A stretch of 64,000 bases of DNA from a virus: IMG/VR virus record IMGVR_UViG_3300020203_000008, positions 1 through 64,000 of that record, one strand, 5' to 3'. The notes beneath the pieces were generated by a model that ran no database searches, was not told the origin of the DNA, and worked only from the letters and a program-made list of their open reading frames with translations. This document shows positions 1-64,000 of the stretch, in pieces. The translations under genes and the position numbers were made by a program. Position 1 is the first letter of the stretch. Every line of letters begins with the position of its first letter.

Positions 1-10
1 GTCCATGGGG

Positions 11-31
11 AATTTCCTGAAATTACCAGGG
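11..31 (+). promoter_or_regulatory. operator-like palindrome, site 1
   Basis: The sequence AATTTCCTGAAATTACCAGG at 11-30 matches the perfect palindrome at 5312-5331 at all but two positions, including the flanking AATTTCC. It is probably a binding site for the regulator encoded at 5490; binding itself is inference. Confidence 0.5.
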
Positions 32-171
32 TTTTTCGTGTTGTCAGAATTACAGTTTGGTTTTTGGGTGGCACAGATCCTTATGGGCACCGGTTAAACT
101 ATAAAATCTCCTGCTATTGTCAGGGTTTTTGTCCTAAAGTGTCCTGGTTTGCCCTTTTCGGCCCGAAACTC

Positions 172-190
172 ATTGGTAATACCAAGGAAA
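172..190 (-). promoter_or_regulatory. operator-like palindrome, site 2
   Basis: TTGGTAATACCAA (173-185) has six-base inverted arms around one central base. On the reverse strand it reads AATTTCC followed by TTGGTATTACCAA, so it carries the same flank as sites 1 and 3. Confidence 0.5.
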
Positions 191-513
191 TTGCCGTTTC
201 CCTGTGGCATCGCCGACTAAACCATCATGAATTAGCAGTCACTCCTAATTCTGGGACCGGTGACGCACCGCTTCGAACAGCCCAACACTCAACATGGCGA
301 TGATAGGGGAGTCACTTTCCCTGCAAGGGCGTTAAATCAAGATTAGCGCAGCCATGGTCATTTGATGTGTCATTACGAAGACATTCCTACGTTTAGGGCG
401 CATCGGTGCTGGTCAGAGTCTTATGGACTAGCCATTTTTGCGCTTAACGACGGTTTAGGTATAACGCGGTGCTACGCGGTCCAGCTTGTCTCTGGATGTG
501 CCGATAAGGTGAT

Positions 514-1806
514 ATGGGTCAGTACACGGTGGACGTTCGAGAATTCGGAGCCAAGTGCGACGGATGGACTGATGACACAGTGGCTGCTCAGGCGGCACTG
601 GATTCAGTAGCTCAAGTCGCTTCCCCAGCAACTTCAACCGGAGGGATCGTCTACGTTCCGTCCGGTTACATGATGGTCCGAGGGCTGGACCAGAAAAACC
701 ATGTCTATATGCGTGGCGCTGGGATGTTCTCAACGACAATTAAGCTTATTGCTGGAAGTACCAAAGATGTCGTGAAGCTTCACACCTCTTCGGGGCCAGC
801 CGATCCGAACGCCGGATACTGTGGAATCTTCGATCTCACGATCGACGGCCGCAAGTCATCTCAAGGCCGAACAGTAAGAGATGGGATACTGAGTGGTTCA
901 ACTCGAATCACCTCAGCTACCGCTAATTTTAGTTTGGCTGATAACGGGAAGTGGGTTCGGGGAACGGGGATCCCTTACGGGGTCACGATGGCTTGTGTGA
1001 ATTCGACCACGGCAATCTTGTCCGTTCCAGCAACCGTTGGAGGCACGACTCCTGTTTCTGGGGTGAGTTTGCAGATTGCTCCAGCGATGCACGGAATCTC
1101 GATTGTTACGAATCCCTTGAATACCAAAGCTGTGGCCGATCCGTACTTCGACCTGCATCACTACCTGAACAATGTCCACGTCTACATGGCCACGGATAAT
1201 GGTGTCCACATGAATGGACGTTCAGCCAGTGTTCTGGACAATGTGTTCGTAGAATCTTGTGGTGGGCATGGAATATTGTCCGCTTACGATACGATCATAT
1301 CTAATTGCCAAGCTGGATCGAATACCTTCGATGGGTTCAATTCGAATGCACATAGTCACATTGCTCTGACTGCTTGCAAGAGCTTCTTGAATGGTGGGGC
1401 TGGTTATCACCTGACGGGTGGGTCGTCTCTGGCGGGAATGCAGATCACCACTTGTAGTGCCCAGAATAACAGGCAACAGGGATTCTTCGTTGACGGTACG
1501 TACCGAGTAGTCGGAAGTGCCCTGATTTCGGACACGAACTCTCAGGCTGGTAGTGGACTGTTCGCTGGATATGAAGTGAAAGCTGCGCGGCACTGTGATA
1601 TATCGGGAGTCTCTGTTCAATCAGCGCAGGCTGGGGCTTCCTTCTATACCCAGTCGAATGGTTTGAGGCTGTGGAACGGATCTGATCTTAATGTGATTCA
1701 ACTGTCCCATAGTTCAGCGGGAGGAGCTTCTTTGGTAGGCAGTGCCCTGACCACGGACTCAGTATTGCTTGCTAACCGTGTCATCATGAACGCTAAAGCT
1801 CTCTGA
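514..1806 (+). CDS. tailspike-like right-handed beta-helix protein
   Basis: The N-terminus (VREFGAKCDGWTDDTVAAQA, then GGIVYVPSGYM) is the signature opening of pectate-lyase-3-type beta-helix proteins, which in phages are usually tailspikes or capsule/cell-wall depolymerases on the virion surface. The remaining ~350 residues are Gly/Asn/Ser-rich strands typical of a parallel beta-helix. The ATG at 514 follows AAGGTG at a sensible distance. At 430 aa it is within the usual size. It lies just upstream of a tail fibre gene, which supports a receptor-binding role. The substrate cannot be predicted from sequence alone. Confidence 0.8.
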   Translation: MGQYTVDVREFGAKCDGWTDDTVAAQAALDSVAQVASPATSTGGIVYVPSGYMMVRGLDQKNHVYMRGAGMFSTTIKLIAGSTKDVVKLHTSSGPADPNAGYCGIFDLTIDGRKSSQGRTVRDGILSGSTRITSATANFSLADNGKWVRGTGIPYGVTMACVNSTTAILSVPATVGGTTPVSGVSLQIAPAMHGISIVTNPLNTKAVADPYFDLHHYLNNVHVYMATDNGVHMNGRSASVLDNVFVESCGGHGILSAYDTIISNCQAGSNTFDGFNSNAHSHIALTACKSFLNGGAGYHLTGGSSLAGMQITTCSAQNNRQQGFFVDGTYRVVGSALISDTNSQAGSGLFAGYEVKAARHCDISGVSVQSAQAGASFYTQSNGLRLWNGSDLNVIQLSHSSAGGASLVGSALTTDSVLLANRVIMNAKAL

Positions 1807-2205
1807 AGGCTGTCGGTATAAATTTCAGTTGAGCCTTAAGTTAAGAGACATTGATACGGATTAAGCGCGTTATCCTGTTTGGGCTGGTCATCGGACTGCT
1901 TTTTGGCTAGAGCTAGGTAAGCTGTATTAGGGGGTCACTAAGGTCAATCTCGATTGATCGTGCGGGAAATTCCCCCAAATGGGTGGGTTTCGTAGTGCGA
2001 GGTTATCAATCTTATCAACCATTTAGCTCAATCTCAGTTTAGTTACCAGTGGTACGCCATGAGACGTGTACAACATGACTGCCACGGTGCGTTGTATGTG
2101 CAGTTCAGAGCCCTACTTTTTTTGCTATAACAACCAATATAGCTTAAGGTAACCAAACGTGAGTTTGGGATTTGAACCGCTTACTCTGGATGCCGATAGA
2201 TCAAC
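1807..2205. other. 399-base gap between tailspike and tail fibre genes
   Basis: All frames are broken by stops and no tRNA or strong terminator is visible. It probably carries the leader of the tail fibre gene; I could not define a promoter. Confidence 0.4.
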
Positions 2206-4602
2206 GTGACTACCGTTACGCACACCCTTGTTGATGAGATCGCGGGACCCCTCCGAAATGCTTACGTAGAGGTATCGCTGCTTGCCCCAACTGTTGACGA
2301 TCCCGCTTACATCCTTTCTGGTGGATACCAGATCATTGGCCGCAAGATCGCCCAGACCAACACGAACGGCAACTGGACTCTTGATCTTGTCCCAAATTCT
2401 TCGATAACACCAGCAAATACCGTCTACCGGGTGATCCACTCTCCGAAGGGGGACTCGGCCAGAACTACTGCATACTTCAAGGTCCCAGTGGCGGGTGCTA
2501 CCCCGACAACCCATACTCTGCTCAGCCTCCTGACTAATCCACCTGGCAATCTTGGAGGAGGCGTAGTCAGTGGGACAATCGATATTCTGGATGAGGGCAT
2601 CCTCACGACTACCGCCAACTCGCTTAATTTCGTGGGTATCGGCGTCACCGTCACAGACATGGGTGGTGGGGTATCCAGAATTACGGTTACTGGTGGAGGA
2701 GGTGCCACACCGACAAGCGGCTCACTTGAGATCAAGCTGAATAACAGCACCGCGGTTGCGGCTGCATCGAAGGTAGATTTCTCATCTCAATTCGGGGTCG
2801 CTGAGTCACCCTCTGGCGAGGCAAACGTAACGATTGCTGGTATCTCCAGTGCGATAGTGAGTGGATTGGGAACGGCCGCTGCCGCTAATACAACAGCCTT
2901 TGATGCAGCCGGTGCTGCTGCTGCCGCACAGGCTGCATCTCAGCCAATAGATTCCGATTTGACCACAATCGGGAATATTAGTCCAACCAACGATGACATA
3001 ATCCAACGCAAGGCGGGCGTATGGACTAATCGCTCGATTGCTCAGTTGATCATTGACCTTGGGTCTAACTTCCAGAGTTTGGCTGCCACTCCTTATCAGC
3101 CGTTGGACTCGGATCTCACGGCTATAGCACTCTTGTCCACTACGGCGTATGGACGTGCTTTCCTTGCTCTTGCTGATGCAACTGCTGGAAGAAGCGCCCT
3201 AGCTCTGGGGACTGCTGCTACTTCTAGTGCGACAGATTTTCAGCCTGTAGATTCAGACCTCACAGCTATTGCACTCTTGTCAACTACCTCGTTTGGTCGC
3301 AGCCTATTAACCTTAAATGATGCGGCCGCTTTACGGGCTGCTGCCGGTGTTGGCACTGCTTCGCTTCTCGATAAGAACACTGTATCCGTCACCCCAATTG
3401 GGGTTAGGACTACCAACTATAATGCGGCTGCTGGAGACTTCATTCCTGCTGATGTCTCCGGTGGTGGTTTTACTGTCACGCTACCAGATTCTCCGATAGA
3501 TGGAGCAAGAATTGGGATTAAGCTTATTGCTGCTAGCATAGCAGCAACTCCCGCTATACTCAGCGTAGTTACTTCTGGTTCCAATACATTTAATACGACT
3601 GGTGGATCCACTTCTGTTACGATGACCCTGCTTAATCAGGGGTTGGATCTTCAATTCAGAGCGTCCACTGGGATTTGGTATACCTCTTCTAATTTTCCAA
3701 TTACTTCCCTTGATACTAGGTATCTTCTTACGCCAACGGAGATTAAGACTACCGACTATAATGCAGTCGGCGGAGATCTCATACCAGTAGATCTCTCTGG
3801 TGGATCAGTCACTATTACTCTTCCGTTCGCCCCCATAGACCGAACTCTTATTTCAGCAAAACTACTTACGTTGTTTAGTGGTGCTACGCCTAATCTACTC
3901 ACTATTGTTTGTTCAGGTACGAATACTTTTAATAGGTCCGGGAGTTCCACCTTTACGATGTCTACTCAGAATCAGAGAGTGGATCTCCAGTACCAGGCTT
4001 CAACTGGAACATGGCATTCAGCTTCTGCTCTATCGTTAGGCGCTCTTGACACTAGATATTTGACGATGGGGCTCGACAAGGTACTCACAGTCGGCCAATC
4101 GACTCTCTCCCGTCCGGCAACCGCAGGTTCGAGCCAGACGATGGCAACCGGCCAGTTGCGGCTCACCTACTTCACGAGCACGAAAACAGAGACGGTCACG
4201 CAGTGCCGGGTCAATACGCACACCACTGCCGCTGGGGCGACACCGACCCTTGTCAGGTTCGGGCTCTACTCCGTAGCTGGGAACGGTGATCTGACACTCA
4301 TCGCGTCAACTCCGAACGACACGACTCTGTTCGCCGTGGCTAACACGTCGTACACGAGAGCGTTCTCTGTGCCGGTGGGTGTTTCGATCGGGATGTCCTA
4401 TGCGTTCGGTATCCTTGTTGTGACTGGGGCAGCAGCACCTACCGTTCGTGGTCTCGCGTCGATCACAGAAGCCACCGAGTACGGGCAGGCCCCCCGCATG
4501 TTCGGTCAAATGACAGGCCAAACGAATTTGCCGACCCCTATCGCATCTGGGTCAATCACAAACAGTGGCGGCGGCGGTATCTACTCGGTGATCCTGCCGT
4601 AA
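2206..4602 (+). CDS. tail fibre / receptor-binding protein
   Basis: This 798-aa protein starts at a GTG nine bases after an in-frame TAG. After an N-terminal beta domain (about 1-100) it has Ala-rich tail-fibre repeats with the motif DSDLTAIALLSTT twice (about residues 300-360). Two copies of a ~110-aa module follow (about 405-510 and 515-620), each running from YNA..GD.IP to STG.W. A ~180-aa C-terminal beta domain (from DKVLTVGQSTLSRPA) resembles carbohydrate-binding tips of actinophage fibres. The internal duplications explain the length. It is expected to sit on the virion tail and bind the host envelope. Confidence 0.8.
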   Translation: MTTVTHTLVDEIAGPLRNAYVEVSLLAPTVDDPAYILSGGYQIIGRKIAQTNTNGNWTLDLVPNSSITPANTVYRVIHSPKGDSARTTAYFKVPVAGATPTTHTLLSLLTNPPGNLGGGVVSGTIDILDEGILTTTANSLNFVGIGVTVTDMGGGVSRITVTGGGGATPTSGSLEIKLNNSTAVAAASKVDFSSQFGVAESPSGEANVTIAGISSAIVSGLGTAAAANTTAFDAAGAAAAAQAASQPIDSDLTTIGNISPTNDDIIQRKAGVWTNRSIAQLIIDLGSNFQSLAATPYQPLDSDLTAIALLSTTAYGRAFLALADATAGRSALALGTAATSSATDFQPVDSDLTAIALLSTTSFGRSLLTLNDAAALRAAAGVGTASLLDKNTVSVTPIGVRTTNYNAAAGDFIPADVSGGGFTVTLPDSPIDGARIGIKLIAASIAATPAILSVVTSGSNTFNTTGGSTSVTMTLLNQGLDLQFRASTGIWYTSSNFPITSLDTRYLLTPTEIKTTDYNAVGGDLIPVDLSGGSVTITLPFAPIDRTLISAKLLTLFSGATPNLLTIVCSGTNTFNRSGSSTFTMSTQNQRVDLQYQASTGTWHSASALSLGALDTRYLTMGLDKVLTVGQSTLSRPATAGSSQTMATGQLRLTYFTSTKTETVTQCRVNTHTTAAGATPTLVRFGLYSVAGNGDLTLIASTPNDTTLFAVANTSYTRAFSVPVGVSIGMSYAFGILVVTGAAAPTVRGLASITEATEYGQAPRMFGQMTGQTNLPTPIASGSITNSGGGGIYSVILP

Positions 4603-4867
4603 CTGATGTTGAGTACATCTCAAATCTAATAGCTCAACTAGCTAATTAAACCTCCCCTGACCAGGCATGTTCCTTAAACCGAGGACTAATACTCTCAATC
4701 TCCGTTAATCTCTATTAGCTATACTTGACACGATAGAAAAAGTGGATAGGCTCAGGACCGGCACGCCTGGCCGGAGCCCATCAAGAGCGTATCAAGAGTC
4801 AGATTTTTCAGGTAATATCAAGAGTATTGATCTTTGGTACTCTTAATTCGAATCGAATTGAAGTTTT
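4603..4867. promoter_or_regulatory. intergenic region with hairpin and 15-bp palindrome
   Basis: AAGAGTA (4820-4826) pairs with TACTCTT (4838-4844). Directly next to it is the palindrome AATTCGAATCGAATT (4845-4859), eight bases before the ATG at 4868. A TTGACA at 4725 followed by TAGGCT at 16-base spacing is a possible promoter. The position suggests translational or transcriptional control of the next gene. Confidence 0.4.
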
Positions 4868-5137
4868 ATGGACAAGAACAATTGGAACTTTGTTATTATA
4901 GGGGACACCATCCAAATAGAGCAGTGGAACGGCGTTGACGATTATGTTCCAGTCGGAGGAATCCCTTATATACCCTTTGAGCCAGATCACGCCAGAGAAC
5001 GGCGTGTAATGAAGTTCCTCGACAGTCGAACGGTACAAGCCTTCATTTCTTACAGGGAAGATCTTAAGCTCTTCTATAAAAAGAAGCAGGAGATCCTCAA
5101 TAGTCTTCAGACCCCGGAAGATCCTGCCGATACATAG
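4868..5137 (+). CDS. hypothetical protein
   Basis: I do not recognise this 89-aa protein. It is mostly beta-like at the N-terminus with a charged helical C-terminus (REDLKLFYKKKQEIL). It lacks a clear ribosome site but sits directly after a hairpin and palindrome. Its TAG stop is three bases from the next small gene, so the pair is probably co-transcribed. Confidence 0.6.
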   Translation: MDKNNWNFVIIGDTIQIEQWNGVDDYVPVGGIPYIPFEPDHARERRVMKFLDSRTVQAFISYREDLKLFYKKKQEILNSLQTPEDPADT

Positions 5138-5139
5138 GT

Positions 5140-5304
5140 ATGGGCTGCTGTAAGGACTGTGAAGAAAAGGCTGAGAAGCCTCGACAAGAGAAGCTGAGCG
5201 CTACTCCTGATATTCGGAGCTTGGCAGTCCCTCGTACTACGCCGTGTCCTCCTGGACAGAAGTGTCCTGACTATCTCCAAGGAACTATGCCCGTACAGCA
5301 ATAA
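5140..5304 (+). CDS. small cysteine-rich protein
   Basis: A 54-aa frame opening with MGCCKDCEEKAEK and a second pair CPPGQKC. The cysteine spacing suggests metal binding. It begins three bases after the preceding stop. Function is unknown. Confidence 0.5.
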   Translation: MGCCKDCEEKAEKPRQEKLSATPDIRSLAVPRTTPCPPGQKCPDYLQGTMPVQQ

Positions 5305-5311
5305 ACTAAAA

Positions 5312-5331
5312 TTTCCTGGTATTACCAGGGA
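5312..5331 (+). promoter_or_regulatory. operator-like palindrome, site 3
   Basis: CCTGGTATTACCAGG (5315-5329) is a perfect palindrome around one central base, flanked 5' by AATTT. It is 126 bases upstream of the -35 of the regulator gene at 5490, and near-copies occur at 11-31, 172-190 and 24174-24188. It is the best candidate for the operator of that regulator. Confidence 0.6.
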
Positions 5332-5454
5332 TTTCCTTGGTTTAAGTGCGGTCAACAGTTTTTTGCTAAAGCACTTGAATTGCTTGACATTCGTGTATCC
5401 CCTGGTCAAAGGACCGTGCTTCCTAAAACTGAAATTTACACATTCGGAGTACTC

Positions 5455-5483
5455 TTGACACTTAGCGTGGCGATGGTTACATT
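5455..5483 (+). promoter_or_regulatory. sigma70-type promoter, probably leaderless transcript
   Basis: TTGACA (5455-5460), a 17-base spacer, then TACATT (5478-5483). The ATG at 5490 lies seven bases beyond the -10 box, where transcription is expected to start, so the mRNA should begin at its own start codon. Confidence 0.65.
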
Positions 5484-5489
5484 CCTCAG

Positions 5490-5813
5490 ATGAATCCAAC
5501 CATCATGCAACAGATCGGCCAACGGCTGAAGAGGGCTCGCAAAGAAGCTGGACTTTCACTCCAGCAGACTCAAGATAAGAGTGGCGGAGAATTCAGGTCT
5601 AGCTGCCTAGGCGCATACGAGCGGGGAGAACGGGTCATCCCGATTGACAGATTTATCCTTCTCTGCGCCGTATATGGTGTATACCCCTCGGCTTTGCTGA
5701 CAAAGCCTCCCACTACCCTCTCTCTCTCTCCTGAGGAAAAGTACCGTCAGGCGGCTGTAGAGGTACATCAGACGGCCGAGAAGCTCACGGAGGCCCTTAG
5801 GGCGCTCCCTTAA
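5490..5813 (+). CDS. Cro/C1-type (XRE) helix-turn-helix regulator
   Basis: Residues 8-70 (IGQRLKRARKEAGLSLQQ, then GAYERGERVIPIDRF and YGVYPSALL) have the layout of an XRE DNA-binding domain and resemble the N-terminal domain of actinobacterial BldD. The last ~35 residues are a charged helix that could serve dimerisation. At 107 aa it is a small phage repressor or anti-repressor type regulator. A palindrome upstream suggests autoregulation, and the promoter predicts a leaderless mRNA. Whether it controls lysis/lysogeny or early/late timing is unknown. Confidence 0.8.
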   Translation: MNPTIMQQIGQRLKRARKEAGLSLQQTQDKSGGEFRSSCLGAYERGERVIPIDRFILLCAVYGVYPSALLTKPPTTLSLSPEEKYRQAAVEVHQTAEKLTEALRALP

Positions 5814-5893
5814 TGAAAGACTCATTTCTGGTACCATAGGAGTCGATAACTGTAATTGTCCTGATCATCTACTTCGTTCGCCACTGAGGAACA

Positions 5894-6277
5894 ATGGACC
5901 GCTTCGAACAGCTTAATACGATTGCATCTATGGCCTCAGTCCAGGAGCCTGTCATTGCTGCTGCGGCTACATGCCCACAGTGTGGATACACCGGGACAAT
6001 GGACAAGCCGAAAAAGTCGAGCATGGCTGCGGCTGACGACTACTCTGATTCCTATAATGAAGTTCGGGAAGAGCTTAATGGGCAGTTGAGTTCTCGTTAT
6101 CCTAGTGATAATTTCTGGGTTTCAATCGTTGACTTTGGCACAGATTGGGTTATCTACAGGGTCGAAGATTCAACTTACGACTGCACTTACTACCAGGCAC
6201 CTTATTCAAATACCGATAACGGATTGTCTATTGGCTCACCAGTAGAGGTACATCAAGTCTGGACTCCGGTTAGTTGA
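5894..6277 (+). CDS. hypothetical protein with a CxxC knuckle
   Basis: A 127-aa protein with CPQCGY near residue 27, a Lys/Ala linker and a Tyr-rich acidic C-terminal half that looks like a small alpha/beta domain (VREELNGQLSSRYPSDNFWV). ATG follows GAGGAAC. No function recognised. Confidence 0.65.
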   Translation: MDRFEQLNTIASMASVQEPVIAAAATCPQCGYTGTMDKPKKSSMAAADDYSDSYNEVREELNGQLSSRYPSDNFWVSIVDFGTDWVIYRVEDSTYDCTYYQAPYSNTDNGLSIGSPVEVHQVWTPVS

Positions 6278-6286
6278 GGATGGTCT

Positions 6287-6592
6287 GTGAAACTTCCGAA
6301 GGAAGTTCAAGTCGGTCCCTACGCGTTTGCAGTCTCCAAAGTTGATGAGATCGTCGCCATCGATGAAGAGGTCGACGGCCTAATACGCACTGACCGTCTG
6401 ACGATCGAGATTAAGGATCATCTCGGTTCAGATTACGAAGCAGAGTGCCTGATCCATGAGTGTCTGCATGCAGTCTGGTTCCAGACGCGTCTGCCTGACA
6501 AGGGCGAAGAAGAGATCGTGAAGCGTCTTGCTCCGGCTCTGCTCGACTTAATCCGACGTAATCCGGATCTTGTAGCGTACTTCTCTGTCTAG
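6287..6592 (+). CDS. putative small zinc metallopeptidase-like protein
   Basis: A 101-aa protein starting at GTG. It contains LIHECLHAV (about residues 59-67), an HExxH zinc-binding motif in a helix, as in minimal zincin folds of phage and ImmA-like proteins. A third zinc ligand is not obvious and the protein is short, so enzymatic activity is uncertain. It is in the same orientation as and nearly contiguous with its neighbours. Confidence 0.6.
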   Translation: MKLPKEVQVGPYAFAVSKVDEIVAIDEEVDGLIRTDRLTIEIKDHLGSDYEAECLIHECLHAVWFQTRLPDKGEEEIVKRLAPALLDLIRRNPDLVAYFSV

Positions 6593-6659
6593 ATCCTTGA
6601 CTGCCGAGGGCAGGCTCTGTACGTTGCCTCCACCGTACAGGGAACAAGGGGGAGAGAAC

Positions 6660-6962
6660 GTGCAGATTCTCACTGTAGGTGATGAGTCCGTAGGTAGGTA
6701 CCACTACTGGCGTACCGACAAGTCTCGGGGCTACAAGTGTCCCGGCTGTAAGCGTGTTTTCACTGAGGGTCAAAAGGTATTCAGCCACATGGTTAGCACC
6801 GAGAATCGTTCTTACCCTGAACGCTTCTTGGTCCATCTTGATTGTCTGCTTTCGTTTCTTGCTGAAGGGGAGACAGAGGTTAAACTGCGCCGCACGAAAA
6901 GCTTTCAGAAGATTCAGGAAGAAGTTGATCGGATTAGAGCTTCCTATGGCTCTGACGTGTAG
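6660..6962 (+). CDS. putative zinc-binding protein
   Basis: I chose the GTG at 6660 because AAGGGGGA lies seven bases upstream; the longer TTG-start version has no ribosome site. The 100-aa product contains CPGCKRVF and, later, HLDC, a plausible four-ligand zinc site, followed by a charged helix. The last 17 bases overlap the next gene. Function unknown. Confidence 0.6.
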   Translation: MQILTVGDESVGRYHYWRTDKSRGYKCPGCKRVFTEGQKVFSHMVSTENRSYPERFLVHLDCLLSFLAEGETEVKLRRTKSFQKIQEEVDRIRASYGSDV

Positions 6963-7251
6963 GTCATGCTTGGACGGAAGATCTTGGAGATGCGAAGGAA
7001 GTACGTGTGCCCAGTGGCAGACGCGCCATCACTACTCCGAGCTGGTTTCTAAACCAGTTGTAGCGCTTGAACCTAAAAGGTTACGCGTTCCGTCACCCGA
7101 AAGGTTACGCGTTCCGTCACCGATGCAACGTGCGTTGTCAGTCTTTATGGCTGAAGGTCTTAACCCTTCGGATCTCGTGAATAAACTTGACGGTAAGCAG
7201 AAGCCGACCTATGAGCAAATTCGACAGATCAAACGAACTGGAGCGCAATGA
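6946..7251 (+). CDS. hypothetical protein with duplicated 8-aa motif
   Basis: A 101-aa protein that starts with CRSC and CEGSTC cysteines. In the middle it carries the direct repeat RLRVPSPE/RLRVPSP, encoded by a 24-base tandem duplication near 7077-7122. A C-terminal helix (AEGLNPSDLVNKLDGKQKPT) follows. It overlaps both neighbours by a few bases, which supports real coding. Function unknown. Confidence 0.55.
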   Translation: MALTCRSCLDGRSWRCEGSTCAQWQTRHHYSELVSKPVVALEPKRLRVPSPERLRVPSPMQRALSVFMAEGLNPSDLVNKLDGKQKPTYEQIRQIKRTGAQ

Positions 7252-7568
7252 GTGAATATGAAAGAGGCTTCCAGGATGGTTACCGGGAGAGTGAGCATTA
7301 TGTTCTGGTATTAAATGCCTATCAGCGTGACAACCTTCTTTTGATGCTGAACGCATGTGGCTATCCGGCACGCCAAGGCGAGAGTCCAATCGAACCGTTT
7401 CATCTACTTCACACCGGACCTTGGATGGGCGAGATTGCTTGGATGCTGAAGCATGAAGGAACCGATGCTGCATTCCAGTTGCTTGCAGAGAAGACTGGAA
7501 AGCCGAATCGCACGCTGAAGGAGTTGAGCGATCAGGTTGAAAGAGATTATCCGAAGTTATCTGGTTAA
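7248..7568 (+). CDS. hypothetical protein
   Basis: A 106-aa protein beginning MSEYERGFQDGYRESEHYV, a helical, acidic protein without a recognisable family. ATGA overlap with the previous stop indicates translational coupling. It is the last gene before a regulatory gap. Confidence 0.65.
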   Translation: MSEYERGFQDGYRESEHYVLVLNAYQRDNLLLMLNACGYPARQGESPIEPFHLLHTGPWMGEIAWMLKHEGTDAAFQLLAEKTGKPNRTLKELSDQVERDYPKLSG

Positions 7569-7644
7569 TGAAACTGACGTTTGCTGGAATGTATGATTTT
7601 GAGTAAACAAAATTTAAGCTTGCATTTCCCCTGGTCAACCCGTT

Positions 7645-7670
7645 AACACACGAACGTCCGTTCGTATGTT
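7645..7670 (+). promoter_or_regulatory. 26-bp inverted repeat upstream of PTH2 promoter
   Basis: AACACACGAACG and CGTTCGTATGTT form 12-base arms with one mismatch around a two-base centre. The site ends 35 bases before the -35 box at 7706. It could be an operator, or a hairpin ending the upstream transcript. Confidence 0.5.
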
Positions 7671-7705
7671 GGTTACGTATCAAATGAACATACGTTTATT
7701 AATAC

Positions 7706-7734
7706 TTGACAGCATGCTTCCGGTTCGGTACACT
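7706..7734 (+). promoter_or_regulatory. sigma70-type promoter of the PTH2/suppressor-tRNA module
   Basis: TTGACA (7706-7711), 17-base spacer, TACACT (7729-7734). It predicts transcription from about 7741, giving a ~24-base leader with AAGGAG (7751-7756) before the PTH2 start. Confidence 0.7.
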
Positions 7735-7764
7735 TCAATCGTAATCAAACAAGGAGCAATGGAA

Positions 7765-8130
7765 ATGGAAAACGTTTAGGTAGCACTCAAGGAAGGGGAT
7801 CGGACGTACATCCTTGTACGTGCTGACCTTTCTCCCGGCCAGCAGGCTGTCCAAGCTGCTCATGCCGCATTTAGCTTCTCCCTGGAGCATCCACAGATCG
7901 CTCGGGAGTGGCATAACATCTCCCAGTATCTGGTTCTTCTCGCTGTCCCAGACGTGGAGACGTTGCTGGATTTTGTGACGGATGCCTACGATCTAGGCGT
8001 TCCGTTGTATATGCAGACCGAGCCGGACCTCGGGGACGAAGCGACCGCTTTGGCGCTTGCTCCTTCTGAGGCCGTTCGTCTGCTAGTTTCTCGGCTGCCT
8101 CTCGCGTTGCGTGAGGAGGCTGTCGTGTGA
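7765..8130 (+). CDS. peptidyl-tRNA hydrolase (PTH2 type) interrupted by in-frame UAG
   Basis: From the ATG at 7765 (eight bases after AAGGAG) the frame reads Met-Glu-Asn-Val, then TAG (7777-7779), then 116 uninterrupted codons to TGA at 8128. The product has the PTH2 core: YILVRADLSPGQQ, QAAHAAFSF, YLVLLAVPDVETL and a C-terminal ALAPSEAVRLL. PTH2 enzymes cleave the ester bond of peptidyl-tRNA released from stalled ribosomes. No ATG, GTG or TTG lies in frame between the amber codon and the first core strand, so the enzyme needs UAG readthrough. A CUA-anticodon tRNA lies at 8260. An ATG at 7759 is an alternative start. A sequencing error (CAG or AAG to TAG) is possible. Confidence 0.75.
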
Positions 8131-8170
8131 GTCCTGCCGGGTGGGGGGTCATTCCCTCATCCGGCTCCAA

Positions 8171-8223
8171 GCCCCTGTAGGTATCCAGACCTACCAGACG
8201 TTTAAGTCGTCTCAGGGGCACCA
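8171..8223 (+). ncRNA. tRNA-like structure lacking a normal anticodon domain
   Basis: GCCCCTG (8171-8177) pairs with CAGGGGC (8213-8219), followed by A and CCA, as in a tRNA acceptor end. Directly 5' of the 3' strand is AGACG-TTTAAGT-CGTCT (8196-8212), which has T-arm geometry and a T-loop-like sequence. Between the acceptor strand and this arm is only a small hairpin TAGGT-ATCCAG-ACCTA. It resembles an acceptor/T-arm minihelix. A decayed tRNA gene is the main alternative. Confidence 0.5.
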
Positions 8224-8258
8224 TGGGAGAGAGGGTGTCAAAGCCCTCTCTCCCACCA
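8224..8258 (+). ncRNA. 12-bp minihelix ending in ACCA
   Basis: GGGAGAGAGGG (8225-8235) pairs perfectly with CCCTCTCTCCC (8244-8254), and T8236-G8243 extends it to 12 bp. That is the length of stacked acceptor and T stems, and the 3' strand is followed by ACCA. It abuts the tRNA-like element on one side and the suppressor tRNA on the other. It could also act as a terminator, though no U run follows. Confidence 0.4.
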
Positions 8259-8259
8259 A

Positions 8260-8330
8260 GCGCCCCTAGCACAGTGGTAGTGCAACCGATTCTAACCCGG
8301 TAGACGAGCGTTCGATCCGCTCGGGGCGCA
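8260..8330 (+). tRNA. amber-suppressor tRNA, anticodon CUA
   Basis: A full cloverleaf: acceptor GCGCCCC/GGGGCGC, D stem GCAC/GTGC, T arm GAGCG-TTCGATC-CGCTC, discriminator A, no encoded CCA. The anticodon loop TTCTAAC gives CTA at 8292-8294, preceded by T33 and followed by A37, so it should read UAG. The anticodon stem has four pairs plus an A31-C39 mismatch. The acceptor and A73 closely match the tRNA-Lys(UUU) at 23709, and U35 is shared, so lysine charging is plausible but unproven. Confidence 0.85.
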
Positions 8331-8342
8331 CACTTAAATCAA

Positions 8343-8379
8343 CGTTGACCCTGGCAGATTGCTCTGACCAGGGTCAACG
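8343..8379. terminator. hairpin between convergent transcripts
   Basis: CGTTGACCCTGG and CCAGGGTCAACG are perfect 12-base arms with a 13-base loop. The hairpin sits between the suppressor tRNA and the 3' end of a reverse-strand gene, so it may stop transcription from both sides. No U tract is present on the forward strand. Confidence 0.55.
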
Positions 8380-8414
8380 AGAGAACGAGCATTTAATATT
8401 GCTTTAGCGAAAAG

Positions 8415-8597
8415 TTACTTCTTCGCTAGCTTCTCAAACGGTGCGACTACGAGAGCAAGACCAGCAAATGCTAGGTTGCTCCAGTCGTGAACCGTGGTTG
8501 GTGCTGTGATTTGGTCGATTGCTATGAGGATGAACACAAGAGCGACGGCCAGTGCTAGCAATACCTTCGCTCCAACGATAAGCTTATACGTAGACAT
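8415..8597 (-). CDS. small two-helix membrane protein
   Basis: A 60-aa reverse-strand protein with two hydrophobic segments (about residues 10-28 and 40-53) and a basic tail, similar in shape to small holins. A near-perfect AAGGAGGAACT precedes the ATG. It is the only reverse gene in this part of the window and faces the suppressor tRNA. A holin or inner-membrane exclusion role is possible; nothing more specific is visible. Confidence 0.7.
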   Translation of the reverse strand: MSTYKLIVGAKVLLALAVALVFILIAIDQITAPTTVHDWSNLAFAGLALVVAPFEKLAKK

Positions 8598-8646
8598 AGT
8601 TCCTCCTTTCCAAAGTCAGTTTACCTTCTAGTCATCGGCAGAAACT

Positions 8647-8904
8647 ATGGATGAAAAAACCCTTAAAGCGTTTATGTTGCAAACGAAGAAGTCCAAGGGT
8701 TGCCTGATCTGGACTGGGCCGCGCTTTGGGCCGGATGGCTATGGGATCTTTAAGATGAGCGAGATTAAGATGCTGGCCCATCGTGCAATGTGGATGCATG
8801 AAAACGGCTTAGCTGATCCGAAGAACATCGTTTTTCAGACATGCAAGAACAAGGGTTGTGTGTCGATCGAGCACCTAGAGGAGCGAGATGCTCCAAGAAT
8901 TTGA
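8647..8904 (+). CDS. HNH-fold nuclease-like protein, possibly inactive
   Basis: The 85-aa protein follows the HNH_3 pattern: GCLIWTGPRFGPDGYG, AHRAMWMHENG, then CKNKGCVSIEHLEE. In active relatives the segment before the CxN motif carries the catalytic histidine (as in RHKC), but here it reads VFQTC. The zinc/structural Cys-Cys and final EHLE are kept. It may be a degenerate homing endonuclease or a DNA-binding derivative. Confidence 0.65.
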   Translation: MDEKTLKAFMLQTKKSKGCLIWTGPRFGPDGYGIFKMSEIKMLAHRAMWMHENGLADPKNIVFQTCKNKGCVSIEHLEERDAPRI

Positions 8905-8911
8905 GTTCTAG

Positions 8912-9100
8912 ATGGTTCGCTGGGGAACGTGGGTTCGTTGCAACAAACGAGGCTGCAAGGGCGAGCTGGAAGCCTTCGAGTCAGATCTTTCCAACAATGG
9001 GCGCGTCTGGTATCTTTATATCTGCAAGGTATGTGGAGAACAGGGTGATTGGACGCAGATGATGCGAGCCAGAATTGGGAAGCGGAGGTACCGTAAGTGA
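8912..9100 (+). CDS. zinc-ribbon protein
   Basis: A 62-aa basic protein with CNKRGC and CKVC motifs around residues 10-43, enough for one zinc ribbon, and a basic C-terminus. Its TGA overlaps the next GTG start. Probably nucleic-acid binding; no specific role known. Confidence 0.6.
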   Translation: MVRWGTWVRCNKRGCKGELEAFESDLSNNGRVWYLYICKVCGEQGDWTQMMRARIGKRRYRK

Positions 9101-9351
9101 ATTGTGACTTCTTCGTTGGGTTTAAGTACCGCAAGGAATCGAATAGCTATAATCGGATGAGGCTAACCGCCTCCACTGTGACTCAGACACGACCTACTTC
9201 TACTTCAAACATTGATTTCGTTGTGAAATTCTCTGTGGAAGTGCCAGATGAGTTCCTCACGCCGGAAATCAAGGTCAAGCTTGAAGCTCCGTCTGTGCAG
9301 ATGAAGCAAGTTGTCGATAATCTCCAGAAGACAGTGAAGGATCTGTCATGA
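9097..9351 (+). CDS. hypothetical protein
   Basis: An 84-aa protein from GTG 9097. It has a beta-rich stretch (DFVVKFSVEVPDEFL) and a C-terminal helix. It overlaps both neighbours (GTGA and ATGA), fitting a translationally coupled operon. Function unknown. Confidence 0.55.
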   Translation: MNCDFFVGFKYRKESNSYNRMRLTASTVTQTRPTSTSNIDFVVKFSVEVPDEFLTPEIKVKLEAPSVQMKQVVDNLQKTVKDLS

Positions 9352-9566
9352 AAGTCCTCGTTTACGTGCTTCTTGCTTTCATGCTGCTGACGGCAGGCGC
9401 GGCATTCGGCGGCTGGGTTTTCATGCTGTTCTGTGGTGCCGTGTGGTCCGAATTCCATTGGCTGGCACCAGTTAGCTACCTCCCCGCTACGGGGATCTTC
9501 CTTGCAGTCAGTGTGATGACCACTCTTTTCAGTGGCGTTCAGCAGAAAAGTCGTTCTCCGACTTGA
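9348..9566 (+). CDS. small membrane protein
   Basis: A 72-aa protein with hydrophobic segments at about residues 2-28 and 38-60, hence two probable membrane helices and a short basic tail. ATGA overlap with the previous gene. No family recognised. Confidence 0.6.
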   Translation: MKVLVYVLLAFMLLTAGAAFGGWVFMLFCGAVWSEFHWLAPVSYLPATGIFLAVSVMTTLFSGVQQKSRSPT

Positions 9567-9591
9567 CGAACATAGTCTCTTCGAATAGCAT
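9563..9591 (+). promoter_or_regulatory. sigma70-type promoter
   Basis: TTGACG (9563-9568), 17-base spacer, TAGCAT (9586-9591), overlapping the end of the previous gene and 38 bases upstream of the next ATG, which is preceded by GGAAGG. Confidence 0.55.
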
Positions 9592-9629
9592 GCTATCCAA
9601 CCTCATCGTCTGATCTTTGGAAGGATGTT

Positions 9630-10076
9630 ATGACAGAGGAAACTGCAACACCGGAACTGCCGCAGGAGACTCCTACGGCGAAGACCCCAATGAGCGACAC
9701 GCACAAGGCTGCTCTCGCCGTTGGACGCATGCAAGGTGCTACTATTCGTAAGTACCTTGAAGCCGTCAAGGCTCACCAGCCGAAGCGCGGACGTAAGGTC
9801 ACTCCAGATCAGCTTCGTGATCGGATTGCGAAGACGAATGAGAGCATCGTCTCAGCTACTCAGATTGCTCGTCTTGGTCTAATCCAAGAGCGTATCGACT
9901 TGGAAGCAGCGTTGGCTGCAAGCGCAGAGACGAACGATCTTGTTGACTTGGAGCGTGAGTTTGTTAAGGTGGCGAAGTTCTACGCTGAGCGCAAGAACTT
10001 CAGCTACAGGGCCTTCCGCGAGGCTGGCGTTCCCCCCGCCGTCCTCAAGGAAGCGGGCATCGTTCGCTCTAACTAG
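9630..10076 (+). CDS. hypothetical nucleoid-like helical protein
   Basis: A 148-aa protein with an acidic/Pro-rich N-terminus, a Lys/Arg patch (HQPKRGRKVTPDQLRDRI), a long helical segment and a C-terminus FYAERKNFSYRAFREAGV. That C-terminal pattern recurs in actinobacterial and actinophage small proteins and resembles the helical end of DNA-binding proteins. It has its own promoter and a strong terminator, suggesting high, separate expression. Exact function unknown. Confidence 0.65.
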   Translation: MTEETATPELPQETPTAKTPMSDTHKAALAVGRMQGATIRKYLEAVKAHQPKRGRKVTPDQLRDRIAKTNESIVSATQIARLGLIQERIDLEAALAASAETNDLVDLEREFVKVAKFYAERKNFSYRAFREAGVPPAVLKEAGIVRSN

Positions 10077-10107
10077 CCTCTCCGCCCGCTAGGGCGACGA
10101 TCCCGTT

Positions 10108-10141
10108 GATGGACCCCCCTGTTTCGGCGGGGGGGTCCATC
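10108..10141 (+). terminator. GC-rich intrinsic terminator-like hairpin
   Basis: GATGGACCCCCC pairs with GGGGGGTCCATC (12 bp, 10-base loop) 31 bases after the previous stop. It lacks a U tract, as is common for actinobacterial terminators. Confidence 0.7.
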
Positions 10142-10146
10142 GCGTG

Positions 10147-10175
10147 TTGACTCGGACCAGCAAGTCCTTTATCCT
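10147..10175 (+). promoter_or_regulatory. sigma70-type promoter
   Basis: TTGACT (10147-10152), 17-base spacer, TATCCT (10170-10175), immediately after a terminator and 30 bases before the oligoribonuclease ATG, which has GAAAGG as ribosome site. Confidence 0.65.
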
Positions 10176-10205
10176 TCGTCAACCGTCTCTTATCGAAAGG
10201 CTCCC

Positions 10206-10769
10206 ATGCCTGCTTCGGATTTCTTAGTTTGGGTAGATCTAGAAACTACGGGTCTAGAACCTGAAGGTGGCTCCATCCTTGAGATGGCAGTCCTAATAAC
10301 GCGTGGGAACTTGCAGATCGTTGATACGTTCTCGTACATCTTCGATCTTCCTAAGGATCCATCCGTGATGGATGACTACGTAACTGAGATGCATTCCAAG
10401 TCTGGTCTGTTGGAGGACTGCGACAAAGGTCCGACTTGGCGATGGAAGGAAGCAACTGAGAACTTTCTGGAGCGTGTTAACAAGTTCAGTGAGCCGAAGA
10501 CCGTTCCGTTGGTTGGATCAACTGTCCACTTCGATCGCTTATGGCTGAAGATGCATGTCCCGGAGATTGAGAAATGGTTCCACTACCGAAATCTTGATGT
10601 GTCCACGTTCCAGGAAGCCTTCGAGCGTTGGCTGCCCGACATCGCCGCTAAGTCGCCTGAGCCACAGAAGGTCCATCGTGCGATGGCAGACATTCGGGAG
10701 AGTTTGGCGAAGGCTCGCTACTATCGCGACTTCGTTTTGACTAAGGCTCCGAGAAGTGCAGGCTGGTGA
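10206..10769 (+). CDS. orn: oligoribonuclease (DEDDh 3'-5' exonuclease)
   Basis: A 187-aa protein of normal Orn length. ExoI motif FLVWVDLETTGLE supplies Asp11 and Glu13, the middle motif is VGSTVHFDRLWLK, and ExoIII is VHRAMADIRESLAKARYY with the catalytic His and Asp. Orn degrades very short RNAs left by RNase action and recycles nucleotides; phages use it during mRNA turnover. It heads an operon with its own promoter. The family call is firm; preference for RNA is inferred from Orn similarity. Confidence 0.85.
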   Translation: MPASDFLVWVDLETTGLEPEGGSILEMAVLITRGNLQIVDTFSYIFDLPKDPSVMDDYVTEMHSKSGLLEDCDKGPTWRWKEATENFLERVNKFSEPKTVPLVGSTVHFDRLWLKMHVPEIEKWFHYRNLDVSTFQEAFERWLPDIAAKSPEPQKVHRAMADIRESLAKARYYRDFVLTKAPRSAGW

Positions 10770-11106
10770 AGTGATAATTCTTTCGATAACCTCGGTTAGC
10801 ATCATCTTCTTCTTGTATGCACTCTGTTTGTACCGGCAGCACAGAACCTCGCGACCCAGGGCGGCCTCAGTAACGCTGTCCTCGTGGATTATTGCGCTGC
10901 CGCACGGGCTGAAGAACGTTGCAAATGAAGCCAGGCACGCGGCGTGGTGTGCAGAGCAAGAGAATCTTCTACCCTCGCATAAATGTTCTGTTTGTGGAAA
11001 ATACGAAAATCGGGATGTCCCTCATAAGAGATGCATTAAGAAGGCCAGTAAGAAAGCAATTGACAGCCTTAAAGGTACCATTAGGGATCTGAGTCATGGC
11101 GCATAA
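10756..11106 (+). CDS. membrane-anchored zinc-knuckle protein
   Basis: One N-terminal membrane helix (VIILSITSVSIIFFLYALCLY) is followed by a basic cytoplasmic part with CSVCGKYENR and a later Cys. The GTG at 10756 overlaps orn by 14 bases; the GTG at 10771 just after the orn stop is an alternative start. Function unknown. Confidence 0.55.
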   Translation: MQAGEVIILSITSVSIIFFLYALCLYRQHRTSRPRAASVTLSSWIIALPHGLKNVANEARHAAWCAEQENLLPSHKCSVCGKYENRDVPHKRCIKKASKKAIDSLKGTIRDLSHGA

Positions 11107-11293
11107 GACAAATTGGTGCCTTAAGGGTGAGCATGATTCCTGTAAAACCCGTATAAACAATGGGACACTAGAGACTAAGTGCTGGTGTACCTGTCATTCT
11201 CCTGGGTCGGATGCCGATAAAACATTAGACCAAGGAGATCGACATGAAAATCATGTTCCCCGACGAAGTGAAAAAGCTCGGACTCGCATTTGA
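11096..11293 (+). CDS. small Cys/His-rich protein
   Basis: The first 40 residues (MAHKTNWCLKGEHDSCKT and later CWCTCHSPG) contain six closely spaced Cys/His, typical of small phage zinc proteins. The start overlaps the previous gene. The 3' end overlaps the start of the next gene by 50 bases, so the C-terminus is constrained by the beta-helix gene. Confidence 0.5.
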   Translation: MAHKTNWCLKGEHDSCKTRINNGTLETKCWCTCHSPGSDADKTLDQGDRHENHVPRRSEKARTRI

Positions 11294-12413
11294 TAGCACC
11301 GGTCGTGAGGATTGGTCAAAGAGTCTTCAGACCGTTATTCAGATGGCCCCGAATGGAACACAATACGATCCCACTGTTATAAGCGTTCCTGAACTGTATC
11401 GTGGGGTATCGTCAATCGAGCCGTACCGTTCCAACGCTCGCTTCATCCACATCATCTGTGATGAGGGTGCCGGATTCCACTTTCCAACACTCGGCATCGG
11501 TGACAACGATCCCGACATCATTGCCAAGGCGATTGCTGATCCGACGATCTGCGACGTGCTTCGAGACAAGTACCGCACCCGCTTCGGTCTCGGCCCGGTC
11601 GGTGGTCATGGCTGGAAGTTCCACGGCATCCTCAAGGGACCGAAGCAGGCTGGGATGCCACTGCGTTCACCAAGCGGAACGACATCGAAGTCGCGAAACT
11701 GCCTGGAAGGCCAGCACGCGTTCTGGTCGAAGGACTTTGGTTACGAACTCACGGACCAAGACCTAGCAAACGGTGTCCACGGCTGGGACATCTGCGGAGC
11801 GACGATCACCGGCTGGTGGGGCGATGCGTTCTCGCCCGGTACGACAGTCCCGAACACTCCGCCTGCGCGTGAGATGCACGTCTACGGTGGAAAGTTTGAT
11901 GACCTTGGGCGTATGGGGATGCTGGTCCACGGTGTGCGTGGCTGGTCGTGTCGTAACGCTGAATTTGGTACGCGTATCCCATCGAGCATTATCCACGTCG
12001 AGAACGCTTCATCGAACGACGCTCAGGATCAGGTCGGTGACGGTGTGTTCGAGAACAACGTGATTCGCGGTGGGAACAACGTGTTCCACATCACCGGCAC
12101 GTTCGTCAACTTCGATGGGTTGCTCATCCGGGCGAACGAACGCTTCGACTCGTGTGTCGGTGGGCGCATCATGGTTGGTGACCGCAAGGCCGATGGCACC
12201 GCCCGCGCCCGCAACATTCAAGTGATTGACAACCTTCATCACAAGATCAAAGACGGTCATATGCTCGGTGATTACGCGAACGTGGACCACGTTCAGCATC
12301 AGCGTAACGTCGGGCCGCAGCGCAAGGGTTGGAACTTGTCACAGCTTCTGCGGACCAGAGGTGGGAAGAACGTTAATCTTACCCCGAATCAATATACATT
12401 CGTTCCGAGATAA
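11244..12413 (+). CDS. parallel beta-helix protein (second tailspike or depolymerase-like)
   Basis: A 389-aa protein with AAGGAG upstream of ATG 11244. The middle and C-terminal two thirds show the repeated short strands and Asn/Gly turns of a right-handed beta-helix (GVRGWSCRNAEFGT, VGDGVFENNVIRGGNNVFHI, NFDGLLIRANERF). The DNA is visibly GC-richer than the flanking genes, suggesting separate origin. It is far from the structural cluster, so it may be a soluble or late-acquired polysaccharide-degrading or binding protein. Confidence 0.6.
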   Translation: MKIMFPDEVKKLGLAFDSTGREDWSKSLQTVIQMAPNGTQYDPTVISVPELYRGVSSIEPYRSNARFIHIICDEGAGFHFPTLGIGDNDPDIIAKAIADPTICDVLRDKYRTRFGLGPVGGHGWKFHGILKGPKQAGMPLRSPSGTTSKSRNCLEGQHAFWSKDFGYELTDQDLANGVHGWDICGATITGWWGDAFSPGTTVPNTPPAREMHVYGGKFDDLGRMGMLVHGVRGWSCRNAEFGTRIPSSIIHVENASSNDAQDQVGDGVFENNVIRGGNNVFHITGTFVNFDGLLIRANERFDSCVGGRIMVGDRKADGTARARNIQVIDNLHHKIKDGHMLGDYANVDHVQHQRNVGPQRKGWNLSQLLRTRGGKNVNLTPNQYTFVPR

Positions 12414-12417
12414 TTGA

Positions 12418-12447
12418 TTGACTTAAGACTTGAGTTCGCTGTACTAT
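12418..12447 (+). promoter_or_regulatory. promoter of tRNA-Cys cluster
   Basis: TTGACT (12418-12423), 18-base spacer, TACTAT (12442-12447); transcription would start about five bases before tRNA-Cys. Confidence 0.55.
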
Positions 12448-12457
12448 TAAGGATCAC

Positions 12458-12528
12458 GAGTCCGTAGCCAAGAGGTTAGGCAGGTGGTTGCAACCCACCG
12501 AACGCAGGTTCGAATCCTGTCGGGCTCT
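12458..12528 (+). tRNA. tRNA-Cys(GCA)
   Basis: Acceptor GAGTCCG/CGGGCTC, anticodon loop TTGCAAC, T loop TTCGAAT, discriminator T as expected for Cys. CCA is encoded (12529-12531). Confidence 0.92.
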
Positions 12529-12583
12529 CCATTTTCTAAATCGTTTGTTTCCCTTTGCCGATCCTGTTATTATAACCACTTAG

Positions 12584-12656
12584 CGGCCAGGAGCCAGACG
12601 GTTACGGCAACGCCCTGATAAGGCGCGATTAGGAAGTTCGACTCTTCCCTGGCCGA
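12584..12656 (+). tRNA. tRNA-Ile(GAU)
   Basis: Acceptor CGGCCAG/CTGGCCG is perfect. The anticodon loop is CTGATAA and the T arm GGAAG-TTCGACT-CTTCC, with discriminator A and CCA encoded to 12659. Confidence 0.85.
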
Positions 12657-12690
12657 CCATAATCACTTTCCATGATCTGAATTGGTTACA

Positions 12691-12936
12691 ATGGCACATG
12701 ATCGCGCTGAACGTCGATACAACAGGTACGTCAAGGGCATGCATCGGATCCGTGAGGATAGGGCTGAGCACGGTTCGGATCGTTCGTGTTCATGCTTTGA
12801 CCCTGACGGCCGTACCTTTTCTTTCTTTGCAGATAATCCTCAGATGTGCTCTACGTGGTGCTGTGGTAATCGCAGAAAGTGGGAGGGTCCTTCAAGGCAG
12901 GAAATTCGTGCTGCAAGGGTTGACGAATGGATATAG
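12691..12936 (+). CDS. small conserved zinc-site protein
   Basis: An 81-aa basic protein starting MAHDRAERRYNRYVKGMHR, then CSCFDPDGRTFSFFADNPQM and CSTWCCGNRRKW. This layout (basic helix, C-x-C, CxxxCGNxRK) recurs in short proteins of phages and bacteria, often near tRNA genes. Four Cys could bind zinc. Molecular role unknown. It sits between tRNA genes and has no clear ribosome site, so a leaderless or processed mRNA is possible. Confidence 0.65.
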   Translation: MAHDRAERRYNRYVKGMHRIREDRAEHGSDRSCSCFDPDGRTFSFFADNPQMCSTWCCGNRRKWEGPSRQEIRAARVDEWI

Positions 12937-12958
12937 TCGTATAGAATAGTTGCTTCTA

Positions 12959-13033
12959 GCGCGCTTAACTCAGTCTGGCCAGAGTGTCTCTCTTACACGG
13001 AGAAGGACGGGGGTTCGAATCCCTCAGCGCGTA
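12959..13033 (+). tRNA. tRNA-Val(UAC)
   Basis: Acceptor GCGCGCT/AGCGCGT with a G-U end pair, anticodon loop CTTACAC, T loop TTCGAAT, discriminator A, CCA encoded to 13036. Only one base separates it from tRNA-Glu. Confidence 0.88.
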
Positions 13034-13037
13034 CCAA

Positions 13038-13109
13038 GGCCCTGTCGTCTATGGGTTAGGATGGAAGACTTTCAATCTTCTGAACGGGGTTCGACTCCCC
13101 GCAGGGCTA
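13038..13109 (+). tRNA. tRNA-Glu(UUC)
   Basis: Acceptor GGCCCTG/CAGGGCT, anticodon arm GAAGA-CTTTCAA-TCTTC, T loop TTCGACT, discriminator A. Confidence 0.92.
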
Positions 13110-13141
13110 CTGATAATACAAATTTATCGAAACGAGGAGTG

Positions 13142-13501
13142 ATGGGAGAGCGAAAGCTCCTATTCTCGGTCACCAAGAAGGATCTCAAGATCCAGTTCAT
13201 GCGCGGTTCCGGCAATGGTGGCCAGAACCGCAACAAACGCGACACAGCTTGCCGAATCATTCATGGTGATAGCGGGGCGGTAGGTTTTGCCCAAGAGCAC
13301 CGCACCCAACTCCAGAATAAGAAAGCTGCTTTCCTCCGTATGACGGAGACTTCCCAGTTTAAAAACTGGTGCCGGATCCGTGGTGGCCATGCCGTGCTTT
13401 CTGAGGCTGCCATCGAAGAAGCAGTAGAGCGCCTCATGGCTCCGGAGAATATCAAGATGGAGGTTCTGGAGGATGACAAGTGGGTTGAAGTCCCCCTATG
13501 A
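13142..13501 (+). CDS. GGQ-domain peptide-release-factor-like hydrolase
   Basis: The 119-aa protein contains RGSGNGGQNRNKRDTACRII, with GGQ at residues 26-28. This is the catalytic signature of class I release factors and of the rescue hydrolases ArfB/YaeJ/ICT1, which cleave peptidyl-tRNA in the ribosomal A/P site. It has no stop-codon-recognition domain. The downstream HRTQLQNKKAAFLRM matches the conserved helix of RF-1 domains. The basic ArfB tail that probes empty mRNA channels is not evident; the C-terminus is acidic. ATG 13142 has GAGGAG two bases upstream. It follows tRNA-Glu directly. Confidence 0.8.
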   Translation: MGERKLLFSVTKKDLKIQFMRGSGNGGQNRNKRDTACRIIHGDSGAVGFAQEHRTQLQNKKAAFLRMTETSQFKNWCRIRGGHAVLSEAAIEEAVERLMAPENIKMEVLEDDKWVEVPL

Positions 13502-13552
13502 AGTGGATGTCGAGATCAAGAACGAGTTAGATTCTGTCCCCGAAAGGGCGAT

Positions 13553-13909
13553 ATGAGTACAATGGCTTCTACCCGCCGTCATCGGCGGATCAAGGCTCTG
13601 ATCTTGAGGGACGGCGATGTCTGCTTCTACTGTGGAACTACCTTCAGCGGAACCGGCAAACGGATGCGTACTATCGACCATCGTATCCCTGAAGCGCTTG
13701 GTGGAACGCATGTTCTTGAGAACTGCGTCCTTGCTTGTAGTAAATGTAATCGTGAGAAAGCTGACCAGCCAGAAGAAGTATTCCTGAAAAGTAGGTTCCT
13801 ACAACGCCGTAAGGCTGCCGTCAAGAGGGGTTACATTGAACGAGATGATGGACGAATTCGATCTCTTGGACAAATTGGTGGAAGAATCTTGGAAGGCGCG
13901 GGCTCTTAA
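13553..13909 (+). CDS. HNH endonuclease
   Basis: A 118-aa protein with all parts of the classical HNH site: CFYC, TIDHRIPEALGGTHVLENC and ACSKCNREK. Such free-standing HNH proteins are homing nucleases or packaging-associated nickases. ATG 13562 is an alternative start. The 3' end overlaps the next gene. Confidence 0.8.
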   Translation: MSTMASTRRHRRIKALILRDGDVCFYCGTTFSGTGKRMRTIDHRIPEALGGTHVLENCVLACSKCNREKADQPEEVFLKSRFLQRRKAAVKRGYIERDDGRIRSLGQIGGRILEGAGS

Positions 13910-14168
13910 ACTTCAAGAGGAACTGGCTACCGCCATCGGAGATTCGCAGGCAGCGCGAATCTCGATTCTCCAAGAACAGGCGGATCTCAAGAAGCGTCTT
14001 GATCAGATGGAACGCCTTATCCAGGGATTGGGTTCTGGTCTCAGGAATGGAAGTATTTACGATCAGGACAGACCCTACCCCTACCCCCATAACGATAGTA
14101 CGTTCAGAGATCGTATGTTGAAAGAACTCAACGGTAGTCCCAACAAGCAACCCCGCCCTTGGAGATGA
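13845..14168 (+). CDS. coiled-coil protein
   Basis: A 107-aa protein with heptad-like helices (WKARALKLQEELATAI, LQEQADLKKRLDQMERLIQ) and a Tyr/Pro-rich tail. It overlaps the HNH gene by 65 bases; ATG 13845 or 13848 may be used. Unknown function. Confidence 0.55.
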   Translation: MMDEFDLLDKLVEESWKARALKLQEELATAIGDSQAARISILQEQADLKKRLDQMERLIQGLGSGLRNGSIYDQDRPYPYPHNDSTFRDRMLKELNGSPNKQPRPWR

Positions 14169-14467
14169 GGCTGTCGAGAGAAGATCTTTATGAGAAGTTC
14201 AAAACAAAAGTCCTTCTTCCTGCCCCGACGATTACGGCTACAGCAGTTGACATCATGCTTGATATTGCAATGATGGAAATAGCTAAACTTGAAGCAGATG
14301 TGGCTGATCGCGAACTCTGGAAACAACGCGCTATCGACGCCGAGATGGATGTTGCCAAATTTCAGAGACGCCAATCAGAGATAGAGAGAGCGACTGAACA
14401 GTATTTCACGGATCACAAGAAGATCAACAAGATGCAGGGTCGGCCTTCTGAAGATCGGAAATCTTAA
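14165..14467 (+). CDS. helical hypothetical protein
   Basis: A 100-aa protein of almost entirely helical, charged composition (ELWKQRAIDAEMDVAKFQRR). It starts in an ATGA overlap with the previous stop. No family recognised. Confidence 0.55.
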   Translation: MRLSREDLYEKFKTKVLLPAPTITATAVDIMLDIAMMEIAKLEADVADRELWKQRAIDAEMDVAKFQRRQSEIERATEQYFTDHKKINKMQGRPSEDRKS

Positions 14468-14743
14468 TTGGAAGGAATTAACACTCGCTCGTTTGAACGC
14501 CCAGCGTTCATGATGCAAAATCCTGGACCCAAATGTATCGAAATGGGACTAAATCCCGACCTTTTCTACCCCGAACGTGGCGAAAACATCCATCCAAATG
14601 TTAGAATCGCTTGCGGAACATGCCCAGTGCAGGCAGAATGCTTAGATTGGGCACTCGACAACAACGAGTGGGGCCACTGGGGAAACGTCAGCGAACGTAA
14701 ACGCAAGCAGATGCGTCGTAAATTGAAAGAAGCAAGAAGATGA
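14468..14743 (+). CDS. WhiB-family iron-sulfur transcription factor
   Basis: Four cysteines (Cys23, Cys49, Cys52, Cys58) with the invariant C-x2-C-x5-C spacing in ACGTCPVQAEC are followed by WALDNNEWGHWGN and a basic C-terminus (SERKRKQMRRKLKEARR). That is the complete WhiB layout: 4Fe-4S cluster, G-W turn, DNA-contact tail. The turn reads GHWGN rather than the usual GVWGG. WhiB proteins occur only in actinobacteria and their phages and usually act on the primary sigma factor. TTG start at 14468. Confidence 0.85.
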   Translation: MEGINTRSFERPAFMMQNPGPKCIEMGLNPDLFYPERGENIHPNVRIACGTCPVQAECLDWALDNNEWGHWGNVSERKRKQMRRKLKEARR

Positions 14744-15168
14744 TGACTGTGAGCGCGAAATGTTCTTCATGTAACCATGTAGAGACTTCCCATTATCGTA
14801 CCAGACCTAGGCGCTGCAAGACCTGCGTGTGTCAAAAATTCAAAAATGTCGTCGCCCACGTCGGCGGATCAGCGGTACGCAAACCCGTGGCACGCAAACC
14901 AGTTTCGGATGCGATCCTCGAACAAACAAAACGGAAGTTGATGGATACCGCTAGTGACCTGGAGCATCTCGGCAAGCCACGAGGAGCGAAGATCGTCATG
15001 CTCTTCATAGATAGATCAGACCTTGACAGCAAAGGTTCCCTACAGAACGTAGCGGAGCATCTCGCCAAAGTCGAAGAATCACTAGCAGAACACTTCAAGG
15101 ATGGCTACAGGATCCATACCGTATCTATTGCAGATTCGATGTTGATTTACACACTCACAAACCACTAG
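14740..15168 (+). CDS. zinc-knuckle hypothetical protein
   Basis: 142 aa. CSSC and CKTCVC near the N-terminus, a Lys/Pro linker, then a helical/beta C-terminal domain (IVMLFIDRSDLDSKG). ATGA overlap with whiB. Function unknown. Confidence 0.55.
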   Translation: MMTVSAKCSSCNHVETSHYRTRPRRCKTCVCQKFKNVVAHVGGSAVRKPVARKPVSDAILEQTKRKLMDTASDLEHLGKPRGAKIVMLFIDRSDLDSKGSLQNVAEHLAKVEESLAEHFKDGYRIHTVSIADSMLIYTLTNH

Positions 15169-15175
15169 GAATTTG

Positions 15176-15394
15176 ATGCTTTGCATATGCGGGCATAAAG
15201 AAAACATGCACTCGGAACGCGTGCGAACATGGCCCTGCCAGGGAATCTCAGTTCGAGATGACCTAGGGCACTTCGAAATCGTTGACTGCTCCTGTGCAGA
15301 CTTCTACCCAGATGTCACCATCTCTCAAGAACAGTTGGATCACCTTAAGGACAACATCTTAAAGACCATCACGGAACTAAAGGAGATGGCATGA
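15176..15394 (+). CDS. small zinc-binding protein
   Basis: 72 aa with CICGHKENMH and CSCADFYPD, a typical small phage zinc protein, plus a helical tail. ATG 15176 is preceded by an in-frame TTG. Confidence 0.5.
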   Translation: MLCICGHKENMHSERVRTWPCQGISVRDDLGHFEIVDCSCADFYPDVTISQEQLDHLKDNILKTITELKEMA

Positions 15395-15681
15395 CTCGCG
15401 AACAAGAATGCACCCACCTCCTCCACACGGCCATTAAACAAGCCGAAGCTAAAGCCAAAGAACGCAACCGAGAATTAGAACATCAACTCATCTCTGCTCG
15501 TGAGCGCGCCCAGACAGCAGAGGACAAGATCGTCGGGCTGGTATCAGAACTACGACGTGCCTCCCTAAAGGAGCACGACTGGCAGGGTCGGCTCCGAAAA
15601 GTAGAGCAAGAACGAGACATGGCGCTTACACAATCCGCTTCGCGTGGTGAGTATATTATGGAAATGTTAGTGGAACGATAG
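15391..15681 (+). CDS. coiled-coil protein
   Basis: 96 aa, nearly continuous heptads (KQAEAKAKERNRELEHQLI). ATGA overlap with its neighbour. Probably a structural adaptor; unknown function. Confidence 0.55.
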   Translation: MTREQECTHLLHTAIKQAEAKAKERNRELEHQLISARERAQTAEDKIVGLVSELRRASLKEHDWQGRLRKVEQERDMALTQSASRGEYIMEMLVER

Positions 15682-15682
15682 T

Positions 15683-15958
15683 ATGAAAGACGCATGGAAA
15701 CAGTATTATGATCTGATTGACAAATACACGTTGGAACAAGAGCCACGACCCGATCTTCGAGTGGTAGCCCGCGCCCATGAGCGTAAAGTCGAACTGTCCA
15801 TTGGCATGCTACGTGATCCAAATGGAAAGTTCCTAGACAAGTACAACTGGACTACAACACAGCGAAATGTCAACACGATGCGGGAACTAGCTCAAACCAT
15901 TCTCGACGCATGTGATTTCGTAGATGCCCAGAATCCTATTTGGGCAAAACGAAGATGA
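15683..15958 (+). CDS. hypothetical protein
   Basis: 91 aa, helical and charged, with the segment PDLRVVARAHERKVELSIGM. Tightly packed between neighbours. No family recognised. Confidence 0.5.
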   Translation: MKDAWKQYYDLIDKYTLEQEPRPDLRVVARAHERKVELSIGMLRDPNGKFLDKYNWTTTQRNVNTMRELAQTILDACDFVDAQNPIWAKRR

Positions 15959-16050
15959 AAAACACGCTCTACAAGATCCTATGGGTTATTCCCGCAGCCA
16001 TATCTTGGTTGAAGGTATGCAAGCAGAATGGGAAAGACGGAAGAAGATGA
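15955..16050 (+). CDS. 31-aa hydrophobic peptide
   Basis: ATGA-type overlaps join it to both neighbours. The product begins MKNTLYKILWVIPAAISW, then a basic tail, so it could be a small membrane peptide. Coding is supported only by the overlaps. Confidence 0.4.
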   Translation: MKNTLYKILWVIPAAISWLKVCKQNGKDGRR

Positions 16051-16229
16051 AACACCTCGAATGTCAAACCTGCAAATACTACCAACCACCAATAAAAGAC
16101 GGATGGTCCACCGGAGAATGCAGAATATATCCTCCAACAAGGAATAGACAAACCACCAACTACCAATGGCCCCTAGTCCAACCCACCGATTGGTGCGGGC
16201 GATGGGAGCTAATCGACCAAGAATCATGA
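16047..16229 (+). CDS. small conserved Cys/Trp-rich protein
   Basis: 60 aa with the pattern CQTCKYY, GECRIYPP and WCGRWELI. This CxxCxYY...GxCR.xPP...DWCG.W pattern is shared by many short phage and bacterial proteins of unknown role; the four Cys probably bind zinc. Confidence 0.6.
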   Translation: MKHLECQTCKYYQPPIKDGWSTGECRIYPPTRNRQTTNYQWPLVQPTDWCGRWELIDQES

Positions 16230-16261
16230 CCGATCCCAGGAAACAGCACCTCATTCCCTCT

Positions 16262-16290
16262 TTGGAGGGGATCAGCCCATTCCATAAAAT
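16262..16290 (+). promoter_or_regulatory. candidate promoter
   Basis: TTGGAG (16262-16267), 17-base spacer, TAAAAT (16285-16290). A small GCGCCC/GGGCGC hairpin (16298-16314) follows in the predicted leader of the metallophosphoesterase. Confidence 0.4.
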
Positions 16291-16333
16291 ATTTTAAGCG
16301 CCCCCTTAGGGCGCAGAATTATAGGCGATATCA

Positions 16334-17107
16334 GTGAAAATCCTTATTTGTGGAGACACTCATGGCAATAATGCTTGGTGGGCTCGACTAGTTGAGTACG
16401 CTCAAAAGCATGCCTGCGAGAAAATCGTTCAGCTCGGAGATTTCGGATACTGGGAGCATCGACGTGAAGGCGTAGAATACCTTGATAAGACCAGTAAAAA
16501 AGCGACGATGGCTGGCATTCCGATTTACTTCATTGACGGGAACCACGAGAACCATCCCCTCTTATGGGAGCGTTACCCTCCTGGCGAGGATGGGTTCTGC
16601 AAGCTCCGAGAGAATCTCTATTACATCCCCCGTGGTAACTCCTGGACCTGGGATGGCGTAAAATTCCTTGGTATTGGCGGGGCTTATTCGGTTGATAAGC
16701 CTTGGCGTGTCCAGGAAGAAGAGACGTATCGTGAGCCACGGACTCTATGGTGGCCAACCGAACTAATCCGAGACGTGGACGTTCAGAAGTGTCTTGAGGT
16801 TGGGAAGGTGGACGTTGTCTTCTCTCATGACTGTCCGACTGGGATAGAACTTCCTGGTATTGGCGGGGAATATCCAGTTTCAAATGCCAACCGTGCTTAC
16901 TTGAGACATATTATCGATCACGTACAGCCACAGGTTGTGTTCCATGGTCATTACCATATGCGGAATTCCGGACAATTGAATGCGGCTTTCGAGCAACATG
17001 GTAAACTATTGTGGAGATCTGTTCGAGTTGAGGGTTATGCTCATGATGGTGAGTGGAGTCAGAATTCCTGGCAAGTGATAGAGACGAAGGAGATCAGCAG
17101 TGCATGA
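16334..17107 (+). CDS. calcineurin-like metallophosphoesterase
   Basis: 257 aa with all five metallophosphoesterase motifs in order: GDTHG (7-11), LGDFGYWE, DGNHENH, SHDCP and HGHYH. The two-metal active site should be complete. Relatives are nucleotide or protein phosphatases and RNA-repair phosphatases; the substrate is not predictable here. Start ATG? none upstream; GTG 16334 is in frame with good content. Confidence 0.85.
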   Translation: MKILICGDTHGNNAWWARLVEYAQKHACEKIVQLGDFGYWEHRREGVEYLDKTSKKATMAGIPIYFIDGNHENHPLLWERYPPGEDGFCKLRENLYYIPRGNSWTWDGVKFLGIGGAYSVDKPWRVQEEETYREPRTLWWPTELIRDVDVQKCLEVGKVDVVFSHDCPTGIELPGIGGEYPVSNANRAYLRHIIDHVQPQVVFHGHYHMRNSGQLNAAFEQHGKLLWRSVRVEGYAHDGEWSQNSWQVIETKEISSA

Positions 17108-17627
17108 GCACGAGAGTCGCCAGTTCGACAGCCTCACGACGTGGCAGGAACGATACGCCAAATGTTCGGACCTTCTATCGGATGCCGAGGAACGCGCCGA
17201 AGTCGCGGAAGCCGAAGCGGCATCGCTCCAGGAGTATCTGGTCGAAGAAGCTCGACTGTGGTCGCTAAAATGTGATCGCTACCGCGCCGAACGCGACCAT
17301 CTCAGAGAAGCACTGGAACGGCTAGCGGAGATACAGCCGGAGACCCATCCGGGGTGGAACGATGAGTACGTCAAAGCATCGTGGGTGTTCGAGGGTGTCC
17401 GCACTGCCGTTGGAGTGCTTCTCGGAACACCGGCGAGGCGGCGAACCCCACTCATAAAGGATCGAGGGGACGCGAGTGCTCTGACGGAACGTATCCAGTC
17501 AGTGCTGCGGGCAGAACGGGATGTCCGCCCGGACTTGTACATACCAGGGTCGGGGCAGTCGTGGGGGCATGTCGATCATCGGGTTGCTCGTATCGTCGCT
17601 GAGGCACTGCTAGCCGACCATGAGTGA
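17100..17627 (+). CDS. coiled-coil hypothetical protein, GC-rich block
   Basis: 175 aa. The first half is a heptad-rich helix (DAEERAEVAEAEAASLQEYL, ERDHLREALERLAEI); the second half is globular. It opens a GC-rich run of about 3 kb of small overlapping genes that differ in composition from the rest of the window. The YRAERDHLREAL motif recurs in downstream paralogues. Confidence 0.55.
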   Translation: MHEHESRQFDSLTTWQERYAKCSDLLSDAEERAEVAEAEAASLQEYLVEEARLWSLKCDRYRAERDHLREALERLAEIQPETHPGWNDEYVKASWVFEGVRTAVGVLLGTPARRRTPLIKDRGDASALTERIQSVLRAERDVRPDLYIPGSGQSWGHVDHRVARIVAEALLADHE

Positions 17628-17715
17628 ACTGGACCAAATCTTCGTCGGAATCACGTTGCTGCTCACAGCGGGGTTGGCTGGTGCGATATTCGGCGGCTGG
17701 ATTGGGCGACCATGA
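17620..17715 (+). CDS. 31-aa single-pass membrane peptide
   Basis: Start and stop overlap both neighbours (ATG/TGA). It encodes one hydrophobic helix (FVGITLLLTAGLAGAIFGG). Its GC content matches the block. Confidence 0.45.
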   Translation: MSELDQIFVGITLLLTAGLAGAIFGGWIGRP

Positions 17716-18200
17716 GTGAGCCCGTGACCCGCGAACCGAGCGTGTTCCCTGTACCGGAAGCAGAGACCGTGCCTTATGACTGCAACCCCGGCATCCCTGA
17801 GGCGATGTTCGACCGAGGAGCCGAACCCATGAGTGACCCTGTAGAGCCCCCCGAGGTAGTGCTCTGGAACAAAGCGGCAGCCGTCCAAGATGAGGAGTTG
17901 CTGTTTTACGCGGGTCAGGCTCTCGCGGCTGCTCTTGTAGCGGCACTCCGATATCGCTATGCAGCAGAGAAGCAGGTTAGCTGGTCGATCGGTGCGTGCC
18001 GCGACCAGGAAGAACGAGCGAATGCAGCAGAAGCCGAACTCGTCCGTCTCCGAGAAGCACTCCACGAGGTTGGGGAGCGCACCGACTACATCGCGGGCGA
18101 GATGGACGACTGCGAACGTGGTGACTTGGAACGCGACCTCAGCGCCATCGACGTGATCGTGAACCGAGCCCTGGCTGCCACCGAGGAGCCGAACCCATGA
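17712..18200 (+). CDS. paralogue of the EPPEV family, GC-rich block
   Basis: 162 aa. After a short Pro-rich N-terminus it contains MSDPVEPPEVVLWNKAAAVQ (with an internal ATG at 17829) and then helices ending in RLREALHEVGERTDY. The EPPEV-x-WN and LREAL motifs are shared with genes at 18605 and 19591. Function unknown. Confidence 0.55.
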   Translation: MSEPVTREPSVFPVPEAETVPYDCNPGIPEAMFDRGAEPMSDPVEPPEVVLWNKAAAVQDEELLFYAGQALAAALVAALRYRYAAEKQVSWSIGACRDQEERANAAEAELVRLREALHEVGERTDYIAGEMDDCERGDLERDLSAIDVIVNRALAATEEPNP

Positions 18201-18472
18201 CCCGCGACGAAGCAAGAGCCGAACTGAAGGACATCCTCATCTGGTTCGACGAGTTGGATGAGATCGCACGGGCGGAAGTCATCGAGCATGTCCTGGCCGC
18301 CCCCGAGTTGGTACTCGCAGCTCTAGGAGCCGCCCCGGTGACCACGGCCGTCGCAGCCGGCGAGGACGGCAACTGGACCGAGGAAGACCAGCCGGCGTGG
18401 TGCAACAACTGCGAAGAGTACGGCTGGGGTCGTCCTGTAGTCATGCTCCCCGAAGGAGCTGAGAAGCCATGA
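18197..18472 (+). CDS. hypothetical protein, GC-rich block
   Basis: 91 aa, acidic helical N-terminus (ARAELKDILIWFDELDEIAR) and a C-terminal CNNC pair. ATGA overlap on both sides. Confidence 0.5.
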   Translation: MTRDEARAELKDILIWFDELDEIARAEVIEHVLAAPELVLAALGAAPVTTAVAAGEDGNWTEEDQPAWCNNCEEYGWGRPVVMLPEGAEKP

Positions 18473-18612
18473 CTGAGCCCTCGGACGCACTAACTCGGTA
18501 CAAGAACATCATCGAAGTGCTTGACCGGCTGGATGAGATGGGCGTGCCCGAGTGGGCGCTTGCTCCGGTGGCGCACTACGCCGAGGAACTGTGGGAGGCC
18601 GTTCGTGACTGA
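18469..18612 (+). CDS. 47-aa acidic helical protein
   Basis: ATGA overlap at the start and GTG/TGA overlap at the end. Sequence RYKNIIEVLDRLDEMGVPEW resembles the N-terminus of the preceding gene product, so it may be a shortened paralogue. Confidence 0.5.
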   Translation: MTEPSDALTRYKNIIEVLDRLDEMGVPEWALAPVAHYAEELWEAVRD

Positions 18613-19225
18613 CCCTGTAGAGCCCCCCGAGGTAGCCGCGTGGAACAAGGCGCAGGCTAGACGCTTCGGTGACCTAATCCAGACGCCCACAGTCAAGCAA
18701 GCGGGCGATGCTCTCGCTACTGCTCTTGTAGCAGCCAGTGAGCGCGCCGAGACCGCGGAACGGATGCTCGAAACGAGCGAGTCGCTCCGTCAGGACTACG
18801 ACCTCGAAGCCCGAGAGTTGACCGTCGAACGCGACCGTCTCCGAGCCATGATTCCCGACCCCAACCAGCCTGGCGTGGGTGGGCATCACCCGACCGCCCA
18901 GGAAGTCATTCTGGGGGCTCTGCGTGATGGCACGGTTGACTCTCGGGAGCACACACTTGCATTGAGCGAACGCGCCGAGACCGCAGAAGCCGAACGAGAC
19001 CGTCTCCGAGAAGCACTCCGAGCCATCTTCGACTCGGTGGTGCTCGACCGCGGTGGCATTGAGCGGACGGACGCAATCACGTCGGCTCGCGATGCCCTGG
19101 CTGCTACCAGCACTGACACCGAGGGGTTCTACGAAGACGACGAGCCCGTCGCGGGTGTGCGTGCTGCGTTCAATGCTGGGACGAAGGGCATTACGTCAGC
19201 GCTGACCATCTGGGGGAAGCCGTGA
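18605..19225 (+). CDS. paralogue of the EPPEV family
   Basis: 206 aa from GTG 18605, where the text TDPVEPPEVAAWNKAQ begins exactly as in its paralogues; upstream codons are shadow of the previous gene. Two coiled-coil stretches (SERAETAERMLETSESLRQD and SERAETAEAERDRLREALRA) look like an internal duplication. Confidence 0.55.
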   Translation: MTDPVEPPEVAAWNKAQARRFGDLIQTPTVKQAGDALATALVAASERAETAERMLETSESLRQDYDLEARELTVERDRLRAMIPDPNQPGVGGHHPTAQEVILGALRDGTVDSREHTLALSERAETAEAERDRLREALRAIFDSVVLDRGGIERTDAITSARDALAATSTDTEGFYEDDEPVAGVRAAFNAGTKGITSALTIWGKP

Positions 19226-19368
19226 CCGACCCCGTAGTCGTGCGTCGAATCTCAGTGCCAGCACAGTGGTATCTCGGCGCTCACGGTGACCCGATTGCTC
19301 AGTTCGACTATCTCATTCTCATTTTGATGGCGGACGGTTCAGTCCGATGGGAGCGTGACCATGAGTGA
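19222..19368 (+). CDS. 48-aa small protein, GC-rich block
   Basis: GTG/TGA overlap with the previous gene. Product has a beta-like pattern (VVVRRISVPAQWYLGAHGDP, FDYLILILMADGSVRW). Coding is supported by position and composition. Confidence 0.45.
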   Translation: MTDPVVVRRISVPAQWYLGAHGDPIAQFDYLILILMADGSVRWERDHE

Positions 19369-19594
19369 CCCTGTACCCGCGACGTTTGAAGTTGATCGGG
19401 ACGTGACCGTGAGCATTCGGCAGACGAGCCGATGGTTCTGGTACATCGACGCCGGTGTCGGATGGAGCCACATCGTGGGTGGCAAGTTCGCTTTCGGTGA
19501 GAAGCGTGCGATCAAGAAGGCCGAGAGATGGCGGCGCACGCTTGAACTAGACGAACAACGATTCGCTACGAGACGAGAACTGGAGAAGCCATGA
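19361..19594 (+). CDS. hypothetical protein, GC-rich block
   Basis: 77 aa from ATG 19361. Aromatic beta core (IRQTSRWFWYIDAGVGW) and a basic helical tail. ATGA overlap with the next gene. Confidence 0.5.
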   Translation: MSDPVPATFEVDRDVTVSIRQTSRWFWYIDAGVGWSHIVGGKFAFGEKRAIKKAERWRRTLELDEQRFATRRELEKP

Positions 19595-19932
19595 CTGACC
19601 ATGTAGAGCCCCCCGAGGTAGCCGCGTGGAACGAGGCGACGAGAAGCTGGCTCTATCACGACACGAACACGGCCGTCCAAGATGGGGCGTTGCTGTTGCA
19701 CGCGGGCCTTCGTCTTGTAACGGCTCTACGCCGGACCGAAGCCGAACGTGACGCGGCCCTACGCGAGAGAGACCGGTTTCGTGAGCACTCCATGACCCTC
19801 AACACCGTGTCGTGGCGCATATCCCAGGCGCTCGGCAACGTCCCCGAAGGGGCGACCGAAGTCTGGGGCGACACGCTCCCCAACCTCGAAGCACTCATCC
19901 GAGACCGAGACGAGTATGAGCCGAAGCCATGA
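19591..19932 (+). CDS. paralogue of the EPPEV family
   Basis: 113 aa. N-terminus DHVEPPEVAAWNEAT, then RTEAERDAALRERDRFREHS, the same two-part plan as the genes at 17712 and 18605 in shorter form. Confidence 0.55.
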   Translation: MTDHVEPPEVAAWNEATRSWLYHDTNTAVQDGALLLHAGLRLVTALRRTEAERDAALRERDRFREHSMTLNTVSWRISQALGNVPEGATEVWGDTLPNLEALIRDRDEYEPKP

Positions 19933-19948
19933 GTGAGGGAGTCAGACG

Positions 19949-20188
19949 ATGAGCAAACCACTCGGCCCTGGGGGCCTCGAAGACGTGCACGACTGGCGCA
20001 AGAGAGCCCTCGCAGCGGAAGCCGACCGTGACTGGCTTCGAGAAGCCCTCCGAGCCCTGGCTGAGGAGGAGAAGGCCCGGCATATCGTGAACTGCACTTG
20101 CGGTCTGATGTGGGACGAACACAATCTTGCGTGTCCGCTCCGGGAGGGACATGCAAGTACGAAACAAGGAGATGTGAATGGAATATGA
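19949..20188 (+). CDS. hypothetical protein with C-x-C/C pair
   Basis: 79 aa: helix with DRDWLREALRALAEEE (block motif), then CTCGLMWDEHNLACP. Last member of the GC-rich block; overlaps the epimerase start by 11 bases. Confidence 0.5.
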   Translation: MSKPLGPGGLEDVHDWRKRALAAEADRDWLREALRALAEEEKARHIVNCTCGLMWDEHNLACPLREGHASTKQGDVNGI

Positions 20189-21155
20189 CCGGCTAGGTGT
20201 ACCCGAAGCCAAAGTTACGAGAAAACGTGTTTTGTTAACTGGTGGTTCTGGCTTTGTCGGGGCTCATGTCCTAGACCATCTCCTTAATACCACCGATGCC
20301 GAAGTGACTGTTTTAGCCTCCTTCCGGCATCGTGGAGATCCAAGGCGACTTAGTAAAAGCCTTAATTCTAGGGTCGAGATACTGACCTGCGACCTAGCCG
20401 GAGACCTACCAGATCTTGGAACCTTTGACACGATCCTGCATTTAGCATCCGATAGTCATGTGGATCGTTCGATCCAAAATCCGGTCTCCACGATCGAGAA
20501 TAATGTTCGGATTATGCTCACCATGCTCGAATATGCCAGAGCACACCCACCCGAGACCTTCCTCCTGTTCTCCACAGATGAGGTCTACGGCGATTCCAGC
20601 CCCCTAGTGGACGAGACACAGGCATTGCGTCCATCTAACCCCTATGCGGCTTCTAAGGCCGCTCAGGAGATGATCTCAATTGCTTACTGGCGCACCTACA
20701 GAGTGCCAGTGATCATCACGAACTCTTCGAACGTTGTCGGATCCGGTCAGGACCCAGAGAAGTTCATTCCGAAGATCATTCGTGCCATCAAGGCAGGGGA
20801 GACAATTAAGGTTCATGCAGCCAATGGTGTAGTTGGGATGCGTTATTGGAATCCAGTTCAGAATGTGGTTACTGCTCTTGATGTGGCTTTAGAAGCAGGA
20901 CCAACTTTTAAGTCTCACGGTCCAAATCGTTATCACTTGCCGGGTGGCGAGGAACACTCTAATCTTGATGTAGCTCGCATGGTGGCTGCCGCTCTCAGTA
21001 TGACCTTAGACTACGAGGTTATGGAGGTAGGAGATCTACGACCTGGATATGATCAGCGTTACCCGAAGATCGAAGGCAAAGAGCTGATCGAGTTGGGTTG
21101 GACTCCGGCTATAACCCTGAAGGAATGCATTGATAGGCTCGTCCGAGACTCTTGA
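20178..21155 (+). CDS. NAD-dependent sugar-nucleotide epimerase/dehydratase
   Basis: 325-aa extended short-chain dehydrogenase. Glycine-rich loop LTGGSGFVGAHV, FSTDEVYGDSS with catalytic Asp-Glu as in dTDP-glucose 4,6-dehydratases, and YAASKAAQEM as the YxxxK motif. It would act on a nucleotide sugar in the cytoplasm, perhaps feeding the glycosyltransferases at 46503-56429 although it is 26 kb away. ATG 20178 has AAGGAG upstream. Base composition returns to the window average here. Confidence 0.85.
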   Translation: MEYDRLGVPEAKVTRKRVLLTGGSGFVGAHVLDHLLNTTDAEVTVLASFRHRGDPRRLSKSLNSRVEILTCDLAGDLPDLGTFDTILHLASDSHVDRSIQNPVSTIENNVRIMLTMLEYARAHPPETFLLFSTDEVYGDSSPLVDETQALRPSNPYAASKAAQEMISIAYWRTYRVPVIITNSSNVVGSGQDPEKFIPKIIRAIKAGETIKVHAANGVVGMRYWNPVQNVVTALDVALEAGPTFKSHGPNRYHLPGGEEHSNLDVARMVAAALSMTLDYEVMEVGDLRPGYDQRYPKIEGKELIELGWTPAITLKECIDRLVRDS

Positions 21156-21176
21156 CAGTGGGTCTAGGCTTAGCGC

Positions 21177-21314
21177 ATGCTCAGATCACAGTGGGATCTC
21201 TACACCGTAAGAGACCGTAACGGAAACGTCAGAGGATTTGGTAAATGGTGGCAGGCGAACAAGATCGCCAAGGCAGGGAACTGGAAGATAGTCCGCTACC
21301 TGAAGACCCGTTGA
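21177..21314 (+). CDS. 45-aa basic protein
   Basis: Open frame MLRSQWDLYTVRDRNGNVRG... with Trp/Lys-rich middle. Its TGA overlaps the following TTG start. Supported only by packing. Confidence 0.4.
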   Translation: MLRSQWDLYTVRDRNGNVRGFGKWWQANKIAKAGNWKIVRYLKTR

Positions 21315-21466
21315 TCTGGTGGGGTAGATGTAACTGTCACATATGGCCTATAGTTCGATACTATCGAACATCTTACTGTAGGCGTTGTCGAATAGAACCG
21401 GCTAGTTGTGAAATGCCAGAAGACGGGCGGGCGAAATGTCTCCACGAAGGACCATGCTTTGGCTAA
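21311..21466 (+). CDS. small Cys-rich protein
   Basis: From TTG 21311 the product has CNC, CRRC and two further Cys in 51 residues, a zinc-type pattern. A longer version from ATG 21245 is possible but would overlap the previous gene. Confidence 0.4.
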   Translation: MIWWGRCNCHIWPIVRYYRTSYCRRCRIEPASCEMPEDGRAKCLHEGPCFG

Positions 21467-21650
21467 GGTAACTTTCGTTGAGTGCGACAATCCGGCCTGT
21501 TCATCTATGTCTGACAATGAAGGCATGGATTGGTTTAAGATTACGGGGAGGCCGATTTGGAAAGATCTTAAGTGGCAGGAGGTTTTTGCCTGCTCGACAA
21601 CCTGTATCTTACCGGCTTTAATGGCCCATAACGGACAAACGAAAACGTGA
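21459..21650 (+). CDS. zinc-ribbon-like protein
   Basis: 63 aa from TTG 21459 with CDNPAC and, near the end, CSTTC, fitting a small treble-clef or ribbon. Start uncertain. Confidence 0.45.
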   Translation: MAKVTFVECDNPACSSMSDNEGMDWFKITGRPIWKDLKWQEVFACSTTCILPALMAHNGQTKT

Positions 21651-21668
21651 CCAACGTAACATAAGCTC

Positions 21669-21696
21669 TTGCGTGAGCCGAAAGATTCTGTAGACT
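21669..21696 (+). promoter_or_regulatory. candidate promoter with leaderless start
   Basis: TTGCGT (21669-21674), 16-base spacer, TAGACT (21691-21696). The ATG at 21706 is ten bases after the -10 box, so almost no leader is left. Confidence 0.45.
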
Positions 21697-21705
21697 GGGG
21701 GTACC

Positions 21706-22158
21706 ATGAGTCAGCTTCGAACGCTGATGATCTTAGGATTCTCAGCGTTTTTTCTGGACCAGATCACTAAGTATGCCGCTTACGGCCTGGGTTGGACGTA
21801 CTCTAACGCGTCCGGCCCGCTAGGCATTTTCGAAGACGCAGATCTTTTCTATGTGGGATTGATTGCCTTGGCTGTTGCAGTCGTGATCTGGTCATACCAC
21901 GTCATGGGCTCAGACTTGGGCGAAATGACTGGTCTAACTCTTGTAGCTGCTGGCGTGGCAGGAAATTTGATCGATTTTGCCGTTCACCGTGCAGTGTGGG
22001 ACTGGATTCCGCTACCTGGCACGAACATCGTATTTAACATTGCTGATGTCCTCATAATCTTTGGGCTTTTTGTTTGGATTTTTCTGCGCGAACCTTCGAA
22101 GGGAGGTGCCAATGAAGGAACTACTCAAGCTCAGGGTGACCAAGCCCAAGAAGTCTGA
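21706..22158 (+). CDS. lipoprotein signal peptidase-like protein (LspA family)
   Basis: 150 aa with four hydrophobic segments and the LspA motifs in order: FLDQITKYAA (Asp18), SNASGPLGIF, AGNLIDFAVHR and VFNIADVLIIFG. Both aspartates of the membrane aspartyl-protease dyad (GN-x-x-D and FN-x-A-D) are kept; the usual Arg after the first (GNLIDR) is Phe. LspA cuts the signal peptide from diacylated prolipoproteins. A phage copy could mature a phage lipoprotein or shield from LspA inhibitors; both are inference. Confidence 0.75.
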   Translation: MSQLRTLMILGFSAFFLDQITKYAAYGLGWTYSNASGPLGIFEDADLFYVGLIALAVAVVIWSYHVMGSDLGEMTGLTLVAAGVAGNLIDFAVHRAVWDWIPLPGTNIVFNIADVLIIFGLFVWIFLREPSKGGANEGTTQAQGDQAQEV

Positions 22159-22213
22159 TGCAGTGAAGGCAGCAACAGTTGCTGTTATTGCCCCTGCTGT
22201 CAGGCGTAGGTAA
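22112..22213 (+). CDS. 33-aa basic/hydrophobic peptide
   Basis: A strong GGGAGGT precedes ATG 22112 inside the end of lspA. Product is MKELLKLRVTKPKKSDAVK followed by AATVAVIAPAVRRR. The good ribosome site is the main support. Confidence 0.5.
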   Translation: MKELLKLRVTKPKKSDAVKAATVAVIAPAVRRR

Positions 22214-22218
22214 CAGTG

Positions 22219-22248
22219 CGGGGACCGCGGCTTCGGTCGCGGTCCCCG
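22219..22248 (+). terminator. terminator-like hairpin
   Basis: CGGGGACCGCG and CGCGGTCCCCG form a perfect 11-bp stem with loop GCTTCGGT, followed by an A-rich stretch rather than U. Confidence 0.65.
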
Positions 22249-22290
22249 AGAAAACAGAAGGAACGATTATGCAGAAGAAACGGAGCACAG

Positions 22291-22875
22291 ATGAACGAAC
22301 TCGACAAGCTGAACGCTGAACGGCAGGCAGCACACGAACACGCTCAGGCCGAACGGATGCAGCGGGCCACCACCGTCCGCCCGAAGCCGAAGGGCCGGTG
22401 GCGGCTCATCGCTGCGGCGGTCGTCGTCGTGCTCGGCGTGACCGCCGTAGCCACACGGGCCGACGCCTGGCCGGTAGCGGGTCTCCGTTGGGGTGACCGG
22501 GCCGGAACGGCGGCGGGTACTGCGATCGTCGCAACGCCGGGAAGCGTCGGGTCTGCGACAGGGACTGCGCTCGTTGCTCGTGCCCGGTGGATCTTCGGGC
22601 AGTCATGCCTCGACAGTTTCACGCTCCCGAACATCGGTGGCAACTACGTGCTTTACGCCGCTGACGTGATGCGGTCGTGCAGCTACAACCCTTACGGGCT
22701 GTCGGTGGTGTCACTCGGGTACAGGGCCAACGGAACGCCGAGGATCTTCACATACTCGATTGTGCTCCAAGCCAACGGCGTGACGCACCACGACTTCTGG
22801 ACCGGAGCACCTGCCTGTTGGCCCGCAGACAGGCCGTCGGACCCGAATCCAGTGTGCCCGATTGGGGGATGGTGA
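22291..22875 (+). CDS. membrane-anchored or secreted hypothetical protein
   Basis: 194 aa. Charged helix 1-35, then a hydrophobic segment RLIAAAVVVVLGVTAVATRA ending ADAW, which can serve as a signal anchor or cleavable signal. The exported part has four Cys (for example QSCLDSF, APACWPADRP, NPVCPIGGW) that could form disulfides. GC-rich. Possibly a surface protein made during infection. Confidence 0.6.
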   Translation: MNELDKLNAERQAAHEHAQAERMQRATTVRPKPKGRWRLIAAAVVVVLGVTAVATRADAWPVAGLRWGDRAGTAAGTAIVATPGSVGSATGTALVARARWIFGQSCLDSFTLPNIGGNYVLYAADVMRSCSYNPYGLSVVSLGYRANGTPRIFTYSIVLQANGVTHHDFWTGAPACWPADRPSDPNPVCPIGGW

Positions 22876-22961
22876 ACAACCCGATGTAAAGAGTCCCGTC
22901 CGGGCTCTTGCCCGCGGCTCGGTGAGTCAGAACCGCACGTCGTAACAACTTCCCGGTCCCG

Positions 22962-23003
22962 TGCGCTTCACCTCGCCCAGCCCCCCCTGGCGGGTGAAGC
23001 GCA
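22962..23003 (+). terminator. long hairpin upstream of tRNA array
   Basis: Perfect 11-base arms TGCGCTTCACC and GGTGAAGCGCA enclose a C-rich loop. It probably separates the previous transcript from the tRNA operon. Confidence 0.5.
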
Positions 23004-23129
23004 GGGGGCCGGGGGTGAGCTCAACCTCGCAGTGTGCCTGCGGGGTCAGTGCCAGATGTGGCTTCAGTGCTCCCCCTGGCTCCTTCCCCACTCGATAATG
23101 TGATTACAACGAGCCCGGACGTAAATACC

Positions 23130-23158
23130 TTGACATGGATGTCGATACCTGAGATAGT
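23130..23158 (+). promoter_or_regulatory. promoter of the main tRNA array
   Basis: TTGACA (23130-23135), 17-base spacer, GATAGT (23153-23158); start of transcription is expected about five bases before tRNA-Glu(CUC). Confidence 0.6.
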
Positions 23159-23169
23159 TATTTGGATAC

Positions 23170-23243
23170 GCCCTCGTGGAGGAATGGCTAGACTCACTGC
23201 CCTCTCACGGCAGATACTGCGGGTTCGAGTCCCGTCGAGGGTA
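23170..23243 (+). tRNA. tRNA-Glu(CUC)
   Basis: Acceptor GCCCTCG/CGAGGGT, anticodon arm CTGCC-CTCTCAC-GGCAG, T loop TTCGAGT, discriminator A. Confidence 0.88.
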
Positions 23244-23254
23244 CGCAAGTACAT

Positions 23255-23328
23255 ACGGGTGTAGTTCCAATTGGCAGAACGGCTGCTTCCAAACCAGCGC
23301 GCTGAGGGTTCGAATCCTTCCACCCGTG
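23255..23328 (+). tRNA. tRNA-Trp(CCA)
   Basis: Acceptor ACGGGTG/CACCCGT, anticodon loop TTCCAAA, discriminator G as in bacterial Trp tRNAs, CCA encoded to 23331. The anticodon stem has a C31-C39 mismatch. Confidence 0.88.
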
Positions 23329-23350
23329 CCATGTTCGCAACCTATATGCA

Positions 23351-23439
23351 ACCGACATCGAATCAGAAGCCCGGTAAAACGGGCTTGTCGGTCGCGCATG
23401 GGGACCGACTGTAAGACGCAGGGCCATATACCCGCCCTG
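23351..23439 (+). ncRNA. three consecutive hairpins with an alternative pairing
   Basis: AAGCCCG/CGGGCTT (23367-23386), GTCGGTC/GACCGAC (23387-23409) and CAGGGC/GCCCTG (23419-23439) follow one another between two tRNAs. ACCGAC at 23351-23356 can also pair with GTCGGT at 23387-23392, which would exclude the second hairpin. Confidence 0.4.
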
Positions 23440-23446
23440 TGACCTT

Positions 23447-23519
23447 TCCGGGGTGGCGCAACTGGCAGCGCAGCGGCTTCTGACGCCGAAGGCTGAAGGT
23501 TCGAACCCTTCCCCCGGAG
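23447..23519 (+). tRNA. tRNA-Gln(CUG)
   Basis: Acceptor TCCGGGG/CCCCGGA, anticodon loop TTCTGAC, T loop TTCGAAC, discriminator G as expected for Gln. Confidence 0.88.
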
Positions 23520-23531
23520 CGCAATGCATAT

Positions 23532-23602
23532 TCGGGAGTCGTCTAAAGGCAGGACGTGAGTTTTTGGCACTCACTATGAGGGTTCGATTCCTTCCTCCCG
23601 AG
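23532..23602 (+). tRNA. tRNA-Gln(UUG)
   Basis: Acceptor TCGGGAG/CTCCCGA, anticodon arm TGAGT-TTTTGGC-ACTCA, discriminator G. Confidence 0.88.
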
Positions 23603-23616
23603 CGCAATACAAATTT

Positions 23617-23689
23617 GGCTCCGTAGCTCAGAGGACAGAGCAATGGCTTCCGAAGCCATGTGTCGCAGGTTCAAATCCTGCCGGGGTCA
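23617..23689 (+). tRNA. tRNA-Arg(CCG)
   Basis: Acceptor GGCTCCG/CGGGGTC, anticodon arm ATGGC-TTCCGAA-GCCAT, T loop TTCAAAT. Confidence 0.9.
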
Positions 23690-23708
23690 CGAAATAGATT
23701 GACAATGA

Positions 23709-23780
23709 GCGCCTCTAGCTTAACGGTAGAGCAAGTGACTTTTAATCACAAGGTTCAGGGTTCGAATCCCTGGGGGCGTA
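23709..23780 (+). tRNA. tRNA-Lys(UUU)
   Basis: Acceptor GCGCCTC/GGGGCGT, anticodon loop CTTTTAA, T arm CAGGG-TTCGAAT-CCCTG, discriminator A. Its acceptor is almost the same as that of the CUA suppressor at 8260. Confidence 0.9.
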
Positions 23781-23797
23781 CTACATTTGAAAACCGA

Positions 23798-23870
23798 GCA
23801 CCCGTAACTCAGTGGGTAGAGTAGCTGCCTCTTAAGCAGATTGTCGTCGGTTCGAACCCGACCGGGTGTA
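23798..23870 (+). tRNA. tRNA-Lys(CUU)
   Basis: Acceptor GCACCCG/CGGGTGT, anticodon loop CTCTTAA, T loop TTCGAAC. Confidence 0.9.
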
Positions 23871-23962
23871 CCGCCAGGATGCAACATGATGTTCGTCCTG
23901 ACACTTGTATGTTGATAACTGAATATGGAAGCGACGAGCGTAGGTATGTTACTGCGCTCTTT

Positions 23963-24035
23963 GGGGCCTTAGTGATAACGGCAAGCACTCCTGCTTTGCA
24001 CGCAGGGAGTCGGGGTTCGATTCCCCGAGGCTCCA
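23963..24035 (+). tRNA. tRNA-Ala(UGC)
   Basis: Acceptor GGGGCCT/AGGCTCC with a G3-U70 pair, the Ala identity element; anticodon arm CCTGC-TTTGCAC-GCAGG; discriminator A. Confidence 0.92.
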
Positions 24036-24173
24036 CTTTGTTCGCCTCCTGTCGTCATTACCCTCGCCTTTCTATTAGGTGGAGCCTCTGGTGGCGGTGG
24101 CTACTCCAGAAATCATGGAGAGCACAGGAGCACGCGCTCGCCTATGTATTAGGAGTAGGGAGGTGAATTATTC

Positions 24174-24188
24174 CCTGATAATACCAGT
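24174..24188 (+). promoter_or_regulatory. operator-like palindrome, site 4 (degenerate)
   Basis: CCTGATAATACCAGT matches the operator consensus CCTGGTATTACCAGG at 12 of 15 positions. It lies 80 bases upstream of the gene at 24269, inside the tRNA array. Confidence 0.35.
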
Positions 24189-24268
24189 TGATACTTCATA
24201 GTTGCCCAAAGGATGCTTGACGGGGCGGTATATTCGCCTCATCACATTAACCGTACCTGGGGATAACT

Positions 24269-24529
24269 ATGAAGAAGGTTTACCGGCTAGTGATCGACTG
24301 GGAATACGAAGAAGATCAGACTCTTCTTGTGCAGGCTGATCAGATAGTTGATGAAGCCTGGGGGATCCTCGATCCAGACTGCGACGGCCAGGAAGATTGT
24401 GCTATCTGGTGGTCGATGGAAGGCAGGGATGTCACGGAGGAATACTTAATGTTGGAGCAAGGATGGAAGAAAGACGAGATCGACGGGTTCTTTGATACCA
24501 TTAAGTTCAAGGACTATCCGAGATCTTGA
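24269..24529 (+). CDS. acidic hypothetical protein
   Basis: 86 aa, strongly acidic (WEYEEDQTLLVQADQIVDEA, then LDPDCDGQEDCAIWW). ATG 24269 has TGGGGAT upstream. It is enclosed by tRNA genes. Function unknown. Confidence 0.6.
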   Translation: MKKVYRLVIDWEYEEDQTLLVQADQIVDEAWGILDPDCDGQEDCAIWWSMEGRDVTEEYLMLEQGWKKDEIDGFFDTIKFKDYPRS

Positions 24530-24535
24530 TAACTT

Positions 24536-24607
24536 TCCTGGGTAGTTCAGTGGCAGAACGATCCGCTGTTAACGGATATGTCGGGGGTTCGAATCCCTCC
24601 CTGGGAG
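24536..24607 (+). tRNA. tRNA-Asn(GUU)
   Basis: Acceptor TCCTGGG/CCTGGGA, anticodon arm ATCCG-CTGTTAA-CGGAT, discriminator G as in bacterial Asn. Confidence 0.9.
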
Positions 24608-24718
24608 CTTGGGTGCCAGACAGTAATGTTGGACGCAATATTATTGGGACAAGTTGGCTAAGAGCGGAGAACCCCGCGCCACCATCCTTACAGGGTGGAA
24701 GCGGTTAGTAACCTGCCC

Positions 24719-24883
24719 ATGAGATCCTTATACGTTTACATTTGTATTGACGACAGATACGGTTACGAGAACGTAGACTCTTTGATTCAAGAAGGTTGGG
24801 TAGTTCACGGTTTCTTTACTATGACCGATGCTGCAAACACCACAATTTTTGTGATGTGCAACTCCATGGTGGCTATAGCTTAA
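24719..24883 (+). CDS. 54-aa hypothetical protein ending inside tRNA-His
   Basis: MRSLYVYICIDDRYGYENVD... is a compact alpha/beta-looking protein whose last five codons and TAA stop lie inside tRNA-His. tRNA 5' processing would remove the stop codon from the mRNA. Coding is moderately supported by composition. Confidence 0.45.
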   Translation: MRSLYVYICIDDRYGYENVDSLIQEGWVVHGFFTMTDAANTTIFVMCNSMVAIA

Positions 24884-24940
24884 CGGTAGAGTCCTTGGTT
24901 GTGATCCAAGTGTGTGCCAGTTCGAATCTGGTTAGCCACC
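24868..24940 (+). tRNA. tRNA-His(GUG)
   Basis: Extra G-1 opposite C73 as required for His, acceptor GTGGCTA/TAGCCAC, anticodon arm CTTGG-TTGTGAT-CCAAG, CCA encoded to 24943. Confidence 0.92.
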
Positions 24941-24944
24941 CCAA

Positions 24945-25015
24945 GTCGGTATAACCTAATGGTAGGGTAGGAGTTTCATAAGCTCTTTGTGCAGGTTCAA
25001 CTCCTGCTACCGATA
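24945..25015 (+). tRNA. tRNA with CAU anticodon (elongator Met or Ile2)
   Basis: Acceptor GTCGGTA/TACCGAT, anticodon loop TTCATAA, T arm GCAGG-TTCAACT-CCTGC, discriminator A. The paired 1-72 position argues against an initiator. It begins one base after the CCA of tRNA-His. Confidence 0.8.
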
Positions 25016-25039
25016 CTCAGTTGAAGCTCAAGGAGAAGT

Positions 25040-25369
25040 ATGCCAGCACTATCAGATACACTAAAGGAATATTTCGAGAGTGCAGTCCAAAAGGACGTAA
25101 CTCCCGATGAGATCCTCTGGGACGTTACAATCGGTCCAGGTGAAGGTGGCCAACCAACAGCATTTATCTTCTTCTGGATGAAAGCAGCCTTGATCAATCA
25201 GCTACTTTCGTTTACGATGGTCATAGCAAACCCTCCTCTTGTAAAGCAGGAGGATGTGGATAGACTGGTAGCTCAGGCTGTCGAAGCAATGCGGAAGCAG
25301 CGTACTGAGCAACTCAACCAGGGAGCAATTGAAGTTCCTGGTGCCCCTTACACTGGTGGGGAAGTTTGA
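25040..25369 (+). CDS. hypothetical protein
   Basis: 109 aa with AAGGAGAAGT before ATG 25040. It has a hydrophobic central patch (TAFIFFWMKAALINQLLSFT) and a helical tail ending GAIEVPGAPYTGGEV. A peripheral membrane or virion role is possible; no family recognised. Confidence 0.6.
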   Translation: MPALSDTLKEYFESAVQKDVTPDEILWDVTIGPGEGGQPTAFIFFWMKAALINQLLSFTMVIANPPLVKQEDVDRLVAQAVEAMRKQRTEQLNQGAIEVPGAPYTGGEV

Positions 25370-25476
25370 CAATTTCGAGGAGAACCCCGGATCAGTCCTA
25401 GGACACTGTTCGGGAAGTATCCAAGACGGGAGCTAGGGTCCCCGATTGATAAGCAGACGGAAGTTCTGCACCCCTT

Positions 25477-25853
25477 GGGTCTGACAGGCTTCGATTGTGT
25501 TATCCGAGGTATGTTTCGCTGGTCGTCCAGAGTAGGGACGTTAAAGAACTCACAAGCCTTAACTGGCAACGCAATGGACAACATCGACGCTGAGTACGAA
25601 GCCCTTGTGGCTTCTTACGAGGGTGCCCTCGTCTAACGAGGGTCGTCTGGGGTAGGTCACCTCGCCTTATTATCCAAAGTGACCCCGTGCCCGGTCGGTT
25701 AACCGTGGCCCGTTCCCTAGAGCTAGGGTGGCACCCCCGAAGGGGCTGACTTTCAGGAAAGACTGAAAATATGGGAGCCATCCCTAAATGGCTATACCAG
25801 TAGACGGACTATTTACGAAGCACAAGACCCCGGTTCGATTCCGGGCAGATCCA
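25477..25853 (+). ncRNA. ssrA: tmRNA (transfer-messenger RNA)
   Basis: The 5' end GGGTCTGACAGGCTTCGATT pairs its first seven bases with CAGATCC (25846-25852) just before the discriminator A. The 3' domain has a normal T arm CCCGG-TTCGATT-CCGGG. A tag frame runs from about GGC 25565 to TAA 25634-25636, encoding a 23-residue peptide that starts Gly-Asn-Ala-Met-Asp and ends Glu-Gly-Ala-Leu-Val. A -Ala-Leu-Val end is also known, from memory, for mycobacteriophage tmRNAs. A hairpin follows the tag stop as in helix 5. tmRNA frees ribosomes from stop-less mRNAs. The resume codon choice rests on an A four bases upstream. Confidence 0.85.
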
Positions 25854-25922
25854 CCGAGGGAACGTTCTGAGAAGCTCACTGAGCGCCACCGCGTATGAGA
25901 TTGGAACCACGGAGAGCGCGAG

Positions 25923-26063
25923 ATGCTCGACAACGTGAACCCCGTCAATCAAGATTCCCCTGTTCACACGGATGTAGTTCGCGTATCGTCGTTCCTCTGT
26001 TGCGCGCGCAGAGTGAGCGCCACGGATCCGCGAGGAGGCAGGCAGTGGCGGCGAGCGAGATGA
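25923..26063 (+). CDS. 46-aa hypothetical protein
   Basis: GGAGAG lies upstream of ATG 25923. The product opens MLDNVNPVNQDSPVHTDVV and ends in an Arg-rich tail. Its stop overlaps an ATG of the next gene (ATGA). Supported by packing only. Confidence 0.4.
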   Translation: MLDNVNPVNQDSPVHTDVVRVSSFLCCARRVSATDPRGGRQWRRAR

Positions 26064-26344
26064 GTGGCCGGGGATCGCACTCGCGCACGAAGCGAGTGAT
26101 CACTGATGCCAAGTCGGCCGCTACCGCCGGTGTCCGCACCGCCGTCTCGATGTTCCACGAGACTCGTTCGGCGCGAGCCGCGGCTGAACGGGTCCGTGCG
26201 CTTCCAGAGGTACAGGAGAGTCGCGCGAAGTTCGCCGGCAAGGCCGGACCCAGGGACGAATCGGGTCGCGACGTGATTGCAGAGCGTCGCGCCTTCTTGA
26301 AGAGCGGCGGCAAGGACAGCCACCCAAAGTCCGCGCACGACTGA
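26045..26344 (+). CDS. basic helical protein
   Basis: 99 aa from GTG 26045, seven bases after GAGGAGG; ATG 26060 is an alternative. Rich in Arg/Ala/Lys (HETRSARAAAERVRALPEVQ), so it may bind nucleic acid. The DNA is GC-richer than the tRNAs around it, suggesting separate acquisition. Confidence 0.55.
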   Translation: MAASEMSGRGSHSRTKRVITDAKSAATAGVRTAVSMFHETRSARAAAERVRALPEVQESRAKFAGKAGPRDESGRDVIAERRAFLKSGGKDSHPKSAHD

Positions 26345-26372
26345 ACAACAGCCAGGAGAGTACTGGCATCTA

Positions 26373-26453
26373 GGGAGAATCGCATAATGGTATTGCACCT
26401 GGTTGTAACCCAGACGAGGAAACTCATTGGGGGTTCGACTCCCTCTTCTCCCA
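26373..26453 (+). tRNA. tRNA-Tyr(GUA)
   Basis: Acceptor GGGAGAA/TTCTCCC, anticodon loop TTGTAAC, long variable arm GAG-GAAA-CTC as expected for bacterial Tyr, discriminator A. Confidence 0.9.
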
Positions 26454-26514
26454 CCGTTGTCACAGACACGTTCTACGTATCATTGTGACGGCTAAGCATC
26501 TTGATTGACAACAA

Positions 26515-26598
26515 GGAAGATTGGCAGAGCGGTCAATTGCAGTGGGTTGCTAACCCATGGTCCGAAAGGGCTCAGAGGTTCGAATCCTCTATCTTCCG
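26515..26598 (+). tRNA. tRNA-Ser(GCU)
   Basis: Acceptor GGAAGAT/ATCTTCC, anticodon loop TTGCTAA, long variable arm, discriminator G. Confidence 0.92.
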
Positions 26599-26778
26599 CG
26601 TAAGAGTAGACCCTGACTGTGAAGCAGGGTGTTTGTAAACTAAAGGCGAAGTGGAATGGAACTAACACGCGTTTCCTAGAGTAGTCTGAGGTTGCGTCTT
26701 GACTGAATTGGATCAGTAGCGAGGGACGTGATAGTGCTAGTCGCTCTGCAAATTGGGTGGTATCCCTGCTCTTACCTT

Positions 26779-26854
26779 GGCCCTATAGGGGAGTCTGGCC
26801 GTCCCCGTCTCCTTGTCACGGAGGAAATCGCGGGTTCAAATCCCGCTAGGGTCG
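26779..26854 (+). tRNA. tRNA-Asp(GUC)
   Basis: Acceptor GGCCCTA/TAGGGTC, anticodon loop TTGTCAC, T arm GCGGG-TTCAAAT-CCCGC, discriminator G, CCA encoded to 26857. Confidence 0.88.
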
Positions 26855-26988
26855 CCATTACATGAGGCTTGCTAGAACAAAGTGTTCGGCATTGGCTTGT
26901 CTTGTGTGATTAATGCAAAACCAAGGGAACGCTGAAAACGTTCTGTACCAAGTGGTAAGCAGTTTTATCTATTGGGCGATTCCTGATA

Positions 26989-27060
26989 GAGTCGGTGGTG
27001 TAGTGGCCGCACGACCGCCCTTGAATGGCGGTAGATCGGGTTCAATTCCCGGCCGATCGA
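26989..27060 (+). tRNA. atypical tRNA with UGA anticodon (Ser-like codon, non-Ser body)
   Basis: Anticodon arm CCGCC-CTTGAAT-GGCGG gives UGA, which reads the serine codon UCA. However, the variable loop is short (four bases), unlike any Ser tRNA. The acceptor GAGTCGG/CCGATCG is unpaired at 1-72 and has an A-C at 2-71. A proper class II tRNA-Ser(UGA) exists at 32527. It may be decayed, edited or charged with another amino acid. Confidence 0.5.
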
Positions 27061-27103
27061 AACTGAAGGGTTCAAGCATTAATCTGTTTTAGGAAGGAGG
27101 ATA

Positions 27104-27511
27104 ATGTCCAACCTGTATTACAGCCCAGAAGACTTTGGTCTACAGCTAGTTAAGGAATTGAGTGAGAGCAATATGTCTTACTCGTTCAATCTGATTTGCG
27201 TATGGCAGCACCTTGACGGCAATCTATATTGGGCTCATGATTCTGGTTGTTCTTGTCCTTCTCCTTTCGAGGACTTCTCTTCGGTTGGAGAACTGGCTCT
27301 GTTGGATCATTTTACTTTCGATGCCTTCTCCCGGTTCCTCAAGGACGAGTGGCAGACCGATGAATTGATAGCAAAGGATTGGGCAGAAGCTGTTCAAGTA
27401 ATGTCGAAGATCGCAAGGATGCTCGGTCCTTTGCCAACCGATGAAGAGATCGAGGCTGCACGTAACGCACTACTGGAAACGTATATGCAGCTAAATGGTT
27501 TGCCTCTATAG
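27104..27511 (+). CDS. conserved hypothetical protein with SGCSCPSPFED motif
   Basis: 135 aa; AGGAAGGAGG upstream of ATG 27104. The core YSFNLICVWQHLDGNLYWA followed by DSGCSCPSPFED looks like a small conserved domain seen in actinobacterial and phage proteins (possibly DUF7574; from memory). The C-terminus is helical. The last codons and TAG stop fall inside tRNA-Arg(UCU): the TAG is tRNA positions 8-10. Confidence 0.7.
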   Translation: MSNLYYSPEDFGLQLVKELSESNMSYSFNLICVWQHLDGNLYWAHDSGCSCPSPFEDFSSVGELALLDHFTFDAFSRFLKDEWQTDELIAKDWAEAVQVMSKIARMLGPLPTDEEIEAARNALLETYMQLNGLPL

Positions 27512-27573
27512 CTCAACGGACAGAGCCGCCGCCTTCTAAGCGGCCGATCGAGGTTCGATTCCTCGTAGGGGTA
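27502..27573 (+). tRNA. tRNA-Arg(UCU)
   Basis: Acceptor GCCTCTA/TAGGGGT, anticodon arm GCCGC-CTTCTAA-GCGGC, A20-type D loop, T loop TTCGATT. Confidence 0.92.
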
Positions 27574-27702
27574 CTCGGTGATTGGTCCAACTGTCATGTG
27601 ATAAGAGTGGAATATACCGTAAGTTGACAGTAAACGGCCTCAGTCGTCAAAGATCCTTTCGATGTCTGGGGGTTATCCTCCACCAATTACCAATACTGTA
27701 AC

Positions 27703-27774
27703 GCCGTCGTAGTTTCAATGGTAGAACTCGCCCTTGGTACGGGTGCGATACAGGTTCGACTCCTGTCGATGGCT
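27703..27774 (+). tRNA. tRNA-Thr(GGU)
   Basis: Acceptor GCCGTCG/CGATGGC, anticodon arm CGCCC-TTGGTAC-GGGTG, discriminator T, CCA encoded to 27777. Confidence 0.9.
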
Positions 27775-27778
27775 CCAC

Positions 27779-27861
27779 GCGTTCGTGGCGGAATGGCAGA
27801 CGCGCTAGGTTTAGGCCCTAGTGTCTTCAAGGACGTGGGAGTTCGACTCTCCCCGAACGCA
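27779..27861 (+). tRNA. tRNA-Leu(UAG)
   Basis: Acceptor GCGTTCG/CGAACGC, anticodon arm CTAGG-TTTAGGC-CCTAG, long variable arm. Confidence 0.92.
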
Positions 27862-27867
27862 CGTAGC

Positions 27868-27901
27868 GCTAATGGTGGTTCGAATCCACCCTCATCTTCC
27901 G
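27868..27901 (+). pseudogene. 3' remnant of a tRNA gene
   Basis: GGTGG-TTCGAAT-CCACC (27874-27890) is a complete T arm followed by CTCATCTTCC and G, like the end of a Ser-type tRNA, but no 5' half is present. Confidence 0.55.
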
Positions 27902-27986
27902 GGTCGCCCAAAGTGAGTCAGTTACACAGCGGCGGGCATCGTCAGCTAGGTGAAGTAGTTTAAGAGGAAAAACGGCGCTTACTTCT

Positions 27987-28069
27987 GGGGGTATGGCGGA
28001 ATCGGCAGACGCGGAGGGTTTAAGCCCCTCTGGCCTAAGGCCATCCGGGTTCGAGTCCCGGTACCCCTA
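27987..28069 (+). tRNA. tRNA-Leu(UAA)
   Basis: Acceptor GGGGGTA/TACCCCT, anticodon arm GAGGG-TTTAAGC-CCCTC, long variable arm GGCC-TAA-GGCC. Confidence 0.92.
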
Positions 28070-28073
28070 CTAT

Positions 28074-28147
28074 GCGGCAGTAGCCAAGTGGTTAAGGCGC
28101 GACTCTTATATAGTCGAGATTCGGTGGTTCGATCCCACCCTGCCGTA
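28074..28147 (+). tRNA. tRNA-Ile(UAU)
   Basis: Acceptor GCGGCAG/CTGCCGT, anticodon arm CGACT-CTTATAT-AGTCG, T loop TTCGATC. UAU reads AUA directly, which most bacteria avoid. Confidence 0.88.
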
Positions 28148-28198
28148 CTAGCGGATGCTGGATCCGCACGCACGACCCTTGTCTGTTATCCAGCACAC

Positions 28199-28271
28199 GC
28201 CGCAGTAGCTCAGTGATTAGAGCACCTCGTTGCCAACGAGGAAGTCGTGGGTTTGAATCCCATCTGCGGCT
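28199..28271 (+). tRNA. tRNA-Gly(GCC)
   Basis: Acceptor GCCGCAG/CTGCGGC, anticodon arm CCTCG-TTGCCAA-CGAGG, discriminator T as for Gly; T loop TTTGAAT deviates at one base. Confidence 0.9.
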
Positions 28272-28500
28272 CGCTTCCTCCCATATTGCATAACCCATTT
28301 GGAGTTGCAGCGTACAAAGGTCTATCTAGCACACAAGGTGTGACGAGATCGTAACCCGATTACTTAGACTGGAATACCCTGCGTAATAGATCTCCAGTTG
28401 TCCGACAGCACCAGTCAAGTGACAGGCAGGACGACCTGCTTCACCCGTACTCGGTCATGGACCGACAGAGTGAAGCTCTCGCTTTCCCTGGGAGGAACAC
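28272..28500. ncRNA. structured non-coding gap in tRNA array
   Basis: No gene is visible. GCAGG-ACGA-CCTGC (28426-28439) and a two-part hairpin GCTTCAC/GTGAAGC enclosing TCGGTC-ATG-GACCGA (28438-28476) occur in the last 80 bases, so part of it may be a small RNA. Confidence 0.35.
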
Positions 28501-28573
28501 GCCGTTCTAGCTCATCTGGTAGAGCACCACTCTTGTAAAGTGGATGTGCTGGGTTCGAGTCCCAGGGGCGGCT
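28501..28573 (+). tRNA. tRNA-Thr(UGU)
   Basis: Acceptor GCCGTTC/GGGCGGC, anticodon arm CCACT-CTTGTAA-AGTGG, discriminator T. Confidence 0.92.
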
Positions 28574-28602
28574 CAATATCGTTTGGAAAAGAAATACGCT
28601 TT

Positions 28603-28676
28603 GCGGGAGTAGCTCAATTTGGTAGAGCACGAGATTTCCAATCTCGGTGTTGCGGGTTCGATCCCCGTCTCCCGTT
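28603..28676 (+). tRNA. tRNA-Gly(UCC)
   Basis: Acceptor GCGGGAG/CTCCCGT, anticodon arm CGAGA-TTTCCAA-TCTCG, discriminator T, CCA encoded to 28679. Confidence 0.92.
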
Positions 28677-28680
28677 CCAC

Positions 28681-28762
28681 GGCTCTGTGGCGGAATGGCA
28701 TACGCGGCGGCTTCAAATACCGCTCCCTATCGGGGATGAGGGTTCGACTCCCTCCAGGGCTA
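28681..28762 (+). tRNA. tRNA-Leu(CAA)
   Basis: Acceptor GGCTCTG/CAGGGCT, anticodon loop TTCAAAT, long variable arm; begins one base after the CCA of tRNA-Gly. Confidence 0.88.
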
Positions 28763-28818
28763 CTAATAAAAGACTTGACTACACCGATATTAAGTATTAG
28801 TCTAGTTTGACATATCGT

Positions 28819-28889
28819 TGCGCGGTAGTGAAATAGTATCACGCCTGGTTCATGCCCAGGAGTTTCGAGTGCAATTCTCGACTGCGCCA
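28819..28889 (+). tRNA. tRNA with CAU anticodon, initiator-like acceptor
   Basis: Anticodon arm CCTGG-TTCATGC-CCAGG. The acceptor TGCGCGG/CTGCGCC leaves position 1-72 unpaired (T-C), a hallmark of bacterial initiators, and CCA is encoded to 28892. The T loop is TGCAATT, missing the usual T55. The three G-C pairs of initiator anticodon stems are only partly present. Confidence 0.75.
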
Positions 28890-28947
28890 CCATTTGGATG
28901 CGACAGCTAGCTTTTGCGGGACGCGGGCGGGCTGGCGCTCCTTAAAG

Positions 28948-28997
28948 GGGGACGGGATCAGGGAACGACGGCCGCAAATATCGTTCCTCCCGTCCCC
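28948..28997 (+). ncRNA. 17-bp interrupted hairpin
   Basis: GGGGACGGGA pairs with TCCCGTCCCC and, inside, GGAACGA pairs with TCGTTCC. It stands alone just before tRNA-Phe; role unknown (processing signal or small RNA). Confidence 0.45.
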
Positions 28998-29006
28998 ATT
29001 TCTTAC

Positions 29007-29079
29007 GGGGCTGTAGCTCAGTTGGTAGAGCGTCTGGTTGAAGCCCAGTGCGTCGGGGGTTCGATTCCCTCCGGTCCCA
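29007..29079 (+). tRNA. tRNA-Phe(GAA)
   Basis: Acceptor GGGGCTG/CGGTCCC, anticodon loop TTGAAGC, T arm GGGGG-TTCGATT-CCCTC, discriminator A. Confidence 0.9.
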
Positions 29080-29447
29080 CTCCAAACAATATGAGTAAGC
29101 TCTTTGCTAGCCTCTCCCTTTTGCCGGTGATGCGACTTAGGGCAGAAGCAACATCAAACCAATAGGACTCAGTTGGCAAGACTGAGCCACTAGGAGCATG
29201 CGCTCGCCCAGCCTGACTGGGAATAGCCCGCCTCAATTGGTGTGGACGCTTCGCCTCGCGCTGATGAGGCATTGACCTGAAGACCCTTGAACGATCCATG
29301 TTTAGGCAAATCGCTAGGGTTTCGTTTCCTTTTTTAGAACATGAAATATTGGTCAACCGATGTCGTTATAGTGATTGCAGCACAGGGTAATGACGCTGCG
29401 CCCGCACCTGTAGCTTAATCTCCATCGCTGGGCGAAAGCCCGGCCTA
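29080..29447. ncRNA. 368-base non-coding gap with stem-loops
   Basis: No convincing gene; only frames under 26 codons. Stem-loops CTCAGT/ACTGAG (29168-29186) and GCCTCA/TGAGGC (29230-29270) and a late GGGCGAAAGCCC tetraloop (29430-29441) indicate structure. It could be one small RNA; I do not recognise a family. Confidence 0.35.
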
Positions 29448-29531
29448 GGACGGATGGCGTAATTGGCAGCCGCGCTAGCTTGAGGGGCTAGTGACCGAAA
29501 GGTCGTGGGGGTTCGAATCCCCCTCCGTCTA
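29448..29531 (+). tRNA. tRNA-Leu(GAG)
   Basis: Acceptor GGACGGA/TCCGTCT, anticodon arm CTAGC-TTGAGGG-GCTAG, long variable arm GACC-GAAA-GGTC. Confidence 0.92.
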
Positions 29532-29534
29532 CTC

Positions 29535-29804
29535 ATGAAGGTATGGATTGATCAATTACTATGCACTGGCGATGGACTATGTGTTGAGATAGCTCCTGCC
29601 GTGTTCTTCATGAATGATGATGGCTTGGCTTATGTGCGTGAAGATGGCGCATACTTTGAGACCACGCTAGAATATGATGAAGATGGAACTCCTCATTTCA
29701 AGATGGGTCGCGGACTGGCTCGCGTTCCCGATGAACTTCTTGAAGCTACCATCGAAGCCGCCGAGGAGTGTCCCGGCGAGTGCATCTTCATCGAGGGTGA
29801 TTAA
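29535..29804 (+). CDS. ferredoxin (3Fe-4S/4Fe-4S type)
   Basis: 89 aa from ATG 29535, three bases after tRNA-Leu(GAG). KVWIDQLLCTGDGLCVEIAP at the N-terminus and AAEECPGECIFIE at the C-terminus match the small actinobacterial ferredoxins that serve P450s and related oxidases. Cysteines at 10 and 16 and the CPGEC pair can bind the cluster. It is an electron carrier; no partner enzyme is visible nearby, so it probably works with a host protein or has a regulatory use. Confidence 0.8.
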   Translation: MKVWIDQLLCTGDGLCVEIAPAVFFMNDDGLAYVREDGAYFETTLEYDEDGTPHFKMGRGLARVPDELLEATIEAAEECPGECIFIEGD

Positions 29805-29899
29805 TGCCCAATTTTAAGGACACTTTCCTCACTGATCCTTCGAAGCAAATTCAGGGATGGCGTCGTAAAGGTATGATTTCTTTCGATGACAATGATTGA
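29804..29899 (+). CDS. 31-aa hypothetical peptide
   Basis: TAATG overlap with the ferredoxin stop. Product MPNFKDTFLTDPSKQIQGWR plus a short acidic end. Ends seven bases before tRNA-Arg(ACG). Confidence 0.45.
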   Translation: MPNFKDTFLTDPSKQIQGWRRKGMISFDDND

Positions 29900-29905
29900 A
29901 TTCTT

Positions 29906-29981
29906 GCCCACATAGCTCAGTCCGGACTAGAGCAACGGCCTACGAAGCCGTGTGTCGGGGGTTCAAATCCCTCTGTGGGTA
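29906..29981 (+). tRNA. tRNA-Arg(ACG)
   Basis: Acceptor GCCCACA/TGTGGGT, anticodon arm ACGGC-CTACGAA-GCCGT; A34 is normally converted to inosine in bacteria. Confidence 0.92.
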
Positions 29982-29985
29982 CTTT

Positions 29986-30058
29986 GGGGAGGCATGCAAC
30001 TGGGCATGCAGCTAGGATTCGCTACCTTAGCCATTTGAGTACCAGAGCATGCCTCCCC
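29986..30058 (+). ncRNA. 12-bp perfect arms enclosing 49 bases
   Basis: GGGGAGGCATGC and GCATGCCTCCCC pair perfectly directly after tRNA-Arg(ACG). The inside repeats GCATGC once more. A similar layout recurs at 33878-33935. Confidence 0.45.
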
Positions 30059-30081
30059 TGTTACTATGTCGTAGGAGGAAA

Positions 30082-30388
30082 AATGACAGACCGTTCAAAG
30101 TGGCGTCCAGGTCGTAATCTTGCAACTGGCAACGAGTGGAGTCGTGATCCACAGCGCATCGAGGTGGTAATCTCTAAACTTAGGAAAACATGGCATGCCT
30201 ATCCTCAATTCAGGTTGGGTCAGCTACTTGTGAATGCTCTCGGAGATAACGCTTTCTACGTTGAGGATGATGAGGCTGCGGATAGATTGGACCAACTCTT
30301 TGGTGAGCTGAACCAGATTGTTACCGGGAAACTCTTTGAGGAATTGATTGAGGAATTGGATGAAATTTCCGACAGCAAGCAGGTATGA
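30082..30388 (+). CDS. conserved hypothetical protein (RDPxRI...FYVEDDE type)
   Basis: 101 aa from ATG 30082 with TAGGAGG upstream. The pattern SRDPQRIEVVISKLRKTWHA, QFRLGQLLVNAL and NAFYVEDDEA matches a widespread family of short bacterial and phage proteins of unknown function (DUF1040-like, from memory). It is helical and acidic at the end. Confidence 0.7.
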
Positions 30389-30557
30389 GGGTTATAACCC
30401 TGACGACAAGGACTACAAGCGTCTTCGTCTTGCTTTCATGACGGCTTGCTGTAATGCTGGTCGTCGTGACATGGGTCTAGACCCCGTAGCTGCCGTAGAG
30501 ATGGATGGCGACAAGAAGGGGCGCACGCAACGCCCTTTACGTCAAATGAAAAAATAA
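30360..30557 (+). CDS. hypothetical protein
   Basis: 65 aa from ATG 30360, overlapping the previous gene by 29 bases. Basic and helical (DDKDYKRLRLAFMTACCNAG). Ends five bases before tRNA-Pro. Confidence 0.5.
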   Translation: MKFPTASRYEGYNPDDKDYKRLRLAFMTACCNAGRRDMGLDPVAAVEMDGDKKGRTQRPLRQMKK

Positions 30558-30561
30558 TCTA

Positions 30562-30637
30562 CCGGGTGTAGCTCAGTTTGGTCCAGAGCGCTGCGTTTGG
30601 GACGCAGAAGTCGGGGGTTCGAATCCCTCTACCCGGA
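30562..30637 (+). tRNA. tRNA-Pro(UGG)
   Basis: Acceptor CCGGGTG/TACCCGG, anticodon arm CTGCG-TTTGGGA-CGCAG, discriminator A. Confidence 0.92.
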
Positions 30638-30639
30638 CT

Positions 30640-31173
30640 ATGAAGTATTTCAAGAAAGATAAGAAGGGAAGAAACGTCTTCCACATGAGCGAGAAGCAGA
30701 AAGCATTGTTGAATGCTGACCTTTCCGTCATAAGGGCAAGGACCTGGAAGAAAGCTCTCAAGCAGTACCTAGAAGACCCGAAGGATTTCTACCGCGCTTG
30801 GAGATTCTGTACTGAGCACCCCGCTAACCAGCGGATTCTCAATAAAAAATGGATTGAATCCTGGTGGGAGCAGAACCACTCCCTGATGATCATGAAGGTT
30901 AACTCGGAAACGAAGCGCGTCGAGGACAACAAGCCGAACACAGAAACGAACATTTGGATCGAATGGGGTCCCTACATGGAGTCTTCAGAACTTCAGGAGC
31001 ACGAACGAGAGTTCCTGCCTCAGGGTATTAGTTCCCACGAACACCGTGTCGATACGGGTGGCAAGACTTTTGAGGAAGCAATCGTCAACATAGCTCACAA
31101 CATCTGGATGCTGTACCGCGACCAGAAGTCTGTATCCAATGATGCAGAACTGAAGAAGAAGGATCGCTGGTGA
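30640..31173 (+). CDS. hypothetical protein
   Basis: 177 aa starting two bases after tRNA-Pro. Charged, helical, with Trp-rich patches (FYRAWRFCTEHPANQRI, NIWIEWGPYMESSE) and an HEHRVDTGG turn. No ribosome site is visible because the leader is the tRNA. No family recognised. Confidence 0.65.
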   Translation: MKYFKKDKKGRNVFHMSEKQKALLNADLSVIRARTWKKALKQYLEDPKDFYRAWRFCTEHPANQRILNKKWIESWWEQNHSLMIMKVNSETKRVEDNKPNTETNIWIEWGPYMESSELQEHEREFLPQGISSHEHRVDTGGKTFEEAIVNIAHNIWMLYRDQKSVSNDAELKKKDRW

Positions 31174-31352
31174 ATCATTCTCTGAAACAGTTTGGCTGGT
31201 TCATCCGTTCTCTCGATGAGAACGGCAATCCTTGGGGTGACTGGCGTTGGCAGATTGACGAACCTCGGGCTAATCCTTCATTCGCAGAATGGCGTCCTGC
31301 CTTCGTGGGCGAAGAAGTACCTGATCGGCTAATCCACGTCACGGATTCCTAA
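31170..31352 (+). CDS. hypothetical protein
   Basis: 60 aa, GTGA overlap with the previous gene. Trp/Arg-rich (QFGWFIRSLDENGNPWGDWR), probably a small beta domain. Unknown. Confidence 0.55.
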   Translation: MNHSLKQFGWFIRSLDENGNPWGDWRWQIDEPRANPSFAEWRPAFVGEEVPDRLIHVTDS

Positions 31353-31353
31353 A

Positions 31354-31683
31354 ATGGAATACAGCAAATGGAAGTTCAGCTTCAAGGAAGGCGTATGGGG
31401 CCACGTCACCAGTCCACCCTCTGGCCGTTGGCTGGTGTGGGATGCTCCATGGACTGAGGATGTGCGTGCATACGGTTGCCCACAGAGATTCAAATACTTT
31501 GGAAAGAAGTGGCACTGGTCAATCGGGGCTAAGACACAATGTTATGACTGGAAACGCTCTGTTTGGAGTCGCGAATGGAAGCGATTCGTTGTCTCCCCCG
31601 CCAATCACAAAGAGCGTTTCATTAAGAAGTACGGTAAGGAAGCCCGATATGATTGGGAAACTGGTACAATCCTGCCTTCGTAG
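31354..31683 (+). CDS. Trp-rich hypothetical protein ending inside tRNA-Arg
   Basis: 109 aa with eleven or so Trp residues (FSFKEGVWGHVTSPPSGRWL). The TAG stop is tRNA-Arg(CCU) positions 8-10, so 5' processing of the tRNA would remove the last codons and the stop. Unknown function. Confidence 0.6.
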   Translation: MEYSKWKFSFKEGVWGHVTSPPSGRWLVWDAPWTEDVRAYGCPQRFKYFGKKWHWSIGAKTQCYDWKRSVWSREWKRFVVSPANHKERFIKKYGKEARYDWETGTILPS

Positions 31684-31746
31684 CTCAGTGGACAGAGCGG
31701 AACGGTCCTAACGTTCAAGTCGTAGGTTCGATTCCTACCGGGGGCA
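31674..31746 (+). tRNA. tRNA-Arg(CCU)
   Basis: Acceptor GCCTTCG/CGGGGGC, anticodon arm GAACG-GTCCTAA-CGTTC, T loop TTCGATT. Confidence 0.92.
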
Positions 31747-31747
31747 C

Positions 31748-32146
31748 ATGGCTAGAAACGGATATTATAAAGTCTCGTCAAATCGAGACAAATGGGAAGT
31801 CATGAGATCCAACACCGAACGGGACTGTTGGGGTACTGACATCCAGCTTAATGCGAGGGAGTCCCTTAATACGAGGGCTCCACTCTGTACGGGTAAGGTC
31901 GAACCGGGTTCCCTCTATGTTAGGCGACCTGACTCACGAATCCAACGTGCGGGCAATCCGACACCTTACGACTGGTGTGTCTGCATGTGGTGTGCAACCC
32001 ACTATCATAGTGACATCCTCGAAGGGGACTTCCTGGAATGGATTGCCCTCTCGCAGGAAGAAATAGAACTCACTAAAGAACGTGCTCAAAATACCGTAAA
32101 GGAACTGGTTAATCTTGGGGTGCCAGGCGGGGCCTGGTCAATCTAG
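31748..32146 (+). CDS. hypothetical protein
   Basis: 132 aa starting one base after tRNA-Arg(CCU). Contains LCTGKVEPGSLYVRRPDSRI and CVCMWCATHY, a possible zinc site with HNH-like outline but without the HNH core. Function unknown. Confidence 0.6.
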   Translation: MARNGYYKVSSNRDKWEVMRSNTERDCWGTDIQLNARESLNTRAPLCTGKVEPGSLYVRRPDSRIQRAGNPTPYDWCVCMWCATHYHSDILEGDFLEWIALSQEEIELTKERAQNTVKELVNLGVPGGAWSI

Positions 32147-32150
32147 TGTA

Positions 32151-32390
32151 ATGCTAGATAAGCACGGCGAGAGAAGATACATTCGCTTTGACGAGTATGA
32201 ATATTATGAACTTGGCAAGTGTCGTCGCTGTAGTTTGGAAGTAGACGTACTTAATCTTGACGTTGAGATCGAAGCTGCTTACATGATCTGCGATAGCTGT
32301 GTTGACGAAATCGAAGTTGCAGATAATGTTAAGGACATTCAGGACTTCTGGGCGTTTAGAGCTGAACTAAAAAACCGTTATTCTAGGTAG
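32151..32390 (+). CDS. zinc-ribbon protein ending inside tRNA-Ser
   Basis: 79 aa from ATG 32151 with CRRCSLEVDV and ICDSCVDE, a two-knuckle ribbon in an acidic protein. Its TAG stop is bases 4-6 of tRNA-Ser(CGA). Confidence 0.6.
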   Translation: MLDKHGERRYIRFDEYEYYELGKCRRCSLEVDVLNLDVEIEAAYMICDSCVDEIEVADNVKDIQDFWAFRAELKNRYSR

Positions 32391-32467
32391 GTCCGGCATT
32401 GGAGCGCCAAGCAGTTTCGAAAACTGTGGACCGTAATAGGTCTGGGGGTTCGATTCCCTCCCCTACC
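32385..32467 (+). tRNA. tRNA-Ser(CGA)
   Basis: Anticodon loop TTCGAAA, long variable arm GACC/GGTC, acceptor GGTAGGT/CCCTACC with one mismatch at 7-66, discriminator G. Confidence 0.88.
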
Positions 32468-32526
32468 GCTCGATGGTCGTTATAATGACCATGAAACCCC
32501 TTTAGAGAAAGTATATTTTCCATCCG

Positions 32527-32609
32527 GGAAGCTGCCAGGGAATGGTCCCTAACCAGGTTTGAACCCTGGGGTACGGTAAAACGTAGGCGTTCGATCCGTC
32601 CAGTTTCCG
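32527..32609 (+). tRNA. tRNA-Ser(UGA)
   Basis: Acceptor GGAAGCT/AGTTTCC, anticodon arm CCAGG-TTTGAAC-CCTGG, long variable arm TACG/CGTA, discriminator G. Confidence 0.88.
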
Positions 32610-32662
32610 CTTCTGACTTCTGCTTTATTACGCAATATGCAAGGATATGATAAACTTTATAA

Positions 32663-33469
32663 ATGGCGTTGACTGTCGGTTCACTGTTCTCGGGCATCGG
32701 TGGTATTGATCTTGGGCTTGAGCGAGCCGGTATGGAAGTCAAATGGCAATCTGAGATTGATGCTTACTGCTCCAAGGTCTTAGCCAAGAAATGGCCTGAG
32801 GTTACCAATTATGGGGATATCACACAGATTGATTGGAGCGAAGTAGAAAATGTCGATGTCATCTGCGGGGGATTCCCCTGTCAGCCATTCAGCGTCGCGG
32901 GGAAGAAACTCGGAACCGCCGATAAACGGTGGCTCTGGCCAGAATTTCATAATGCCATTTGCGAGTTACGACCAAGGTTCGTCCTCGTGGAAAACGTTCC
33001 GGGCCTCCTTATGGGGGGAGGAATCAATACCGTTCTCGGGGACTTGGCCGAAGTCGGGTACGATGCTGAATGGGAAACTATTCCAGCGGCAGCCTTTGGT
33101 GCCCCGCACCTCCGTTACCGGATCTTCCTCCTTGCCTACTCCCAGCGCAACGAGTTACGGATCAAATCAGGGCGGAGCGATGGGGAGGACAGGACCGGTA
33201 CGTATGAGCCTGAATACGATGGCCAGCAAGGGTCTATGGCCGACTCCGATAGCTCGGGATTCTCGGTCTTTCAAGGGCGCTATGCGGTCGAAGAACTCAG
33301 AAGGATCCGAGCCTCTTATAATAATGGTTGGTGGGCCGTTGAACCCGACGTGGGTCGAGTGGCTCATGGGGTTCCCAAGCGGGTGGACCGACTTAAAAGC
33401 CTCGGAAACGCCGTAGTTCCTCAAATGGCTGAATGGGTTGGCCGCTGCGTAGTGAAAGCGTTTGGGTAG
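32663..33469 (+). CDS. DNA cytosine-5 methyltransferase
   Basis: 268 aa with the C5-methyltransferase motifs: LFSGIGGIDLG (I, SAM), CGGFPCQPFS (IV, catalytic Cys), ENVPGLL (VI), RYRIFLLA (VIII) and LGNAVVPQMAEW (X). The target-recognition region between VIII and X is short, about 70 residues. It probably methylates phage DNA against host restriction; no partner endonuclease is visible. The TAG stop lies in bases 3-5 of tRNA-Ser(GGA), and a second long frame overlaps the gene (32850-33416). Confidence 0.88.
   Translation: MALTVGSLFSGIGGIDLGLERAGMEVKWQSEIDAYCSKVLAKKWPEVTNYGDITQIDWSEVENVDVICGGFPCQPFSVAGKKLGTADKRWLWPEFHNAICELRPRFVLVENVPGLLMGGGINTVLGDLAEVGYDAEWETIPAAAFGAPHLRYRIFLLAYSQRNELRIKSGRSDGEDRTGTYEPEYDGQQGSMADSDSSGFSVFQGRYAVEELRRIRASYNNGWWAVEPDVGRVAHGVPKRVDRLKSLGNAVVPQMAEWVGRCVVKAFG
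32850..33416 (+). CDS. overlapping frame resembling the variable region of phage DNA methylases
   Basis: In the +1 frame relative to the methyltransferase, 188 codons stay open. The product contains SSSWKTFRASLWGEESI, FSGTWPKSGTMLNGK, LPTPSATSYGSNQ and GGPLNPTWVEWLMGFPSGW, phrases I associate with the specificity part of other phage cytosine methylases. Either this is a separately translated or frameshift-linked domain, or a remnant of a frame switch. No ribosome site precedes the ATG. Confidence 0.35.
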   Translation: MSMSSAGDSPVSHSASRGRNSEPPINGGSGQNFIMPFASYDQGSSSWKTFRASLWGEESIPFSGTWPKSGTMLNGKLFQRQPLVPRTSVTGSSSLPTPSATSYGSNQGGAMGRTGPVRMSLNTMASKGLWPTPIARDSRSFKGAMRSKNSEGSEPLIIMVGGPLNPTWVEWLMGFPSGWTDLKASETP

Positions 33470-33546
33470 ATATCCGAATGGTTAGGAACCTCATTGGAAA
33501 TGAGGCGCGGTGAAAACCGTTGCGGGTTCGATCCCCGTGTCTACCG
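33465..33546 (+). tRNA. tRNA-Ser(GGA)
   Basis: Acceptor GGTAGAT/GTCTACC, anticodon arm CCTCA-TTGGAAA-TGAGG, variable arm CGGT/ACCG, discriminator G. Confidence 0.9.
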
Positions 33547-33566
33547 CTTGAGTGCTATAATGTTAA

Positions 33567-33845
33567 ATGCCTTATATTAAGAATTATCCGAAGAGGGAAA
33601 AGTTTGAGCAGTGGCTCGCTATCCTTCCATATGTCGAGTCCAAGGGTGAACTCACGTATCTGATAGATATGCTAATGATCAGATACATTCGAGACAATCC
33701 TGAGGGTCTTCGCTATCAAACTTCCTCGGATGCGATGGCAGCCTGTCGGGATGCCGAGTCTGAATGGCAGCAGCAGGTTCATCGACCCTATGAGGATTCG
33801 AAGATCACAGAAGAGACCGATCTGCCTTGGCCAAAATTCGGTTGA
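33567..33845 (+). CDS. conserved hypothetical protein (PYEDSKI family)
   Basis: 92 aa starting MPYIKNYPKREKFEQWL, with GELTYLIDMLMIRYI and VHRPYEDSKITE. This order (MPYI, GELxY, RPYEDxKI) is shared by short proteins of many phages and bacteria with no known function (DUF6899-like, from memory). Confidence 0.7.
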   Translation: MPYIKNYPKREKFEQWLAILPYVESKGELTYLIDMLMIRYIRDNPEGLRYQTSSDAMAACRDAESEWQQQVHRPYEDSKITEETDLPWPKFG

Positions 33846-33877
33846 CGGTCAACGACTGATCACATAGAGTTGCCATT

Positions 33878-33935
33878 GAAGGCAGGAGGAAGCGGACTTG
33901 GTAATTGCCATTGACCTGCGGGGCCTCCTGCCTTC
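33878..33935 (+). ncRNA. 12-bp perfect arms enclosing 34 bases
   Basis: GAAGGCAGGAGG and CCTCCTGCCTTC pair perfectly between a gene and tRNA-Thr(CGU). Same plan as 29986-30058. May be a terminator, processing signal or small RNA. Confidence 0.45.
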
Positions 33936-33940
33936 ATTAT

Positions 33941-34012
33941 GCCTCCGTAGTGCTAATGGCAACACGATTCTTTCGTAAAGAATAATCCGAGGTTCGACTC
34001 CTCGCGGGGGCT
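33941..34012 (+). tRNA. tRNA-Thr(CGU)
   Basis: Acceptor GCCTCCG/CGGGGGC, anticodon arm ATTCT-TTCGTAA-AGAAT, discriminator T. The encoded CCA (34013-34015) shares its A with the ATG of the next gene. Confidence 0.92.
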
Positions 34013-34014
34013 CC

Positions 34015-34410
34015 ATGGAACCAACGCCTGTATCTTCTTCTGCCCTAAACCCTCAGGATTTCGAGATACGTAAGAGTGATAATTCATTCGCATTGGACCG
34101 TAAATCCTATACTAGGGTTATTTACCGGCCTACAAATAAGATGCTCTTAGAGTTCATAGGCGACAAGAAGGTCGTTGTGTGTTACTCGGTACTGAACGGG
34201 GATAAGATTGCCATTGAACGGTATAGCACCATTCTCTGGAGTAGGACTCAACCTGACAAAATTAAGGAAGAAGTTCTACGGCTCGTTGCGACCTTTCTAA
34301 TCTGTCCTTATTGTCATAAAAATTGGGGACCGATCTGCAACATCTGTGCTGACGAGAAAGCCGATGAAGTCGTTCGTACATACTTACAGTTGAAGAGAGG
34401 TTTCAGATGA
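34015..34410 (+). CDS. zinc-ribbon hypothetical protein
   Basis: 131 aa. A beta-rich N-terminal two thirds (SYTRVIYRPTNKMLLEFIG) is followed by CPYCHKNWGPICNICADE, a compact four-Cys zinc site. The start codon overlaps the CCA end of tRNA-Thr, so tRNA maturation and translation of this gene compete on one transcript. Confidence 0.65.
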   Translation: MEPTPVSSSALNPQDFEIRKSDNSFALDRKSYTRVIYRPTNKMLLEFIGDKKVVVCYSVLNGDKIAIERYSTILWSRTQPDKIKEEVLRLVATFLICPYCHKNWGPICNICADEKADEVVRTYLQLKRGFR

Positions 34411-34661
34411 TGCCTGACACAACGAACCCAGAACTTCAACAATTAATCTCCGGGCTCATGGCAGCCCAAAGGGGCCAATACTTTCCTCGAACGAGTGAAC
34501 GGAATTGGCCGGTAGCTGAGGACAAGATCAAATCCCTGGAGCTTAAGGTAGCGAAACTGGAATTTCTGATTGCTAAACTGATGGAAGGTTCGATCGATCC
34601 AGAAACCATTGAGGCTACCCGTGAGGGATGGTACCTAGTCCAGATTGTCGGTGAGACTTAA
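34407..34661 (+). CDS. helical hypothetical protein
   Basis: 84 aa with a coiled-coil segment (EDKIKSLELKVAKLEFLIAK). ATGA overlap with the previous gene. Last forward gene before the reverse operon. Confidence 0.55.
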   Translation: MMPDTTNPELQQLISGLMAAQRGQYFPRTSERNWPVAEDKIKSLELKVAKLEFLIAKLMEGSIDPETIEATREGWYLVQIVGET

Positions 34662-34766
34662 GTCACTGAGAAACTTCAGTGTTGGCATGTTTAGGACGAT
34701 TACTGGTGTGGTAAAGTGGTCATCAAGCTTCCACCCCCAAGTTCTGGGTTTGGTGGAGAGACAGAA

Positions 34767-34792
34767 GCTGGGCGGGCAGATCCCCGCCCAGC
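34767..34792. terminator. terminator between convergent operons
   Basis: GCTGGGCGGG pairs with CCCGCCCAGC around CAGATC, followed by a T-rich stretch from 34795 (CTCATTTTT). It lies between forward gene 34407 and the 3' end of the reverse operon. Confidence 0.65.
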
Positions 34793-34796
34793 AGTC

Positions 34797-34985
34797 TCAT
34801 TTTTGGGCTGGGAATTTTCGTTGCGACCAGAGTGAGACGCGATTCTGCATTCGGCTGAGCTTCACAGTCACTGCACACAGCGGACCTAATAGCAGCTTTC
34901 TTACTGCTCGTGCCTGCCAAGGACGTTGGAATGCGTACTCAGTCTGTTTGGCTTGCTCGCCGTAGGTGTGGACATCGCTACTCAT
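34797..34985 (-). CDS. basic hypothetical protein
   Basis: 62 aa, Arg/Lys/Gln-rich, starting in an eight-base overlap with the upstream gene's end. A different reverse frame over the same bases contains a CSDC pair, so the assignment is weak. Confidence 0.3.
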   Translation of the reverse strand: MSSDVHTYGEQAKQTEYAFQRPWQARAVRKLLLGPLCAVTVKLSRMQNRVSLWSQRKFPAQK

Positions 34986-35247
34986 TTGGTCCCCGTACTA
35001 TTCTGTAGCCGTTCTCAACCATCCACAGCGATAGCAGTTTGAGAGTGGCGTGGACTACGGACTGGTCATGGGCTCCAGATAGCTCTGGCTCCCCCAGGAT
35101 TGCCAGCACAGCTTCTTGTGGGATGATCTGATCTAGTTGTGCCACTTTATCCGCTCCTCCGTTCCAGGCGGGCTGCATCTTCTTTACGAGCATATGTAAG
35201 ATAGGATGATTCGACATCATCCCTTTGCCTCTAGATCCGTCTAGCAT
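34978..35247 (-). CDS. hypothetical protein
   Basis: 89 aa, helical (DQSVVHATLKLLSLWMVENG). Overlaps its operon neighbours by eight and seven bases. No family recognised. Confidence 0.5.
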   Translation of the reverse strand: MLDGSRGKGMMSNHPILHMLVKKMQPAWNGGADKVAQLDQIIPQEAVLAILGEPELSGAHDQSVVHATLKLLSLWMVENGYRIVRGPNE

Positions 35248-35486
35248 GAAAACTCTTTAGGATCCTTGATGCAGTAGATCCCGACGTTGTTCTTCTTCGC
35301 TTTGATCTTCTTGATACGGCCCTCTTGGGAGAGATCGGTCATCGCTAAGCTCATGGTCGCATTCGTAACCCGGAACTCATGGGCTACTTCCGTTTGGTAA
35401 ACTTCAGTTAAATGCTGATGTGAGTCTTTAGCCCTACGCCAGAGGTACTCGTGCAGGATCTCCCGATCTAGCTTGCGACCCTGCAT
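35241..35486 (-). CDS. winged-helix-like DNA-binding protein
   Basis: 81 aa. YQTEVAHEFRVTNATMSLAM followed by DLSQEGRIKKIKAKKNNVGI has the outline of a winged helix: recognition helix then a basic wing. It is the fifth gene of the reverse operon and could regulate it. Overlaps both neighbours by a base or more. Confidence 0.6.
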   Translation of the reverse strand: MQGRKLDREILHEYLWRRAKDSHQHLTEVYQTEVAHEFRVTNATMSLAMTDLSQEGRIKKIKAKKNNVGIYCIKDPKEFSC

Positions 35487-36094
35487 TAGAACGGTTGCCT
35501 TGTTGCTCTGAACTGATCGTGGTCTCTTGTCCAGGCATCTCGTTCTTGTTCTGACATATTACGAAGCCTCTTGCGGTTCTTGATCGTCATAATTGCCCAT
35601 TCGTCAGCGCACCTGTCGCAAACAAAGTGCCCATCCGGAATCCCTTCTTCTAGAATGGGACTTGCTTGAAAACGTGGAACGCTATAATCACAGAACTTAC
35701 ATTCCCGCCATCTAGGACTTTTCCTGCATGGATCGCAAATGTATGCCCAGATTCCACGTTGGTTTGGGTAAGCAGGATGTAGACGTGTGAGTACTTCTTC
35801 TTTGCAGTCGAGACAGATGATTTTAGGTTTTTTGGCCCAAAGATTGGGCTCATCGAAGTAGTTGTGGAAACAAGCCATATGAAAGTATTGGCGCATGGTG
35901 AATATCTGCCCACCTTTTTTAGGCTTTATAGTTCTGCCTGTTCCATACATGACAACCATCCGACGCTCACCTTTTATGATTCGGTGATGACAGATGCTGC
36001 ACGAACACATTCTTCGAACGTCGTCAGAAAAGATTGTGAAACTAGCATGAGGTAGTGGCAGGGCTCTGATGTTCCAATGACGAGGTTTATGCAC
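35486..36094 (-). CDS. multi-zinc-ribbon protein
   Basis: 202 aa with at least five Cys pairs: CSICHH, CLDC, CDPC, CKFC and CDRC, plus HMACFH. Spacing suggests two or three zinc ribbons in series, as in PARP-type or recombination-associated nucleic-acid binders. The C-terminus is basic. It follows HU in the operon with an eight-base overlap. Likely DNA/RNA binding; no enzyme motif. Confidence 0.65.
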   Translation of the reverse strand: MHKPRHWNIRALPLPHASFTIFSDDVRRMCSCSICHHRIIKGERRMVVMYGTGRTIKPKKGGQIFTMRQYFHMACFHNYFDEPNLWAKKPKIICLDCKEEVLTRLHPAYPNQRGIWAYICDPCRKSPRWRECKFCDYSVPRFQASPILEEGIPDGHFVCDRCADEWAIMTIKNRKRLRNMSEQERDAWTRDHDQFRATRQPF

Positions 36095-36365
36095 GGTTCA
36101 TCCTGTTCTTAAAAGCGGGGGCTGCGAGAAAGGCTACGGCTTTTTTCGAAGGGACTTTCACTTCTTCACGAGTTTTAGGATTTACCCGAACTACTTCTTG
36201 GCGTTGTCGAGGTACGAATCTTCCGAAGTTGGGGATAGTGACCGATTCACCACAGGCCAGGCTCAGTTGGATCGTCGCCAGGATCGTGTCCAGGATCTCC
36301 TCCACTTTCGGATTCGCTATTCCGGTTGCGTCTACGGCTACCTGGATAAGGTCTGAGCGATTCAT
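36087..36365 (-). CDS. HU/IHF-family DNA-binding protein
   Basis: 92 aa, the normal HU length. MNRSDLIQVAVDATGIANPK and VTIPNFGRFVPRQRQEVVR, then NPKTREEVKVPSKKAVAFLA match the HU fold, including the beta-arm region that bends DNA. It could compact or remodel phage DNA or assist replication and packaging. Confidence 0.88.
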   Translation of the reverse strand: MNRSDLIQVAVDATGIANPKVEEILDTILATIQLSLACGESVTIPNFGRFVPRQRQEVVRVNPKTREEVKVPSKKAVAFLAAPAFKNRMNRA

Positions 36366-36564
36366 CCTTCTCCTGAATGGGGGAGATGACTCCTACGGCG
36401 TCGAAGTCTGCTTGCTCTGCTGGTCTTAAATTAATTCCACAAGCGGGACAGAAGTAGTTGTAGATCTGGGATGGCAGAGCCACCCACCATGTACACCAGC
36501 ATCGCCCGCGGATCGTTCCGGGTGGTAGTGGTTCTAAAGTTTCCTGCTGCTGCTCGCCGCTCAC
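36247..36564 (-). CDS. zinc-site protein overlapping HU
   Basis: 105 aa from GTG 36564. Cysteines occur as CWC (residues 22-24) and CPAC (about 39-42), typical of a small zinc ribbon. The acidic C-terminal third (SESESGGDPGHDPGDDPTE) is read over the start of HU in another frame, an unusual 119-base overlap. GTGA overlap with the upstream gene supports the start. Confidence 0.5.
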   Translation of the reverse strand: MSGEQQQETLEPLPPGTIRGRCWCTWWVALPSQIYNYFCPACGINLRPAEQADFDAVGVISPIQEKDESLRPYPGSRRRNRNSESESGGDPGHDPGDDPTEPGLW

Positions 36565-36719
36565 AGGTAGCGCTCATTAGGCCAAATCGTGATTACTGAA
36601 ACTGAACCTGTACCGTGACACTTAGAACAGCTCGGTGCGAGATGCCAACTGAACGAGCACTCGCTACAAGGGATGCGCGGGTAGAATTGAAATTCCTTTT
36701 CGAGGAGACTTTTGTTCAT
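36561..36719 (-). CDS. small zinc-finger protein, first gene of reverse operon
   Basis: 52 aa. IPCSECSFSWHLAPSCSKCHGTG contains paired CxxC motifs with the CxGTG ending seen in DnaJ-type zinc fingers. Its TGA overlaps the next GTG. No ribosome site precedes the ATG, so the transcript may be leaderless. Confidence 0.55.
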   Translation of the reverse strand: MNKSLLEKEFQFYPRIPCSECSFSWHLAPSCSKCHGTGSVSVITIWPNERYL

Positions 36720-36827
36720 ACTACCAAGAGTTTCTCATGCGTTGGCCCTTGTTGCAAGTATGTAGTTCCTTGCGTTGTCCAGTTTCTCCGCCCATACTGG
36801 GAAGTCGAATCTAAGAAGTCAGATTAA

Positions 36828-37228
36828 GTAAGTCAGGTTGACCTTGCCGGGAAGGTATGATCCCGGCGCTGAGCAGATGCTGTAGTGATCTCAGGCTCAC
36901 CTGTCACCGTAGACAGGAGAGAGCCTGGTCATGATGTCCCTTTCGGGGGACCTCTCGCTGCGAGGGCAGGCGCACGGAAACGTGTTAGCTGGTTCTGCCT
37001 GAATTAACTCTTGTAAGAGACCAGAACGTGCGTAAGTCTTTAAACTGTGCAGCTCCGTTACGCTCCCGGTAGGGGGGACACCTGCGTCTAGGTAGGTTTC
37101 ACCCGAAGGGTTGTCTTTGCTCGATCGCTCGCGATCGTCGGCCGTAGGCCGCTGGGGTTGACCTTTCCTGCGCCTGCGGCGCGGGTCACAACGGCCTTCG
37201 GCCTAAAAAGATGGCTGCAAAAGGGTGC
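36828..37228. ncRNA. structured divergent intergenic region
   Basis: About 400 bases without a gene between divergent operons. It has a run of hairpins: CGATCG-CTCG-CGATCG (37122-37137), CGGCC-GTA-GGCCG (37139-37151), GCGCC-TGC-GGCGC (37170-37182) and GGCCTTCGGCC (37193-37203). Longer complementary stretches lie upstream (for example CTGTC-ACCGTA-GACAG near 36900). Candidates are a replication origin, a structured RNA or promoter control. Confidence 0.45.
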
Positions 37229-37257
37229 TTGTTCCGCTTGGTTGTTTGGTGTATCTT
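37229..37257 (+). promoter_or_regulatory. candidate promoter for the structural/lysis operon
   Basis: TTGTTC (37229-37234), 17-base spacer, TATCTT (37252-37257), 38 bases before the GTG at 37296. Confidence 0.45.
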
Positions 37258-37295
37258 GTCGATAACGTATTAGTCCCGCTTGTTGTGGAGGGTCT

Positions 37296-37514
37296 GTGCA
37301 GTTCCGGATTGGTGAGCGTGTTCGTAACTTATTGAATGGTGTTGAGGGTACGGTTGTTCAGGTGTTTCCTGACACTTGTGGCCCGAGGCGTGATGGATCC
37401 ACAGTATTAGTTGATTATGATGCTGTGGTAACATTTGAGGACGATGAGGATGTCGTTGTTGTTCCGGCGCGGCAGGGTCATTCGTTTCGTCGCTTCCTAC
37501 AGAAGGTTGAGTAG
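37296..37514 (+). CDS. small beta-barrel-like hypothetical protein
   Basis: 72 aa from GTG 37296 with GGAGGGTC upstream. RIGERVRNLLNGVEGTVVQV and VLVDYDAVVTFEDDEDVVVV look like an SH3/KOW-type barrel, which often contacts nucleic acid. No specific role. Confidence 0.55.
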   Translation: MQFRIGERVRNLLNGVEGTVVQVFPDTCGPRRDGSTVLVDYDAVVTFEDDEDVVVVPARQGHSFRRFLQKVE

Positions 37515-38834
37515 GTGAATTATTTCACTGCGTGTGAGCGTTGTGGTGATCGGTTTGAATCGAAGCCTGGTAAGCGTTTCTGTAAGGAAGGTTGCCGAAA
37601 GGCTTATAATAAGAAGGCTACTCGTGCAGCCGTGAGTTCTGGTGGTGTGACGGCTTCTCAGGGTTATGAGCGGATCCGGAAGCTTCTTGAAGATAACGAT
37701 ATCCCTGGAGATGCTATCGGTGAAGTGAAAACGATTCGTCTTAATGAGTGGACTGCTCTCGCTAAGGGTGAGATGGTTTTCGATGAGAGCGGGAAGGGAC
37801 ATCGGGAAGCTACTCGGGAAGTTCCGATGAAGTCGGCTTCGATTCTTCTTTCGCCTTCTTGGGCGGAGGGGCCGAAGTGGCCTGTTGTGCAGTCTGCTCC
37901 TCTTAATGTGAAGCCCTTGAAATCTAGGGCGAAGAAACGTCCTTCGGTTGGCTGGAAGACTGCGTTGATCTTGCCGGATCCGCAGGTTGGGTATCGTCGT
38001 GACATTCAGACCGGCGAGTTGGATCCGTTCCATGATCTGCGTGCGATTGATGTCGCTAATCAGATCTTGGCGGATGTCATTCCTGACACGGTGATTCTGT
38101 TGGGGGATTGCCTTGATTTTGCTCCTTTCGGGCGGTTTGTTCAGGAGCCATCGTTTGCTTTGACGATCCAACCAGCGATTAATTATATGGGTGCTTGGCT
38201 GGAACAGATGCGGTTTACCCTTCCAGATGCTGACATGCGGTTCATTGAAGGTAACCACGATCTTCGTTTGCAGACATCTATTATCAATAATGCTGCCGCA
38301 GCTTTCGGTATTAAGGCTGCTAATAAGCCAGATTCGTGGCCCGTATTAAGCGTCCCTAACCTCTTAAATCTGGATGCTCTTAATATTCAGTATGTCTCAG
38401 GGTATCCTGCCGGAGCCACCTATCTGAATAATCAGCTCGCCTGTGTCCACGGTTTGAAGGTCAAGTCGGCGGGTTCGACTGCCGCTCAAGTCATTGACGA
38501 CGAACGAGTTTCTACCATTTTTGGGCATGTCCATAGGATCGAGACAGTATATAAGACCAGGAACTCTAGGGGGAAGCCGAAATTCTCGATGGCTCATACT
38601 CCAGGCTGTTTGGCTCGCATTGATGGTGGAGTACCTTCAACAAAATCTGGTATCGATCCTCATGGGCATCCCGTCAAATCGTTTGAAAACTGGCAACAAT
38701 CAGTCAGTTTGGTGCGATATGAAGAAGGCGATGGCCGGTTTGCTATTGAGAGCATCCCGATTTGGGAAGGTTGGGCTCTCTATAATGCTAAAGAATATCG
38801 TTCCCAAGTCGATATGAAAGGGATGGCTGTCTAA
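37515..38834 (+). CDS. metallophosphoesterase with N-terminal zinc knuckle
   Basis: 439 aa. Residues 7-27 (CERCGDRFESKPGKRFC) form a zinc knuckle as in DNA-bound proteins. The catalytic domain starts near 150 with LILPDPQVGYRR, then LLGDCLDF, EGNHDLR, CVHGLKV and FGHVHR, the metallophosphoesterase ligand set. The first motif is DPQ rather than DxH, as in some phage MPEs. A DNA-repair or nucleotide-processing role is likely. GTG start. Confidence 0.8.
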   Translation: MNYFTACERCGDRFESKPGKRFCKEGCRKAYNKKATRAAVSSGGVTASQGYERIRKLLEDNDIPGDAIGEVKTIRLNEWTALAKGEMVFDESGKGHREATREVPMKSASILLSPSWAEGPKWPVVQSAPLNVKPLKSRAKKRPSVGWKTALILPDPQVGYRRDIQTGELDPFHDLRAIDVANQILADVIPDTVILLGDCLDFAPFGRFVQEPSFALTIQPAINYMGAWLEQMRFTLPDADMRFIEGNHDLRLQTSIINNAAAAFGIKAANKPDSWPVLSVPNLLNLDALNIQYVSGYPAGATYLNNQLACVHGLKVKSAGSTAAQVIDDERVSTIFGHVHRIETVYKTRNSRGKPKFSMAHTPGCLARIDGGVPSTKSGIDPHGHPVKSFENWQQSVSLVRYEEGDGRFAIESIPIWEGWALYNAKEYRSQVDMKGMAV

Positions 38835-39016
38835 TGGCTGCTGCATCAGAAGTGTGGGTTTATAAAGGCAATAATGGCAAGTGGTGGTGGAGGGCGAAGT
38901 CGAAGAACTACAAGATCATCGGCGCGTCTGAGCAAGGTTTCCGTTACCGGTGGTATGCGGTCAAGAGGGCCAGGAGTGCTTTCCCGGATACCCCAGTAAT
39001 CATCGATATCGGTTAG
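38834..39016 (+). CDS. small basic protein (YegP/DUF1508-like)
   Basis: 60 aa. VWVYKGNNGKWWWRAKSKNY followed by GASEQGFRYRWYAVKRARSA resembles one repeat of the DUF1508 fold. TAATG overlap with the previous gene. Confidence 0.5.
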   Translation: MAAASEVWVYKGNNGKWWWRAKSKNYKIIGASEQGFRYRWYAVKRARSAFPDTPVIIDIG

Positions 39017-39027
39017 AAGGGCTTAAA

Positions 39028-39453
39028 ATGACGAGAGCTAGAAGTATGGCGGCAGCAGCAATTGTTGTAGTCAACGCTATTGTGTTATTTATTGCAAGCT
39101 TTGATAGTATTGATTGGTCCGATGCTCAAGTCGGACTTGTCATGTTGGAAGCTACTACTATCACTGCTCTGATGTTGGCTATATACAACCATTTCCTTCC
39201 GGCTACTAAGCGAGAGTCTGTAGCTATTGGCAGCAGTCTTATTGCAGTGGCAGCGTCAACGACGGGGCTTCTTACTGGATTCCAATTGTGGTCCCTGAAT
39301 GACGCTCAGAACAGTTTGCTCGTCGGTGTTGTAGTGGCTGTTATTGGGTTGGCAACGGCTATGTTTGTGCGTGAGCAAGTGACTGCTTCTATGTCCCCTC
39401 CGACAGACTCGGCTAACGAGCACTACAAGGGCAACATTGATGGGGAAGTCTGA
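39028..39453 (+). CDS. putative holin
   Basis: 141 aa from ATG 39028. Three to four hydrophobic segments (AAAAIVVVNAIVLFIASF, VGLVMLEATTITALMLAIY, IAVAASTTGLLTGFQLW, LLVGVVVAVIGLATAMFV) and a polar tail are the layout of actinophage holins. It directly precedes and overlaps the endolysin gene (TGATG), the usual lysis cassette order. Family assignment is by topology and position, not by a sequence motif. Confidence 0.65.
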   Translation: MTRARSMAAAAIVVVNAIVLFIASFDSIDWSDAQVGLVMLEATTITALMLAIYNHFLPATKRESVAIGSSLIAVAASTTGLLTGFQLWSLNDAQNSLLVGVVVAVIGLATAMFVREQVTASMSPPTDSANEHYKGNIDGEV

Positions 39454-40160
39454 TGCCAACAGGAGCGTGGGTTCAGGTCGGCAACACCGCTCAGGGCGGC
39501 TGTCGGGCTGGAGCTGCGGCACTCCACCGGTACCTCATTTATCGGTGGGGCGATGGTGTCGGCTCGTTTGGGTGCTATAACCCGAACAGCCGTGCCGGGT
39601 CTGGCTGGTCGCTGCACCGTGAAGGCCGCGCCATTGATGTGAGCGTTGCATCTTCGGTGAAGTACAAAGGCGACGAGATTTTCGCTTGGTGCATCGCTAA
39701 TGCAGACCACCTCGGGCTCCAGGAGATCCAGTGGTACGGGCGGATCTGGACATCAAGGAAAAGTTCTCAAGGCATTCGTACCGACACGAGCGCGGCCCGG
39801 AATCTTCATTTTGATCACGTACACGTCGGACTGGCCTACGGCTGGTCGTTCACCCCGCCCGGTGGTGGCGGCATCCCCGGTGGTGGCGGAACGCCTCCAC
39901 CTCAACAAGGAGTTGAAGATATGGCACAAGTACCGCAAGAGGAGTGGAACGAGATCAGGAACAAGGTGCGCGAGATCGATAACACGATGCACAATAACGT
40001 CTACGGCGTGGCGATGAAGACGAACTCCATCGAGACTCTCGCCATGACCCGCAAGATCCGTGACGCTATCTTTAATAATACCTTTGGTGTGGCGATGCAG
40101 AACATCACGATCGACACCTGGCAGAAGGTCGGAGCTATTTTCTCCCGAATTAAGGCTTGA
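39453..40160 (+). CDS. endolysin, M15-type peptidoglycan endopeptidase
   Basis: 235 aa. SGWSLHREGRAIDVSVASS and LHFDHVHVGLAYGW carry the zinc ligands (H..GRAID, D-x-H) of VanY/M15 peptidases, which cut cell-wall peptide stems. A Gly/Pro hinge (PPGGGGIPGGGGTPPP) separates a C-terminal domain with two copies of an NNxxGVAM motif (NNVYGVAMK and NNTFGVAMQ), perhaps an oligomerisation or wall-binding part. It forms a lysis pair with the preceding holin. Confidence 0.75.
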   Translation: MPTGAWVQVGNTAQGGCRAGAAALHRYLIYRWGDGVGSFGCYNPNSRAGSGWSLHREGRAIDVSVASSVKYKGDEIFAWCIANADHLGLQEIQWYGRIWTSRKSSQGIRTDTSAARNLHFDHVHVGLAYGWSFTPPGGGGIPGGGGTPPPQQGVEDMAQVPQEEWNEIRNKVREIDNTMHNNVYGVAMKTNSIETLAMTRKIRDAIFNNTFGVAMQNITIDTWQKVGAIFSRIKA

Positions 40161-40230
40161 GTGGGCTAGAAACTGGAATCCTTCGAGATTACTGACGATA
40201 CCTTTTATACTAGGCCGAATTAGGAGAATA

Positions 40231-40425
40231 ATGAGTGAAGATGGTGGACGCCCACCCGCAACTAAGGGTTCCAAGATGCATGGTGGACTTATTCGTCGTG
40301 ATAAACGAGTCGAAAAGGACCGCAACGGGAACACGACTACTCAGCACTGGGACGGACGTAAAGATGTTCATATCAAGGCTAATCCGGCCAACGTCAAGTT
40401 GGCCGTTCAGAACCCAGGAGAATAA
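40231..40425 (+). CDS. small basic hypothetical protein
   Basis: 64 aa from ATG 40231 with TAGGAG. Basic, Gly/Asn-rich (MSEDGGRPPATKGSKMHGG). A TATACT at 40206 may be its -10 box. Precedes the virion gene group. Confidence 0.55.
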   Translation: MSEDGGRPPATKGSKMHGGLIRRDKRVEKDRNGNTTTQHWDGRKDVHIKANPANVKLAVQNPGE

Positions 40426-40428
40426 CTA

Positions 40429-40866
40429 ATGGCATTTGGTACCTCTGGACTATATGTAGCTAACTGGATCGATATTATCGATGCTACACAGTTGGCAATT
40501 AATCTTGTGGGTGACACTGTTAAGTGCGCTATGTACACTGATACACTCACACCCAACTTTTCGAGTAACACTATCTACTCGGCCACCAATGAGGTCTCCG
40601 GTGCCGGTTATACCGCTGGTGGCGCTACCCTCGCTTCGAAGACGGTCACTGAATCACCTACCGGTACCCTCATGTTTGATGCAGCCGATGTTGCGTTTGC
40701 GGCATCTACAATCACGGCTGCTCGTGGAGCGATCGTCTATGACACGACGGTCTCTAACTCGCTGATTGTTGCCATCACCTTCGGTGGCGACTTTTCAACC
40801 ACTGCGGGTACGTTCACCATTCAGTGGAGTGCGCTAGGTATATTTACGATAGATCTCACGCCCTGA
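40429..40866 (+). CDS. virion-associated protein
   Basis: 145 aa. MAFGTSGLYVANWIDIID, then EVSGAGYTAGGATLASKTV and SALGIFTIDL match a common phage structural protein of beta-sandwich type found near tail fibre genes. Precise place in the virion unknown. Confidence 0.65.
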   Translation: MAFGTSGLYVANWIDIIDATQLAINLVGDTVKCAMYTDTLTPNFSSNTIYSATNEVSGAGYTAGGATLASKTVTESPTGTLMFDAADVAFAASTITAARGAIVYDTTVSNSLIVAITFGGDFSTTAGTFTIQWSALGIFTIDLTP

Positions 40867-40870
40867 TCTG

Positions 40871-41443
40871 ATGGCTCGCTATATGCTGGCCCGCGAGGGT
40901 ATCCAGCCAAATCATGGCGAGATGCGTGGTCCTATCGCTCCAGTCAACGACCCGAACTACCCGAAGGGCGGCACGCTCGGGTACGGCAAGCCGGGTGAGT
41001 TCGCGCAGTGGAAGGTGATTCATGACGCTGGTGCTGCGTTCGTAGTGTGGGTGTCTGGTAGCGACGAGTGGGAGACCGGCTACGTAGACACGTTAGCTGA
41101 GTCCGTTTCTGCTGAGACTTTCGATGTGTTCCTGGTCAAGCTTGCTGAAAGCGTTTTGTTGGTTGACGGTTCCGTCAGGGCCAGGCTGGCCGCAACAGTG
41201 TTGGATTCCCTTCGCTTGGATCCCATGGCCGTGGTGGCTGCCCCAATGAACAGCACTGATGAGTCGTTCATCAAGGAAGGCGCGGTCACTGCGCCGGAGA
41301 ATCCAGCCTCAGAGATACTCCATGAGGCTGGGAGCACAGCGAAGGGTGGCTTGGTGGTTCGGTTCCCCGACGCTGGTGAGATCGCATCTCAAAAGCTTGA
41401 TCCCTCTGTGTTGGATCTAGCAGCCTTGGGAATAGAGCCTTAA
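40871..41443 (+). CDS. hypothetical protein, structural operon
   Basis: 190 aa. N-terminal LAREGIQPNHGEMRGPIAPV, middle helical Ala/Val/Leu-rich, no motif. Lies among virion genes with contiguous neighbours. Confidence 0.55.
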   Translation: MARYMLAREGIQPNHGEMRGPIAPVNDPNYPKGGTLGYGKPGEFAQWKVIHDAGAAFVVWVSGSDEWETGYVDTLAESVSAETFDVFLVKLAESVLLVDGSVRARLAATVLDSLRLDPMAVVAAPMNSTDESFIKEGAVTAPENPASEILHEAGSTAKGGLVVRFPDAGEIASQKLDPSVLDLAALGIEP

Positions 41444-42102
41444 TGTATATTCAAAGAGATAGCTGGACTGGTGCTAGTCCTAGCTGGAATACCGGCTGGA
41501 CAATGACCACTGTCAGTGGAGTGGCAGTCACATTTAGTGCTCCAGGTTCAACGGGTAGAATGCGCCAGCCAACCACATCAGCGACGAATTCTTGGGCTCA
41601 CGCTAACGCTGATATCAACATCCAAGATGGGGAAATATTTGCAGTCTTCAACTCAGTCGTTACTGGCACGACTGCTCCCCTTTTGGAGTTTGCTGCTAGA
41701 TGGGATGGGAACGCTCTTGGTTCAGCTAACTGTTACCTGTTCCAAGTATGGCCCGCAGTCTTCATAGGTAAAATCAACATCTCCAAATATGTGGGTGGAG
41801 TCAATACGGTTCTTGTTGCTGGCTTGCAGTCCGGCATGACTTTACCGTTTAATGTCAAAGTCCAGTGTATTGGTTCTACAATCAGAGCTAAATCATGGAA
41901 TGGTGCAGAACCAGCCTGGGGAACGAATACTAGTTCCGTGACTGACTCTTCCATAACTGGTGGTGGACGGTGGGCAGTGGGGGCCAACATGACTTCGACC
42001 ACCGCTGGCACATCAATCGATATTGCGGACAACTGGGTCGATAACTTTTTACCGGCCCAAGAAGTCAATTATCAGTCAAAAAGATCACTAATCACGAGGT
42101 AG
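41443..42102 (+). CDS. lectin-like beta-sandwich virion protein
   Basis: 219 aa. RDSWTGASPSWNTGWTMTTV and the following Trp/Gly-rich strands, with FNVKVQCIGSTIRAKSWNGA and TSIDIADNWVDNFL, resemble concanavalin/LamG-type jelly rolls used for glycan binding. A host-receptor or virion decoration role is likely. ATG overlaps the previous TAA. Confidence 0.6.
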   Translation: MYIQRDSWTGASPSWNTGWTMTTVSGVAVTFSAPGSTGRMRQPTTSATNSWAHANADINIQDGEIFAVFNSVVTGTTAPLLEFAARWDGNALGSANCYLFQVWPAVFIGKINISKYVGGVNTVLVAGLQSGMTLPFNVKVQCIGSTIRAKSWNGAEPAWGTNTSSVTDSSITGGGRWAVGANMTSTTAGTSIDIADNWVDNFLPAQEVNYQSKRSLITR

Positions 42103-42106
42103 GCAG

Positions 42107-42577
42107 ATGGCATCATCTAAAGCAGGACCATTCTCGGTAATTATGAACAACGTTGCTGTGACTGGAGCGATCACGCTTATCCAGGTTAAGGCTGGAGCGG
42201 CTTCTACTGTAGAGGTACTCAAGGCTTGGGTTTCGCAGGGTTCTTCTACGGTATCTACTCAGCAGAGAATTCAGATTAACAGGAAGTCTGGTACGGCTAC
42301 CGTTACCTCAGCTACTCCAGCGGCTCTAACTGGTGGAACCACTGCTGACGCTGTTGGTGGCACGTCAGCTACAGGAACGAACGCTTCCGCTGAGGGTACC
42401 GACTCAACGGTGCTGATCAACGATGTCTTTAACATCCTGAATGGTTGGCTATATGTGCCAATCCCAGAGGAGCGAATCACTATTCCACCTGGTGGATTCC
42501 TCGGCTTGAAGTTTCCTACTGCTCCTGGTAGCTCAACTACCTACACCGCTGGGATTATTTTCCAAGAACTGGGTTGA
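42107..42577 (+). CDS. virion protein
   Basis: 156 aa, Thr/Ser/Gly-rich beta protein (AGAASTVEVLKAWVSQGSST ... LYVPIPEERITIPPGGFLGL). The ERITIPPGGFLGLKF ending is typical of small capsid-decoration or tail proteins with a jelly-roll. Unknown exact role. Confidence 0.55.
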   Translation: MASSKAGPFSVIMNNVAVTGAITLIQVKAGAASTVEVLKAWVSQGSSTVSTQQRIQINRKSGTATVTSATPAALTGGTTADAVGGTSATGTNASAEGTDSTVLINDVFNILNGWLYVPIPEERITIPPGGFLGLKFPTAPGSSTTYTAGIIFQELG

Positions 42578-42580
42578 GTC

Positions 42581-43684
42581 ATGGCGCTTAACTGGGTTTA
42601 TAGGTTACCGCCTCAAGGTAATGTTCAGCCACAGGTCAGATCGGGTCAGCCGGGTATAGTCCCGGTTTTACTTCTTGACGCCACCGTTATACCTGCCGCT
42701 GTCACCGCTATATCAGCGGTTCCTGCCCCTGTAATTACAGCTAGTGCCACAGTCACACCAACGACAGTTGTATCTGTAGTCGCGGTTAATGCTCCTACGA
42801 TTACGGCTACCGCAACGGTCACGCCTGTCGCTGTCACCGCTATATCAGCGGTTCCTGCCCCTGTAATTACAGCTAGTGCCACAGTCACACCAACGACAGT
42901 TGTTGCTATATCAGCGATTCCTGCTCCGACTATTCAGACCGGCATAACGATCGCTCTAAGCGTGGTGGTAGCTACCGCTGCGGTTCCTGCCCCGACGATT
43001 ACGGCTACAGCTAATGCACCACCGGATGCTGTGGTTGCCACAACTACTGTTAATGCTCCAACGATTACAGCAAACGCAACCGTAACTCCATCGACAGTGG
43101 TGGCTATAGCGACAGTGGATTCTCCTGCTGTCCAGACTGCCGGGAACGCCACGGCGCTTCCATCTACTGTTCAAGCAATCGTCTCAGCCGATGCTCCAAC
43201 AGTCACTGCATCGGCGGCTACAACGCCGTTTGGAGTGACTGTGATAGTGGCAGTAGATGCCGCTATCATCACTACCAGCGCTACTGTTACTCCTTCTATA
43301 GTTGCAGTAATAGCTACTGTTGGATCTTCGGTTGTTATAACTGGAGGAGATGCTGCTGTATCTCCACCTACAGTCGCTGGGGTCGCCGCAATTAACGCTC
43401 CGACTGTTTTAACAGCAGTTATAGCGCCGCCAACCACTGTAGCGGCTATAGCGTCTGTTGGCTCACCTGAAATTCAAGTAGGTGTGGCTGTAGCCGTATC
43501 CACTGTTGCGGCAGTAGCGAGCATACCTACCGTTACAGTATCTACTGCTCTTCCTGCCCCAGAGACCTTTGGTCCGACTAGAGCAATTCTGGTCGATAGC
43601 GGGCTAACGTTTGCTATAGCTGAATCTAGCGGGCTAACGTTTGCTATAGTTGAATCCAGTTTGTCTAATGTCGTTGTATTGTAA
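42581..43684 (+). CDS. repetitive Ala/Val/Thr-rich virion protein
   Basis: 367 aa made of about twelve repeats of ~22 residues built on V.P.TV.AI..V.APTIT.SAT. Two 75-base stretches (42697-42771 and 42829-42903) are identical, showing recent duplication. A second short repeat (SGLTFAI-x-ES) ends the protein. Low-complexity beta-repeat proteins of this kind form fibres or decorate capsids. It lies in the virion gene run. Confidence 0.65.
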   Translation: MALNWVYRLPPQGNVQPQVRSGQPGIVPVLLLDATVIPAAVTAISAVPAPVITASATVTPTTVVSVVAVNAPTITATATVTPVAVTAISAVPAPVITASATVTPTTVVAISAIPAPTIQTGITIALSVVVATAAVPAPTITATANAPPDAVVATTTVNAPTITANATVTPSTVVAIATVDSPAVQTAGNATALPSTVQAIVSADAPTVTASAATTPFGVTVIVAVDAAIITTSATVTPSIVAVIATVGSSVVITGGDAAVSPPTVAGVAAINAPTVLTAVIAPPTTVAAIASVGSPEIQVGVAVAVSTVAAVASIPTVTVSTALPAPETFGPTRAILVDSGLTFAIAESSGLTFAIVESSLSNVVVL

Positions 43685-43708
43685 GGTCTCTTAATAGATA
43701 GGATTGTC

Positions 43709-44047
43709 ATGGCTACTGATTTTACAATAAAAGAAGGGGATAGGCTTCCCGAAATAATCTGCAATCTGCAAGATGCAATCGGAAACAAGGTCCCTTTAAC
43801 TGGAGCAACTGTGAGGTTTATCCTTGTGGATAAAGGTACGGGGACGGTGAAAGTGAATGCGGCAGCCACTATTGTTAATGCTCTCAATGGTCAGGTTAAA
43901 TATTCTTGGGCTACCGGGGATACTGACACTTCGGGAAGCTACAGTGCTGAGTGGGAAGTTACCTTTGGGGACGGTCGTAGCGAGACGTTTCCAAACTTCA
44001 AGAACCTTAATGTGAAGGTATTCAAGGACCTCGGCGGGATCATTTAA
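43709..44047 (+). CDS. baseplate upper protein N-terminal domain-like (BppU-like)
   Basis: 112 aa. FTIKEGDRLPEIICNLQDAI, VPLTGATVRFILVDK and YSWATGDTDTSGSYSAEWEV match the N-terminal domain of BppU-type baseplate proteins, here as a stand-alone module. Expected in the tail tip/baseplate as an adaptor for receptor-binding proteins. Confidence 0.7.
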   Translation: MATDFTIKEGDRLPEIICNLQDAIGNKVPLTGATVRFILVDKGTGTVKVNAAATIVNALNGQVKYSWATGDTDTSGSYSAEWEVTFGDGRSETFPNFKNLNVKVFKDLGGII

Positions 44048-44134
44048 GACATGAAGAAGGGGCCAGACCGAAGCCTGACCCCCTCACGTTGCTTTCCCTG
44101 TGGTGTAGCAGTTTGCTGCACCAATCGTAACAGC

Positions 44135-44737
44135 CTAGCAGGCCGACCAGTGAGAACAACCGTTTCCGTTGTTCCAGAGTTCAGTGGCCCACTGATCTTG
44201 CACTTCCTCGGGAGCATCGGCCGCGTTGTTGTACCCGCCGTAGCCTCCCCAGGTTCCAGGCATAGCCTGGTATTTTCCGCTGGCTCCCGAACCTTGATGG
44301 TTGTAGACGGTCGGGTCACCGCCTGATTCGCGCTCGCAGATGTACTGAGGGATAGCACAAGGAGTTCCTGTACCGTCCCATTCTGCTGCTGACCTAACTT
44401 GAGTGAGAACCTGACCTTGGCGAAGAAGCTCTACTTCTTGCGCTTGGAGTCGGGCAAGCTCTGCCTCATACTCTGCTTGGGCTCGTGCAGCCTCAGCAGT
44501 TACATATCTTACGATGTTCTCGTAGACGATCTCAAGACCCTCTAGCGATGAACCAGGGACCCCTGCTTGCGGGTTCCCTGTTTGAGTTTTGATTTCAATG
44601 GGAGCCCTCTTCTTTTCGACTGCCCCCGATGGTGTTATTGCTGCAAATCCAAGTGCTGCCACTGGAATTGCAATTACCGGAATGAGGAAATTGCGTAGGT
44701 TTCTCAGGATTTTGCTCCTTGTTGGCCAATAAAACAA
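44135..44737 (-). CDS. secreted Rpf/transglycosylase-like protein
   Basis: 200 aa, the only reverse gene among structural genes. An N-terminal membrane helix (FLIPVIAIPVAALGFAAI) is followed by a helical stalk (EAARAQAEYEAELARLQAQE). The C-terminal domain IPQYICERESGGDPTVYNHQ then YQAMPGTWGGYGG resembles resuscitation-promoting factors and small lytic transglycosylases, with Glu in ERESGG as catalytic residue. The TTG at 44737 opens the frame; AAGGAG lies inside it, before ATC/CTG codons, so the true start is unclear. Confidence 0.7.
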   Translation of the reverse strand: MFYWPTRSKILRNLRNFLIPVIAIPVAALGFAAITPSGAVEKKRAPIEIKTQTGNPQAGVPGSSLEGLEIVYENIVRYVTAEAARAQAEYEAELARLQAQEVELLRQGQVLTQVRSAAEWDGTGTPCAIPQYICERESGGDPTVYNHQGSGASGKYQAMPGTWGGYGGYNNAADAPEEVQDQWATELWNNGNGCSHWSAC

Positions 44738-44794
44738 ACGACCCGCCTAAGCGGATCGTTGATACCATACGGAGTCTCACCGTAAGATCCGTAC

Positions 44795-44823
44795 ACTATA
44801 CTGGATTGCCTCTTGCAATGCAA
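44795..44823 (-). promoter_or_regulatory. sigma70-type promoter, reverse strand
   Basis: On the reverse strand TTGCAT (44818-44823), 17-base spacer and TATAGT (44795-44800), upstream of the transglycosylase-like gene. Confidence 0.65.
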
Positions 44824-44871
44824 CCCCTGATAGAATAAGATCTACTCTCGACCGTATCTTAAGGAGAAAAC

Positions 44872-45225
44872 GTGGATTTCATTATGCCCGATGAGCAACC
44901 GGACGGACTGCCCGAAGATGTACCCGAAGAAAAACTGAAGGAACTAGCTGACGTTCTCAGCGATAAGTCTCGCAAGATTGGCCTATACTCTCTAGGTGTG
45001 GGGTTCATCGAAGATCCTGACTCCGAAGAAGGTGAGCCTTCCCAGCATACCTTGGTTATGCAGTATCAGATTGGTGATATAGCTTTCTCTCCTAGGGTTC
45101 AGGATCCAGAGACTGATCAGATGAATGACGAGTTCAGAAAGATTGCTACTGCTACGATCGATGACGATGTAGAGGAAATCAAGAAGCGTTACCTCAAGAA
45201 TCCAGATATAGAGGACGAAGAATAA
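44872..45225 (+). CDS. acidic hypothetical protein
   Basis: 117 aa from GTG 44872 with TAAGGAG. Very acidic (DEQPDGLPEDVPEEKLKELA). Contains a short beta part (HTLVMQYQIGDIAFSP). Unknown. Confidence 0.6.
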   Translation: MDFIMPDEQPDGLPEDVPEEKLKELADVLSDKSRKIGLYSLGVGFIEDPDSEEGEPSQHTLVMQYQIGDIAFSPRVQDPETDQMNDEFRKIATATIDDDVEEIKKRYLKNPDIEDEE

Positions 45226-45226
45226 G

Positions 45227-45523
45227 ATGGTCGTAGAAGCGATAGTCGTCCCTAGGGACAAATTTCCGTTACGGCGGAAGACTTCGTGCTGCGGCAAGGA
45301 GGCAAAGCGTGGTGAATCGGTGCTTGTTGTGCCTTTTCGTCAAGGTGGTAACCTTAAGGGGCAAGTGATCCTTCACCGACGTTGCATCGCTCCGATCGTA
45401 GAAGAGATGCCTCTCGATGCTAGGGACTACGAAGCCAGGTTTAAGTCGCTCCAGCAGACCATTGAGTCTTCGGGTGAGGCTTTCCCGGACAAAAGGAAGG
45501 TGATGCGTCGTGGCACAGAATGA
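45227..45523 (+). CDS. hypothetical protein with CCG knuckle
   Basis: 98 aa. TSCCGKEAKRGESVLVVP and LHRRCIAPIVEEM suggest a three-Cys/His metal site; helical tail. Unknown. Confidence 0.55.
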   Translation: MVVEAIVVPRDKFPLRRKTSCCGKEAKRGESVLVVPFRQGGNLKGQVILHRRCIAPIVEEMPLDARDYEARFKSLQQTIESSGEAFPDKRKVMRRGTE

Positions 45524-46145
45524 CCCTATTAATCCGATTGAAAATCACACATACTACAATATCTCCTTGAATGAGGCGCGAGAAGATATCGAAGAGATTG
45601 AGAAGTTGAGAGCCGAACTTCTTAAAACCATTAATAGCTCCAGTATGCAGATAACAACCTCAGCTTCGAAAGCCGAGAATAGTACCGTGAGCAATATTAC
45701 GGGTGGTACCTATACCTATCTGACTAGCGGTACTGGTATCAATACCATCGGTACTGGTCCCAATTATCAGTTAATGGGCACAAGTACAAGTACTAATCTC
45801 CAGTTCAATCCTTGTCTCTCTGGTCATTCCCTGACGGAAGATACTATTGAGTATGCTGATGGTCTTCTCGTTGGTTTCTGCGAGCATTGTTCTACGCGGG
45901 TAGAGCTTAAGAAGATTCCAGGCGGAATCTCAATGTTCCGTGTAAAGGCTCTTTTGGGTGGAGTGATGGGCCTAGAGGAAGATACCGAGGAACTTAATCT
46001 TGGCGACCTCCTGGGAGTTTTCGAGGAGCTTAACCGTGACCTCGATGAAGAAGAACGTGCTATGCGTCAGAAGCGCAAGATGATCGATCTTGCTACCCAA
46101 GTTCTTAATAATAAAGTGACTGACCGTGGAAAGACTGACGCTTAG
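45510..46145 (+). CDS. hypothetical protein with helical head and zinc pair
   Basis: 211 aa from GTG 45510. Helix 18-45 (LNEAREDIEEIEKLRAELL), a Thr/Ser/Gly-rich middle (about 65-95), then FCEHC and a long acidic C-terminal helix. Possibly virion-associated or scaffold-like. Overlaps the next gene by 20 bases. Confidence 0.55.
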   Translation: MAQNDPINPIENHTYYNISLNEAREDIEEIEKLRAELLKTINSSSMQITTSASKAENSTVSNITGGTYTYLTSGTGINTIGTGPNYQLMGTSTSTNLQFNPCLSGHSLTEDTIEYADGLLVGFCEHCSTRVELKKIPGGISMFRVKALLGGVMGLEEDTEELNLGDLLGVFEELNRDLDEEERAMRQKRKMIDLATQVLNNKVTDRGKTDA

Positions 46146-46506
46146 TTTCGAAGCGCCTAATGTTCCATTAAGCATCAATAAGGCCAACAAGATGCATTGG
46201 GCGGCTAAGAAACGGGCCATCGATCCCTGGCGTGATTCCGTGCGACAAGCATGGGAGAACGTTACGTTGAAGAACACAGTTAAAGGCCGTCCTTGTGAGG
46301 TTGAGATTCATCTCCCTTTTCGGACGAAACAACGTCGAGATCCCCACAACTATACTGGTACTAATGTCAAAGCAATTATCGATACATTAGTACGTTGTGG
46401 TGTTTGGCCTGATGACACTCCCGAATGGGTGCGTGTCATGGATCCCATCATTCTGATTGGCACGACAGAGTGTCAGGTGGTCCTGACGTTGAGGGCTGAA
46501 GAATGA
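46126..46506 (+). CDS. RusA-like Holliday junction resolvase
   Basis: 126 aa from GTG 46126. PLSINKANKMHWAAKKRAID at the N-terminus and RRDPHNYTGTNVKAIIDTLV with GVWPDDTPEWVRV supply the Asp residues and fold pattern of RusA. RusA cuts four-way junctions before packaging or during recombination. Length is normal for RusA. Confidence 0.75.
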   Translation: MERLTLSFEAPNVPLSINKANKMHWAAKKRAIDPWRDSVRQAWENVTLKNTVKGRPCEVEIHLPFRTKQRRDPHNYTGTNVKAIIDTLVRCGVWPDDTPEWVRVMDPIILIGTTECQVVLTLRAEE

Positions 46507-47204
46507 GGATTATCGTAGGATGTCCTGTTCGAGATAGAGCTTGGGTCCTGCCTCACTGGTTCCAATACATCGAAGAAGCTTTTAGCGCAATCGGTGAAGA
46601 ACCCGAATATGCGTTTGTAATTGGGACTTGCACGGATAATAGTCTGGAAGTAATTCGAAACCACACGAGTAATAGGACTTGGATCTCTTCCCGATCTGAA
46701 GAACCACCGATTGACATGCAGTACCGTCAGTGGGGCGAAGACCGTTACGTTCAGATGACCGCCGCACGAAACGAACTGCTGTCATTAGTTCGACATGAGT
46801 CACCTGATCTTTTTCTAAGCATTGACTCAGATATTCTAATCAATCCCAACACCCTTCCACTACTCATCGAAGACCTCAATGAGTTCGATGCAGTAGGGGG
46901 CAAGCTTTATATGACTCCTGATGGAGTAGTGGCTCCCAGTTATGCTTTCTATCAAGCGATGGGTGGCTTAATTCGTCCAGATGCTGATGGGTTCTTTCAG
47001 ACTGAGATAATTATGGCCCTTAAGCTAATGACTCCCGCTGCTTATAACATTGATTATCAAACTCATAGTCAGGGTGAGGATATCGGTTTCTCAATTAATT
47101 GTCGTCAACATGGCCTAAGGCTAGGTTGGGATGGTCGTGTATGCAACAAGCATGTGATGCTTCCGGAGCAACTTACGCAGGTGGACCCACGATGCGGATA
47201 TTGA
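46503..47204 (+). CDS. glycosyltransferase, GT-A fold
   Basis: 233 aa. MRIIVGCPVRDRAWVLPHWF, TDNSLEVI and LFLSIDSDILINP (the DxD nucleotide-sugar site) mark a GT-A enzyme. It opens an island of sugar and methyl transferases. ATGA overlap with rusA. Confidence 0.75.
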   Translation: MRIIVGCPVRDRAWVLPHWFQYIEEAFSAIGEEPEYAFVIGTCTDNSLEVIRNHTSNRTWISSRSEEPPIDMQYRQWGEDRYVQMTAARNELLSLVRHESPDLFLSIDSDILINPNTLPLLIEDLNEFDAVGGKLYMTPDGVVAPSYAFYQAMGGLIRPDADGFFQTEIIMALKLMTPAAYNIDYQTHSQGEDIGFSINCRQHGLRLGWDGRVCNKHVMLPEQLTQVDPRCGY

Positions 47205-47968
47205 GCCCAGGTGTAGATGTTGTCGTTTGTAATTACCGGACTCCTGGAGATCTTGCAGCCTTCATAGATCATTACGATCCCGAGATCCCAAATACGCTTC
47301 ACGTATCAGACGTAGATCCGATCGAACCGTATCCAATCGAAGAGTCCCTGAACGTCCGGTACTTTTCCCACAACTTCAATCTTGGCTATGCCCGAGCGGT
47401 CAACTATGCCGTCGCCCGTGGGAACCGAGAGACTGTCGCCATTTTCAATGCAGACACCGAACTCCGACCCGGAGTCCTGGAGGACTTGGCTGAGCAGATC
47501 CAACTTAACGACGATTGGGGTGCGGTGGGTCCACGTCAGGTCGATGGCTACGGAAGAATCACACATGCTGGGATCTTTGGAACGCTGGAACAACCAGCCC
47601 ATCGAGGTTGGCAGTCATCTGATAACTTTGAATATGAGGACGTAAGAACTGATGCTGTGACCATCTCTGGTTCGGCTTACGTCATTCGGCGTGAAGTCTG
47701 GGAGGAGATGACGAATTGTCCTTTCTATAAGAGGACAGCGCCGGAAGCAGAAGGGGCCTTCCTCCCGACGAATCACTACTACGAGGAAACTTATTGCTCA
47801 TACCATTTGCACGCGCATGATTATAAAGTGGTTTATTACGGACCAGCGTGCATGATCCACCAATGGCATCGAGCTTCTCCTGTCGGCGGCTGGGCCGAAC
47901 AGCAGATGGCTGAATCTCAGGCGACCTTCCGTGCCGCCTGTGACCTACATGGTATTGCTCACAATTGA
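47192..47968 (+). CDS. family 2 glycosyltransferase (rhamnosyltransferase-like)
   Basis: 258 aa from ATG 47192. VDVVVCNYRTPGDLAAFIDH, FNLGYARAVNYAV and AIFNADTELRPGVLEDL match GT2 enzymes of the rhamnosyltransferase group; DxE-like NADTE replaces DxD. C-terminal MIHQWHRASP. Cytoplasmic transfer from a nucleotide sugar to an unknown acceptor. Confidence 0.8.
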   Translation: MRILSPGVDVVVCNYRTPGDLAAFIDHYDPEIPNTLHVSDVDPIEPYPIEESLNVRYFSHNFNLGYARAVNYAVARGNRETVAIFNADTELRPGVLEDLAEQIQLNDDWGAVGPRQVDGYGRITHAGIFGTLEQPAHRGWQSSDNFEYEDVRTDAVTISGSAYVIRREVWEEMTNCPFYKRTAPEAEGAFLPTNHYYEETYCSYHLHAHDYKVVYYGPACMIHQWHRASPVGGWAEQQMAESQATFRAACDLHGIAHN

Positions 47969-48210
47969 TGTCTCTCTCAGAGGACCAGAAGCAACAGTTC
48001 AGGGATGCTGTAGCCGTTGTGACCGCAGCCTTCAACGATGAAGTCTTGATGGACGAACTATTGGATGACCTAGAGGGTCGTCAGGTTGTTTATGGTCTCA
48101 TCGGAATCATCGGATCGTTACTGGCCTGGGTTCAACAGACCACTGGTGAACCACCTTCAAGAATTATTCAGTTCATGGCTTCTAGGTTGGAAGAAGTGGA
48201 AGAAGAGTAA
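47968..48210 (+). CDS. small helical hypothetical protein
   Basis: 80 aa, acidic with a hydrophobic centre (VVYGLIGIIGSLLAWVQQTT). ATG overlaps the previous TGA. Ends the first part of the island. Unknown. Confidence 0.55.
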   Translation: MSLSEDQKQQFRDAVAVVTAAFNDEVLMDELLDDLEGRQVVYGLIGIIGSLLAWVQQTTGEPPSRIIQFMASRLEEVEEE

Positions 48211-48578
48211 ACTTCGATTGAGACCTCGTCAGCGTCTATTTGACTATAATAGTTTACAGTTGTCAGTAAAGACGTAGTGTTTTGGGCGTTTTACGCCTTT
48301 CTTGGCGGGTCTAGATCTCCATACAGCGCTCTGACCTGCTGAAACTCGTCAACCTTGAAACTATGAATTAAATGCCATGTTATGTGGCGAACCCTACAGC
48401 GTTCTGACCAGCACTTTAGCGACATGAGTGGATTGTGGGAGCCTAGAATCACGCGAAAGTGCTGGTCAGGGGTTTGCCATAGACGGGTCTATTAGTAGAG
48501 TTTATCGGTACGCATTCTTCCATCTCAACTGAACATCAGTTTTGTTGTCGAGTAAGTCCTGGTCAGGAGGCTGTAATT
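48211..48578. promoter_or_regulatory. 368-base gap with repeated CTGGTCAG-type motifs and a long hairpin
   Basis: No gene. A near-identical 15-base unit TACAGCGYTCTGACC occurs near 48314 and 48395. CTGACCAGCACTTT (48404-48417) pairs perfectly with AAAGTGCTGGTCAG (48456-48469), and CCTGGTCAGGAGG appears again just before the next gene. A TATAAT is at 48245. It looks like a control region for the second part of the island. Confidence 0.5.
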
Positions 48579-49331
48579 ATGGGTGATCGTAAAAGTGCTG
48601 GTGAGAGGTATATAGCAATAAACACTCAAAAACTTGCGAAGAACGTTGTTGCGATCATGCCAGTTCGCAACGAAGCAGATCGATGGCTAGCCCCAGTCCT
48701 TCGAAACCTCATTCCGAGGGTCAACGAAGTTCTGGTCTATGACGATCGGTCGAGCGACAACACCATTGAGATCGCCTCAAGCTTCAAGGCGGTCACTGTG
48801 GTCAAACGCCAACCTGGCGAACCAAGCTTCACCCAGCACGAAGGAAGATTTAGGCAAGGGCTATGGAATGCCTATATCGACCACTTTGCTCCCAGTGAAG
48901 GGGATTGGGTGCTCACCATCGACGCTGACGAAATGCTGGTAGGCCGACTCGATGTGACCCGCTATCCAGAACTTTCAGTAACTATGCCAATTCCAGAAGT
49001 CTGGGGATTTGACGAATATGGGCATCCTCTGATCAGGACGGATGGATACTGGAATGAACAGAAAGCTCCTCGGCTGTTCCAGCACCAAAGAGGTGGAAGA
49101 TTTTCCGATAAGCCTATGGCTTCCGGCTCGACCCCTACATACGTGTTGAATGCCCCTACGTTCGCCGTAGAGGACCTATGGCTGCTACACTATGGGTACG
49201 CTGAACCTGAGGACAGGGAAGCCAAATACAAGCGTTATACGAGCCATTCCTTTGGACATAATCCTGTTCACATAGAGTCCATTTTACAAACACCGACCCT
49301 AGAGACCTGGCAAGGACCAATGCCCTTATGA
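48579..49331 (+). CDS. family 2 glycosyltransferase
   Basis: 250 aa. VVAIMPVRNEADRWLAPVLR, VYDDRSSDNTIEIA and VLTIDADEMLVGR give the GT2 start, acceptor loop and DxD motif. Similar to Glyco_tranf_2_4-type enzymes. First gene after the repeat-rich control gap. Confidence 0.82.
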   Translation: MGDRKSAGERYIAINTQKLAKNVVAIMPVRNEADRWLAPVLRNLIPRVNEVLVYDDRSSDNTIEIASSFKAVTVVKRQPGEPSFTQHEGRFRQGLWNAYIDHFAPSEGDWVLTIDADEMLVGRLDVTRYPELSVTMPIPEVWGFDEYGHPLIRTDGYWNEQKAPRLFQHQRGGRFSDKPMASGSTPTYVLNAPTFAVEDLWLLHYGYAEPEDREAKYKRYTSHSFGHNPVHIESILQTPTLETWQGPMPL

Positions 49332-49936
49332 GTTCCGCAGCCTGCATCATTAGTACATACGGAGATTATGGTACATGGGGACCCAAGGCAGAAAACGCTG
49401 CCAGGTCCGCTGATCTCCAAAGTTGGTCCTTTGACCAGGTAATTTGCTCGCACGGAGAAACCCTCCATGAAGCCAGAAACAATGGAGCCGATCTAGCTCA
49501 CACCGAATGGCTCGTTTTTTTGGACGCGGATGACGAATTAGATTATAAGTATTGCGAGTCAATGTTAAACGGGAAGGGGGATATTCGACAGCCAGCGACC
49601 TTAGGGATCGTGAACGGAGTCGAAGATGACTTCCCAGTAGTGATCCCCGAACGGAACCTGGCAGAGGCTAACTACATTGTGATTGGGGCCTTTGTAAGGA
49701 GGGAGCAATTCCTTCGTGTTGGTGGGTTTGATGCATACCCTGTTCTTGAAGACTGGGCACTGTGGATCAAGTGCAAGTTGGATGGAGCCAGCATTCTTCC
49801 TTGTCCTGAAGCCATTTACCGGGTTCATGTGAACCTAGAGGGTCGAAACAACCAAGCTGACTTGCACGGTCAGGTGTACTCACAGATTAGGCAGCAGTAT
49901 GGCGAGAGTCTCCGTAATCTTTCCGTGTCTGCCTGA
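49328..49936 (+). CDS. family 2 glycosyltransferase
   Basis: 202 aa. ACIISTYGDYGTWGPKAENA and EWLVFLDADDELDYKYCESM (DxDD) followed by VGGFDAYPVLEDWALWIK, the ED-x-x-L/W acceptor motif of GT2 enzymes. ATGA overlap. Confidence 0.8.
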   Translation: MSSAACIISTYGDYGTWGPKAENAARSADLQSWSFDQVICSHGETLHEARNNGADLAHTEWLVFLDADDELDYKYCESMLNGKGDIRQPATLGIVNGVEDDFPVVIPERNLAEANYIVIGAFVRREQFLRVGGFDAYPVLEDWALWIKCKLDGASILPCPEAIYRVHVNLEGRNNQADLHGQVYSQIRQQYGESLRNLSVSA

Positions 49937-50606
49937 CGGCCAATGGCGCGACCAGGTGTTCGAGTGGATCACCCGGCGATATGAGACTTTGTGGCCTGAG
50001 TTTGAGCTTTGCATTGGCTCAAATGACGACGACCCATTCTCTCGATCTAAGGCTAAAAATGAAGCCTATAGGAAGGCAACGGGGGAAATTATAATCATAA
50101 ATGATGCAGATACGTTCTGCAATCGTCAGTTCCTAGAACTGGCGCTGGAGCAAGTGGTATCCGGCCAATCTCCATGGGTGCTTCCATATCGCACCTATTA
50201 TAATCTCGCTCAAGGTTTCACGGAAAGGGTGATTGAACGACCTCCTACAATAGAACTCTCGGAACGAGAACTGGAGTTTGATTTCCGAGTTGACGAGCAG
50301 AGGCATCCTCCCGATGGTTCGGTCGCTGGAGTCCTCGTTATGCCACGAGAAGCGTTTGACGCTGTGGACGGGTATGACGAGAATTTCCGCGGCTGGGGCT
50401 ACGAGGACGATGCCTTTGCTTGTGCCCTAGATACCCTCTGGGGGTATCACGACCGCATATCTAGTGGGTTCTGCACTCATCTATGGCATCCACCGGCTCC
50501 GGACGGGGATTTCAAAAATCCCCATATGTTCAGCAACCGGAAGCTGTGGGAGGATTATCGTTTGGCTGCAAACAATCCCGACAGAATGCGACAAATTCGT
50601 ATCTAA
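49899..50606 (+). CDS. family 2 glycosyltransferase, galactosyl/GalNAc-transferase-like
   Basis: 235 aa. VSVIFPCLPDGQWRDQVFEW, IIIINDADTFCN and FRGWGYEDDAFACAL; the GWG-x-ED-D motif is typical of the C-terminal part of beta-galactosyl/GalNAc transferases. Overlaps the previous gene by 38 bases. Confidence 0.78.
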   Translation: MARVSVIFPCLPDGQWRDQVFEWITRRYETLWPEFELCIGSNDDDPFSRSKAKNEAYRKATGEIIIINDADTFCNRQFLELALEQVVSGQSPWVLPYRTYYNLAQGFTERVIERPPTIELSERELEFDFRVDEQRHPPDGSVAGVLVMPREAFDAVDGYDENFRGWGYEDDAFACALDTLWGYHDRISSGFCTHLWHPPAPDGDFKNPHMFSNRKLWEDYRLAANNPDRMRQIRI

Positions 50607-50645
50607 AAATAGTACATACCGGTACTTATATGCTATTATCCTTGT

Positions 50646-51878
50646 ATGAAGATTTCAGTTGTCGGATTAGGGAAGTTGGGAGCCCCTCTGGCTGCGGTAC
50701 TTTCAGGGGCTGGACATTCCGTTATCGGAATTGATAACAACCCATCAACAGTAGAGCAGATCAATCAGATGCTTGCTCCCGTTCCCGAACCGGGGTTGCA
50801 GGGACTCCTTAGCAAGTTCCCCTTCCCAGCCTATACCGATTACTTTCAGATTAATGAGACGGATCTGACGATCATAATTGTTCCAACGCCTTCTGGCCCG
50901 GATGGCGGTTTCGTTAATGATTACGTGCTAGCTGCCATCGATAAGGTGGGAGAACAACTTCGCTATAAGAATTCCTATCATACGGTTGTGATTGCAAGCA
51001 CACTCATGCCTGGATCATGTGAGAAGTATATTGTTCCAGCACTAGAGGAAGCTAGCGGCATAGAGGTAGGAGAATATCTAGGCTTTTGTTATAGCCCTGA
51101 GTTCATTGCTCTTGGCTCAGTGGTAAATGATCTGTCGAACCCGGACATGGTGCTTATCGGCCAAGTGGACGATCGGTCTGGCGCTTCTCTCCAGGAAGTA
51201 ATGGAAGAGGTAGTTCGTTCCAGCGTTCCTTTCTATCGACTGACTCTTACTGAAGCAGAACTTGCGAAGATTGCAGTTAACTCGTATATCACCATGAAGA
51301 TCAGTTTTGCTAACACCATTGGTGAGATGTGTGAGAGCTACGATAATACGGAAGCGAGCAACGTAGTCAATGCAATCGGGGCAGATGCTCGTATCGGAGT
51401 GAAGTATCTTGCTCCCGCTACAGCATATGGTGGTCCATGTTTCCCTCGCGATCAGAGAGCTTTCGCCAAAGCTGCTCAAGAAGTTGGGGTTGATGCTCTT
51501 CTGTCCGGTGCAGCCGATGGCATTAATCAACGTCAGATCCAACGGGTAACTGATCTTGCCACGAAGGGAATTAGGACAGGTTCCAAGATTGCCATTTTGG
51601 GTCTCTCGTATAAGTCAGGAACTCCAGTCAGCGAAGAATCGGCTGGAATGCTTATCAGTAGAGAACTTGAGGAACGTGGTTATAGGGTTGAAGCCTATGA
51701 TCCTCTTATAAGTCCGGGAACCGTTTCGCTGGGGTCTGTTCTAGCGGATGCTGAAGTTGCAGTTATTACTATTCCAGAAAATGACTTTTCGTTTTTGCCT
51801 GACTTTGAAGGTCGAGTCATTGATTGTTGGGGTGTCTGCACGAACCCAAATACGTTTCGGATTGGGGTTGGAGCGTGA
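50646..51878 (+). CDS. UDP-glucose/GDP-mannose dehydrogenase family protein
   Basis: 410 aa. MKISVVGLGKLGAPLAAVLS (NAD-binding Rossmann), TPSGPDGGFVNDYVL, ELAKIAVNSYITMKISFANT and YGGPCFPRDQRAF with the catalytic Cys, then a second Rossmann AILGLSYKSGTPVSEESAG. Such enzymes oxidise UDP-glucose to UDP-glucuronate or close analogues in two steps. TATTAT sits seven bases before the ATG, so the transcript may be leaderless. Confidence 0.85.
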   Translation: MKISVVGLGKLGAPLAAVLSGAGHSVIGIDNNPSTVEQINQMLAPVPEPGLQGLLSKFPFPAYTDYFQINETDLTIIIVPTPSGPDGGFVNDYVLAAIDKVGEQLRYKNSYHTVVIASTLMPGSCEKYIVPALEEASGIEVGEYLGFCYSPEFIALGSVVNDLSNPDMVLIGQVDDRSGASLQEVMEEVVRSSVPFYRLTLTEAELAKIAVNSYITMKISFANTIGEMCESYDNTEASNVVNAIGADARIGVKYLAPATAYGGPCFPRDQRAFAKAAQEVGVDALLSGAADGINQRQIQRVTDLATKGIRTGSKIAILGLSYKSGTPVSEESAGMLISRELEERGYRVEAYDPLISPGTVSLGSVLADAEVAVITIPENDFSFLPDFEGRVIDCWGVCTNPNTFRIGVGA

Positions 51879-52702
51879 CCAGAGGCATGATTCGATGCCC
51901 ATATCTTGGAAATTCTGGACGACTGGGGAATCAGCTCTGGCAGATTGCTGGCACCATCGGAATTGCTGCTGCTACGGACAAAGATTTTTGTTTTCCTGAA
52001 TGGGCATATGAGCGATATTTTTCTGTATCATCCGATTGGTTTCTCCCCCAAGAAGCTCTGTACGGAGAAGATGTAAGCATATTTGCTCGACAGATTGATC
52101 AGCGTGCCAAGGTCTATTTGCAAGACTATGGACTTTGGCGAGAGGTGAGGGAGCAGGTATATGAAGTTCTACAACCAACGTTGGAAGCAAAGGCTGAATT
52201 AGCCTCTCCTAAATACGAACAGTATTACTTGCTCCCTCATCCTCTACTTGTAATCCACGTAAGACGTGGTGACAATGCTACGGCTCACTTAAGAAATGAG
52301 GACGGACATCACCCACTTCGTCCCATGAGCTACTACAGAGAAGCAATTGAACTCCAGGAATATCGCTCTATCGCTATATTTTCGGATGACCTTCCGTGGT
52401 GCAGGGATGCGTTTCAGGATATAGATGCTTACTTCTTTGAAGGTGGATCAGCTCGTCCTAAGGAACATGAGCCTGAATACGCGACAGCACCAGTGGAAGA
52501 TTGGATTGACCTAATAGCAATGGAAAACGCCGACTCCTTCATCATGTCCAACAGTTCTTATTCTTGGTGGGGAGCTTTTCTCTCTGGCTCTGAAGGCAAG
52601 AACATTATCTACCCATGGCCTTTCTTTGGCCCTAAGCTTGACTATCTTGACGCGTCAATCATGTTCCCAGAGGATTGGAGAAAGCTTCCTCATGTTATTT
52701 AG
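51875..52702 (+). CDS. alpha-1,2-fucosyltransferase-like glycosyltransferase (GT11)
   Basis: 275 aa from GTG 51875 (GTGA overlap). GRLGNQLWQIAGTIGIA, LLVIHVRRGDNATAH and IMSNSSYSWWGAFLSGS are the three GT11 motifs; HxRRGD binds GDP-fucose. It predicts transfer of a fucose-like sugar, though no GDP-fucose synthase is seen here. Confidence 0.82.
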   Translation: MTRGMIRCPYLGNSGRLGNQLWQIAGTIGIAAATDKDFCFPEWAYERYFSVSSDWFLPQEALYGEDVSIFARQIDQRAKVYLQDYGLWREVREQVYEVLQPTLEAKAELASPKYEQYYLLPHPLLVIHVRRGDNATAHLRNEDGHHPLRPMSYYREAIELQEYRSIAIFSDDLPWCRDAFQDIDAYFFEGGSARPKEHEPEYATAPVEDWIDLIAMENADSFIMSNSSYSWWGAFLSGSEGKNIIYPWPFFGPKLDYLDASIMFPEDWRKLPHVI

Positions 52703-53318
52703 CCTGCAAGAGTTGCATCAGAAGTACAATATGGAGATTAGAGGCATTCTTCATCTTGGTGCTCATCTGGGAGAAGAAGCTCAAGACTACGAGAATCTTT
52801 TCGTTAAGAACGTCTGGTGGGTTGAAGCTAATCCTCACGTAATGGACAAGCTCCGTGAGAACCTGCGTCCATACAACCATCACTTGATTCAGGCACTCTT
52901 AACGGATGTAGATGGAGAATTCCGGAACTTCAACATTACTAACTATGATGGTATGTCTTCCTCTATCTTTGAGTTTGGTAAGCTTCACCTTGATAGCTCT
53001 CCGGATACTCAGTTTGTGGACACCGCTTTGCTGGAGTCACGCACGGTTGATTCTTTAGTGGCAGAATTTAATATTACCGATTGCAACTTCCTAAACATGG
53101 ATCTTCAAGGTGCTGAGGTGTTGGTCCTTCAGGGAGCGGTCAAGACGATAGAGTCCATTGATTACGTTTACACCGAAGTCAACATCGGTGAGGTATATGA
53201 AGGCTGCGGCAAGATGTGGCAGATCGATGACTTCCTGAGCGATTTCGACCGCGTTGAAACCTATATGACTCCCGCCCAATGGGGGGATGCTCTATACATT
53301 CGAAGGAGTCTTAGGTGA
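52692..53318 (+). CDS. FkbM-family methyltransferase
   Basis: 208 aa from ATG 52692. GILHLGAHLGEEAQDYENLF (SAM site), VWWVEANPHVMDKLRENL and NMDLQGAEVLVLQGA are typical FkbM motifs. FkbM enzymes O-methylate sugars or polyketides; here probably a sugar on the same glycan. Confidence 0.82.
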   Translation: MLFSLQELHQKYNMEIRGILHLGAHLGEEAQDYENLFVKNVWWVEANPHVMDKLRENLRPYNHHLIQALLTDVDGEFRNFNITNYDGMSSSIFEFGKLHLDSSPDTQFVDTALLESRTVDSLVAEFNITDCNFLNMDLQGAEVLVLQGAVKTIESIDYVYTEVNIGEVYEGCGKMWQIDDFLSDFDRVETYMTPAQWGDALYIRRSLR

Positions 53319-54676
53319 GATTCAAGATCATCTCGGTTGGTTGGAACTGTTCCCAGTTCATGGAGCGCACGTTGGAGTCTATTGAGAAGCAGACGCTTAA
53401 GAATTGGGATGTGGGTATAGCTTACGACCCATCTCCCGAGGATGGCGGCAAGGAGATCATCGAGAAGTGGTGTGCCCAGGATCCTGAGCATAGGAAGTTC
53501 CGGCTGAATGAAGACCATCTGTATGCAGCCCACAATCAGTACGACATGATTAGGGCTCTAGAACCAGAGGAAGATGACATCATTGTATTTCTGGATCTGG
53601 ATGGAGATAAGTTTTCCCATAACAAAGTATTAGAGCGGCTTCGTGATGCTTACGCTGAAGGCAATCTAGTTACCTATGGTCAGTATCGGCCCATTCCAGA
53701 TCAGGGTACTTCGACTTTTGCTAAGCGTTACCCTCTAGAGGTAGATGAGAACGGCACATATCGTGCTCATACTCGTGCCTATGGATGTTGCTTCAACCAT
53801 CTAAGAACGATGTCTGCTCGTATTGCTCTGGCTATTCCAGAGAACAACTTCAAGTATGGCAATGGAATCTGGTATGAGGGTGGCACAGATTATGTGTTTA
53901 TGCTTGCCGGTTTAGAGCTATCTGGTGGCAAATACAAGTGCTTCGATGAGGTGCTTCTTGACTATAACCATGCTAATCCTTTTGCTGACAACCTAACCCA
54001 TCCCGCTGACTCAGATAGAACGGTGTTGGACTTCCTGAGTAACACACCATTACAACCGCTCTCACCGAAAGAGGTACCAGTGCCTGAAGTCGAAGAAGTT
54101 GTTGCGGAAACACCAGTTGTTCGCTACCTTGACGCAGAGGAGCGCCGGGTTATTCTTGCTCAGTACGGTCGTGATTGGAGCATGAGTATCCTCATTGAAA
54201 CAGGCACTAATAATGGGGACACGCCTCTTACGTTGAAGGATAACTTCTGGCGCGTGTATACCATTGAGCTGTACCGGCCCCTATTCGATGAGTCTCGTAG
54301 GCGTCTTGCTCCCTACGAGAATATTACTTGTCTGCTTGGTGATTCCACTAAAGTTCTACCGGAATTATTAGGAAAGATCCAGGAAAGTGCCCTGATTTGG
54401 CTGGACGGTCATTGCAGTGGTCCGGGTACCGGTCGTGGCGACCTGGATACTCCGGTAGTCCAGGAACTGGAGGCACTCTTCGAAGACGTTGATCGTGGGA
54501 TCCATCACGTCATTCTCGTGGACGACGCTCGGATCTTTGATGGGCAGCCAGAGCATGAGGACGAGCCACACTATGCCGACTACCCGACTCTGGAATGGAT
54601 CGAAGATCTGGCTAATGCCCATAATTACGACTATGAGATGAAGGACGATATCGTCCGTCTCACTCCTCGCGTATGA
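53315..54676 (+). CDS. bifunctional glycosyltransferase-methyltransferase
   Basis: 453 aa. Residues 1-245 are a GT2-like domain (FKIISVGWNCSQFMERTLES, IIVFLDLDGDKFSHN). After a Pro/Val/Glu linker (PKEVPVPEVEEVVAETP), residues 275-453 form a class I methyltransferase: SILIETGTNNGDTPLTL, RLAPYENITCLLGDSTKVL and ALIWLDGHCSGPGT. Fusion suggests sugar addition followed by methylation on one polypeptide. Confidence 0.78.
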   Translation: MRFKIISVGWNCSQFMERTLESIEKQTLKNWDVGIAYDPSPEDGGKEIIEKWCAQDPEHRKFRLNEDHLYAAHNQYDMIRALEPEEDDIIVFLDLDGDKFSHNKVLERLRDAYAEGNLVTYGQYRPIPDQGTSTFAKRYPLEVDENGTYRAHTRAYGCCFNHLRTMSARIALAIPENNFKYGNGIWYEGGTDYVFMLAGLELSGGKYKCFDEVLLDYNHANPFADNLTHPADSDRTVLDFLSNTPLQPLSPKEVPVPEVEEVVAETPVVRYLDAEERRVILAQYGRDWSMSILIETGTNNGDTPLTLKDNFWRVYTIELYRPLFDESRRRLAPYENITCLLGDSTKVLPELLGKIQESALIWLDGHCSGPGTGRGDLDTPVVQELEALFEDVDRGIHHVILVDDARIFDGQPEHEDEPHYADYPTLEWIEDLANAHNYDYEMKDDIVRLTPRV

Positions 54677-55674
54677 AGAAGCTAAATGATTTTGCTGCTA
54701 ACTCCTACTCACAGTTTGGTGAGGATGGGATTATCCAGTACATCTTCTCGATCATTGGGGAGAAGTCGCGTAAGTGTGCAGAGTTCGGTGCCGGGGATGG
54801 AATTGGCTGCTCTAACACCAAGCTTCTCCGGGATCATGGATGGGAGGCGACTCTTGTTGAAGCTGACCCCGATCGGTTCGAGCAACTAGTCATTAATGCG
54901 CCTGAATCTCATTGCATCCCAGGCACGGTCACGCCCGGCAATATTAATTTACTAGTTGAAGGCGGATACGATTTTGTTTCCATTGACGTGGACGGCGATG
55001 ATTATGCCATCTTCGAAGCAATGGAGTCTGCCCCTCCCCCGAGGGTGGTCTGCATTGAATACAACGGGTCAATTCCGCCTCATGTAAATCTACGTCAGGC
55101 TAATCTCGGAGAAGGATTTGGTGCTTCTGCCGCTGCTTTGGTCGAGTTGGCTGTCGCCAAGAGATATGCATTTATAGGAATGACCAAAGGGAACCTGTTC
55201 TTTGTAATGCGAGACGAGCCACTATACGATTTTGAGGCTAATGACACTGATCTTGAATCACTATTTGATGGGTCTGATCTCGTCTATACGGTGAGCGACT
55301 ATCAGGGTAGGACATTGTTCGTAGGAGGGGATCTTCCTTGGGGAATGGCTGAACCCTTTGTGGGCGAGACAACAGGTGTCCCTACGCGTGTGGCTACTGC
55401 CAACATGGCAACCCTTAGGACGGCGTTTGAAGCGCGTTACGGAAACTCGGTCTTTCTACCGGCAGACTGGGAATTCAATCTTAGTGATACATTAGGTAGG
55501 GGTCCGGTTCTATTGAAAGAGATTCTTGAAGCTAGACCAGCACCACCTCTGGTCCTCATTGATGTCTCTAACCTAGGAGATAGTTGTAGATGGATCGAAG
55601 GAATGGCAATAACATTAGGATATAGATTCTTTGTAGGCAGCGGACTTGTTGCCTTAGTCTGGAGAGAACAATGA
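54673..55674 (+). CDS. SAM-dependent methyltransferase, FkbM-related
   Basis: 333 aa. NSYSQFGEDGIIQYIFSIIG and KCAEFGAGDGIGCSNTKLL with TLVEADPDRF are typical of this family; a C-terminal domain (about 210-333) is extra and unassigned. ATGA overlap with the fusion gene. Confidence 0.75.
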   Translation: MKKLNDFAANSYSQFGEDGIIQYIFSIIGEKSRKCAEFGAGDGIGCSNTKLLRDHGWEATLVEADPDRFEQLVINAPESHCIPGTVTPGNINLLVEGGYDFVSIDVDGDDYAIFEAMESAPPPRVVCIEYNGSIPPHVNLRQANLGEGFGASAAALVELAVAKRYAFIGMTKGNLFFVMRDEPLYDFEANDTDLESLFDGSDLVYTVSDYQGRTLFVGGDLPWGMAEPFVGETTGVPTRVATANMATLRTAFEARYGNSVFLPADWEFNLSDTLGRGPVLLKEILEARPAPPLVLIDVSNLGDSCRWIEGMAITLGYRFFVGSGLVALVWREQ

Positions 55675-56429
55675 GTGTCCCTGAAGTGTCTATCGTGATA
55701 CTTAGCTATTTCCATCCTGAAGTAACAGACGTTTGTCTCAGAACGCTTGAGCAGACGAATGGCTCCTATGAGGTGATCGTTGTTGACAATGGCAGCGACC
55801 CGGAAACGGTGGCGTCCCTAAACCAACACAAGGCAGATGGACGTATTGATGTCCTCGTTCTAGAGCCTCAGAACCATATGTTTTCTGAGGGCAACAACAT
55901 AGGTGTGCGTAATTCGAATTCAGCATCTAAGTACATATTGCTACTTAATTCTGACGTTGGATTCATTCGTCCTGACTGGCTGGAGAAGCAGTTGGCATGG
56001 ATGGAAGGAACGATCGTTCATAAGCCTACGATCTGGAATGCTCACCCAACGCAGCCGACGCCAGGTCCAAAGGACATTGTGTCTTACGGCTGGTCGCATG
56101 ACATCAATGTGGAAGGTAACGCGCGACCTGAAGGCTGGTGCATCATGTTCCGCCGTGAATGGTGGAAGGAGATGAGCACCGACTTCCCATGGTATTACGG
56201 ATTCGAAGAGATGGTTGCGGGACAGGCAAGGGCAGGGGCGCGAGTTGGCGTTCTGTTTAATTATGCACCCTACTGCATCCATCGGGAACAGGGTTCTAAG
56301 CCTGCCGTCGCTCCGGATATCAGGAATGCCCGCACTCCAGATATGACCGCTTGGTTTTCTGGTGTGAGAATCGAGACCATGGACTTTACCTTGGGTCCGA
56401 ATGAACACGATTCGTACTTGACTTGGTAG
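55671..56429 (+). CDS. family 2 glycosyltransferase
   Basis: 252 aa. VSIVILSYFHPEVTDVCLRT, VIVVDNGSDPETVA, ILLLNSDVGFIRPDWL (DxD variant NSDV) and RREWWKEMSTDFPWYYGFEE. Classical GT2. Confidence 0.82.
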   Translation: MSVPEVSIVILSYFHPEVTDVCLRTLEQTNGSYEVIVVDNGSDPETVASLNQHKADGRIDVLVLEPQNHMFSEGNNIGVRNSNSASKYILLLNSDVGFIRPDWLEKQLAWMEGTIVHKPTIWNAHPTQPTPGPKDIVSYGWSHDINVEGNARPEGWCIMFRREWWKEMSTDFPWYYGFEEMVAGQARAGARVGVLFNYAPYCIHREQGSKPAVAPDIRNARTPDMTAWFSGVRIETMDFTLGPNEHDSYLTW

Positions 56430-56439
56430 TGGAGGAATA

Positions 56440-57042
56440 ATGGGATACGAAGTTCTAGCTGAACGATACGAGATGCTCTGCAAGTCTGAGGGCGTCTACT
56501 CAGATATCAATGAGCATTTGCCCACATTTGTAGAGGCAGTCAAGGAGGTTGACGCCAAGAAGGTAATCGAACTTGGTACGCGATATGGGGTCTCCACCAT
56601 TGCGTGGCTGTATGCCCTTAAGGACCAAGGTGATCTCTGGGCTGTGGATTGCAGCTTTCCCGTAGCATCACCGCAGTACCCAGACACGAATCTCCTGGAT
56701 CCTCAGGGGCCGCTAGGAGTTATGCCGCACTGGGTCTTCCTGCTTGGCTATGACACACAGCAGGCGATATTGGATGCTCTGCCTCAAAAAGTAGACATCG
56801 TGTTCATTGACACAAATCATGTCTACGAGGAGACGCTTGTGGAGCTTGATCTCTATTATCAGCGGGTACGTAAGGGTGGACGAATCTTCCTCCATGACAC
56901 CGCTATCGAGACAACGGGCAATGCTACCGCTCCGCAGCCTCCTTATCCGGTCCGAACGGCAATGCAGGAATTCTGCGAGAAGAACGATCTTAAGTTCTCC
57001 AACGTGGATAACTGCATGGGCCTTGGTACCATTTACTGCTAA
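56440..57042 (+). CDS. class I SAM methyltransferase (Methyltransf_24/CmcI-like)
   Basis: 200 aa. KKVIELGTRYGVSTIAWLYA, DLWAVDCSF, VDIVFIDTNHVYEETLVELD and GRIFLHDTA match the small O-methyltransferases related to cephalosporin hydroxylases. AGGAATA precedes the ATG. Confidence 0.78.
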   Translation: MGYEVLAERYEMLCKSEGVYSDINEHLPTFVEAVKEVDAKKVIELGTRYGVSTIAWLYALKDQGDLWAVDCSFPVASPQYPDTNLLDPQGPLGVMPHWVFLLGYDTQQAILDALPQKVDIVFIDTNHVYEETLVELDLYYQRVRKGGRIFLHDTAIETTGNATAPQPPYPVRTAMQEFCEKNDLKFSNVDNCMGLGTIYC

Positions 57043-57281
57043 TGAAGAAATGCTACCGAGTCATTGCCGTATGGCAGGAACCTGTTTTTCTGAGACGTTT
57101 CCATCTTGTCATGACGTTTCTGTTTCTGGTGTTGCTCCCGATAGCGTTGGTTACGGGGCTTTCTAAGTCTGTTCCTTTTCTGGTTTTTCTTAGTCTTTGG
57201 GCTCTTGTGGCGGGGCATTGGTCGGCCTGGCAATCTGCCAGAGTAGAGGTAAAACAAGATGATCAAGCGAAAGGTGATTAA
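57042..57281 (+). CDS. small membrane protein
   Basis: 79 aa with two hydrophobic helices (VMTFLFLVLLPIALVTGL, VPFLVFLSLWALVAGHW) and a charged tail. TAATG overlap. It may anchor the glycan enzymes to the membrane; that is inference. Confidence 0.55.
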   Translation: MKKCYRVIAVWQEPVFLRRFHLVMTFLFLVLLPIALVTGLSKSVPFLVFLSLWALVAGHWSAWQSARVEVKQDDQAKGD

Positions 57282-58243
57282 TGGATAAGATTCTTGTAGC
57301 AGGGGCGGGAGGGTTCATAGGTGGACATCTAGTTGCCAACCTTCTTTCTAAAGGCATAGAGGTCGTCGCTGTGGACGTAAAGGATTTTTCGAAGTGGTAT
57401 CAGAGATTCCCTGACGTTGATAATAGGATTCTTGATCTCTCCTTAATGGAGGCTTGTTATGAAGCAGTCAAAGGTGTAGATGTAATTTATAATCTAGCTG
57501 CCGATATGGGCGGAATGTTGTTCATTGAGACCCATAAGGCTGAGTGCATGCTTAGCGTATTAATTAATACCCATCTAGTGCAAGCAGCTAGTGATGCTAA
57601 TGCCAAGTTCTTCTATGCTTCATCAGCCTGTGTTTACGCTGCCGATAAGCAGACTGATACGGATGTCACGGCTCTGAAAGAAGAAGACGCCTATCCCGCT
57701 ATGGCCGAGGATGGCTATGGCTGGGAGAAGTTGTTCTCTGAACGTATGTGCAGGCATTTTCGTGAAGACTTCGGATTAGATACTCGCGTTGCAAGATTCC
57801 ATAATGTCTTCGGCCCCAATGGGACTTATGAAGGTGGCCGTGAGAAAGCTCCAGCCGCCATATGCCGGAAGATTATCGAGTGTAAGCTGTCCGGGAATCA
57901 TGAGATAGAGATTTGGGGAGACGGCAACCAGACCCGTAGCTTTATGTTCATTAGTGATTGCATTGAGGGCATTAATAGAATTATGGAAAGTCAGGTAGTT
58001 GATCCTATTAATCTTGGTTCTCATGAATTGGTTAGCATTAACCAACTAGTAGATATCGTTGAAGATATAGCGGAAATCAAGGTCAAGAGGAACTATGACT
58101 TGACTGCACCTCAGGGGGTTCGTGGTCGCAATAGCGACAACACGATGATCCTGCGCGAGTTGGGTTGGCAGCCGGAGATCTCCCTGCGGGAAGGCATGGA
58201 GAAGAACTACCGTTGGATTTATAATCAGATCGTGTCGAAGTAA
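57281..58243 (+). CDS. NAD-dependent epimerase, GDP-mannose 3,5-epimerase-like
   Basis: 320 aa extended SDR. LVAGAGGFIGGHLVANLL, NLAADMGGMLFIETH, FYASSACVYA and GYGWEKLFSERM (YxxxK variant), then FHNVFGPNGTYEGGREKAPA. The AADMGGM and GREKAPAA phrases are characteristic of GDP-mannose-3,5-epimerase-type enzymes. It would supply an altered nucleotide sugar to the island's transferases. Confidence 0.82.
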   Translation: MDKILVAGAGGFIGGHLVANLLSKGIEVVAVDVKDFSKWYQRFPDVDNRILDLSLMEACYEAVKGVDVIYNLAADMGGMLFIETHKAECMLSVLINTHLVQAASDANAKFFYASSACVYAADKQTDTDVTALKEEDAYPAMAEDGYGWEKLFSERMCRHFREDFGLDTRVARFHNVFGPNGTYEGGREKAPAAICRKIIECKLSGNHEIEIWGDGNQTRSFMFISDCIEGINRIMESQVVDPINLGSHELVSINQLVDIVEDIAEIKVKRNYDLTAPQGVRGRNSDNTMILRELGWQPEISLREGMEKNYRWIYNQIVSK

Positions 58244-58275
58244 CTTTTGTCCTCCTAAAAAATACGGAATGTGAT

Positions 58276-58920
58276 ATGTCCACTCAGAACGACATTGATC
58301 GTCTTAACAAAGAAGATGGCCTGGTTCCAGTACGTCTTCCTTCCGGTGGCTCCTTTTTCGTCCATGATCGTGAGCTGGGATATTTCAACGATCGACGTGA
58401 CCGGTACCTTAAAGACAACCACTTCGTTAATGTCTCGGACTTTCAGGATCTAGACCGTTTGATCATTGCTGAGATGCTTACTCAGCGATGGGGAATGTGG
58501 ATCTCTTCGAAGCGTGATTACTGGGGAGATCCGGTAGATGAGAACCAGTATCAGAAAGCTCTGAAGGAGCACTCGGCTGAGATCCGTCAGCTAAAGAAGG
58601 CTCTCGGTCTCGACAAAGAAACGCGAGACAAAGTAAAGGGTGAAGATTCGGTAGATGCCTACATCCGGTCTCTGCGTCAGCGAGCCAAAGAGTTCGGTGT
58701 CATGCGGAATCAGCAGGCTGCTAAGGCAATCGAGCTTATTAATGACGTGAAGGCTCGGGCTATTCTCTGGTCAAACTGCGATGAGCAGGAGAAAATCCAG
58801 CAGGGTTGTACCTCAGATCAGGTCATTCAATGGATCCTTGATGATGTGATCCCTGAATTCGATGAAATCGATACCAAGTTTAAGCAGGGAACGCAAACGT
58901 ACTGGGTTCGTGATCAGTGA
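58276..58920 (+). CDS. hypothetical protein upstream of terminase
   Basis: 214 aa, charged and helical, with coiled coil near 105-120 (EHSAEIRQLKKALGLDKETR) and a central RQRAKEFGVMRNQQAAKAIE. Genes in this place in actinophages often belong to the packaging module; a DNA-binding or adaptor role is inferred from position. Confidence 0.6.
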   Translation: MSTQNDIDRLNKEDGLVPVRLPSGGSFFVHDRELGYFNDRRDRYLKDNHFVNVSDFQDLDRLIIAEMLTQRWGMWISSKRDYWGDPVDENQYQKALKEHSAEIRQLKKALGLDKETRDKVKGEDSVDAYIRSLRQRAKEFGVMRNQQAAKAIELINDVKARAILWSNCDEQEKIQQGCTSDQVIQWILDDVIPEFDEIDTKFKQGTQTYWVRDQ

Positions 58921-58926
58921 GCTTAT

Positions 58927-59487
58927 ATGGCTAATGATCCGCGTCTGAGTGTTTTCTTGAGTTTGAATGCCGAGGGCCGCAAGGTCCCCTGGCAGGAACG
59001 CGTCAAGCTGATTCATGATGTTTTCCCTTCTACCACACAGATGGACTGGCGGAAGGCATTCAATGACATAGATCTATTTGGTCGAATCCTTCGTGACATC
59101 CTGAAGGTAGATCAGACTTCGCCTGGTCGTAGTGGGCCTCGTCCAGTGCTTGACCGCAAGAAGGCAACAGAACGCCTTCGCCAATTCATGGGCGCTGACT
59201 TTTCGGATGCCATATTTGCTCAGGCATTCCGAGAGCTTTGTGGAGACAAGTCTGTCCGTGGTGTTGCAGCCAAAACTGGACTTGAGAAGACGATGGTCCA
59301 GAATCTGTTAACGGGAAAGCGACAGCCTGACGTTCAAATTATGGAACAGGTTGCGGAATCTTTTAAGAAGGATCCGTCTTACTTCTTTGAATATCGTGTT
59401 GCCTACGTGCTTGCAGCTCTAGGTGACAAAATGGCTGGTGCTCCAGAGATGACAGTGGATCTCTACAAAAGATTAAGGGGATCGTAA
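58927..59487 (+). CDS. helix-turn-helix protein, candidate small terminase subunit
   Basis: 186 aa. The C-terminal region KSVRGVAAKTGLEKTMVQNL followed by LTGKRQPDVQIMEQVAESFK reads as a Cro-like helix-turn-helix. It ends one base into the large terminase start. DNA recognition plus this location fit a small terminase; no oligomerisation domain is evident. Confidence 0.6.
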   Translation: MANDPRLSVFLSLNAEGRKVPWQERVKLIHDVFPSTTQMDWRKAFNDIDLFGRILRDILKVDQTSPGRSGPRPVLDRKKATERLRQFMGADFSDAIFAQAFRELCGDKSVRGVAAKTGLEKTMVQNLLTGKRQPDVQIMEQVAESFKKDPSYFFEYRVAYVLAALGDKMAGAPEMTVDLYKRLRGS

Positions 59488-62400
59488 TGGGCGTTATTGA
59501 GGATCTATCTGAGGAAGAAGCGTATCTTTGGGCCATTTTGCAGGATGAATCGGGTTTGGATGTGGCTGAGTTTACATGGCATGATCCTGAGCAAGATGAT
59601 GGTTGCTGGCGAGCTTGGGCTTTTCAGTGGTCATGGTTTAGGGATACCTCACCGCTACAGATAGATCAGTCGGCGAGATCAATTGGCAAGTCTTTGTCAA
59701 TTAAGCTTCGGGCTTTTGTTTTTCCCTTTATACACCCTGGACAGGAGATGGTTATTACGGCTCCAGAAGGAGTACATATTGATGCCATCACCGATATTAT
59801 TGAGACTCAACTCATCTCTACGCGCCTATCTTTAGAGATGTTGCGGGGTGGTCGGTTGTCTTTTAAACATAAACCTTTTCATGTGAACTTCCAAAATGGA
59901 TCTCGTATTATGGGAAGGATTCCTCAGCGGTCTGGAGTGGGAGTGAAGGGTGTCCACCCTATCTGGCTAGAGCTTGACGAAGCGTCCGATTATCCTTCAG
60001 ATGGCTGGACGGAATTGATGGAAACCCTAAAGCGGGGGCATAAGGGAGCTGTGTGGCGTTGTCATGGCGTTACAAGAGGTGTGAGAGATAAGCACTATTA
60101 CAGGTTTACTGCTGATCCTAATACGCAATGGCGAGTACATAGATATAGCAGTATGTGGCGTCCTACTTGGACTGATGAGGAACGTCAAGAAAAGATTATG
60201 CAATATGGGAGTAAGGATGATCCTGATTATAGAAGGAATATCTTAGGACTTCATGGCGATAGTGTTTCTCCGATTTTTGTTCTCTCTCGGCTAATGAACT
60301 GCGTCGATGACGATAAAGAGTCAGATTATAACGCAGACGAATATCAATTCTTTAAAATTAATGATTCGCTACTTGCTGAGCAGAATGTAGATATTATCCA
60401 GCTTCTGGACTTTCCGCCTTATCACTTAAGTAAGTACAATACCTTTTGGGTGGGGATGGATGTAGGTATGACTAACCATCCGTCCGAGATTTTGATTTTT
60501 GCGGAAGAATTGCTGAAGCCATCAAGTGAAGAATATAAGACTCTTAAACGTCTGGGTAAAGCGATTTCTATTGAGGGGAAACCTCGCCTCAAACTCGTAA
60601 CGAGAATCAATCTGACCCGTATTGCTACTCCTGATCAGGTGAGAGCAATGCTATGGGTCATTGACTTCTATAAGCCACGGGCGTTTTCTCTTGACAAGAT
60701 GCAGCCGGTGAGTGAACCCGTTCTGACTCCTTCGGGTTGGGTGCCAATTGGAAGTCTGTCCGAGGGTGATCTCGTTATTGGGTCGGACGGTGCAGCTACA
60801 AAGGTCGTAGGGGTATTCCCGCAGGATGATCGTCGTGTCGTTCGTGTGACTTTTTCTGATGGTTCTTCGACGCGGTGTGGGCCGGAGCATTTGTGGACTA
60901 TCAAGCTTCGTAAGCGTCGTTGTGTTGAATCAATGTCTGTAACGACGGGGCAGATGATGGAACTGGCCCGTCGTTATGGTTCTTCGAAGATTACGATTCC
61001 CTTATTGTCGGGTCCTGTGGAATACGAACAGGGGCCTGAATTACCAATCGATCCCTACGTGTTAGGTTGCTTGCTAGGTGACGGTAATCTGCGCCTCAAC
61101 GGCATCAGGTTTTCTAGTGTGGACGAGGAAATCTTAGATAATATGCGAAGCCGTCTTCCCGAGGGTTTTGAGGTGAAACATACAGATCGCTGTAACTATA
61201 TTGTGAAAGCAGATGGATGGAGGCATGAACGGAATTCTAAGGGACAGTTCTGCCATCGCAATCCAATCCTTGATGTCCTACGTGATCTTGGTTTGGCTGG
61301 TACTCATTCGTGGGATAAATTTATCCCTGAAGTATATTTGCGAGCTACACCCGATGAACGTCTTGAATTACTTCGCGGCCTGATGGACACGGACGGCTAT
61401 TGCAGTGTGCAAAATGATGGTTGCACTATTGCCATAAGGTTGTCATCAGAAACGATGATTCGTCAGATTGGTGAGTTGGTGCAATCATTGGGTGGTGTGA
61501 CTAGGTTTCGGGATTTCACTACATCTTGTAATGGTAAGGCTGGGCGGCACGGATATCAGGTTACGATGGGTCTTCCTGTGGGAGTCAATCCGTTTCGTTT
61601 GAGCAGAAAGCGAGATGCCGTTATTCCACGTAGGCGTGCAATTACTCGCCACTTGGAAGCCATTGATCCGCAACCAGATGAGCAGTCTGTTTGTATTCGG
61701 GTGGCGGCAGAAGACGAGTTGTATGTCACTCGCGACCATATCCTTACCCATAATACCGGAATTGGACTTCCTCTTTTCCAGGAGCTTCAAGATAAAAACC
61801 GTCAGGCTGGAACTGTTGTAAAGGGTTATGGTTTCTCCGAGAAGCGTCTTGTTGGGTTCGATGAATCGATTGAAGTCGAAGAGGGTATTAGTAATGATGA
61901 TCTGGCCAAAGAGGCTGGTATCATGCGTAATGTAGTTGAGTATGCTTGTGTAGATGAAGAAACTGAGTTGTTGACTAGGCGAGGATGGAAACATTATCAA
62001 GAAGTAATAGAAAACGAAGATATATACACTTTGGATTGGCATTCACAGAAAGGCGAATGGGTTCCTGTTGAGAAGATTCTTCAATATGAGGGTTCGCATC
62101 CAGTTCGCCATATACGTACTCGTTGTTTTGATGCCGTGACAACACTTAATCACCGATGGTGGACGGAACGTTATGATCCTTATTCCAAGAAGCGAATTCG
62201 AGAGTGGAGAACAACAGATACGCTGCGAGCCGCATCGTCTATTCCTTTGAGGGCAGAGCCGGGAAGTAATCCTATTGAGTCTATTTATAGTGATTCGCTT
62301 GTCGAACTAGTCGCTTGGTTCTGGACGGAAGGTCACTTCAGAAGAGGGCGTAAATCCTTCTGTGGTGCAGGGCTAGCTCAGTCTGAAGATGTCAATTCTG

Positions 62401-63191
62401 TTTATGTTAAGAGAATACGCGAATGTATCGAGGAAGTATTTGATAAAAAAGATTGGCGACAATCCTCAAGAAATGGGATGGTTGAATGGCATTTGTCTGC
62501 TGTTGCGGCACGATTTCTTAACCAATATGTAACGGCCTATGAAAAGATTGTTCGACCTGAGTTTATTGCTTCTCTTACTTTAGAACAACTCAATTTGTTT
62601 ATTGAAACTTCAATTGATGCTGATGGATGGCGTCAAGTTGATGGAGCTAAGCTGGGTCAGTCTTCTCTGGATCGTTTACGATCTTTTGAAATGGCGTGTG
62701 TATTAGCGGGTAGATCTATTCATACTTGGCAGCGATCCGATCTTACAGGATGGGTAACTACTCTGCTAGTTCGAGATAACGTTACCCCCATTTCGACTTG
62801 TAAGATTTCGAGAAATGTTGAAGTGAGAACCCTCGACTACAATTATTCTGGAATTGTTTGGTGCCCACGGTCTCGTAACAATACTTTTTTGGCTCGTCGG
62901 AATGGTTCCATCTATTACACGGGAAATACAGATAAGCTTCGATTGCTGGTGGATGAGAAGCGTCTCTGGTTACCATGGGACGAAGATCTTATTGCTGAAT
63001 ATCAAGGACAGACCTACAAGGTTGTTCGATCAGCTATGAATCAATATGGGAAGAAAGAGTTCAGTCAGGGTAAGTTCCACGCGTTAGATGCTTCTCGAAT
63101 GGCTATCTTGGGATGGGCTCAGTATCAGATTGAGGAGATGATGGGCGAGAAAAATAAGGTTGAACCGGTCCTAGAACGCTTCGGACTTTAA
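59487..63191 (+). CDS. terL: terminase large subunit containing two inteins
   Basis: The 1234-aa precursor splits into exteins 1-404, 757-820 and 1148-1234, together 555 aa, the normal terminase size. Walker A is SARSIGKS (62-69), Walker B IWLELDEAS (159-167), and the nuclease domain includes FWVGMDVGMTNHPSE. Joined, the first two exteins read FSLDK-TGIGLPLFQEL, a conserved nuclease motif, and the second junction reads VVEYA-TDKLRLL. TerL cuts and pumps DNA into the procapsid. Function requires both inteins to splice. Confidence 0.9.
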   Translation: MGVIEDLSEEEAYLWAILQDESGLDVAEFTWHDPEQDDGCWRAWAFQWSWFRDTSPLQIDQSARSIGKSLSIKLRAFVFPFIHPGQEMVITAPEGVHIDAITDIIETQLISTRLSLEMLRGGRLSFKHKPFHVNFQNGSRIMGRIPQRSGVGVKGVHPIWLELDEASDYPSDGWTELMETLKRGHKGAVWRCHGVTRGVRDKHYYRFTADPNTQWRVHRYSSMWRPTWTDEERQEKIMQYGSKDDPDYRRNILGLHGDSVSPIFVLSRLMNCVDDDKESDYNADEYQFFKINDSLLAEQNVDIIQLLDFPPYHLSKYNTFWVGMDVGMTNHPSEILIFAEELLKPSSEEYKTLKRLGKAISIEGKPRLKLVTRINLTRIATPDQVRAMLWVIDFYKPRAFSLDKMQPVSEPVLTPSGWVPIGSLSEGDLVIGSDGAATKVVGVFPQDDRRVVRVTFSDGSSTRCGPEHLWTIKLRKRRCVESMSVTTGQMMELARRYGSSKITIPLLSGPVEYEQGPELPIDPYVLGCLLGDGNLRLNGIRFSSVDEEILDNMRSRLPEGFEVKHTDRCNYIVKADGWRHERNSKGQFCHRNPILDVLRDLGLAGTHSWDKFIPEVYLRATPDERLELLRGLMDTDGYCSVQNDGCTIAIRLSSETMIRQIGELVQSLGGVTRFRDFTTSCNGKAGRHGYQVTMGLPVGVNPFRLSRKRDAVIPRRRAITRHLEAIDPQPDEQSVCIRVAAEDELYVTRDHILTHNTGIGLPLFQELQDKNRQAGTVVKGYGFSEKRLVGFDESIEVEEGISNDDLAKEAGIMRNVVEYACVDEETELLTRRGWKHYQEVIENEDIYTLDWHSQKGEWVPVEKILQYEGSHPVRHIRTRCFDAVTTLNHRWWTERYDPYSKKRIREWRTTDTLRAASSIPLRAEPGSNPIESIYSDSLVELVAWFWTEGHFRRGRKSFCGAGLAQSEDVNSVYVKRIRECIEEVFDKKDWRQSSRNGMVEWHLSAVAARFLNQYVTAYEKIVRPEFIASLTLEQLNLFIETSIDADGWRQVDGAKLGQSSLDRLRSFEMACVLAGRSIHTWQRSDLTGWVTTLLVRDNVTPISTCKISRNVEVRTLDYNYSGIVWCPRSRNNTFLARRNGSIYYTGNTDKLRLLVDEKRLWLPWDEDLIAEYQGQTYKVVRSAMNQYGKKEFSQGKFHALDASRMAILGWAQYQIEEMMGEKNKVEPVLERFGL
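60699..61754 (+). other. intein 1 in terL, class 3 type with LAGLIDADG endonuclease
   Basis: Residues 405-756 (352 aa). It starts Met-Gln-Pro-Val-Ser-Glu-Pro-Val-Leu-Thr, without Cys or Ser at position 1, and ends THN before Thr757. The diagnostic class 3 triad is present: Trp in CGPEHLWTIK, Cys in SVCIRVAAEDELY, Thr at +1. The endonuclease has VLGCLLGDGNL and LLRGLMDTDGY. The exact first residue could shift by one or two. Confidence 0.82.
61947..62927 (+). other. intein 2 in terL, class 1 type with LAGLIDADG endonuclease
   Basis: Residues 821-1147 (327 aa). It starts with Cys (CVDEETELLTRRGWKHYQEV), contains TLNHRWW as block B, ELVAWFWTEGHF and FIETSIDADGW as endonuclease motifs, and ends YYTGN before Thr. 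Glycine replaces the usual penultimate His. It is AT-richer than intein 1, suggesting a separate origin. Confidence 0.85.
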
Positions 63192-63215
63192 CTAACCCTT
63201 AGGAAGGTCGATCAA

Positions 63216-63578
63216 GTGGAAGATGAAGTGTTTAAACTGGAATCACCTGGTAGAGAACCCATACGAATTACGAAGAACAGTTCTCTCTCCTCTGAACTTG
63301 ACGGATATCGCAAGGAGATCGACGGATATCGCAAGGAGATGTGTGAGCTTGGTGCCCGTGATCCTTCTGATGTCTTCCAGAGAATTGCTGGTTGGGCTGC
63401 ACGGGTCAGTGATATCAGGGCCACTGTTTATCGGGATGAGTCTCGTAGATCTACAGCGTTCAGAACCAGAGACATAGATCCATTTTTGGATCAGTGCGAT
63501 TTCCAGTTTAAGGTCTGGTCGAGAATTCAGGCTGTTAGAGAAATGGAGTACAAGTTGACCGGTGGAGGCCAGATTTAA
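63216..63578 (+). CDS. hypothetical protein between terL and portal
   Basis: 120 aa from GTG 63216. Charged, helical. A 21-base tandem duplication (63300-63341) gives LDGYRKEIDGYRKEM. Position suggests a packaging or head accessory; no motif. Confidence 0.6.
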   Translation: MEDEVFKLESPGREPIRITKNSSLSSELDGYRKEIDGYRKEMCELGARDPSDVFQRIAGWAARVSDIRATVYRDESRRSTAFRTRDIDPFLDQCDFQFKVWSRIQAVREMEYKLTGGGQI

Positions 63579-64000
63579 TGTCAGAAGCTGAAGCGAATGT
63601 TGTGATAGCGGGAGATCCTGAACTAGGAACGATCGTACTGAATAATACCGAAATTTCGGATGATGCTATTAGGGAGTCACTTGTCCAGCAACATCCTGAA
63701 GTAGCTTCCATGATTCGTTGGGGGGCTTCTACTCAGCGTCGTCCAACTAGTGGCGGTCTCTTTGAGCGTGATCGTTATGTTACTCCCTCTTCGATTTATG
63801 ATCAGATGCGAGTAGCACAAGACGCACTTGAAAATGACGATGTGTGTTCTGGTGTTCTCGAATCTACTGAAGCTCTTGCCTTTAACAAGATGAGCGTTCA
63901 GTCTTTCGAAGAAGACGAAGAAGATATTTGGAATCAGATTGCAGCAGACCTAGATCTTGATTCACGAATGCGCGAGATGTGGAGAGAACTGTTTTCCGTT
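63578..64000 (+). CDS. portal protein, N-terminal part (cut by window end)
   Basis: 141 codons are visible and open to the edge. IYDQMRVAQDALENDDVCSG followed by LESTEALAFNKMS is the typical N-terminal text of actinophage portal proteins that follow the terminase. ATG 63578 overlaps the previous TAA. The portal forms the dodecameric DNA channel of the head. Confidence 0.8.
   Translation, partial: MSEAEANVVIAGDPELGTIVLNNTEISDDAIRESLVQQHPEVASMIRWGASTQRRPTSGGLFERDRYVTPSSIYDQMRVAQDALENDDVCSGVLESTEALAFNKMSVQSFEEDEEDIWNQIAADLDLDSRMREMWRELFSV

Follow-up and report, generated by a model that had tools for sequence, protein, structure and literature searches.

Pyrrolysine decoding brings together an in-frame UAG and a tRNA with a CUA anticodon, the two sometimes lying close to each other. 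In phage code switching, as in the Lak phages, a CUA tRNA of the phage decodes UAG in a host that uses the standard code (PMC9523058, PMC10879173), and it is in this respect that these phages would resemble the system described here. Among engineered systems, a synthetic suppressor-tRNA feed-forward leak dampener makes the product of a gene with nonsense codons only when the suppressor tRNA is co-induced (PMC7969014). There are also phage CUA tRNAs with no assigned purpose: the authors of the XacN1 genome sought a target of its CUA tRNAs and found none (PMC5852040), and the authors describing Summit, a standard-code phage, likewise found no target for its CUA tRNA (PMC9022506). A natural amber switch of the peptidyl-tRNA hydrolase PTH2 was not described in the literature that we searched, which included few subscription papers or preprints, and a natural suppressor-gated PTH2 switch appears to be previously undescribed.

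The window analysed here is a stretch of 64,000 nucleotides, part of a 136.6 kb virus record (IMGVR_UViG_3300020203_000008), and it contains 38 tRNAs and a tmRNA. As the initial annotation stated, codon 5 of an otherwise intact PTH2 frame is UAG: the ATG (7765-7767) is followed by GAA AAC GTT, the TAG (7777-7779) and GTA GCA, and the frame then stays open to a TGA at 8128-8130, with no ATG, GTG or TTG between the TAG and the PTH2 core; another ATG in this frame is found at 7759. Read through the TAG, the frame yields a 121-residue protein that is a member of the PTH2 family by its match to Pfam PF01981 (score 35.4 bits, above the cut-off of 23), and a profile search matched it to archaeal and human PTH2 chains. 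An AlphaFold model built on an alignment of 24 window and contig relatives (pLDDT 91.7) has archaeal and human PTH2 structures as its top matches in the PDB, the leading ones at TM 0.66-0.75, which indicates a PTH2 fold; the amber region falls in its low-confidence N-terminal tail. Eight PTH2 residues (R19, Q30, H33, E86, P87, D88, T94 and A95) are invariant among the 24 relatives, and the protein is predicted to hydrolyse peptidyl-tRNA. Searched at the DNA level, the window locus gave no relatives, and the diversity of the alignment of PTH2 relatives (A1) was too high for a pattern search.

Exactly 129 nt past the PTH2 stop codon, as had been annotated, lies the CUA tRNA (Table 1). Both ARAGORN and the Rfam tRNA model recover it as a cloverleaf, with a normal 7-base D-loop and a 4-bp anticodon stem that carries a 31:39 mismatch; its closest tRNAs are only about 70% alike, a similarity that assigns no charging identity. 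The two genes had been placed on one transcript from a promoter at 7706. A promoter-like site is indeed present there, the top of four in the scanned kilobase (0.7 by chance), but a single transcript with the tRNA is not conserved among relatives, because their CUA tRNA often lies upstream, kilobases away or, in XacN1, in the terminal repeats.

Table 1. Features of the PTH2 locus in the window, with CCA-tailed minihelices of related loci
Feature	Position	Strand	Basis
Putative sigma-70-like promoter (TTGACA-17-TACACT)	7706..7734	+	Consensus scan, 10 of 12; function predicted
Shine-Dalgarno AGGAG, 8 nt 5' of ATG 7765	7752..7756	+	Sequence
PTH2 gene, 121 codons + TGA, in-frame UAG as codon 5	7765..8130	+	Pfam, profile, AlphaFold and PDB matches
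Amber codon UAG, followed by G	7777..7779	+	Sequence; relatives with same place and context
Minihelix 1: 12-13 bp stem, loop GTCATT, 3' UCCA	8136..8169	+	Fold
tRNA-like element, one arm missing, 3' ACCA	8171..8223	+	Fold of 8127-8260, z -6.9
Minihelix 2: 13 bp stem, T-loop-like GTCAAA, 3' CCA	8224..8258	+	Fold
Putative suppressor tRNA, anticodon CUA at 8292-8294, 31:39 mismatched, CCA not encoded	8260..8330	+	ARAGORN; Rfam, 60.2 bits
CCA-tailed minihelices, window	8136-8258		
CCA-tailed minihelices, L001	8488-8523, 8651-8684		
CCA-tailed minihelices, L012	2840-2875, 2930-2965		
CCA-tailed minihelices, L015	1840-1875, 1929-1964		

Several structural observations attach to this neighbourhood. 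CCA-tailed minihelices, with stems of 11-13 bp, mostly a T-loop-like GTCAAA and then N-CCA, adjoin PTH2 and the CUA tRNA in a clade made up of the window, L001, Myrna and Phabba, and in this clade tRNA-like elements with one arm missing sit between them; other minihelix matches in 629 kb of loci are without the T-loop-like GTCAAA loop. Across the loci set, and with kinship ignored, a mismatch at the 31:39 pair is seen in 20 of 57 CUA tRNAs as against 18 of 283 other tRNAs. A 4-bp anticodon stem has been tied to readthrough before, but through loss of the pair at the opposite end (PMC13092985). The tmRNA (window 25477-25855), inside a large tRNA cluster, gives the genome a second ribosome-rescue function, and a short tandem repeat, AAAGGTTACGCGTTCCGTCACC(CG), lies within a gene at 7080-7122.

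For comparison, 63 PTH2 loci from phage records and viral contigs were grouped into 41 clusters (hereafter lineages) at 60% identity and read upstream of the conserved PTH2 core. A start codon, usually 0-3 further codons, UAG and then PTH2 is the arrangement in 25 of the 41 lineages. By the stricter definition of a start no more than 12 codons ahead of an in-frame stop, with no ATG, GTG or TTG from the stop to the core, 21 of the 41 qualify, and in all 21 the stop is TAG, although only 28% of the stops upstream in these loci are TAG; the identity of this N-terminal stop is not a matter of chance. Of 33 representatives, 30 have the UAG at one of codons 2-5 and 32 have a purine directly after it, a context favourable to amber suppression. 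Three lineages found later (L217, L221 and L230), new members of the amber clades, all carry the same layout. Judged from these sequences, an amber near codon 3 of PTH2 is spread over many giant and mid-size phages that are unrelated to one another. On the PTH2 tree it needs 4 changes as against 17.5 in shuffles; this clustering suggests an old feature with a few losses, in a tree of short sequences many of whose forks are unsettled. Two scans of genome contigs found no cellular relative and hence provided no cellular control for the amber.

Isolated and independently sequenced phages with an amber PTH2 include GAP32, CBB, BF, XbC2, ME3, Arash, XacN1, RAS14 and the cluster C mycobacteriophages. 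GAP32, CBB, BF, XbC2, Kaldavass and pEa_SNUABM_19 have in common an ATG, two codons and TAG; Acinetobacter phage ME3 reads ATG ACT TAG and Salmonella phage Arash ATG CTG TAG, with CUA tRNAs near both. The C1 mycobacteriophages have ATG TAG GTG, as an exact 30-mer in 156 records, and Myrna and Phabba GTG TAG GTG. XacN1, Stenotrophomonas phage RAS14 and the contigs L069 and L070 encode PTH2 fused to a domain that by eye is HD-like, and these fusions begin with ATG, 1 to 3 codons, TAG and AC, the UAG being codon 3 in XacN1. Existing annotations use internal starts in CBB, GAP32 and XbC2 and have no gene in BF or pEa_SNUABM. The sequence downstream of the UAG is under purifying selection in the GAP32 group (dN/dS 0.03-0.13), and so is the stretch of PTH2 that the annotated internal starts omit (pN/pS 0.09).

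Amber codons also occur in other settings. An extra one lies in one shared loop of the PTH2 core in L009, L066 and L079; it is the only amber of L066, and the other two have the N-terminal one as well. In L034 (at 1715) and L036 (at 3235), a second amber-bearing PTH2 5' end joins HNH endonuclease-like sequence just 5' of the full amber PTH2. Two mini-ORFs with strong Shine-Dalgarno sequences have the amber layout on their own: ATG TTT TAG in C1 phages (L013:2099), 5' of gene 150, and ATG AAG TAG in DLP5 (L216, about position 838), some 430 nt 5' of the CUA tRNA. DLP5, a relative of Summit, was checked for an amber PTH2: the suppressor tRNA is present and PTH2 was not detected.

Linkage to the tRNA was counted for the 33 lineages whose record spans 100 kb or more, with one randomly placed CUA tRNA per genome as the expectation. 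In 21 of them PTH2 has a CUA tRNA within 3 kb, where 0.86 would be expected, and on the same strand in every case. A CUA tRNA is found somewhere in the record in 20 of the 25 amber lineages, being more distant from PTH2 in CBB, BF, XbC2, LR756511, RAS14, XacN1 (in its terminal repeats), L059 and L069. In the five others it was not confirmed: L009 and L049 are fragments, the 148 kb record of L056 yielded none, LR756504 has an ambiguous 8-base loop, and LR745206 gave no CUA call among 59 tRNAs and one degenerate candidate. The 174 kb record of L070, from the HD-fusion group, is also without a CUA tRNA. Between near-identical flanks, the C1 locus holds a CUA tRNA with one or the other of two dissimilar bodies (91 and 99 records), which have the CTTCTAA anticodon loop in common. 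Amber and tRNA are jointly absent from K64-1 and Hallingskeid, which the tree places as sister to the GAP32/ME3/Arash clade: both start PTH2 normally, and none of the 7 tRNAs in each is a suppressor.

We propose, at a probability of about 0.82, that PTH2 is made in these phages through suppression of the UAG by the phage CUA tRNA. Gating by the amber codon, the central suggestion of the initial annotation, has strong comparative support in the repeated placement of UAG at codons 2-5, tRNA proximity, joint absence, the two tRNA bodies and selection across the UAG; suppression itself, the amino acid inserted and a regulatory purpose are inferred. The timing suggested in the initial annotation, with PTH2 low early and rising as the tRNA accumulates, and its feedback loop are conjectural. 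In the window, ribosomes would initiate at the AUG at 7765 and reach the UAG at codon 5, where RF1 would terminate translation unless a charged phage CUA tRNA decoded the codon and so gave full-length PTH2. Were the UAG read only by the phage tRNA, PTH2 output would need both the mRNA and a processed, charged phage tRNA. The arrangement would thus constitute a coherent feed-forward (AND) gate, with PTH2 silent until the phage tRNA supply is functional. PTH2 would probably serve to hydrolyse dropped-off peptidyl-tRNAs, among them short ones carried by the suppressor or by other tRNAs of the phage, so that its dose would track suppressor activity. We lean, somewhat beyond even odds, towards a regulatory gate of this kind, in which enzyme dose is matched to suppressor activity. 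Unlikely, by comparison, is a self-tuning circuit, in which failed decoding of the UAG would shed short peptidyl-tRNAs, some perhaps still attached to the suppressor, and these would be the substrate of the encoded PTH2, so that the enzyme would recycle its own decoder; in the window clade the CCA-tailed minihelices next to the tRNA might then be further substrates or decoys.

The alternative that survives best, though we consider it unlikely, is an addiction device, in which the amber binds a useful enzyme to the tRNA gene and thereby secures retention of the tRNA, with output unregulated. The tight linkage and the differing tRNA bodies with one anticodon at the C1 locus would fit such a device. 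Against it, the tRNA is often kilobases from PTH2, as in the terminal repeats of XacN1 and in RAS14, and clades that lost the amber still keep the tRNA. At least 10 lineages, L066 among them, retain a suppressor tRNA and have a PTH2 without an N-terminal amber. Such a pairing of sense start and CUA tRNA, which had been named as counting against gating, is present in L003, L005, L010, L045-L048 and L224; gating elsewhere stands. The tRNA is therefore not solely for reading the PTH2 codon and may have other roles, and its retention beside an amber-free PTH2 indicates that the link between PTH2 and suppressor is wider than the N-terminal UAG. In three lineages with an amber-free PTH2 (L002, L006 and L019), the nearby tRNA has a UUA (ochre-type) anticodon rather than CUA.

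Initiation at a non-AUG codon past the UAG, or re-initiation after an AUG..UAG leader, would make the UAG incidental or a leader end; we regard this as improbable. It draws on the GTG that adjoins the UAG in C1 and C2 phages, with a Shine-Dalgarno at 7 nt spacing, the ATG directly after the UAG in L041, the ATG often found five codons past it in HD-PTH2 fusions, the UAG-AUU of some AT-rich relatives, AUU being able to start, and the solitary mini-ORFs of C1 and DLP5. However, the 21 lineages of the stricter definition are devoid of standard starts before the core, and the codon after the UAG is not one particular non-AUG codon but varies among GTA, GGC, AAC, AAT, GAA, ACT and others. Purifying selection on the sequence directly 3' of the UAG likewise speaks against a downstream start, which would leave unexplained the exclusive use of UAG, the linked CUA tRNA and their joint absence.

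A genome-wide reassignment of UAG to sense, which would render the PTH2 codon unremarkable, has very little to recommend it beyond CUA tRNAs being typical of code-15 phages and L060 being perhaps recoded, like the recoded control Lak-A1. UAG is an ordinary terminator in the window record, where it closes 30 of the 193 genes called heuristically. When UAG is read as sense, open-frame coverage jumps in Lak-A1, whereas most amber loci gain little, L060 being the exception, and within PTH2 the UAG is confined to codons 2-5 rather than scattered along the gene. Code-15 recoding of the window genome was rejected on its common UAG terminators and small open-frame gain. Backup stops are not enriched behind the UAG-ended genes of the window relative to its other genes, so strong suppression cannot be presumed. 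The TAG-separated frame pairs at 37296, 112004, 116111 and 119502 of the record are apparently ordinary neighbouring genes. Pyrrolysine was rejected as the reading of the codon: a search for pyrrolysyl-tRNA synthetase (PF01409 superfamily) that detected 14 of 14 controls found nothing in the 136.6 kb record, a host source being possible, and the tRNA has neither the long anticodon stem nor the small D-loop of tRNA-Pyl, its ARAGORN label 'Pyl' resulting from the CUA anticodon alone. Finally, sequencing error at 7777, a concern raised by the initial annotation, or a decaying pseudogene has next to no chance of being right, with only the stop codon itself in its favour and against it the same amber in independent isolates and many contigs and a dN/dS of about 0.1 in the GAP32 group.

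Suppression of the UAG by a phage tRNA would offer a target for orphan phage suppressor tRNAs in XacN1 and in the C1 mycobacteriophages, whose annotated PTH2 begins at the GTG that follows the UAG; more generally, an amber PTH2 is a gene that annotation misses or shortens. The gating is open to immediate test in M. smegmatis laboratory phages. It would add a natural, gene-level nonsense switch beside whole-genome recoding and the synthetic versions. For XacN1, the HD-PTH2 fusion is a candidate target of the orphan CUA tRNA; the Summit case differs, its relative DLP5 being without PTH2. In contrast to the pyrrolysine system, the window tRNA is without tRNA-Pyl features and its record without a detected class IIc synthetase. 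Code-switching phages use UAG as sense in many genes, whereas in the window genome it is still a stop and one gene has it near its start. A close parallel is the synthetic leak dampener (PMC7969014), with which the phage system would share the logic of a coherent feed-forward AND gate, here deduced from comparison; the dampener was engineered in E. coli, whereas the phage version is natural and confined to a single gene family, with the UAG at codons 2-5.

Follow-up and report, generated by a model that had tools for sequence, protein, structure and literature searches.

In this phage, translation of a PTH2 gene is very probably gated by an in-frame stop codon in the leader of the gene and by the phage's own dedicated, cognate suppressor tRNA. 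We favour this reading because the leader carries a stop, no usable start follows it, a cognate tRNA is encoded nearby, stop and anticodon change together among related phages, and the base at position +4 is biased. Comparison of phage sequences points to a switch operated by a tRNA and conserved among many phages that are only distantly related.

Results

A PTH2 gene with an interrupted frame

The window, that is the whole stretch of DNA analysed, comprises 64,000 nucleotides (positions 1 to 64,000 of IMG/VR record IMGVR_UViG_3300020203_000008). The features relevant to the gate are:

7706..7734, + strand: promoter-like sequence, TTGACA (7706-7711), 17-nt spacer and TACACT (7729-7734), read from the sequence
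7751..7756, + strand: Shine-Dalgarno-like AAGGAG preceding the PTH2 leader, likewise read from the sequence
7759..8130, + strand: PTH2 gene, read from ATG 7759 (or 7765) through TAG; assigned by Pfam and fold match, with no other start
7777..7779, + strand: in-frame amber TAG, the candidate gate; codon 7 of the PTH2 leader, +4 base G
8260..8331, + strand: amber-suppressor tRNA, anticodon CUA (CTA in DNA); ARAGORN, Rfam tRNA 60.2 bits

The leader reads ATG GAA ATG GAA AAC GTT TAG GTA GCA..., so the frame is not intact, and after the TAG no in-frame ATG, GTG or TTG occurs until 58 codons further on. The product (7759/7765-8130) matched the Pfam family PTH2 (PF01981, E 1.5e-8). Its AlphaFold model reached a pLDDT of 92, and in Foldseek it matched the archaeal PTH2 structures 3erj and 1wn2 (E about 5e-7, TM 0.74-0.78), the best-quoted match being 3erj (E 4.7e-7, TM 0.78). 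In the window and in the relatives alike, the stop separates the start from the conserved domain, and no alternative start is available. A megablast search of the region against phage records returned no match, and a PTH2 profile scan of bacterial genomes revealed no relatives. The tRNA-CUA follows PTH2 on the same strand at a distance of 130 nt; ARAGORN labels it tRNA-Pyl, by its anticodon only. The interruption of the frame had been overlooked in the sequence-only reading of this DNA, and it is more interesting than the co-occurrence of four genes to which that reading drew attention.

Stop codons and suppressor anticodons match across phages

Among 125 non-redundant phage PTH2 loci, 73 carried a leader stop, mostly at codons 2-5. 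A suppressor tRNA was in reach at 54 of these 73 gated loci, and its anticodon was cognate to the stop in every case (54/54, no mismatch): TAG was paired with CUA 50 times, TGA with UCA three times and TAA with UUA once. This agreement gave p = 8e-7 in a permutation test that ignores phylogeny; in the tree, the TGA and TAA cases are nested within TAG/CUA relatives. Beyond the 54, additional records and phage isolates yielded more matches and no mismatch. Further checks were made once the rule had been seen. In the 68-kb record of one TGA-gated locus (L067), UCA was the sole tRNA found; UCA is also the single suppressor reported for the isolate Atu_ph07, whose PTH2 leader reads MIGEHF-TGA-.... 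At 19 TAG-gated loci no suppressor was found within 4 kb. When six TAG-gated records that had no suppressor nearby were searched further, four contained a CUA tRNA elsewhere and none a UUA or UCA tRNA; the other two, both fragments, still yielded no suppressor.

A CUA tRNA lay within 1 kb of PTH2 at 62 of the 125 loci (next anticodon: 6/125), and all 99 suppressors in the survey were oriented on the PTH2 strand. The same gate anatomy was present in Enterobacterial, Acinetobacter, Erwinia, Xanthomonas and Stenotrophomonas phage isolates and in cluster C; the PTH2 leader of XacN1, for example, reads MK-TAG-TIKAMK.... As a control, start-less conserved regions of other genes contained 6 TAG, 20 TAA and 20 TGA, versus 61 TAG, 1 TAA and 5 TGA for PTH2, and the control stops were mostly frame shadows or came from alignments beginning ahead of the true start. 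Three loci, L133 and L162 (TGA) and L100 (TAG), were dropped as gated cases, as their upstream start was unconvincing and no cognate suppressor was found; L133 was additionally placed in an ungated clade. Another candidate for a leader stop in the window phage, at 55623, was rejected: the ATG of a glycosyltransferase with its own Shine-Dalgarno sequence follows at 55673.

The remaining 52 of the 125 PTH2s were ungated. A suppressor tRNA was still nearby at 35 of these 52, and suppressor presence as such was no higher at gated than at ungated loci (p = 0.43). Several PTH2 clades adjoin suppressor tRNAs yet have no leader stop; a search of the neighbouring genes in these clades for a leader stop revealed nothing consistent. 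The suppressor tRNAs are diverse, and nearest-class assignment pointed to no single amino acid or tRNA class.

In 61 of 62 cases a purine followed the leader stop directly, an excess over both later leader codons (55%, p = 1e-12) and ordinary TAG stops (52%, p = 3e-14). Purines at +4 favour suppression (PMC6266110).

RF-1 protein, tmRNA and the PTH2 active site

Two further features of the window belong here:

13142..13501, + strand: RF-1-domain protein with GGQ motif; Pfam RF-1 E 2.7e-16, PHROG 3122 E 1.4e-36
25477..25855, + strand: tmRNA; Rfam RF00023 73.3 bits, ARAGORN tag GNAMDNIDAEYEALVASYEGALV

The RF-1-like domain contains the GGQ motif as in ArfB (GSGNGGQNRNKRD). The last 30 residues of the protein are AIEEAVERLMAPENIKMEVLEDDKWVEVPL, and the positively charged C-terminal tail of ArfB (PMC8012679) is absent. 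In keeping with a tmRNA, the encoded tag ends in ...EGALV and the third acceptor pair reads as G-U, the alanine type. We do not assign the RF-1-domain protein or the tmRNA to the gated module.

The sequence-only reading had listed PTH2, the GGQ protein, tmRNA and suppressor tRNA, and all four were indeed recovered in the window, none of them through a match at chance level. The co-occurrence in actinophages that it proposed as a check is real in cluster C mycobacteriophages: IkeLoa possesses PTH2, tRNA-CUA, tmRNA and RF-1, and PTH2 and RF-1 each matched 193 Mycobacterium phage records. The cluster C co-occurrence of PTH2, RF-1 and tmRNA is already in print (PMC5966550). The four do not form a single linked rescue set across phages: the retrieved neighbourhoods of the 125 PTH2 loci seldom contained tmRNA (7 loci) or RF-1 (3 loci).

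In S. solfataricus PTH2, the lysine K18 and the aspartate D86 are active-site residues. Alignment with solved PTH2s revealed that the phage proteins have Q, L or Y at the conserved GK lysine and, within an invariant EPD motif, Glu at the Asp position; the Lys/Asp pair of the family is thus missing. Other residues may serve the active site, and hydrolysis of peptidyl-tRNA is predicted.

Discussion

How the gate might work

According to the proposed mechanism, ribosomes would initiate at the leader start (AUG 7759 in the window; in several actinophages apparently on leaderless mRNA) and reach the UAG at codon 7, where release factor 1 would normally terminate. Once made, matured and charged, the phage tRNA-CUA would decode this UAG and full PTH2 would result. 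We infer both the readthrough and the coupling of PTH2 output to charged suppressor tRNA, as well as the purpose of such a gate, from the sequences. A further step, to which our high confidence in the gate does not extend and which we regard as rather unlikely, is a positive feedback: suppressor tRNA that is lost at the gate in the form of short peptidyl-tRNA would be set free again by PTH2. The most far-reaching version we hold tentatively and with more doubt than belief: a widespread switch in which the leader stop locks PTH2 (at times together with an HD-domain partner) and nothing but a dedicated suppressor from the same transcript unlocks it. The two would make up a tRNA-recycling circuit that reinforces itself, with stop and anticodon co-evolving.

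Alternative explanations

The start-stop ORF could instead position ribosomes for reinitiation at ATT, GTA or ATA (GTG in cluster C), leaving the suppressor unrelated. ATT (13) and GTA (8) do top the list of codons that follow the leader TAG, and in cluster C phages a GTG, at which annotators begin the gene, lies immediately 3' of it and could initiate translation on an mRNA with a leader. However, the post-stop codons are varied (AAC, GGC, ACT and GAA also occur) and mostly not start codons, the promoter in cluster C and relatives would put the transcript start on the ATG/GTG ahead of the TAG, and stop type equals suppressor anticodon in every pair found, TGA-UCA and TAA-UUA included. Reinitiation is very unlikely. 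We give even less credit to a genome-wide reassignment of TAG as in code 15, with the PTH2 amber being one among many. Such a code would fit the further ambers within PTH2 or its HD-domain neighbour at some loci and the PTH2 of recoded Lak phages, but TAG is neither rare nor absent as a stop: it is the ordinary terminator of 18 of 134 predicted genes in the window phage and, in IkeLoa, of 8 of the 56 genes annotated. Moreover, PTH2 was the sole convincing leader-stop gene in the 136 kb examined, the stop is almost always close to the start, and TGA and TAA versions exist.

Two other explanations are unlikely to a lesser degree. One, put forward in the sequence-only reading, is a single ribosome-rescue programme in which PTH2, the GGQ protein, tmRNA and suppressor tRNA act against mRNA or tRNA cleavage. 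Their joint presence in cluster C, the RF-1 gene near PTH2 at two loci (L106 and L110) and the view that PTH2 of jumbo phages acts in rescue once tRNAs have been cleaved (PMC7824862) agree with it; elsewhere, however, RF-1 and tmRNA are seldom near PTH2, the RF-1 protein has no basic tail, the PTH2 active site is altered, and the leader stop accounts for the link between suppressor and PTH2. The role that best fits the suppressor tRNA is decoding of PTH2 itself rather than a rescue function of its own. Rescue activity of PTH2, RF-1 protein and tmRNA is putative, and the idea of a shared rescue function is only partly supported. The other explanation, in our estimate no more probable, is that the gate is mainly a sensor: impaired release factor 1 or termination, or intact phage tRNA maturation, would lead to synthesis of PTH2, for instance under attack by tRNA-cleaving host defences. 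The extent of readthrough depends on how much release factor there is relative to charged suppressor, and the HD-domain partner has weak similarity to the HD portion of a CCA-adding enzyme, which acts on tRNA ends. Yet a cleaved suppressor tRNA would reduce PTH2 exactly when rescue is needed.

Significance

The authors describing XacN1 (PMC5852040) and Summit (PMC9022506) sought targets of the suppressor tRNAs and found none, and the suppressor tRNAs of Atu_ph07 (PMC6102473) and RsoM2USA (PMC8504454) were assigned no specific target. Our analysis suggests the PTH2 leader stop as a concrete target for the nonsense-suppressor tRNAs of some standard-code phages, XacN1 and Atu_ph07 included. It also reveals a conserved phage gene that is often missed or annotated with a wrong start: no gene is annotated under the PTH2 match in Serratia phage BF and the Erwinia pEa_SNUABM phages, and the PTH2 annotation is truncated in GAP32, Kaldavass and Atu_ph07. 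If the gate works, phages infecting Actinobacteria and those infecting several proteobacterial genera would have a tRNA-set translational switch in common, which would also be usable as a genetic tool.

Comparison with known systems

Neither the leader stop nor the suppressor link is reported in the available parts of PMC5966550, on cluster C tRNA arrays, and of PMC7824862, which notes jumbo-phage PTH2 as a rescue factor. Phage PTH2 has its fold and family in common with archaeal/eukaryotic-type PTH2, which, unlike the phage members, keeps the GK lysine and the Asp; the phage gene would furthermore be translated via a leader stop. As in code 15 phages (crAss-like, Lak), a phage suppressor tRNA (CUA) is taken to read UAG as sense while infecting a standard-code host. 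In contrast to these, both genomes checked here still use TAG as an ordinary stop, the codon affected is a single one close to the start of one conserved gene (sometimes of the HD-domain partner too), and the stop can also be TGA, paired with UCA, or TAA, paired with UUA. Pyrrolysine and selenocysteine decoding likewise employ a tRNA with a stop anticodon for particular genes, and ARAGORN labels the suppressors Pyl or SeC; here, however, the stop lies in a variable, non-catalytic N-terminal leader and the suppressor tRNAs are diverse. Minigenes such as lambda bar are also very short start-stop ORFs linked to peptidyl-tRNA hydrolase biology, whereas in the phages analysed here the minigene shares its reading frame with the hydrolase itself and comes with a cognate suppressor tRNA.

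Results

The virus record containing the window is 136,572 bp long, and the window holds 38 tRNA genes and one tmRNA. From sequence alone, PTH2, a GGQ protein, tmRNA and a suppressor tRNA had been proposed to manage translation failure jointly. Pfam matches and bit scores confirmed all four in the window.

Features in the window and their match scores
PTH2: Pfam, E 1.5e-8
RF-1-domain GGQ protein: E 2.7e-16
tmRNA, 25477-25855: 73.3 bits
CUA tRNA (anticodon matching TAG): 60.2 bits

Among named phages, cluster C mycobacteriophages carry the PTH2 and RF-1 proteins closest to those of the window (about 45-55% identity). The window tmRNA tag terminates in ALV, as does that of cluster C (...AAALV in phage IkeLoa). 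The observation is correct, yet already known, since two papers had remarked on these genes: Pth, RF-1 and tmRNA were noted together in cluster C tRNA arrays in 2018 (PMC5966550), and the PTH2 of jumbo phages was interpreted as a rescue factor (PMC7824862).

What the sequence-only reading overlooked is a leader stop in PTH2. Preceded by the SD AAGGAG, the frame reads ATG GAA ATG GAA AAC GTT TAG GTA GCA CTC ..., and the CUA tRNA lies 130 nt downstream of the gene. In-frame ATG, GTG and TTG are all absent from the 58 codons after the TAG. This stretch covers the first strand and subsequent helices of the predicted fold, so that, on this model, a whole PTH2 from a standard start is impossible unless the TAG is read.

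The first relatives shared this start-stop anatomy with leader sequences unrelated to each other: M#V in IkeLoa (# = TAG), V#V in Myrna, and MTTNTNPKAPHY#G, MT#THDT, MTPT#IST, MTFA#IPS, MT#GHV and MSEP#IHR in others. Huge phages gave MS#IYK, MNN#INE, MT#ITK, MTH#VET and MAH#NEK. Profile searches of IMG/VR plus the earlier loci yielded 169 sequences with a PTH2 match, forming 125 clusters at 90% identity. After three dubious cases were dropped and four HD-PTH2 fusions added, 73 of the 125 were gated, that is, had a stop shortly after the start codon. Among the 67 whose leader was scored, 54 have it at codon 2, 3, 4 or 5. The start-TAG region is at least 90% identical in about 190 cluster C isolate records, the start and TAG codons themselves having been read in only a few. 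Additional ambers lie within the PTH2 domain at loci L014, L038, L150, L057, L116 and L156. Deposited annotations omit PTH2 or begin it inside the domain in Erwinia pEa_SNUABM_19 (L203), Serratia phage BF, GAP32 (L208), Kaldavass (L043) and Atu_ph07 (L209), the outcome to be predicted if gene-finding software treats the leader stop as terminating.

We found a suppressor tRNA for 54 gated loci, in one case by a record search and otherwise in the fetched sequence. Stop and anticodon paired as TAG-CUA in 50, TGA-UCA in three and TAA-UUA in one, with no mismatches (permutation P=8e-7, which ignores shared ancestry and is therefore descriptive). In the PTH2 tree, the TGA and TAA cases fell among TAG/CUA relatives, and the window sequence belonged to a clade of 13 with good support, all TAG with CUA. 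Once this rule had been noticed, we looked at further records. UCA was the only tRNA found in the 68-kb record of the TGA-gated L067. In Atu_ph07, for which UCA is the one suppressor reported (PMC6102473), a PTH2-like gene reads MIGEHF-TGA-INYEELG..., with a weak family match (E 1.7e-4). Of six TAG-gated records that lacked a suppressor within 4 kb, four carry CUA elsewhere, the stretches read of the other two (fragments) yielded no suppressor, and none of the six had a UUA or UCA tRNA.

Neighbourhoods were mostly restricted to 4 kb. CUA tRNAs lay within 1 kb of PTH2 at 62 of 125 loci; the second most frequent anticodon reached 6. Every suppressor tRNA (99/99) was on the PTH2 strand. The base following the leader stop was a purine in 61/62, compared with 126/228 at later leader codons and 127/246 at ordinary TAG ends; in E. 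coli, a purine at +4 promotes the suppression of amber codons (PMC6266110). The window phage and IkeLoa both still use TAG as an ordinary stop, so neither is a code-15 genome (genome-wide TAG reassignment). When the 136-kb record was scanned for leader-stop genes, PTH2 was the only convincing one.

Gated and ungated loci did not differ significantly in the presence of a suppressor (P=0.43): 52 of the 125 PTH2s are ungated, 35 of them with a suppressor tRNA nearby. In one ungated clade of about 19 members (among them L070, L079, L081, L084, L092, L097-L099, L103, L106, L107, L113-L116, L120), a CUA tRNA mostly lies immediately 3' of an ordinary PTH2 gene; one member, L116, has an amber inside PTH2. 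Ungated PTH2s adjoin UUA (ochre-type) suppressors at L007, L011, L041, L044 and L096, where no leader TAA was seen. Two different CUA tRNAs, often in tandem, lie near a single PTH2 at L006, L008, L010, L026, L028, L038, L126, L143, L152 and L158.

Some phages have an HD-domain gene adjoining PTH2 or fused to its N terminus (L039:4986-5573, L166, L158, L080, L082, L037 (XacN1), L047, L053, L054); the protein weakly resembles the HD part of CCA-adding enzyme. Of 12 such HD genes, nine are interrupted in frame by an amber, usually in the leader, and the fusion in XacN1 and RAS14 begins MK-TAG. The XacN1 authors found no target for its two CUA tRNAs (PMC5852040).

Ten gated loci, nearly all from the actinophage group, carry a TTGAC(A)/TAnnnT pair ending 4-8 nt upstream of the start codon (0.04 expected in shuffles). 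This placement suggests a leaderless mRNA starting at the start codon. The annotated cluster C start, a GTG after the TAG, would then be unlikely. In the window, PTH2 is preceded by a leader bearing an SD.

Discussion

The best supported reading is that a stop codon shortly after the start, usually UAG but also UGA or UAA, serves as a gate, decoded by the phage's own cognate tRNA. Because the suppressor tRNA gene has the orientation of PTH2 and usually lies near it, the two probably share a transcript, and PTH2 would appear only after the tRNA is processed and charged. Since early elongation often leads to drop-off, which PTH clears (PMC10192219), a feedback in which PTH2 would recycle short peptidyl-tRNA is appealing. 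Compared with the usual PTH2 active site, however, the phage protein lacks the lysine and has Glu instead of Asp, so its substrate may differ.

A shared rescue role has partial support: the genes do occur together in the window, but RF-1 and tmRNA are rarely near PTH2 in the mostly 4-kb neighbourhoods surveyed. An RF-1-domain GGQ protein akin to that of the window lies about 0.75 kb upstream of the ungated PTH2 of a distant phage (L106). The window RF-1 protein shares the GGQ with ArfB, whereas its C terminus is acidic and therefore lacks the tail feature of ArfB.
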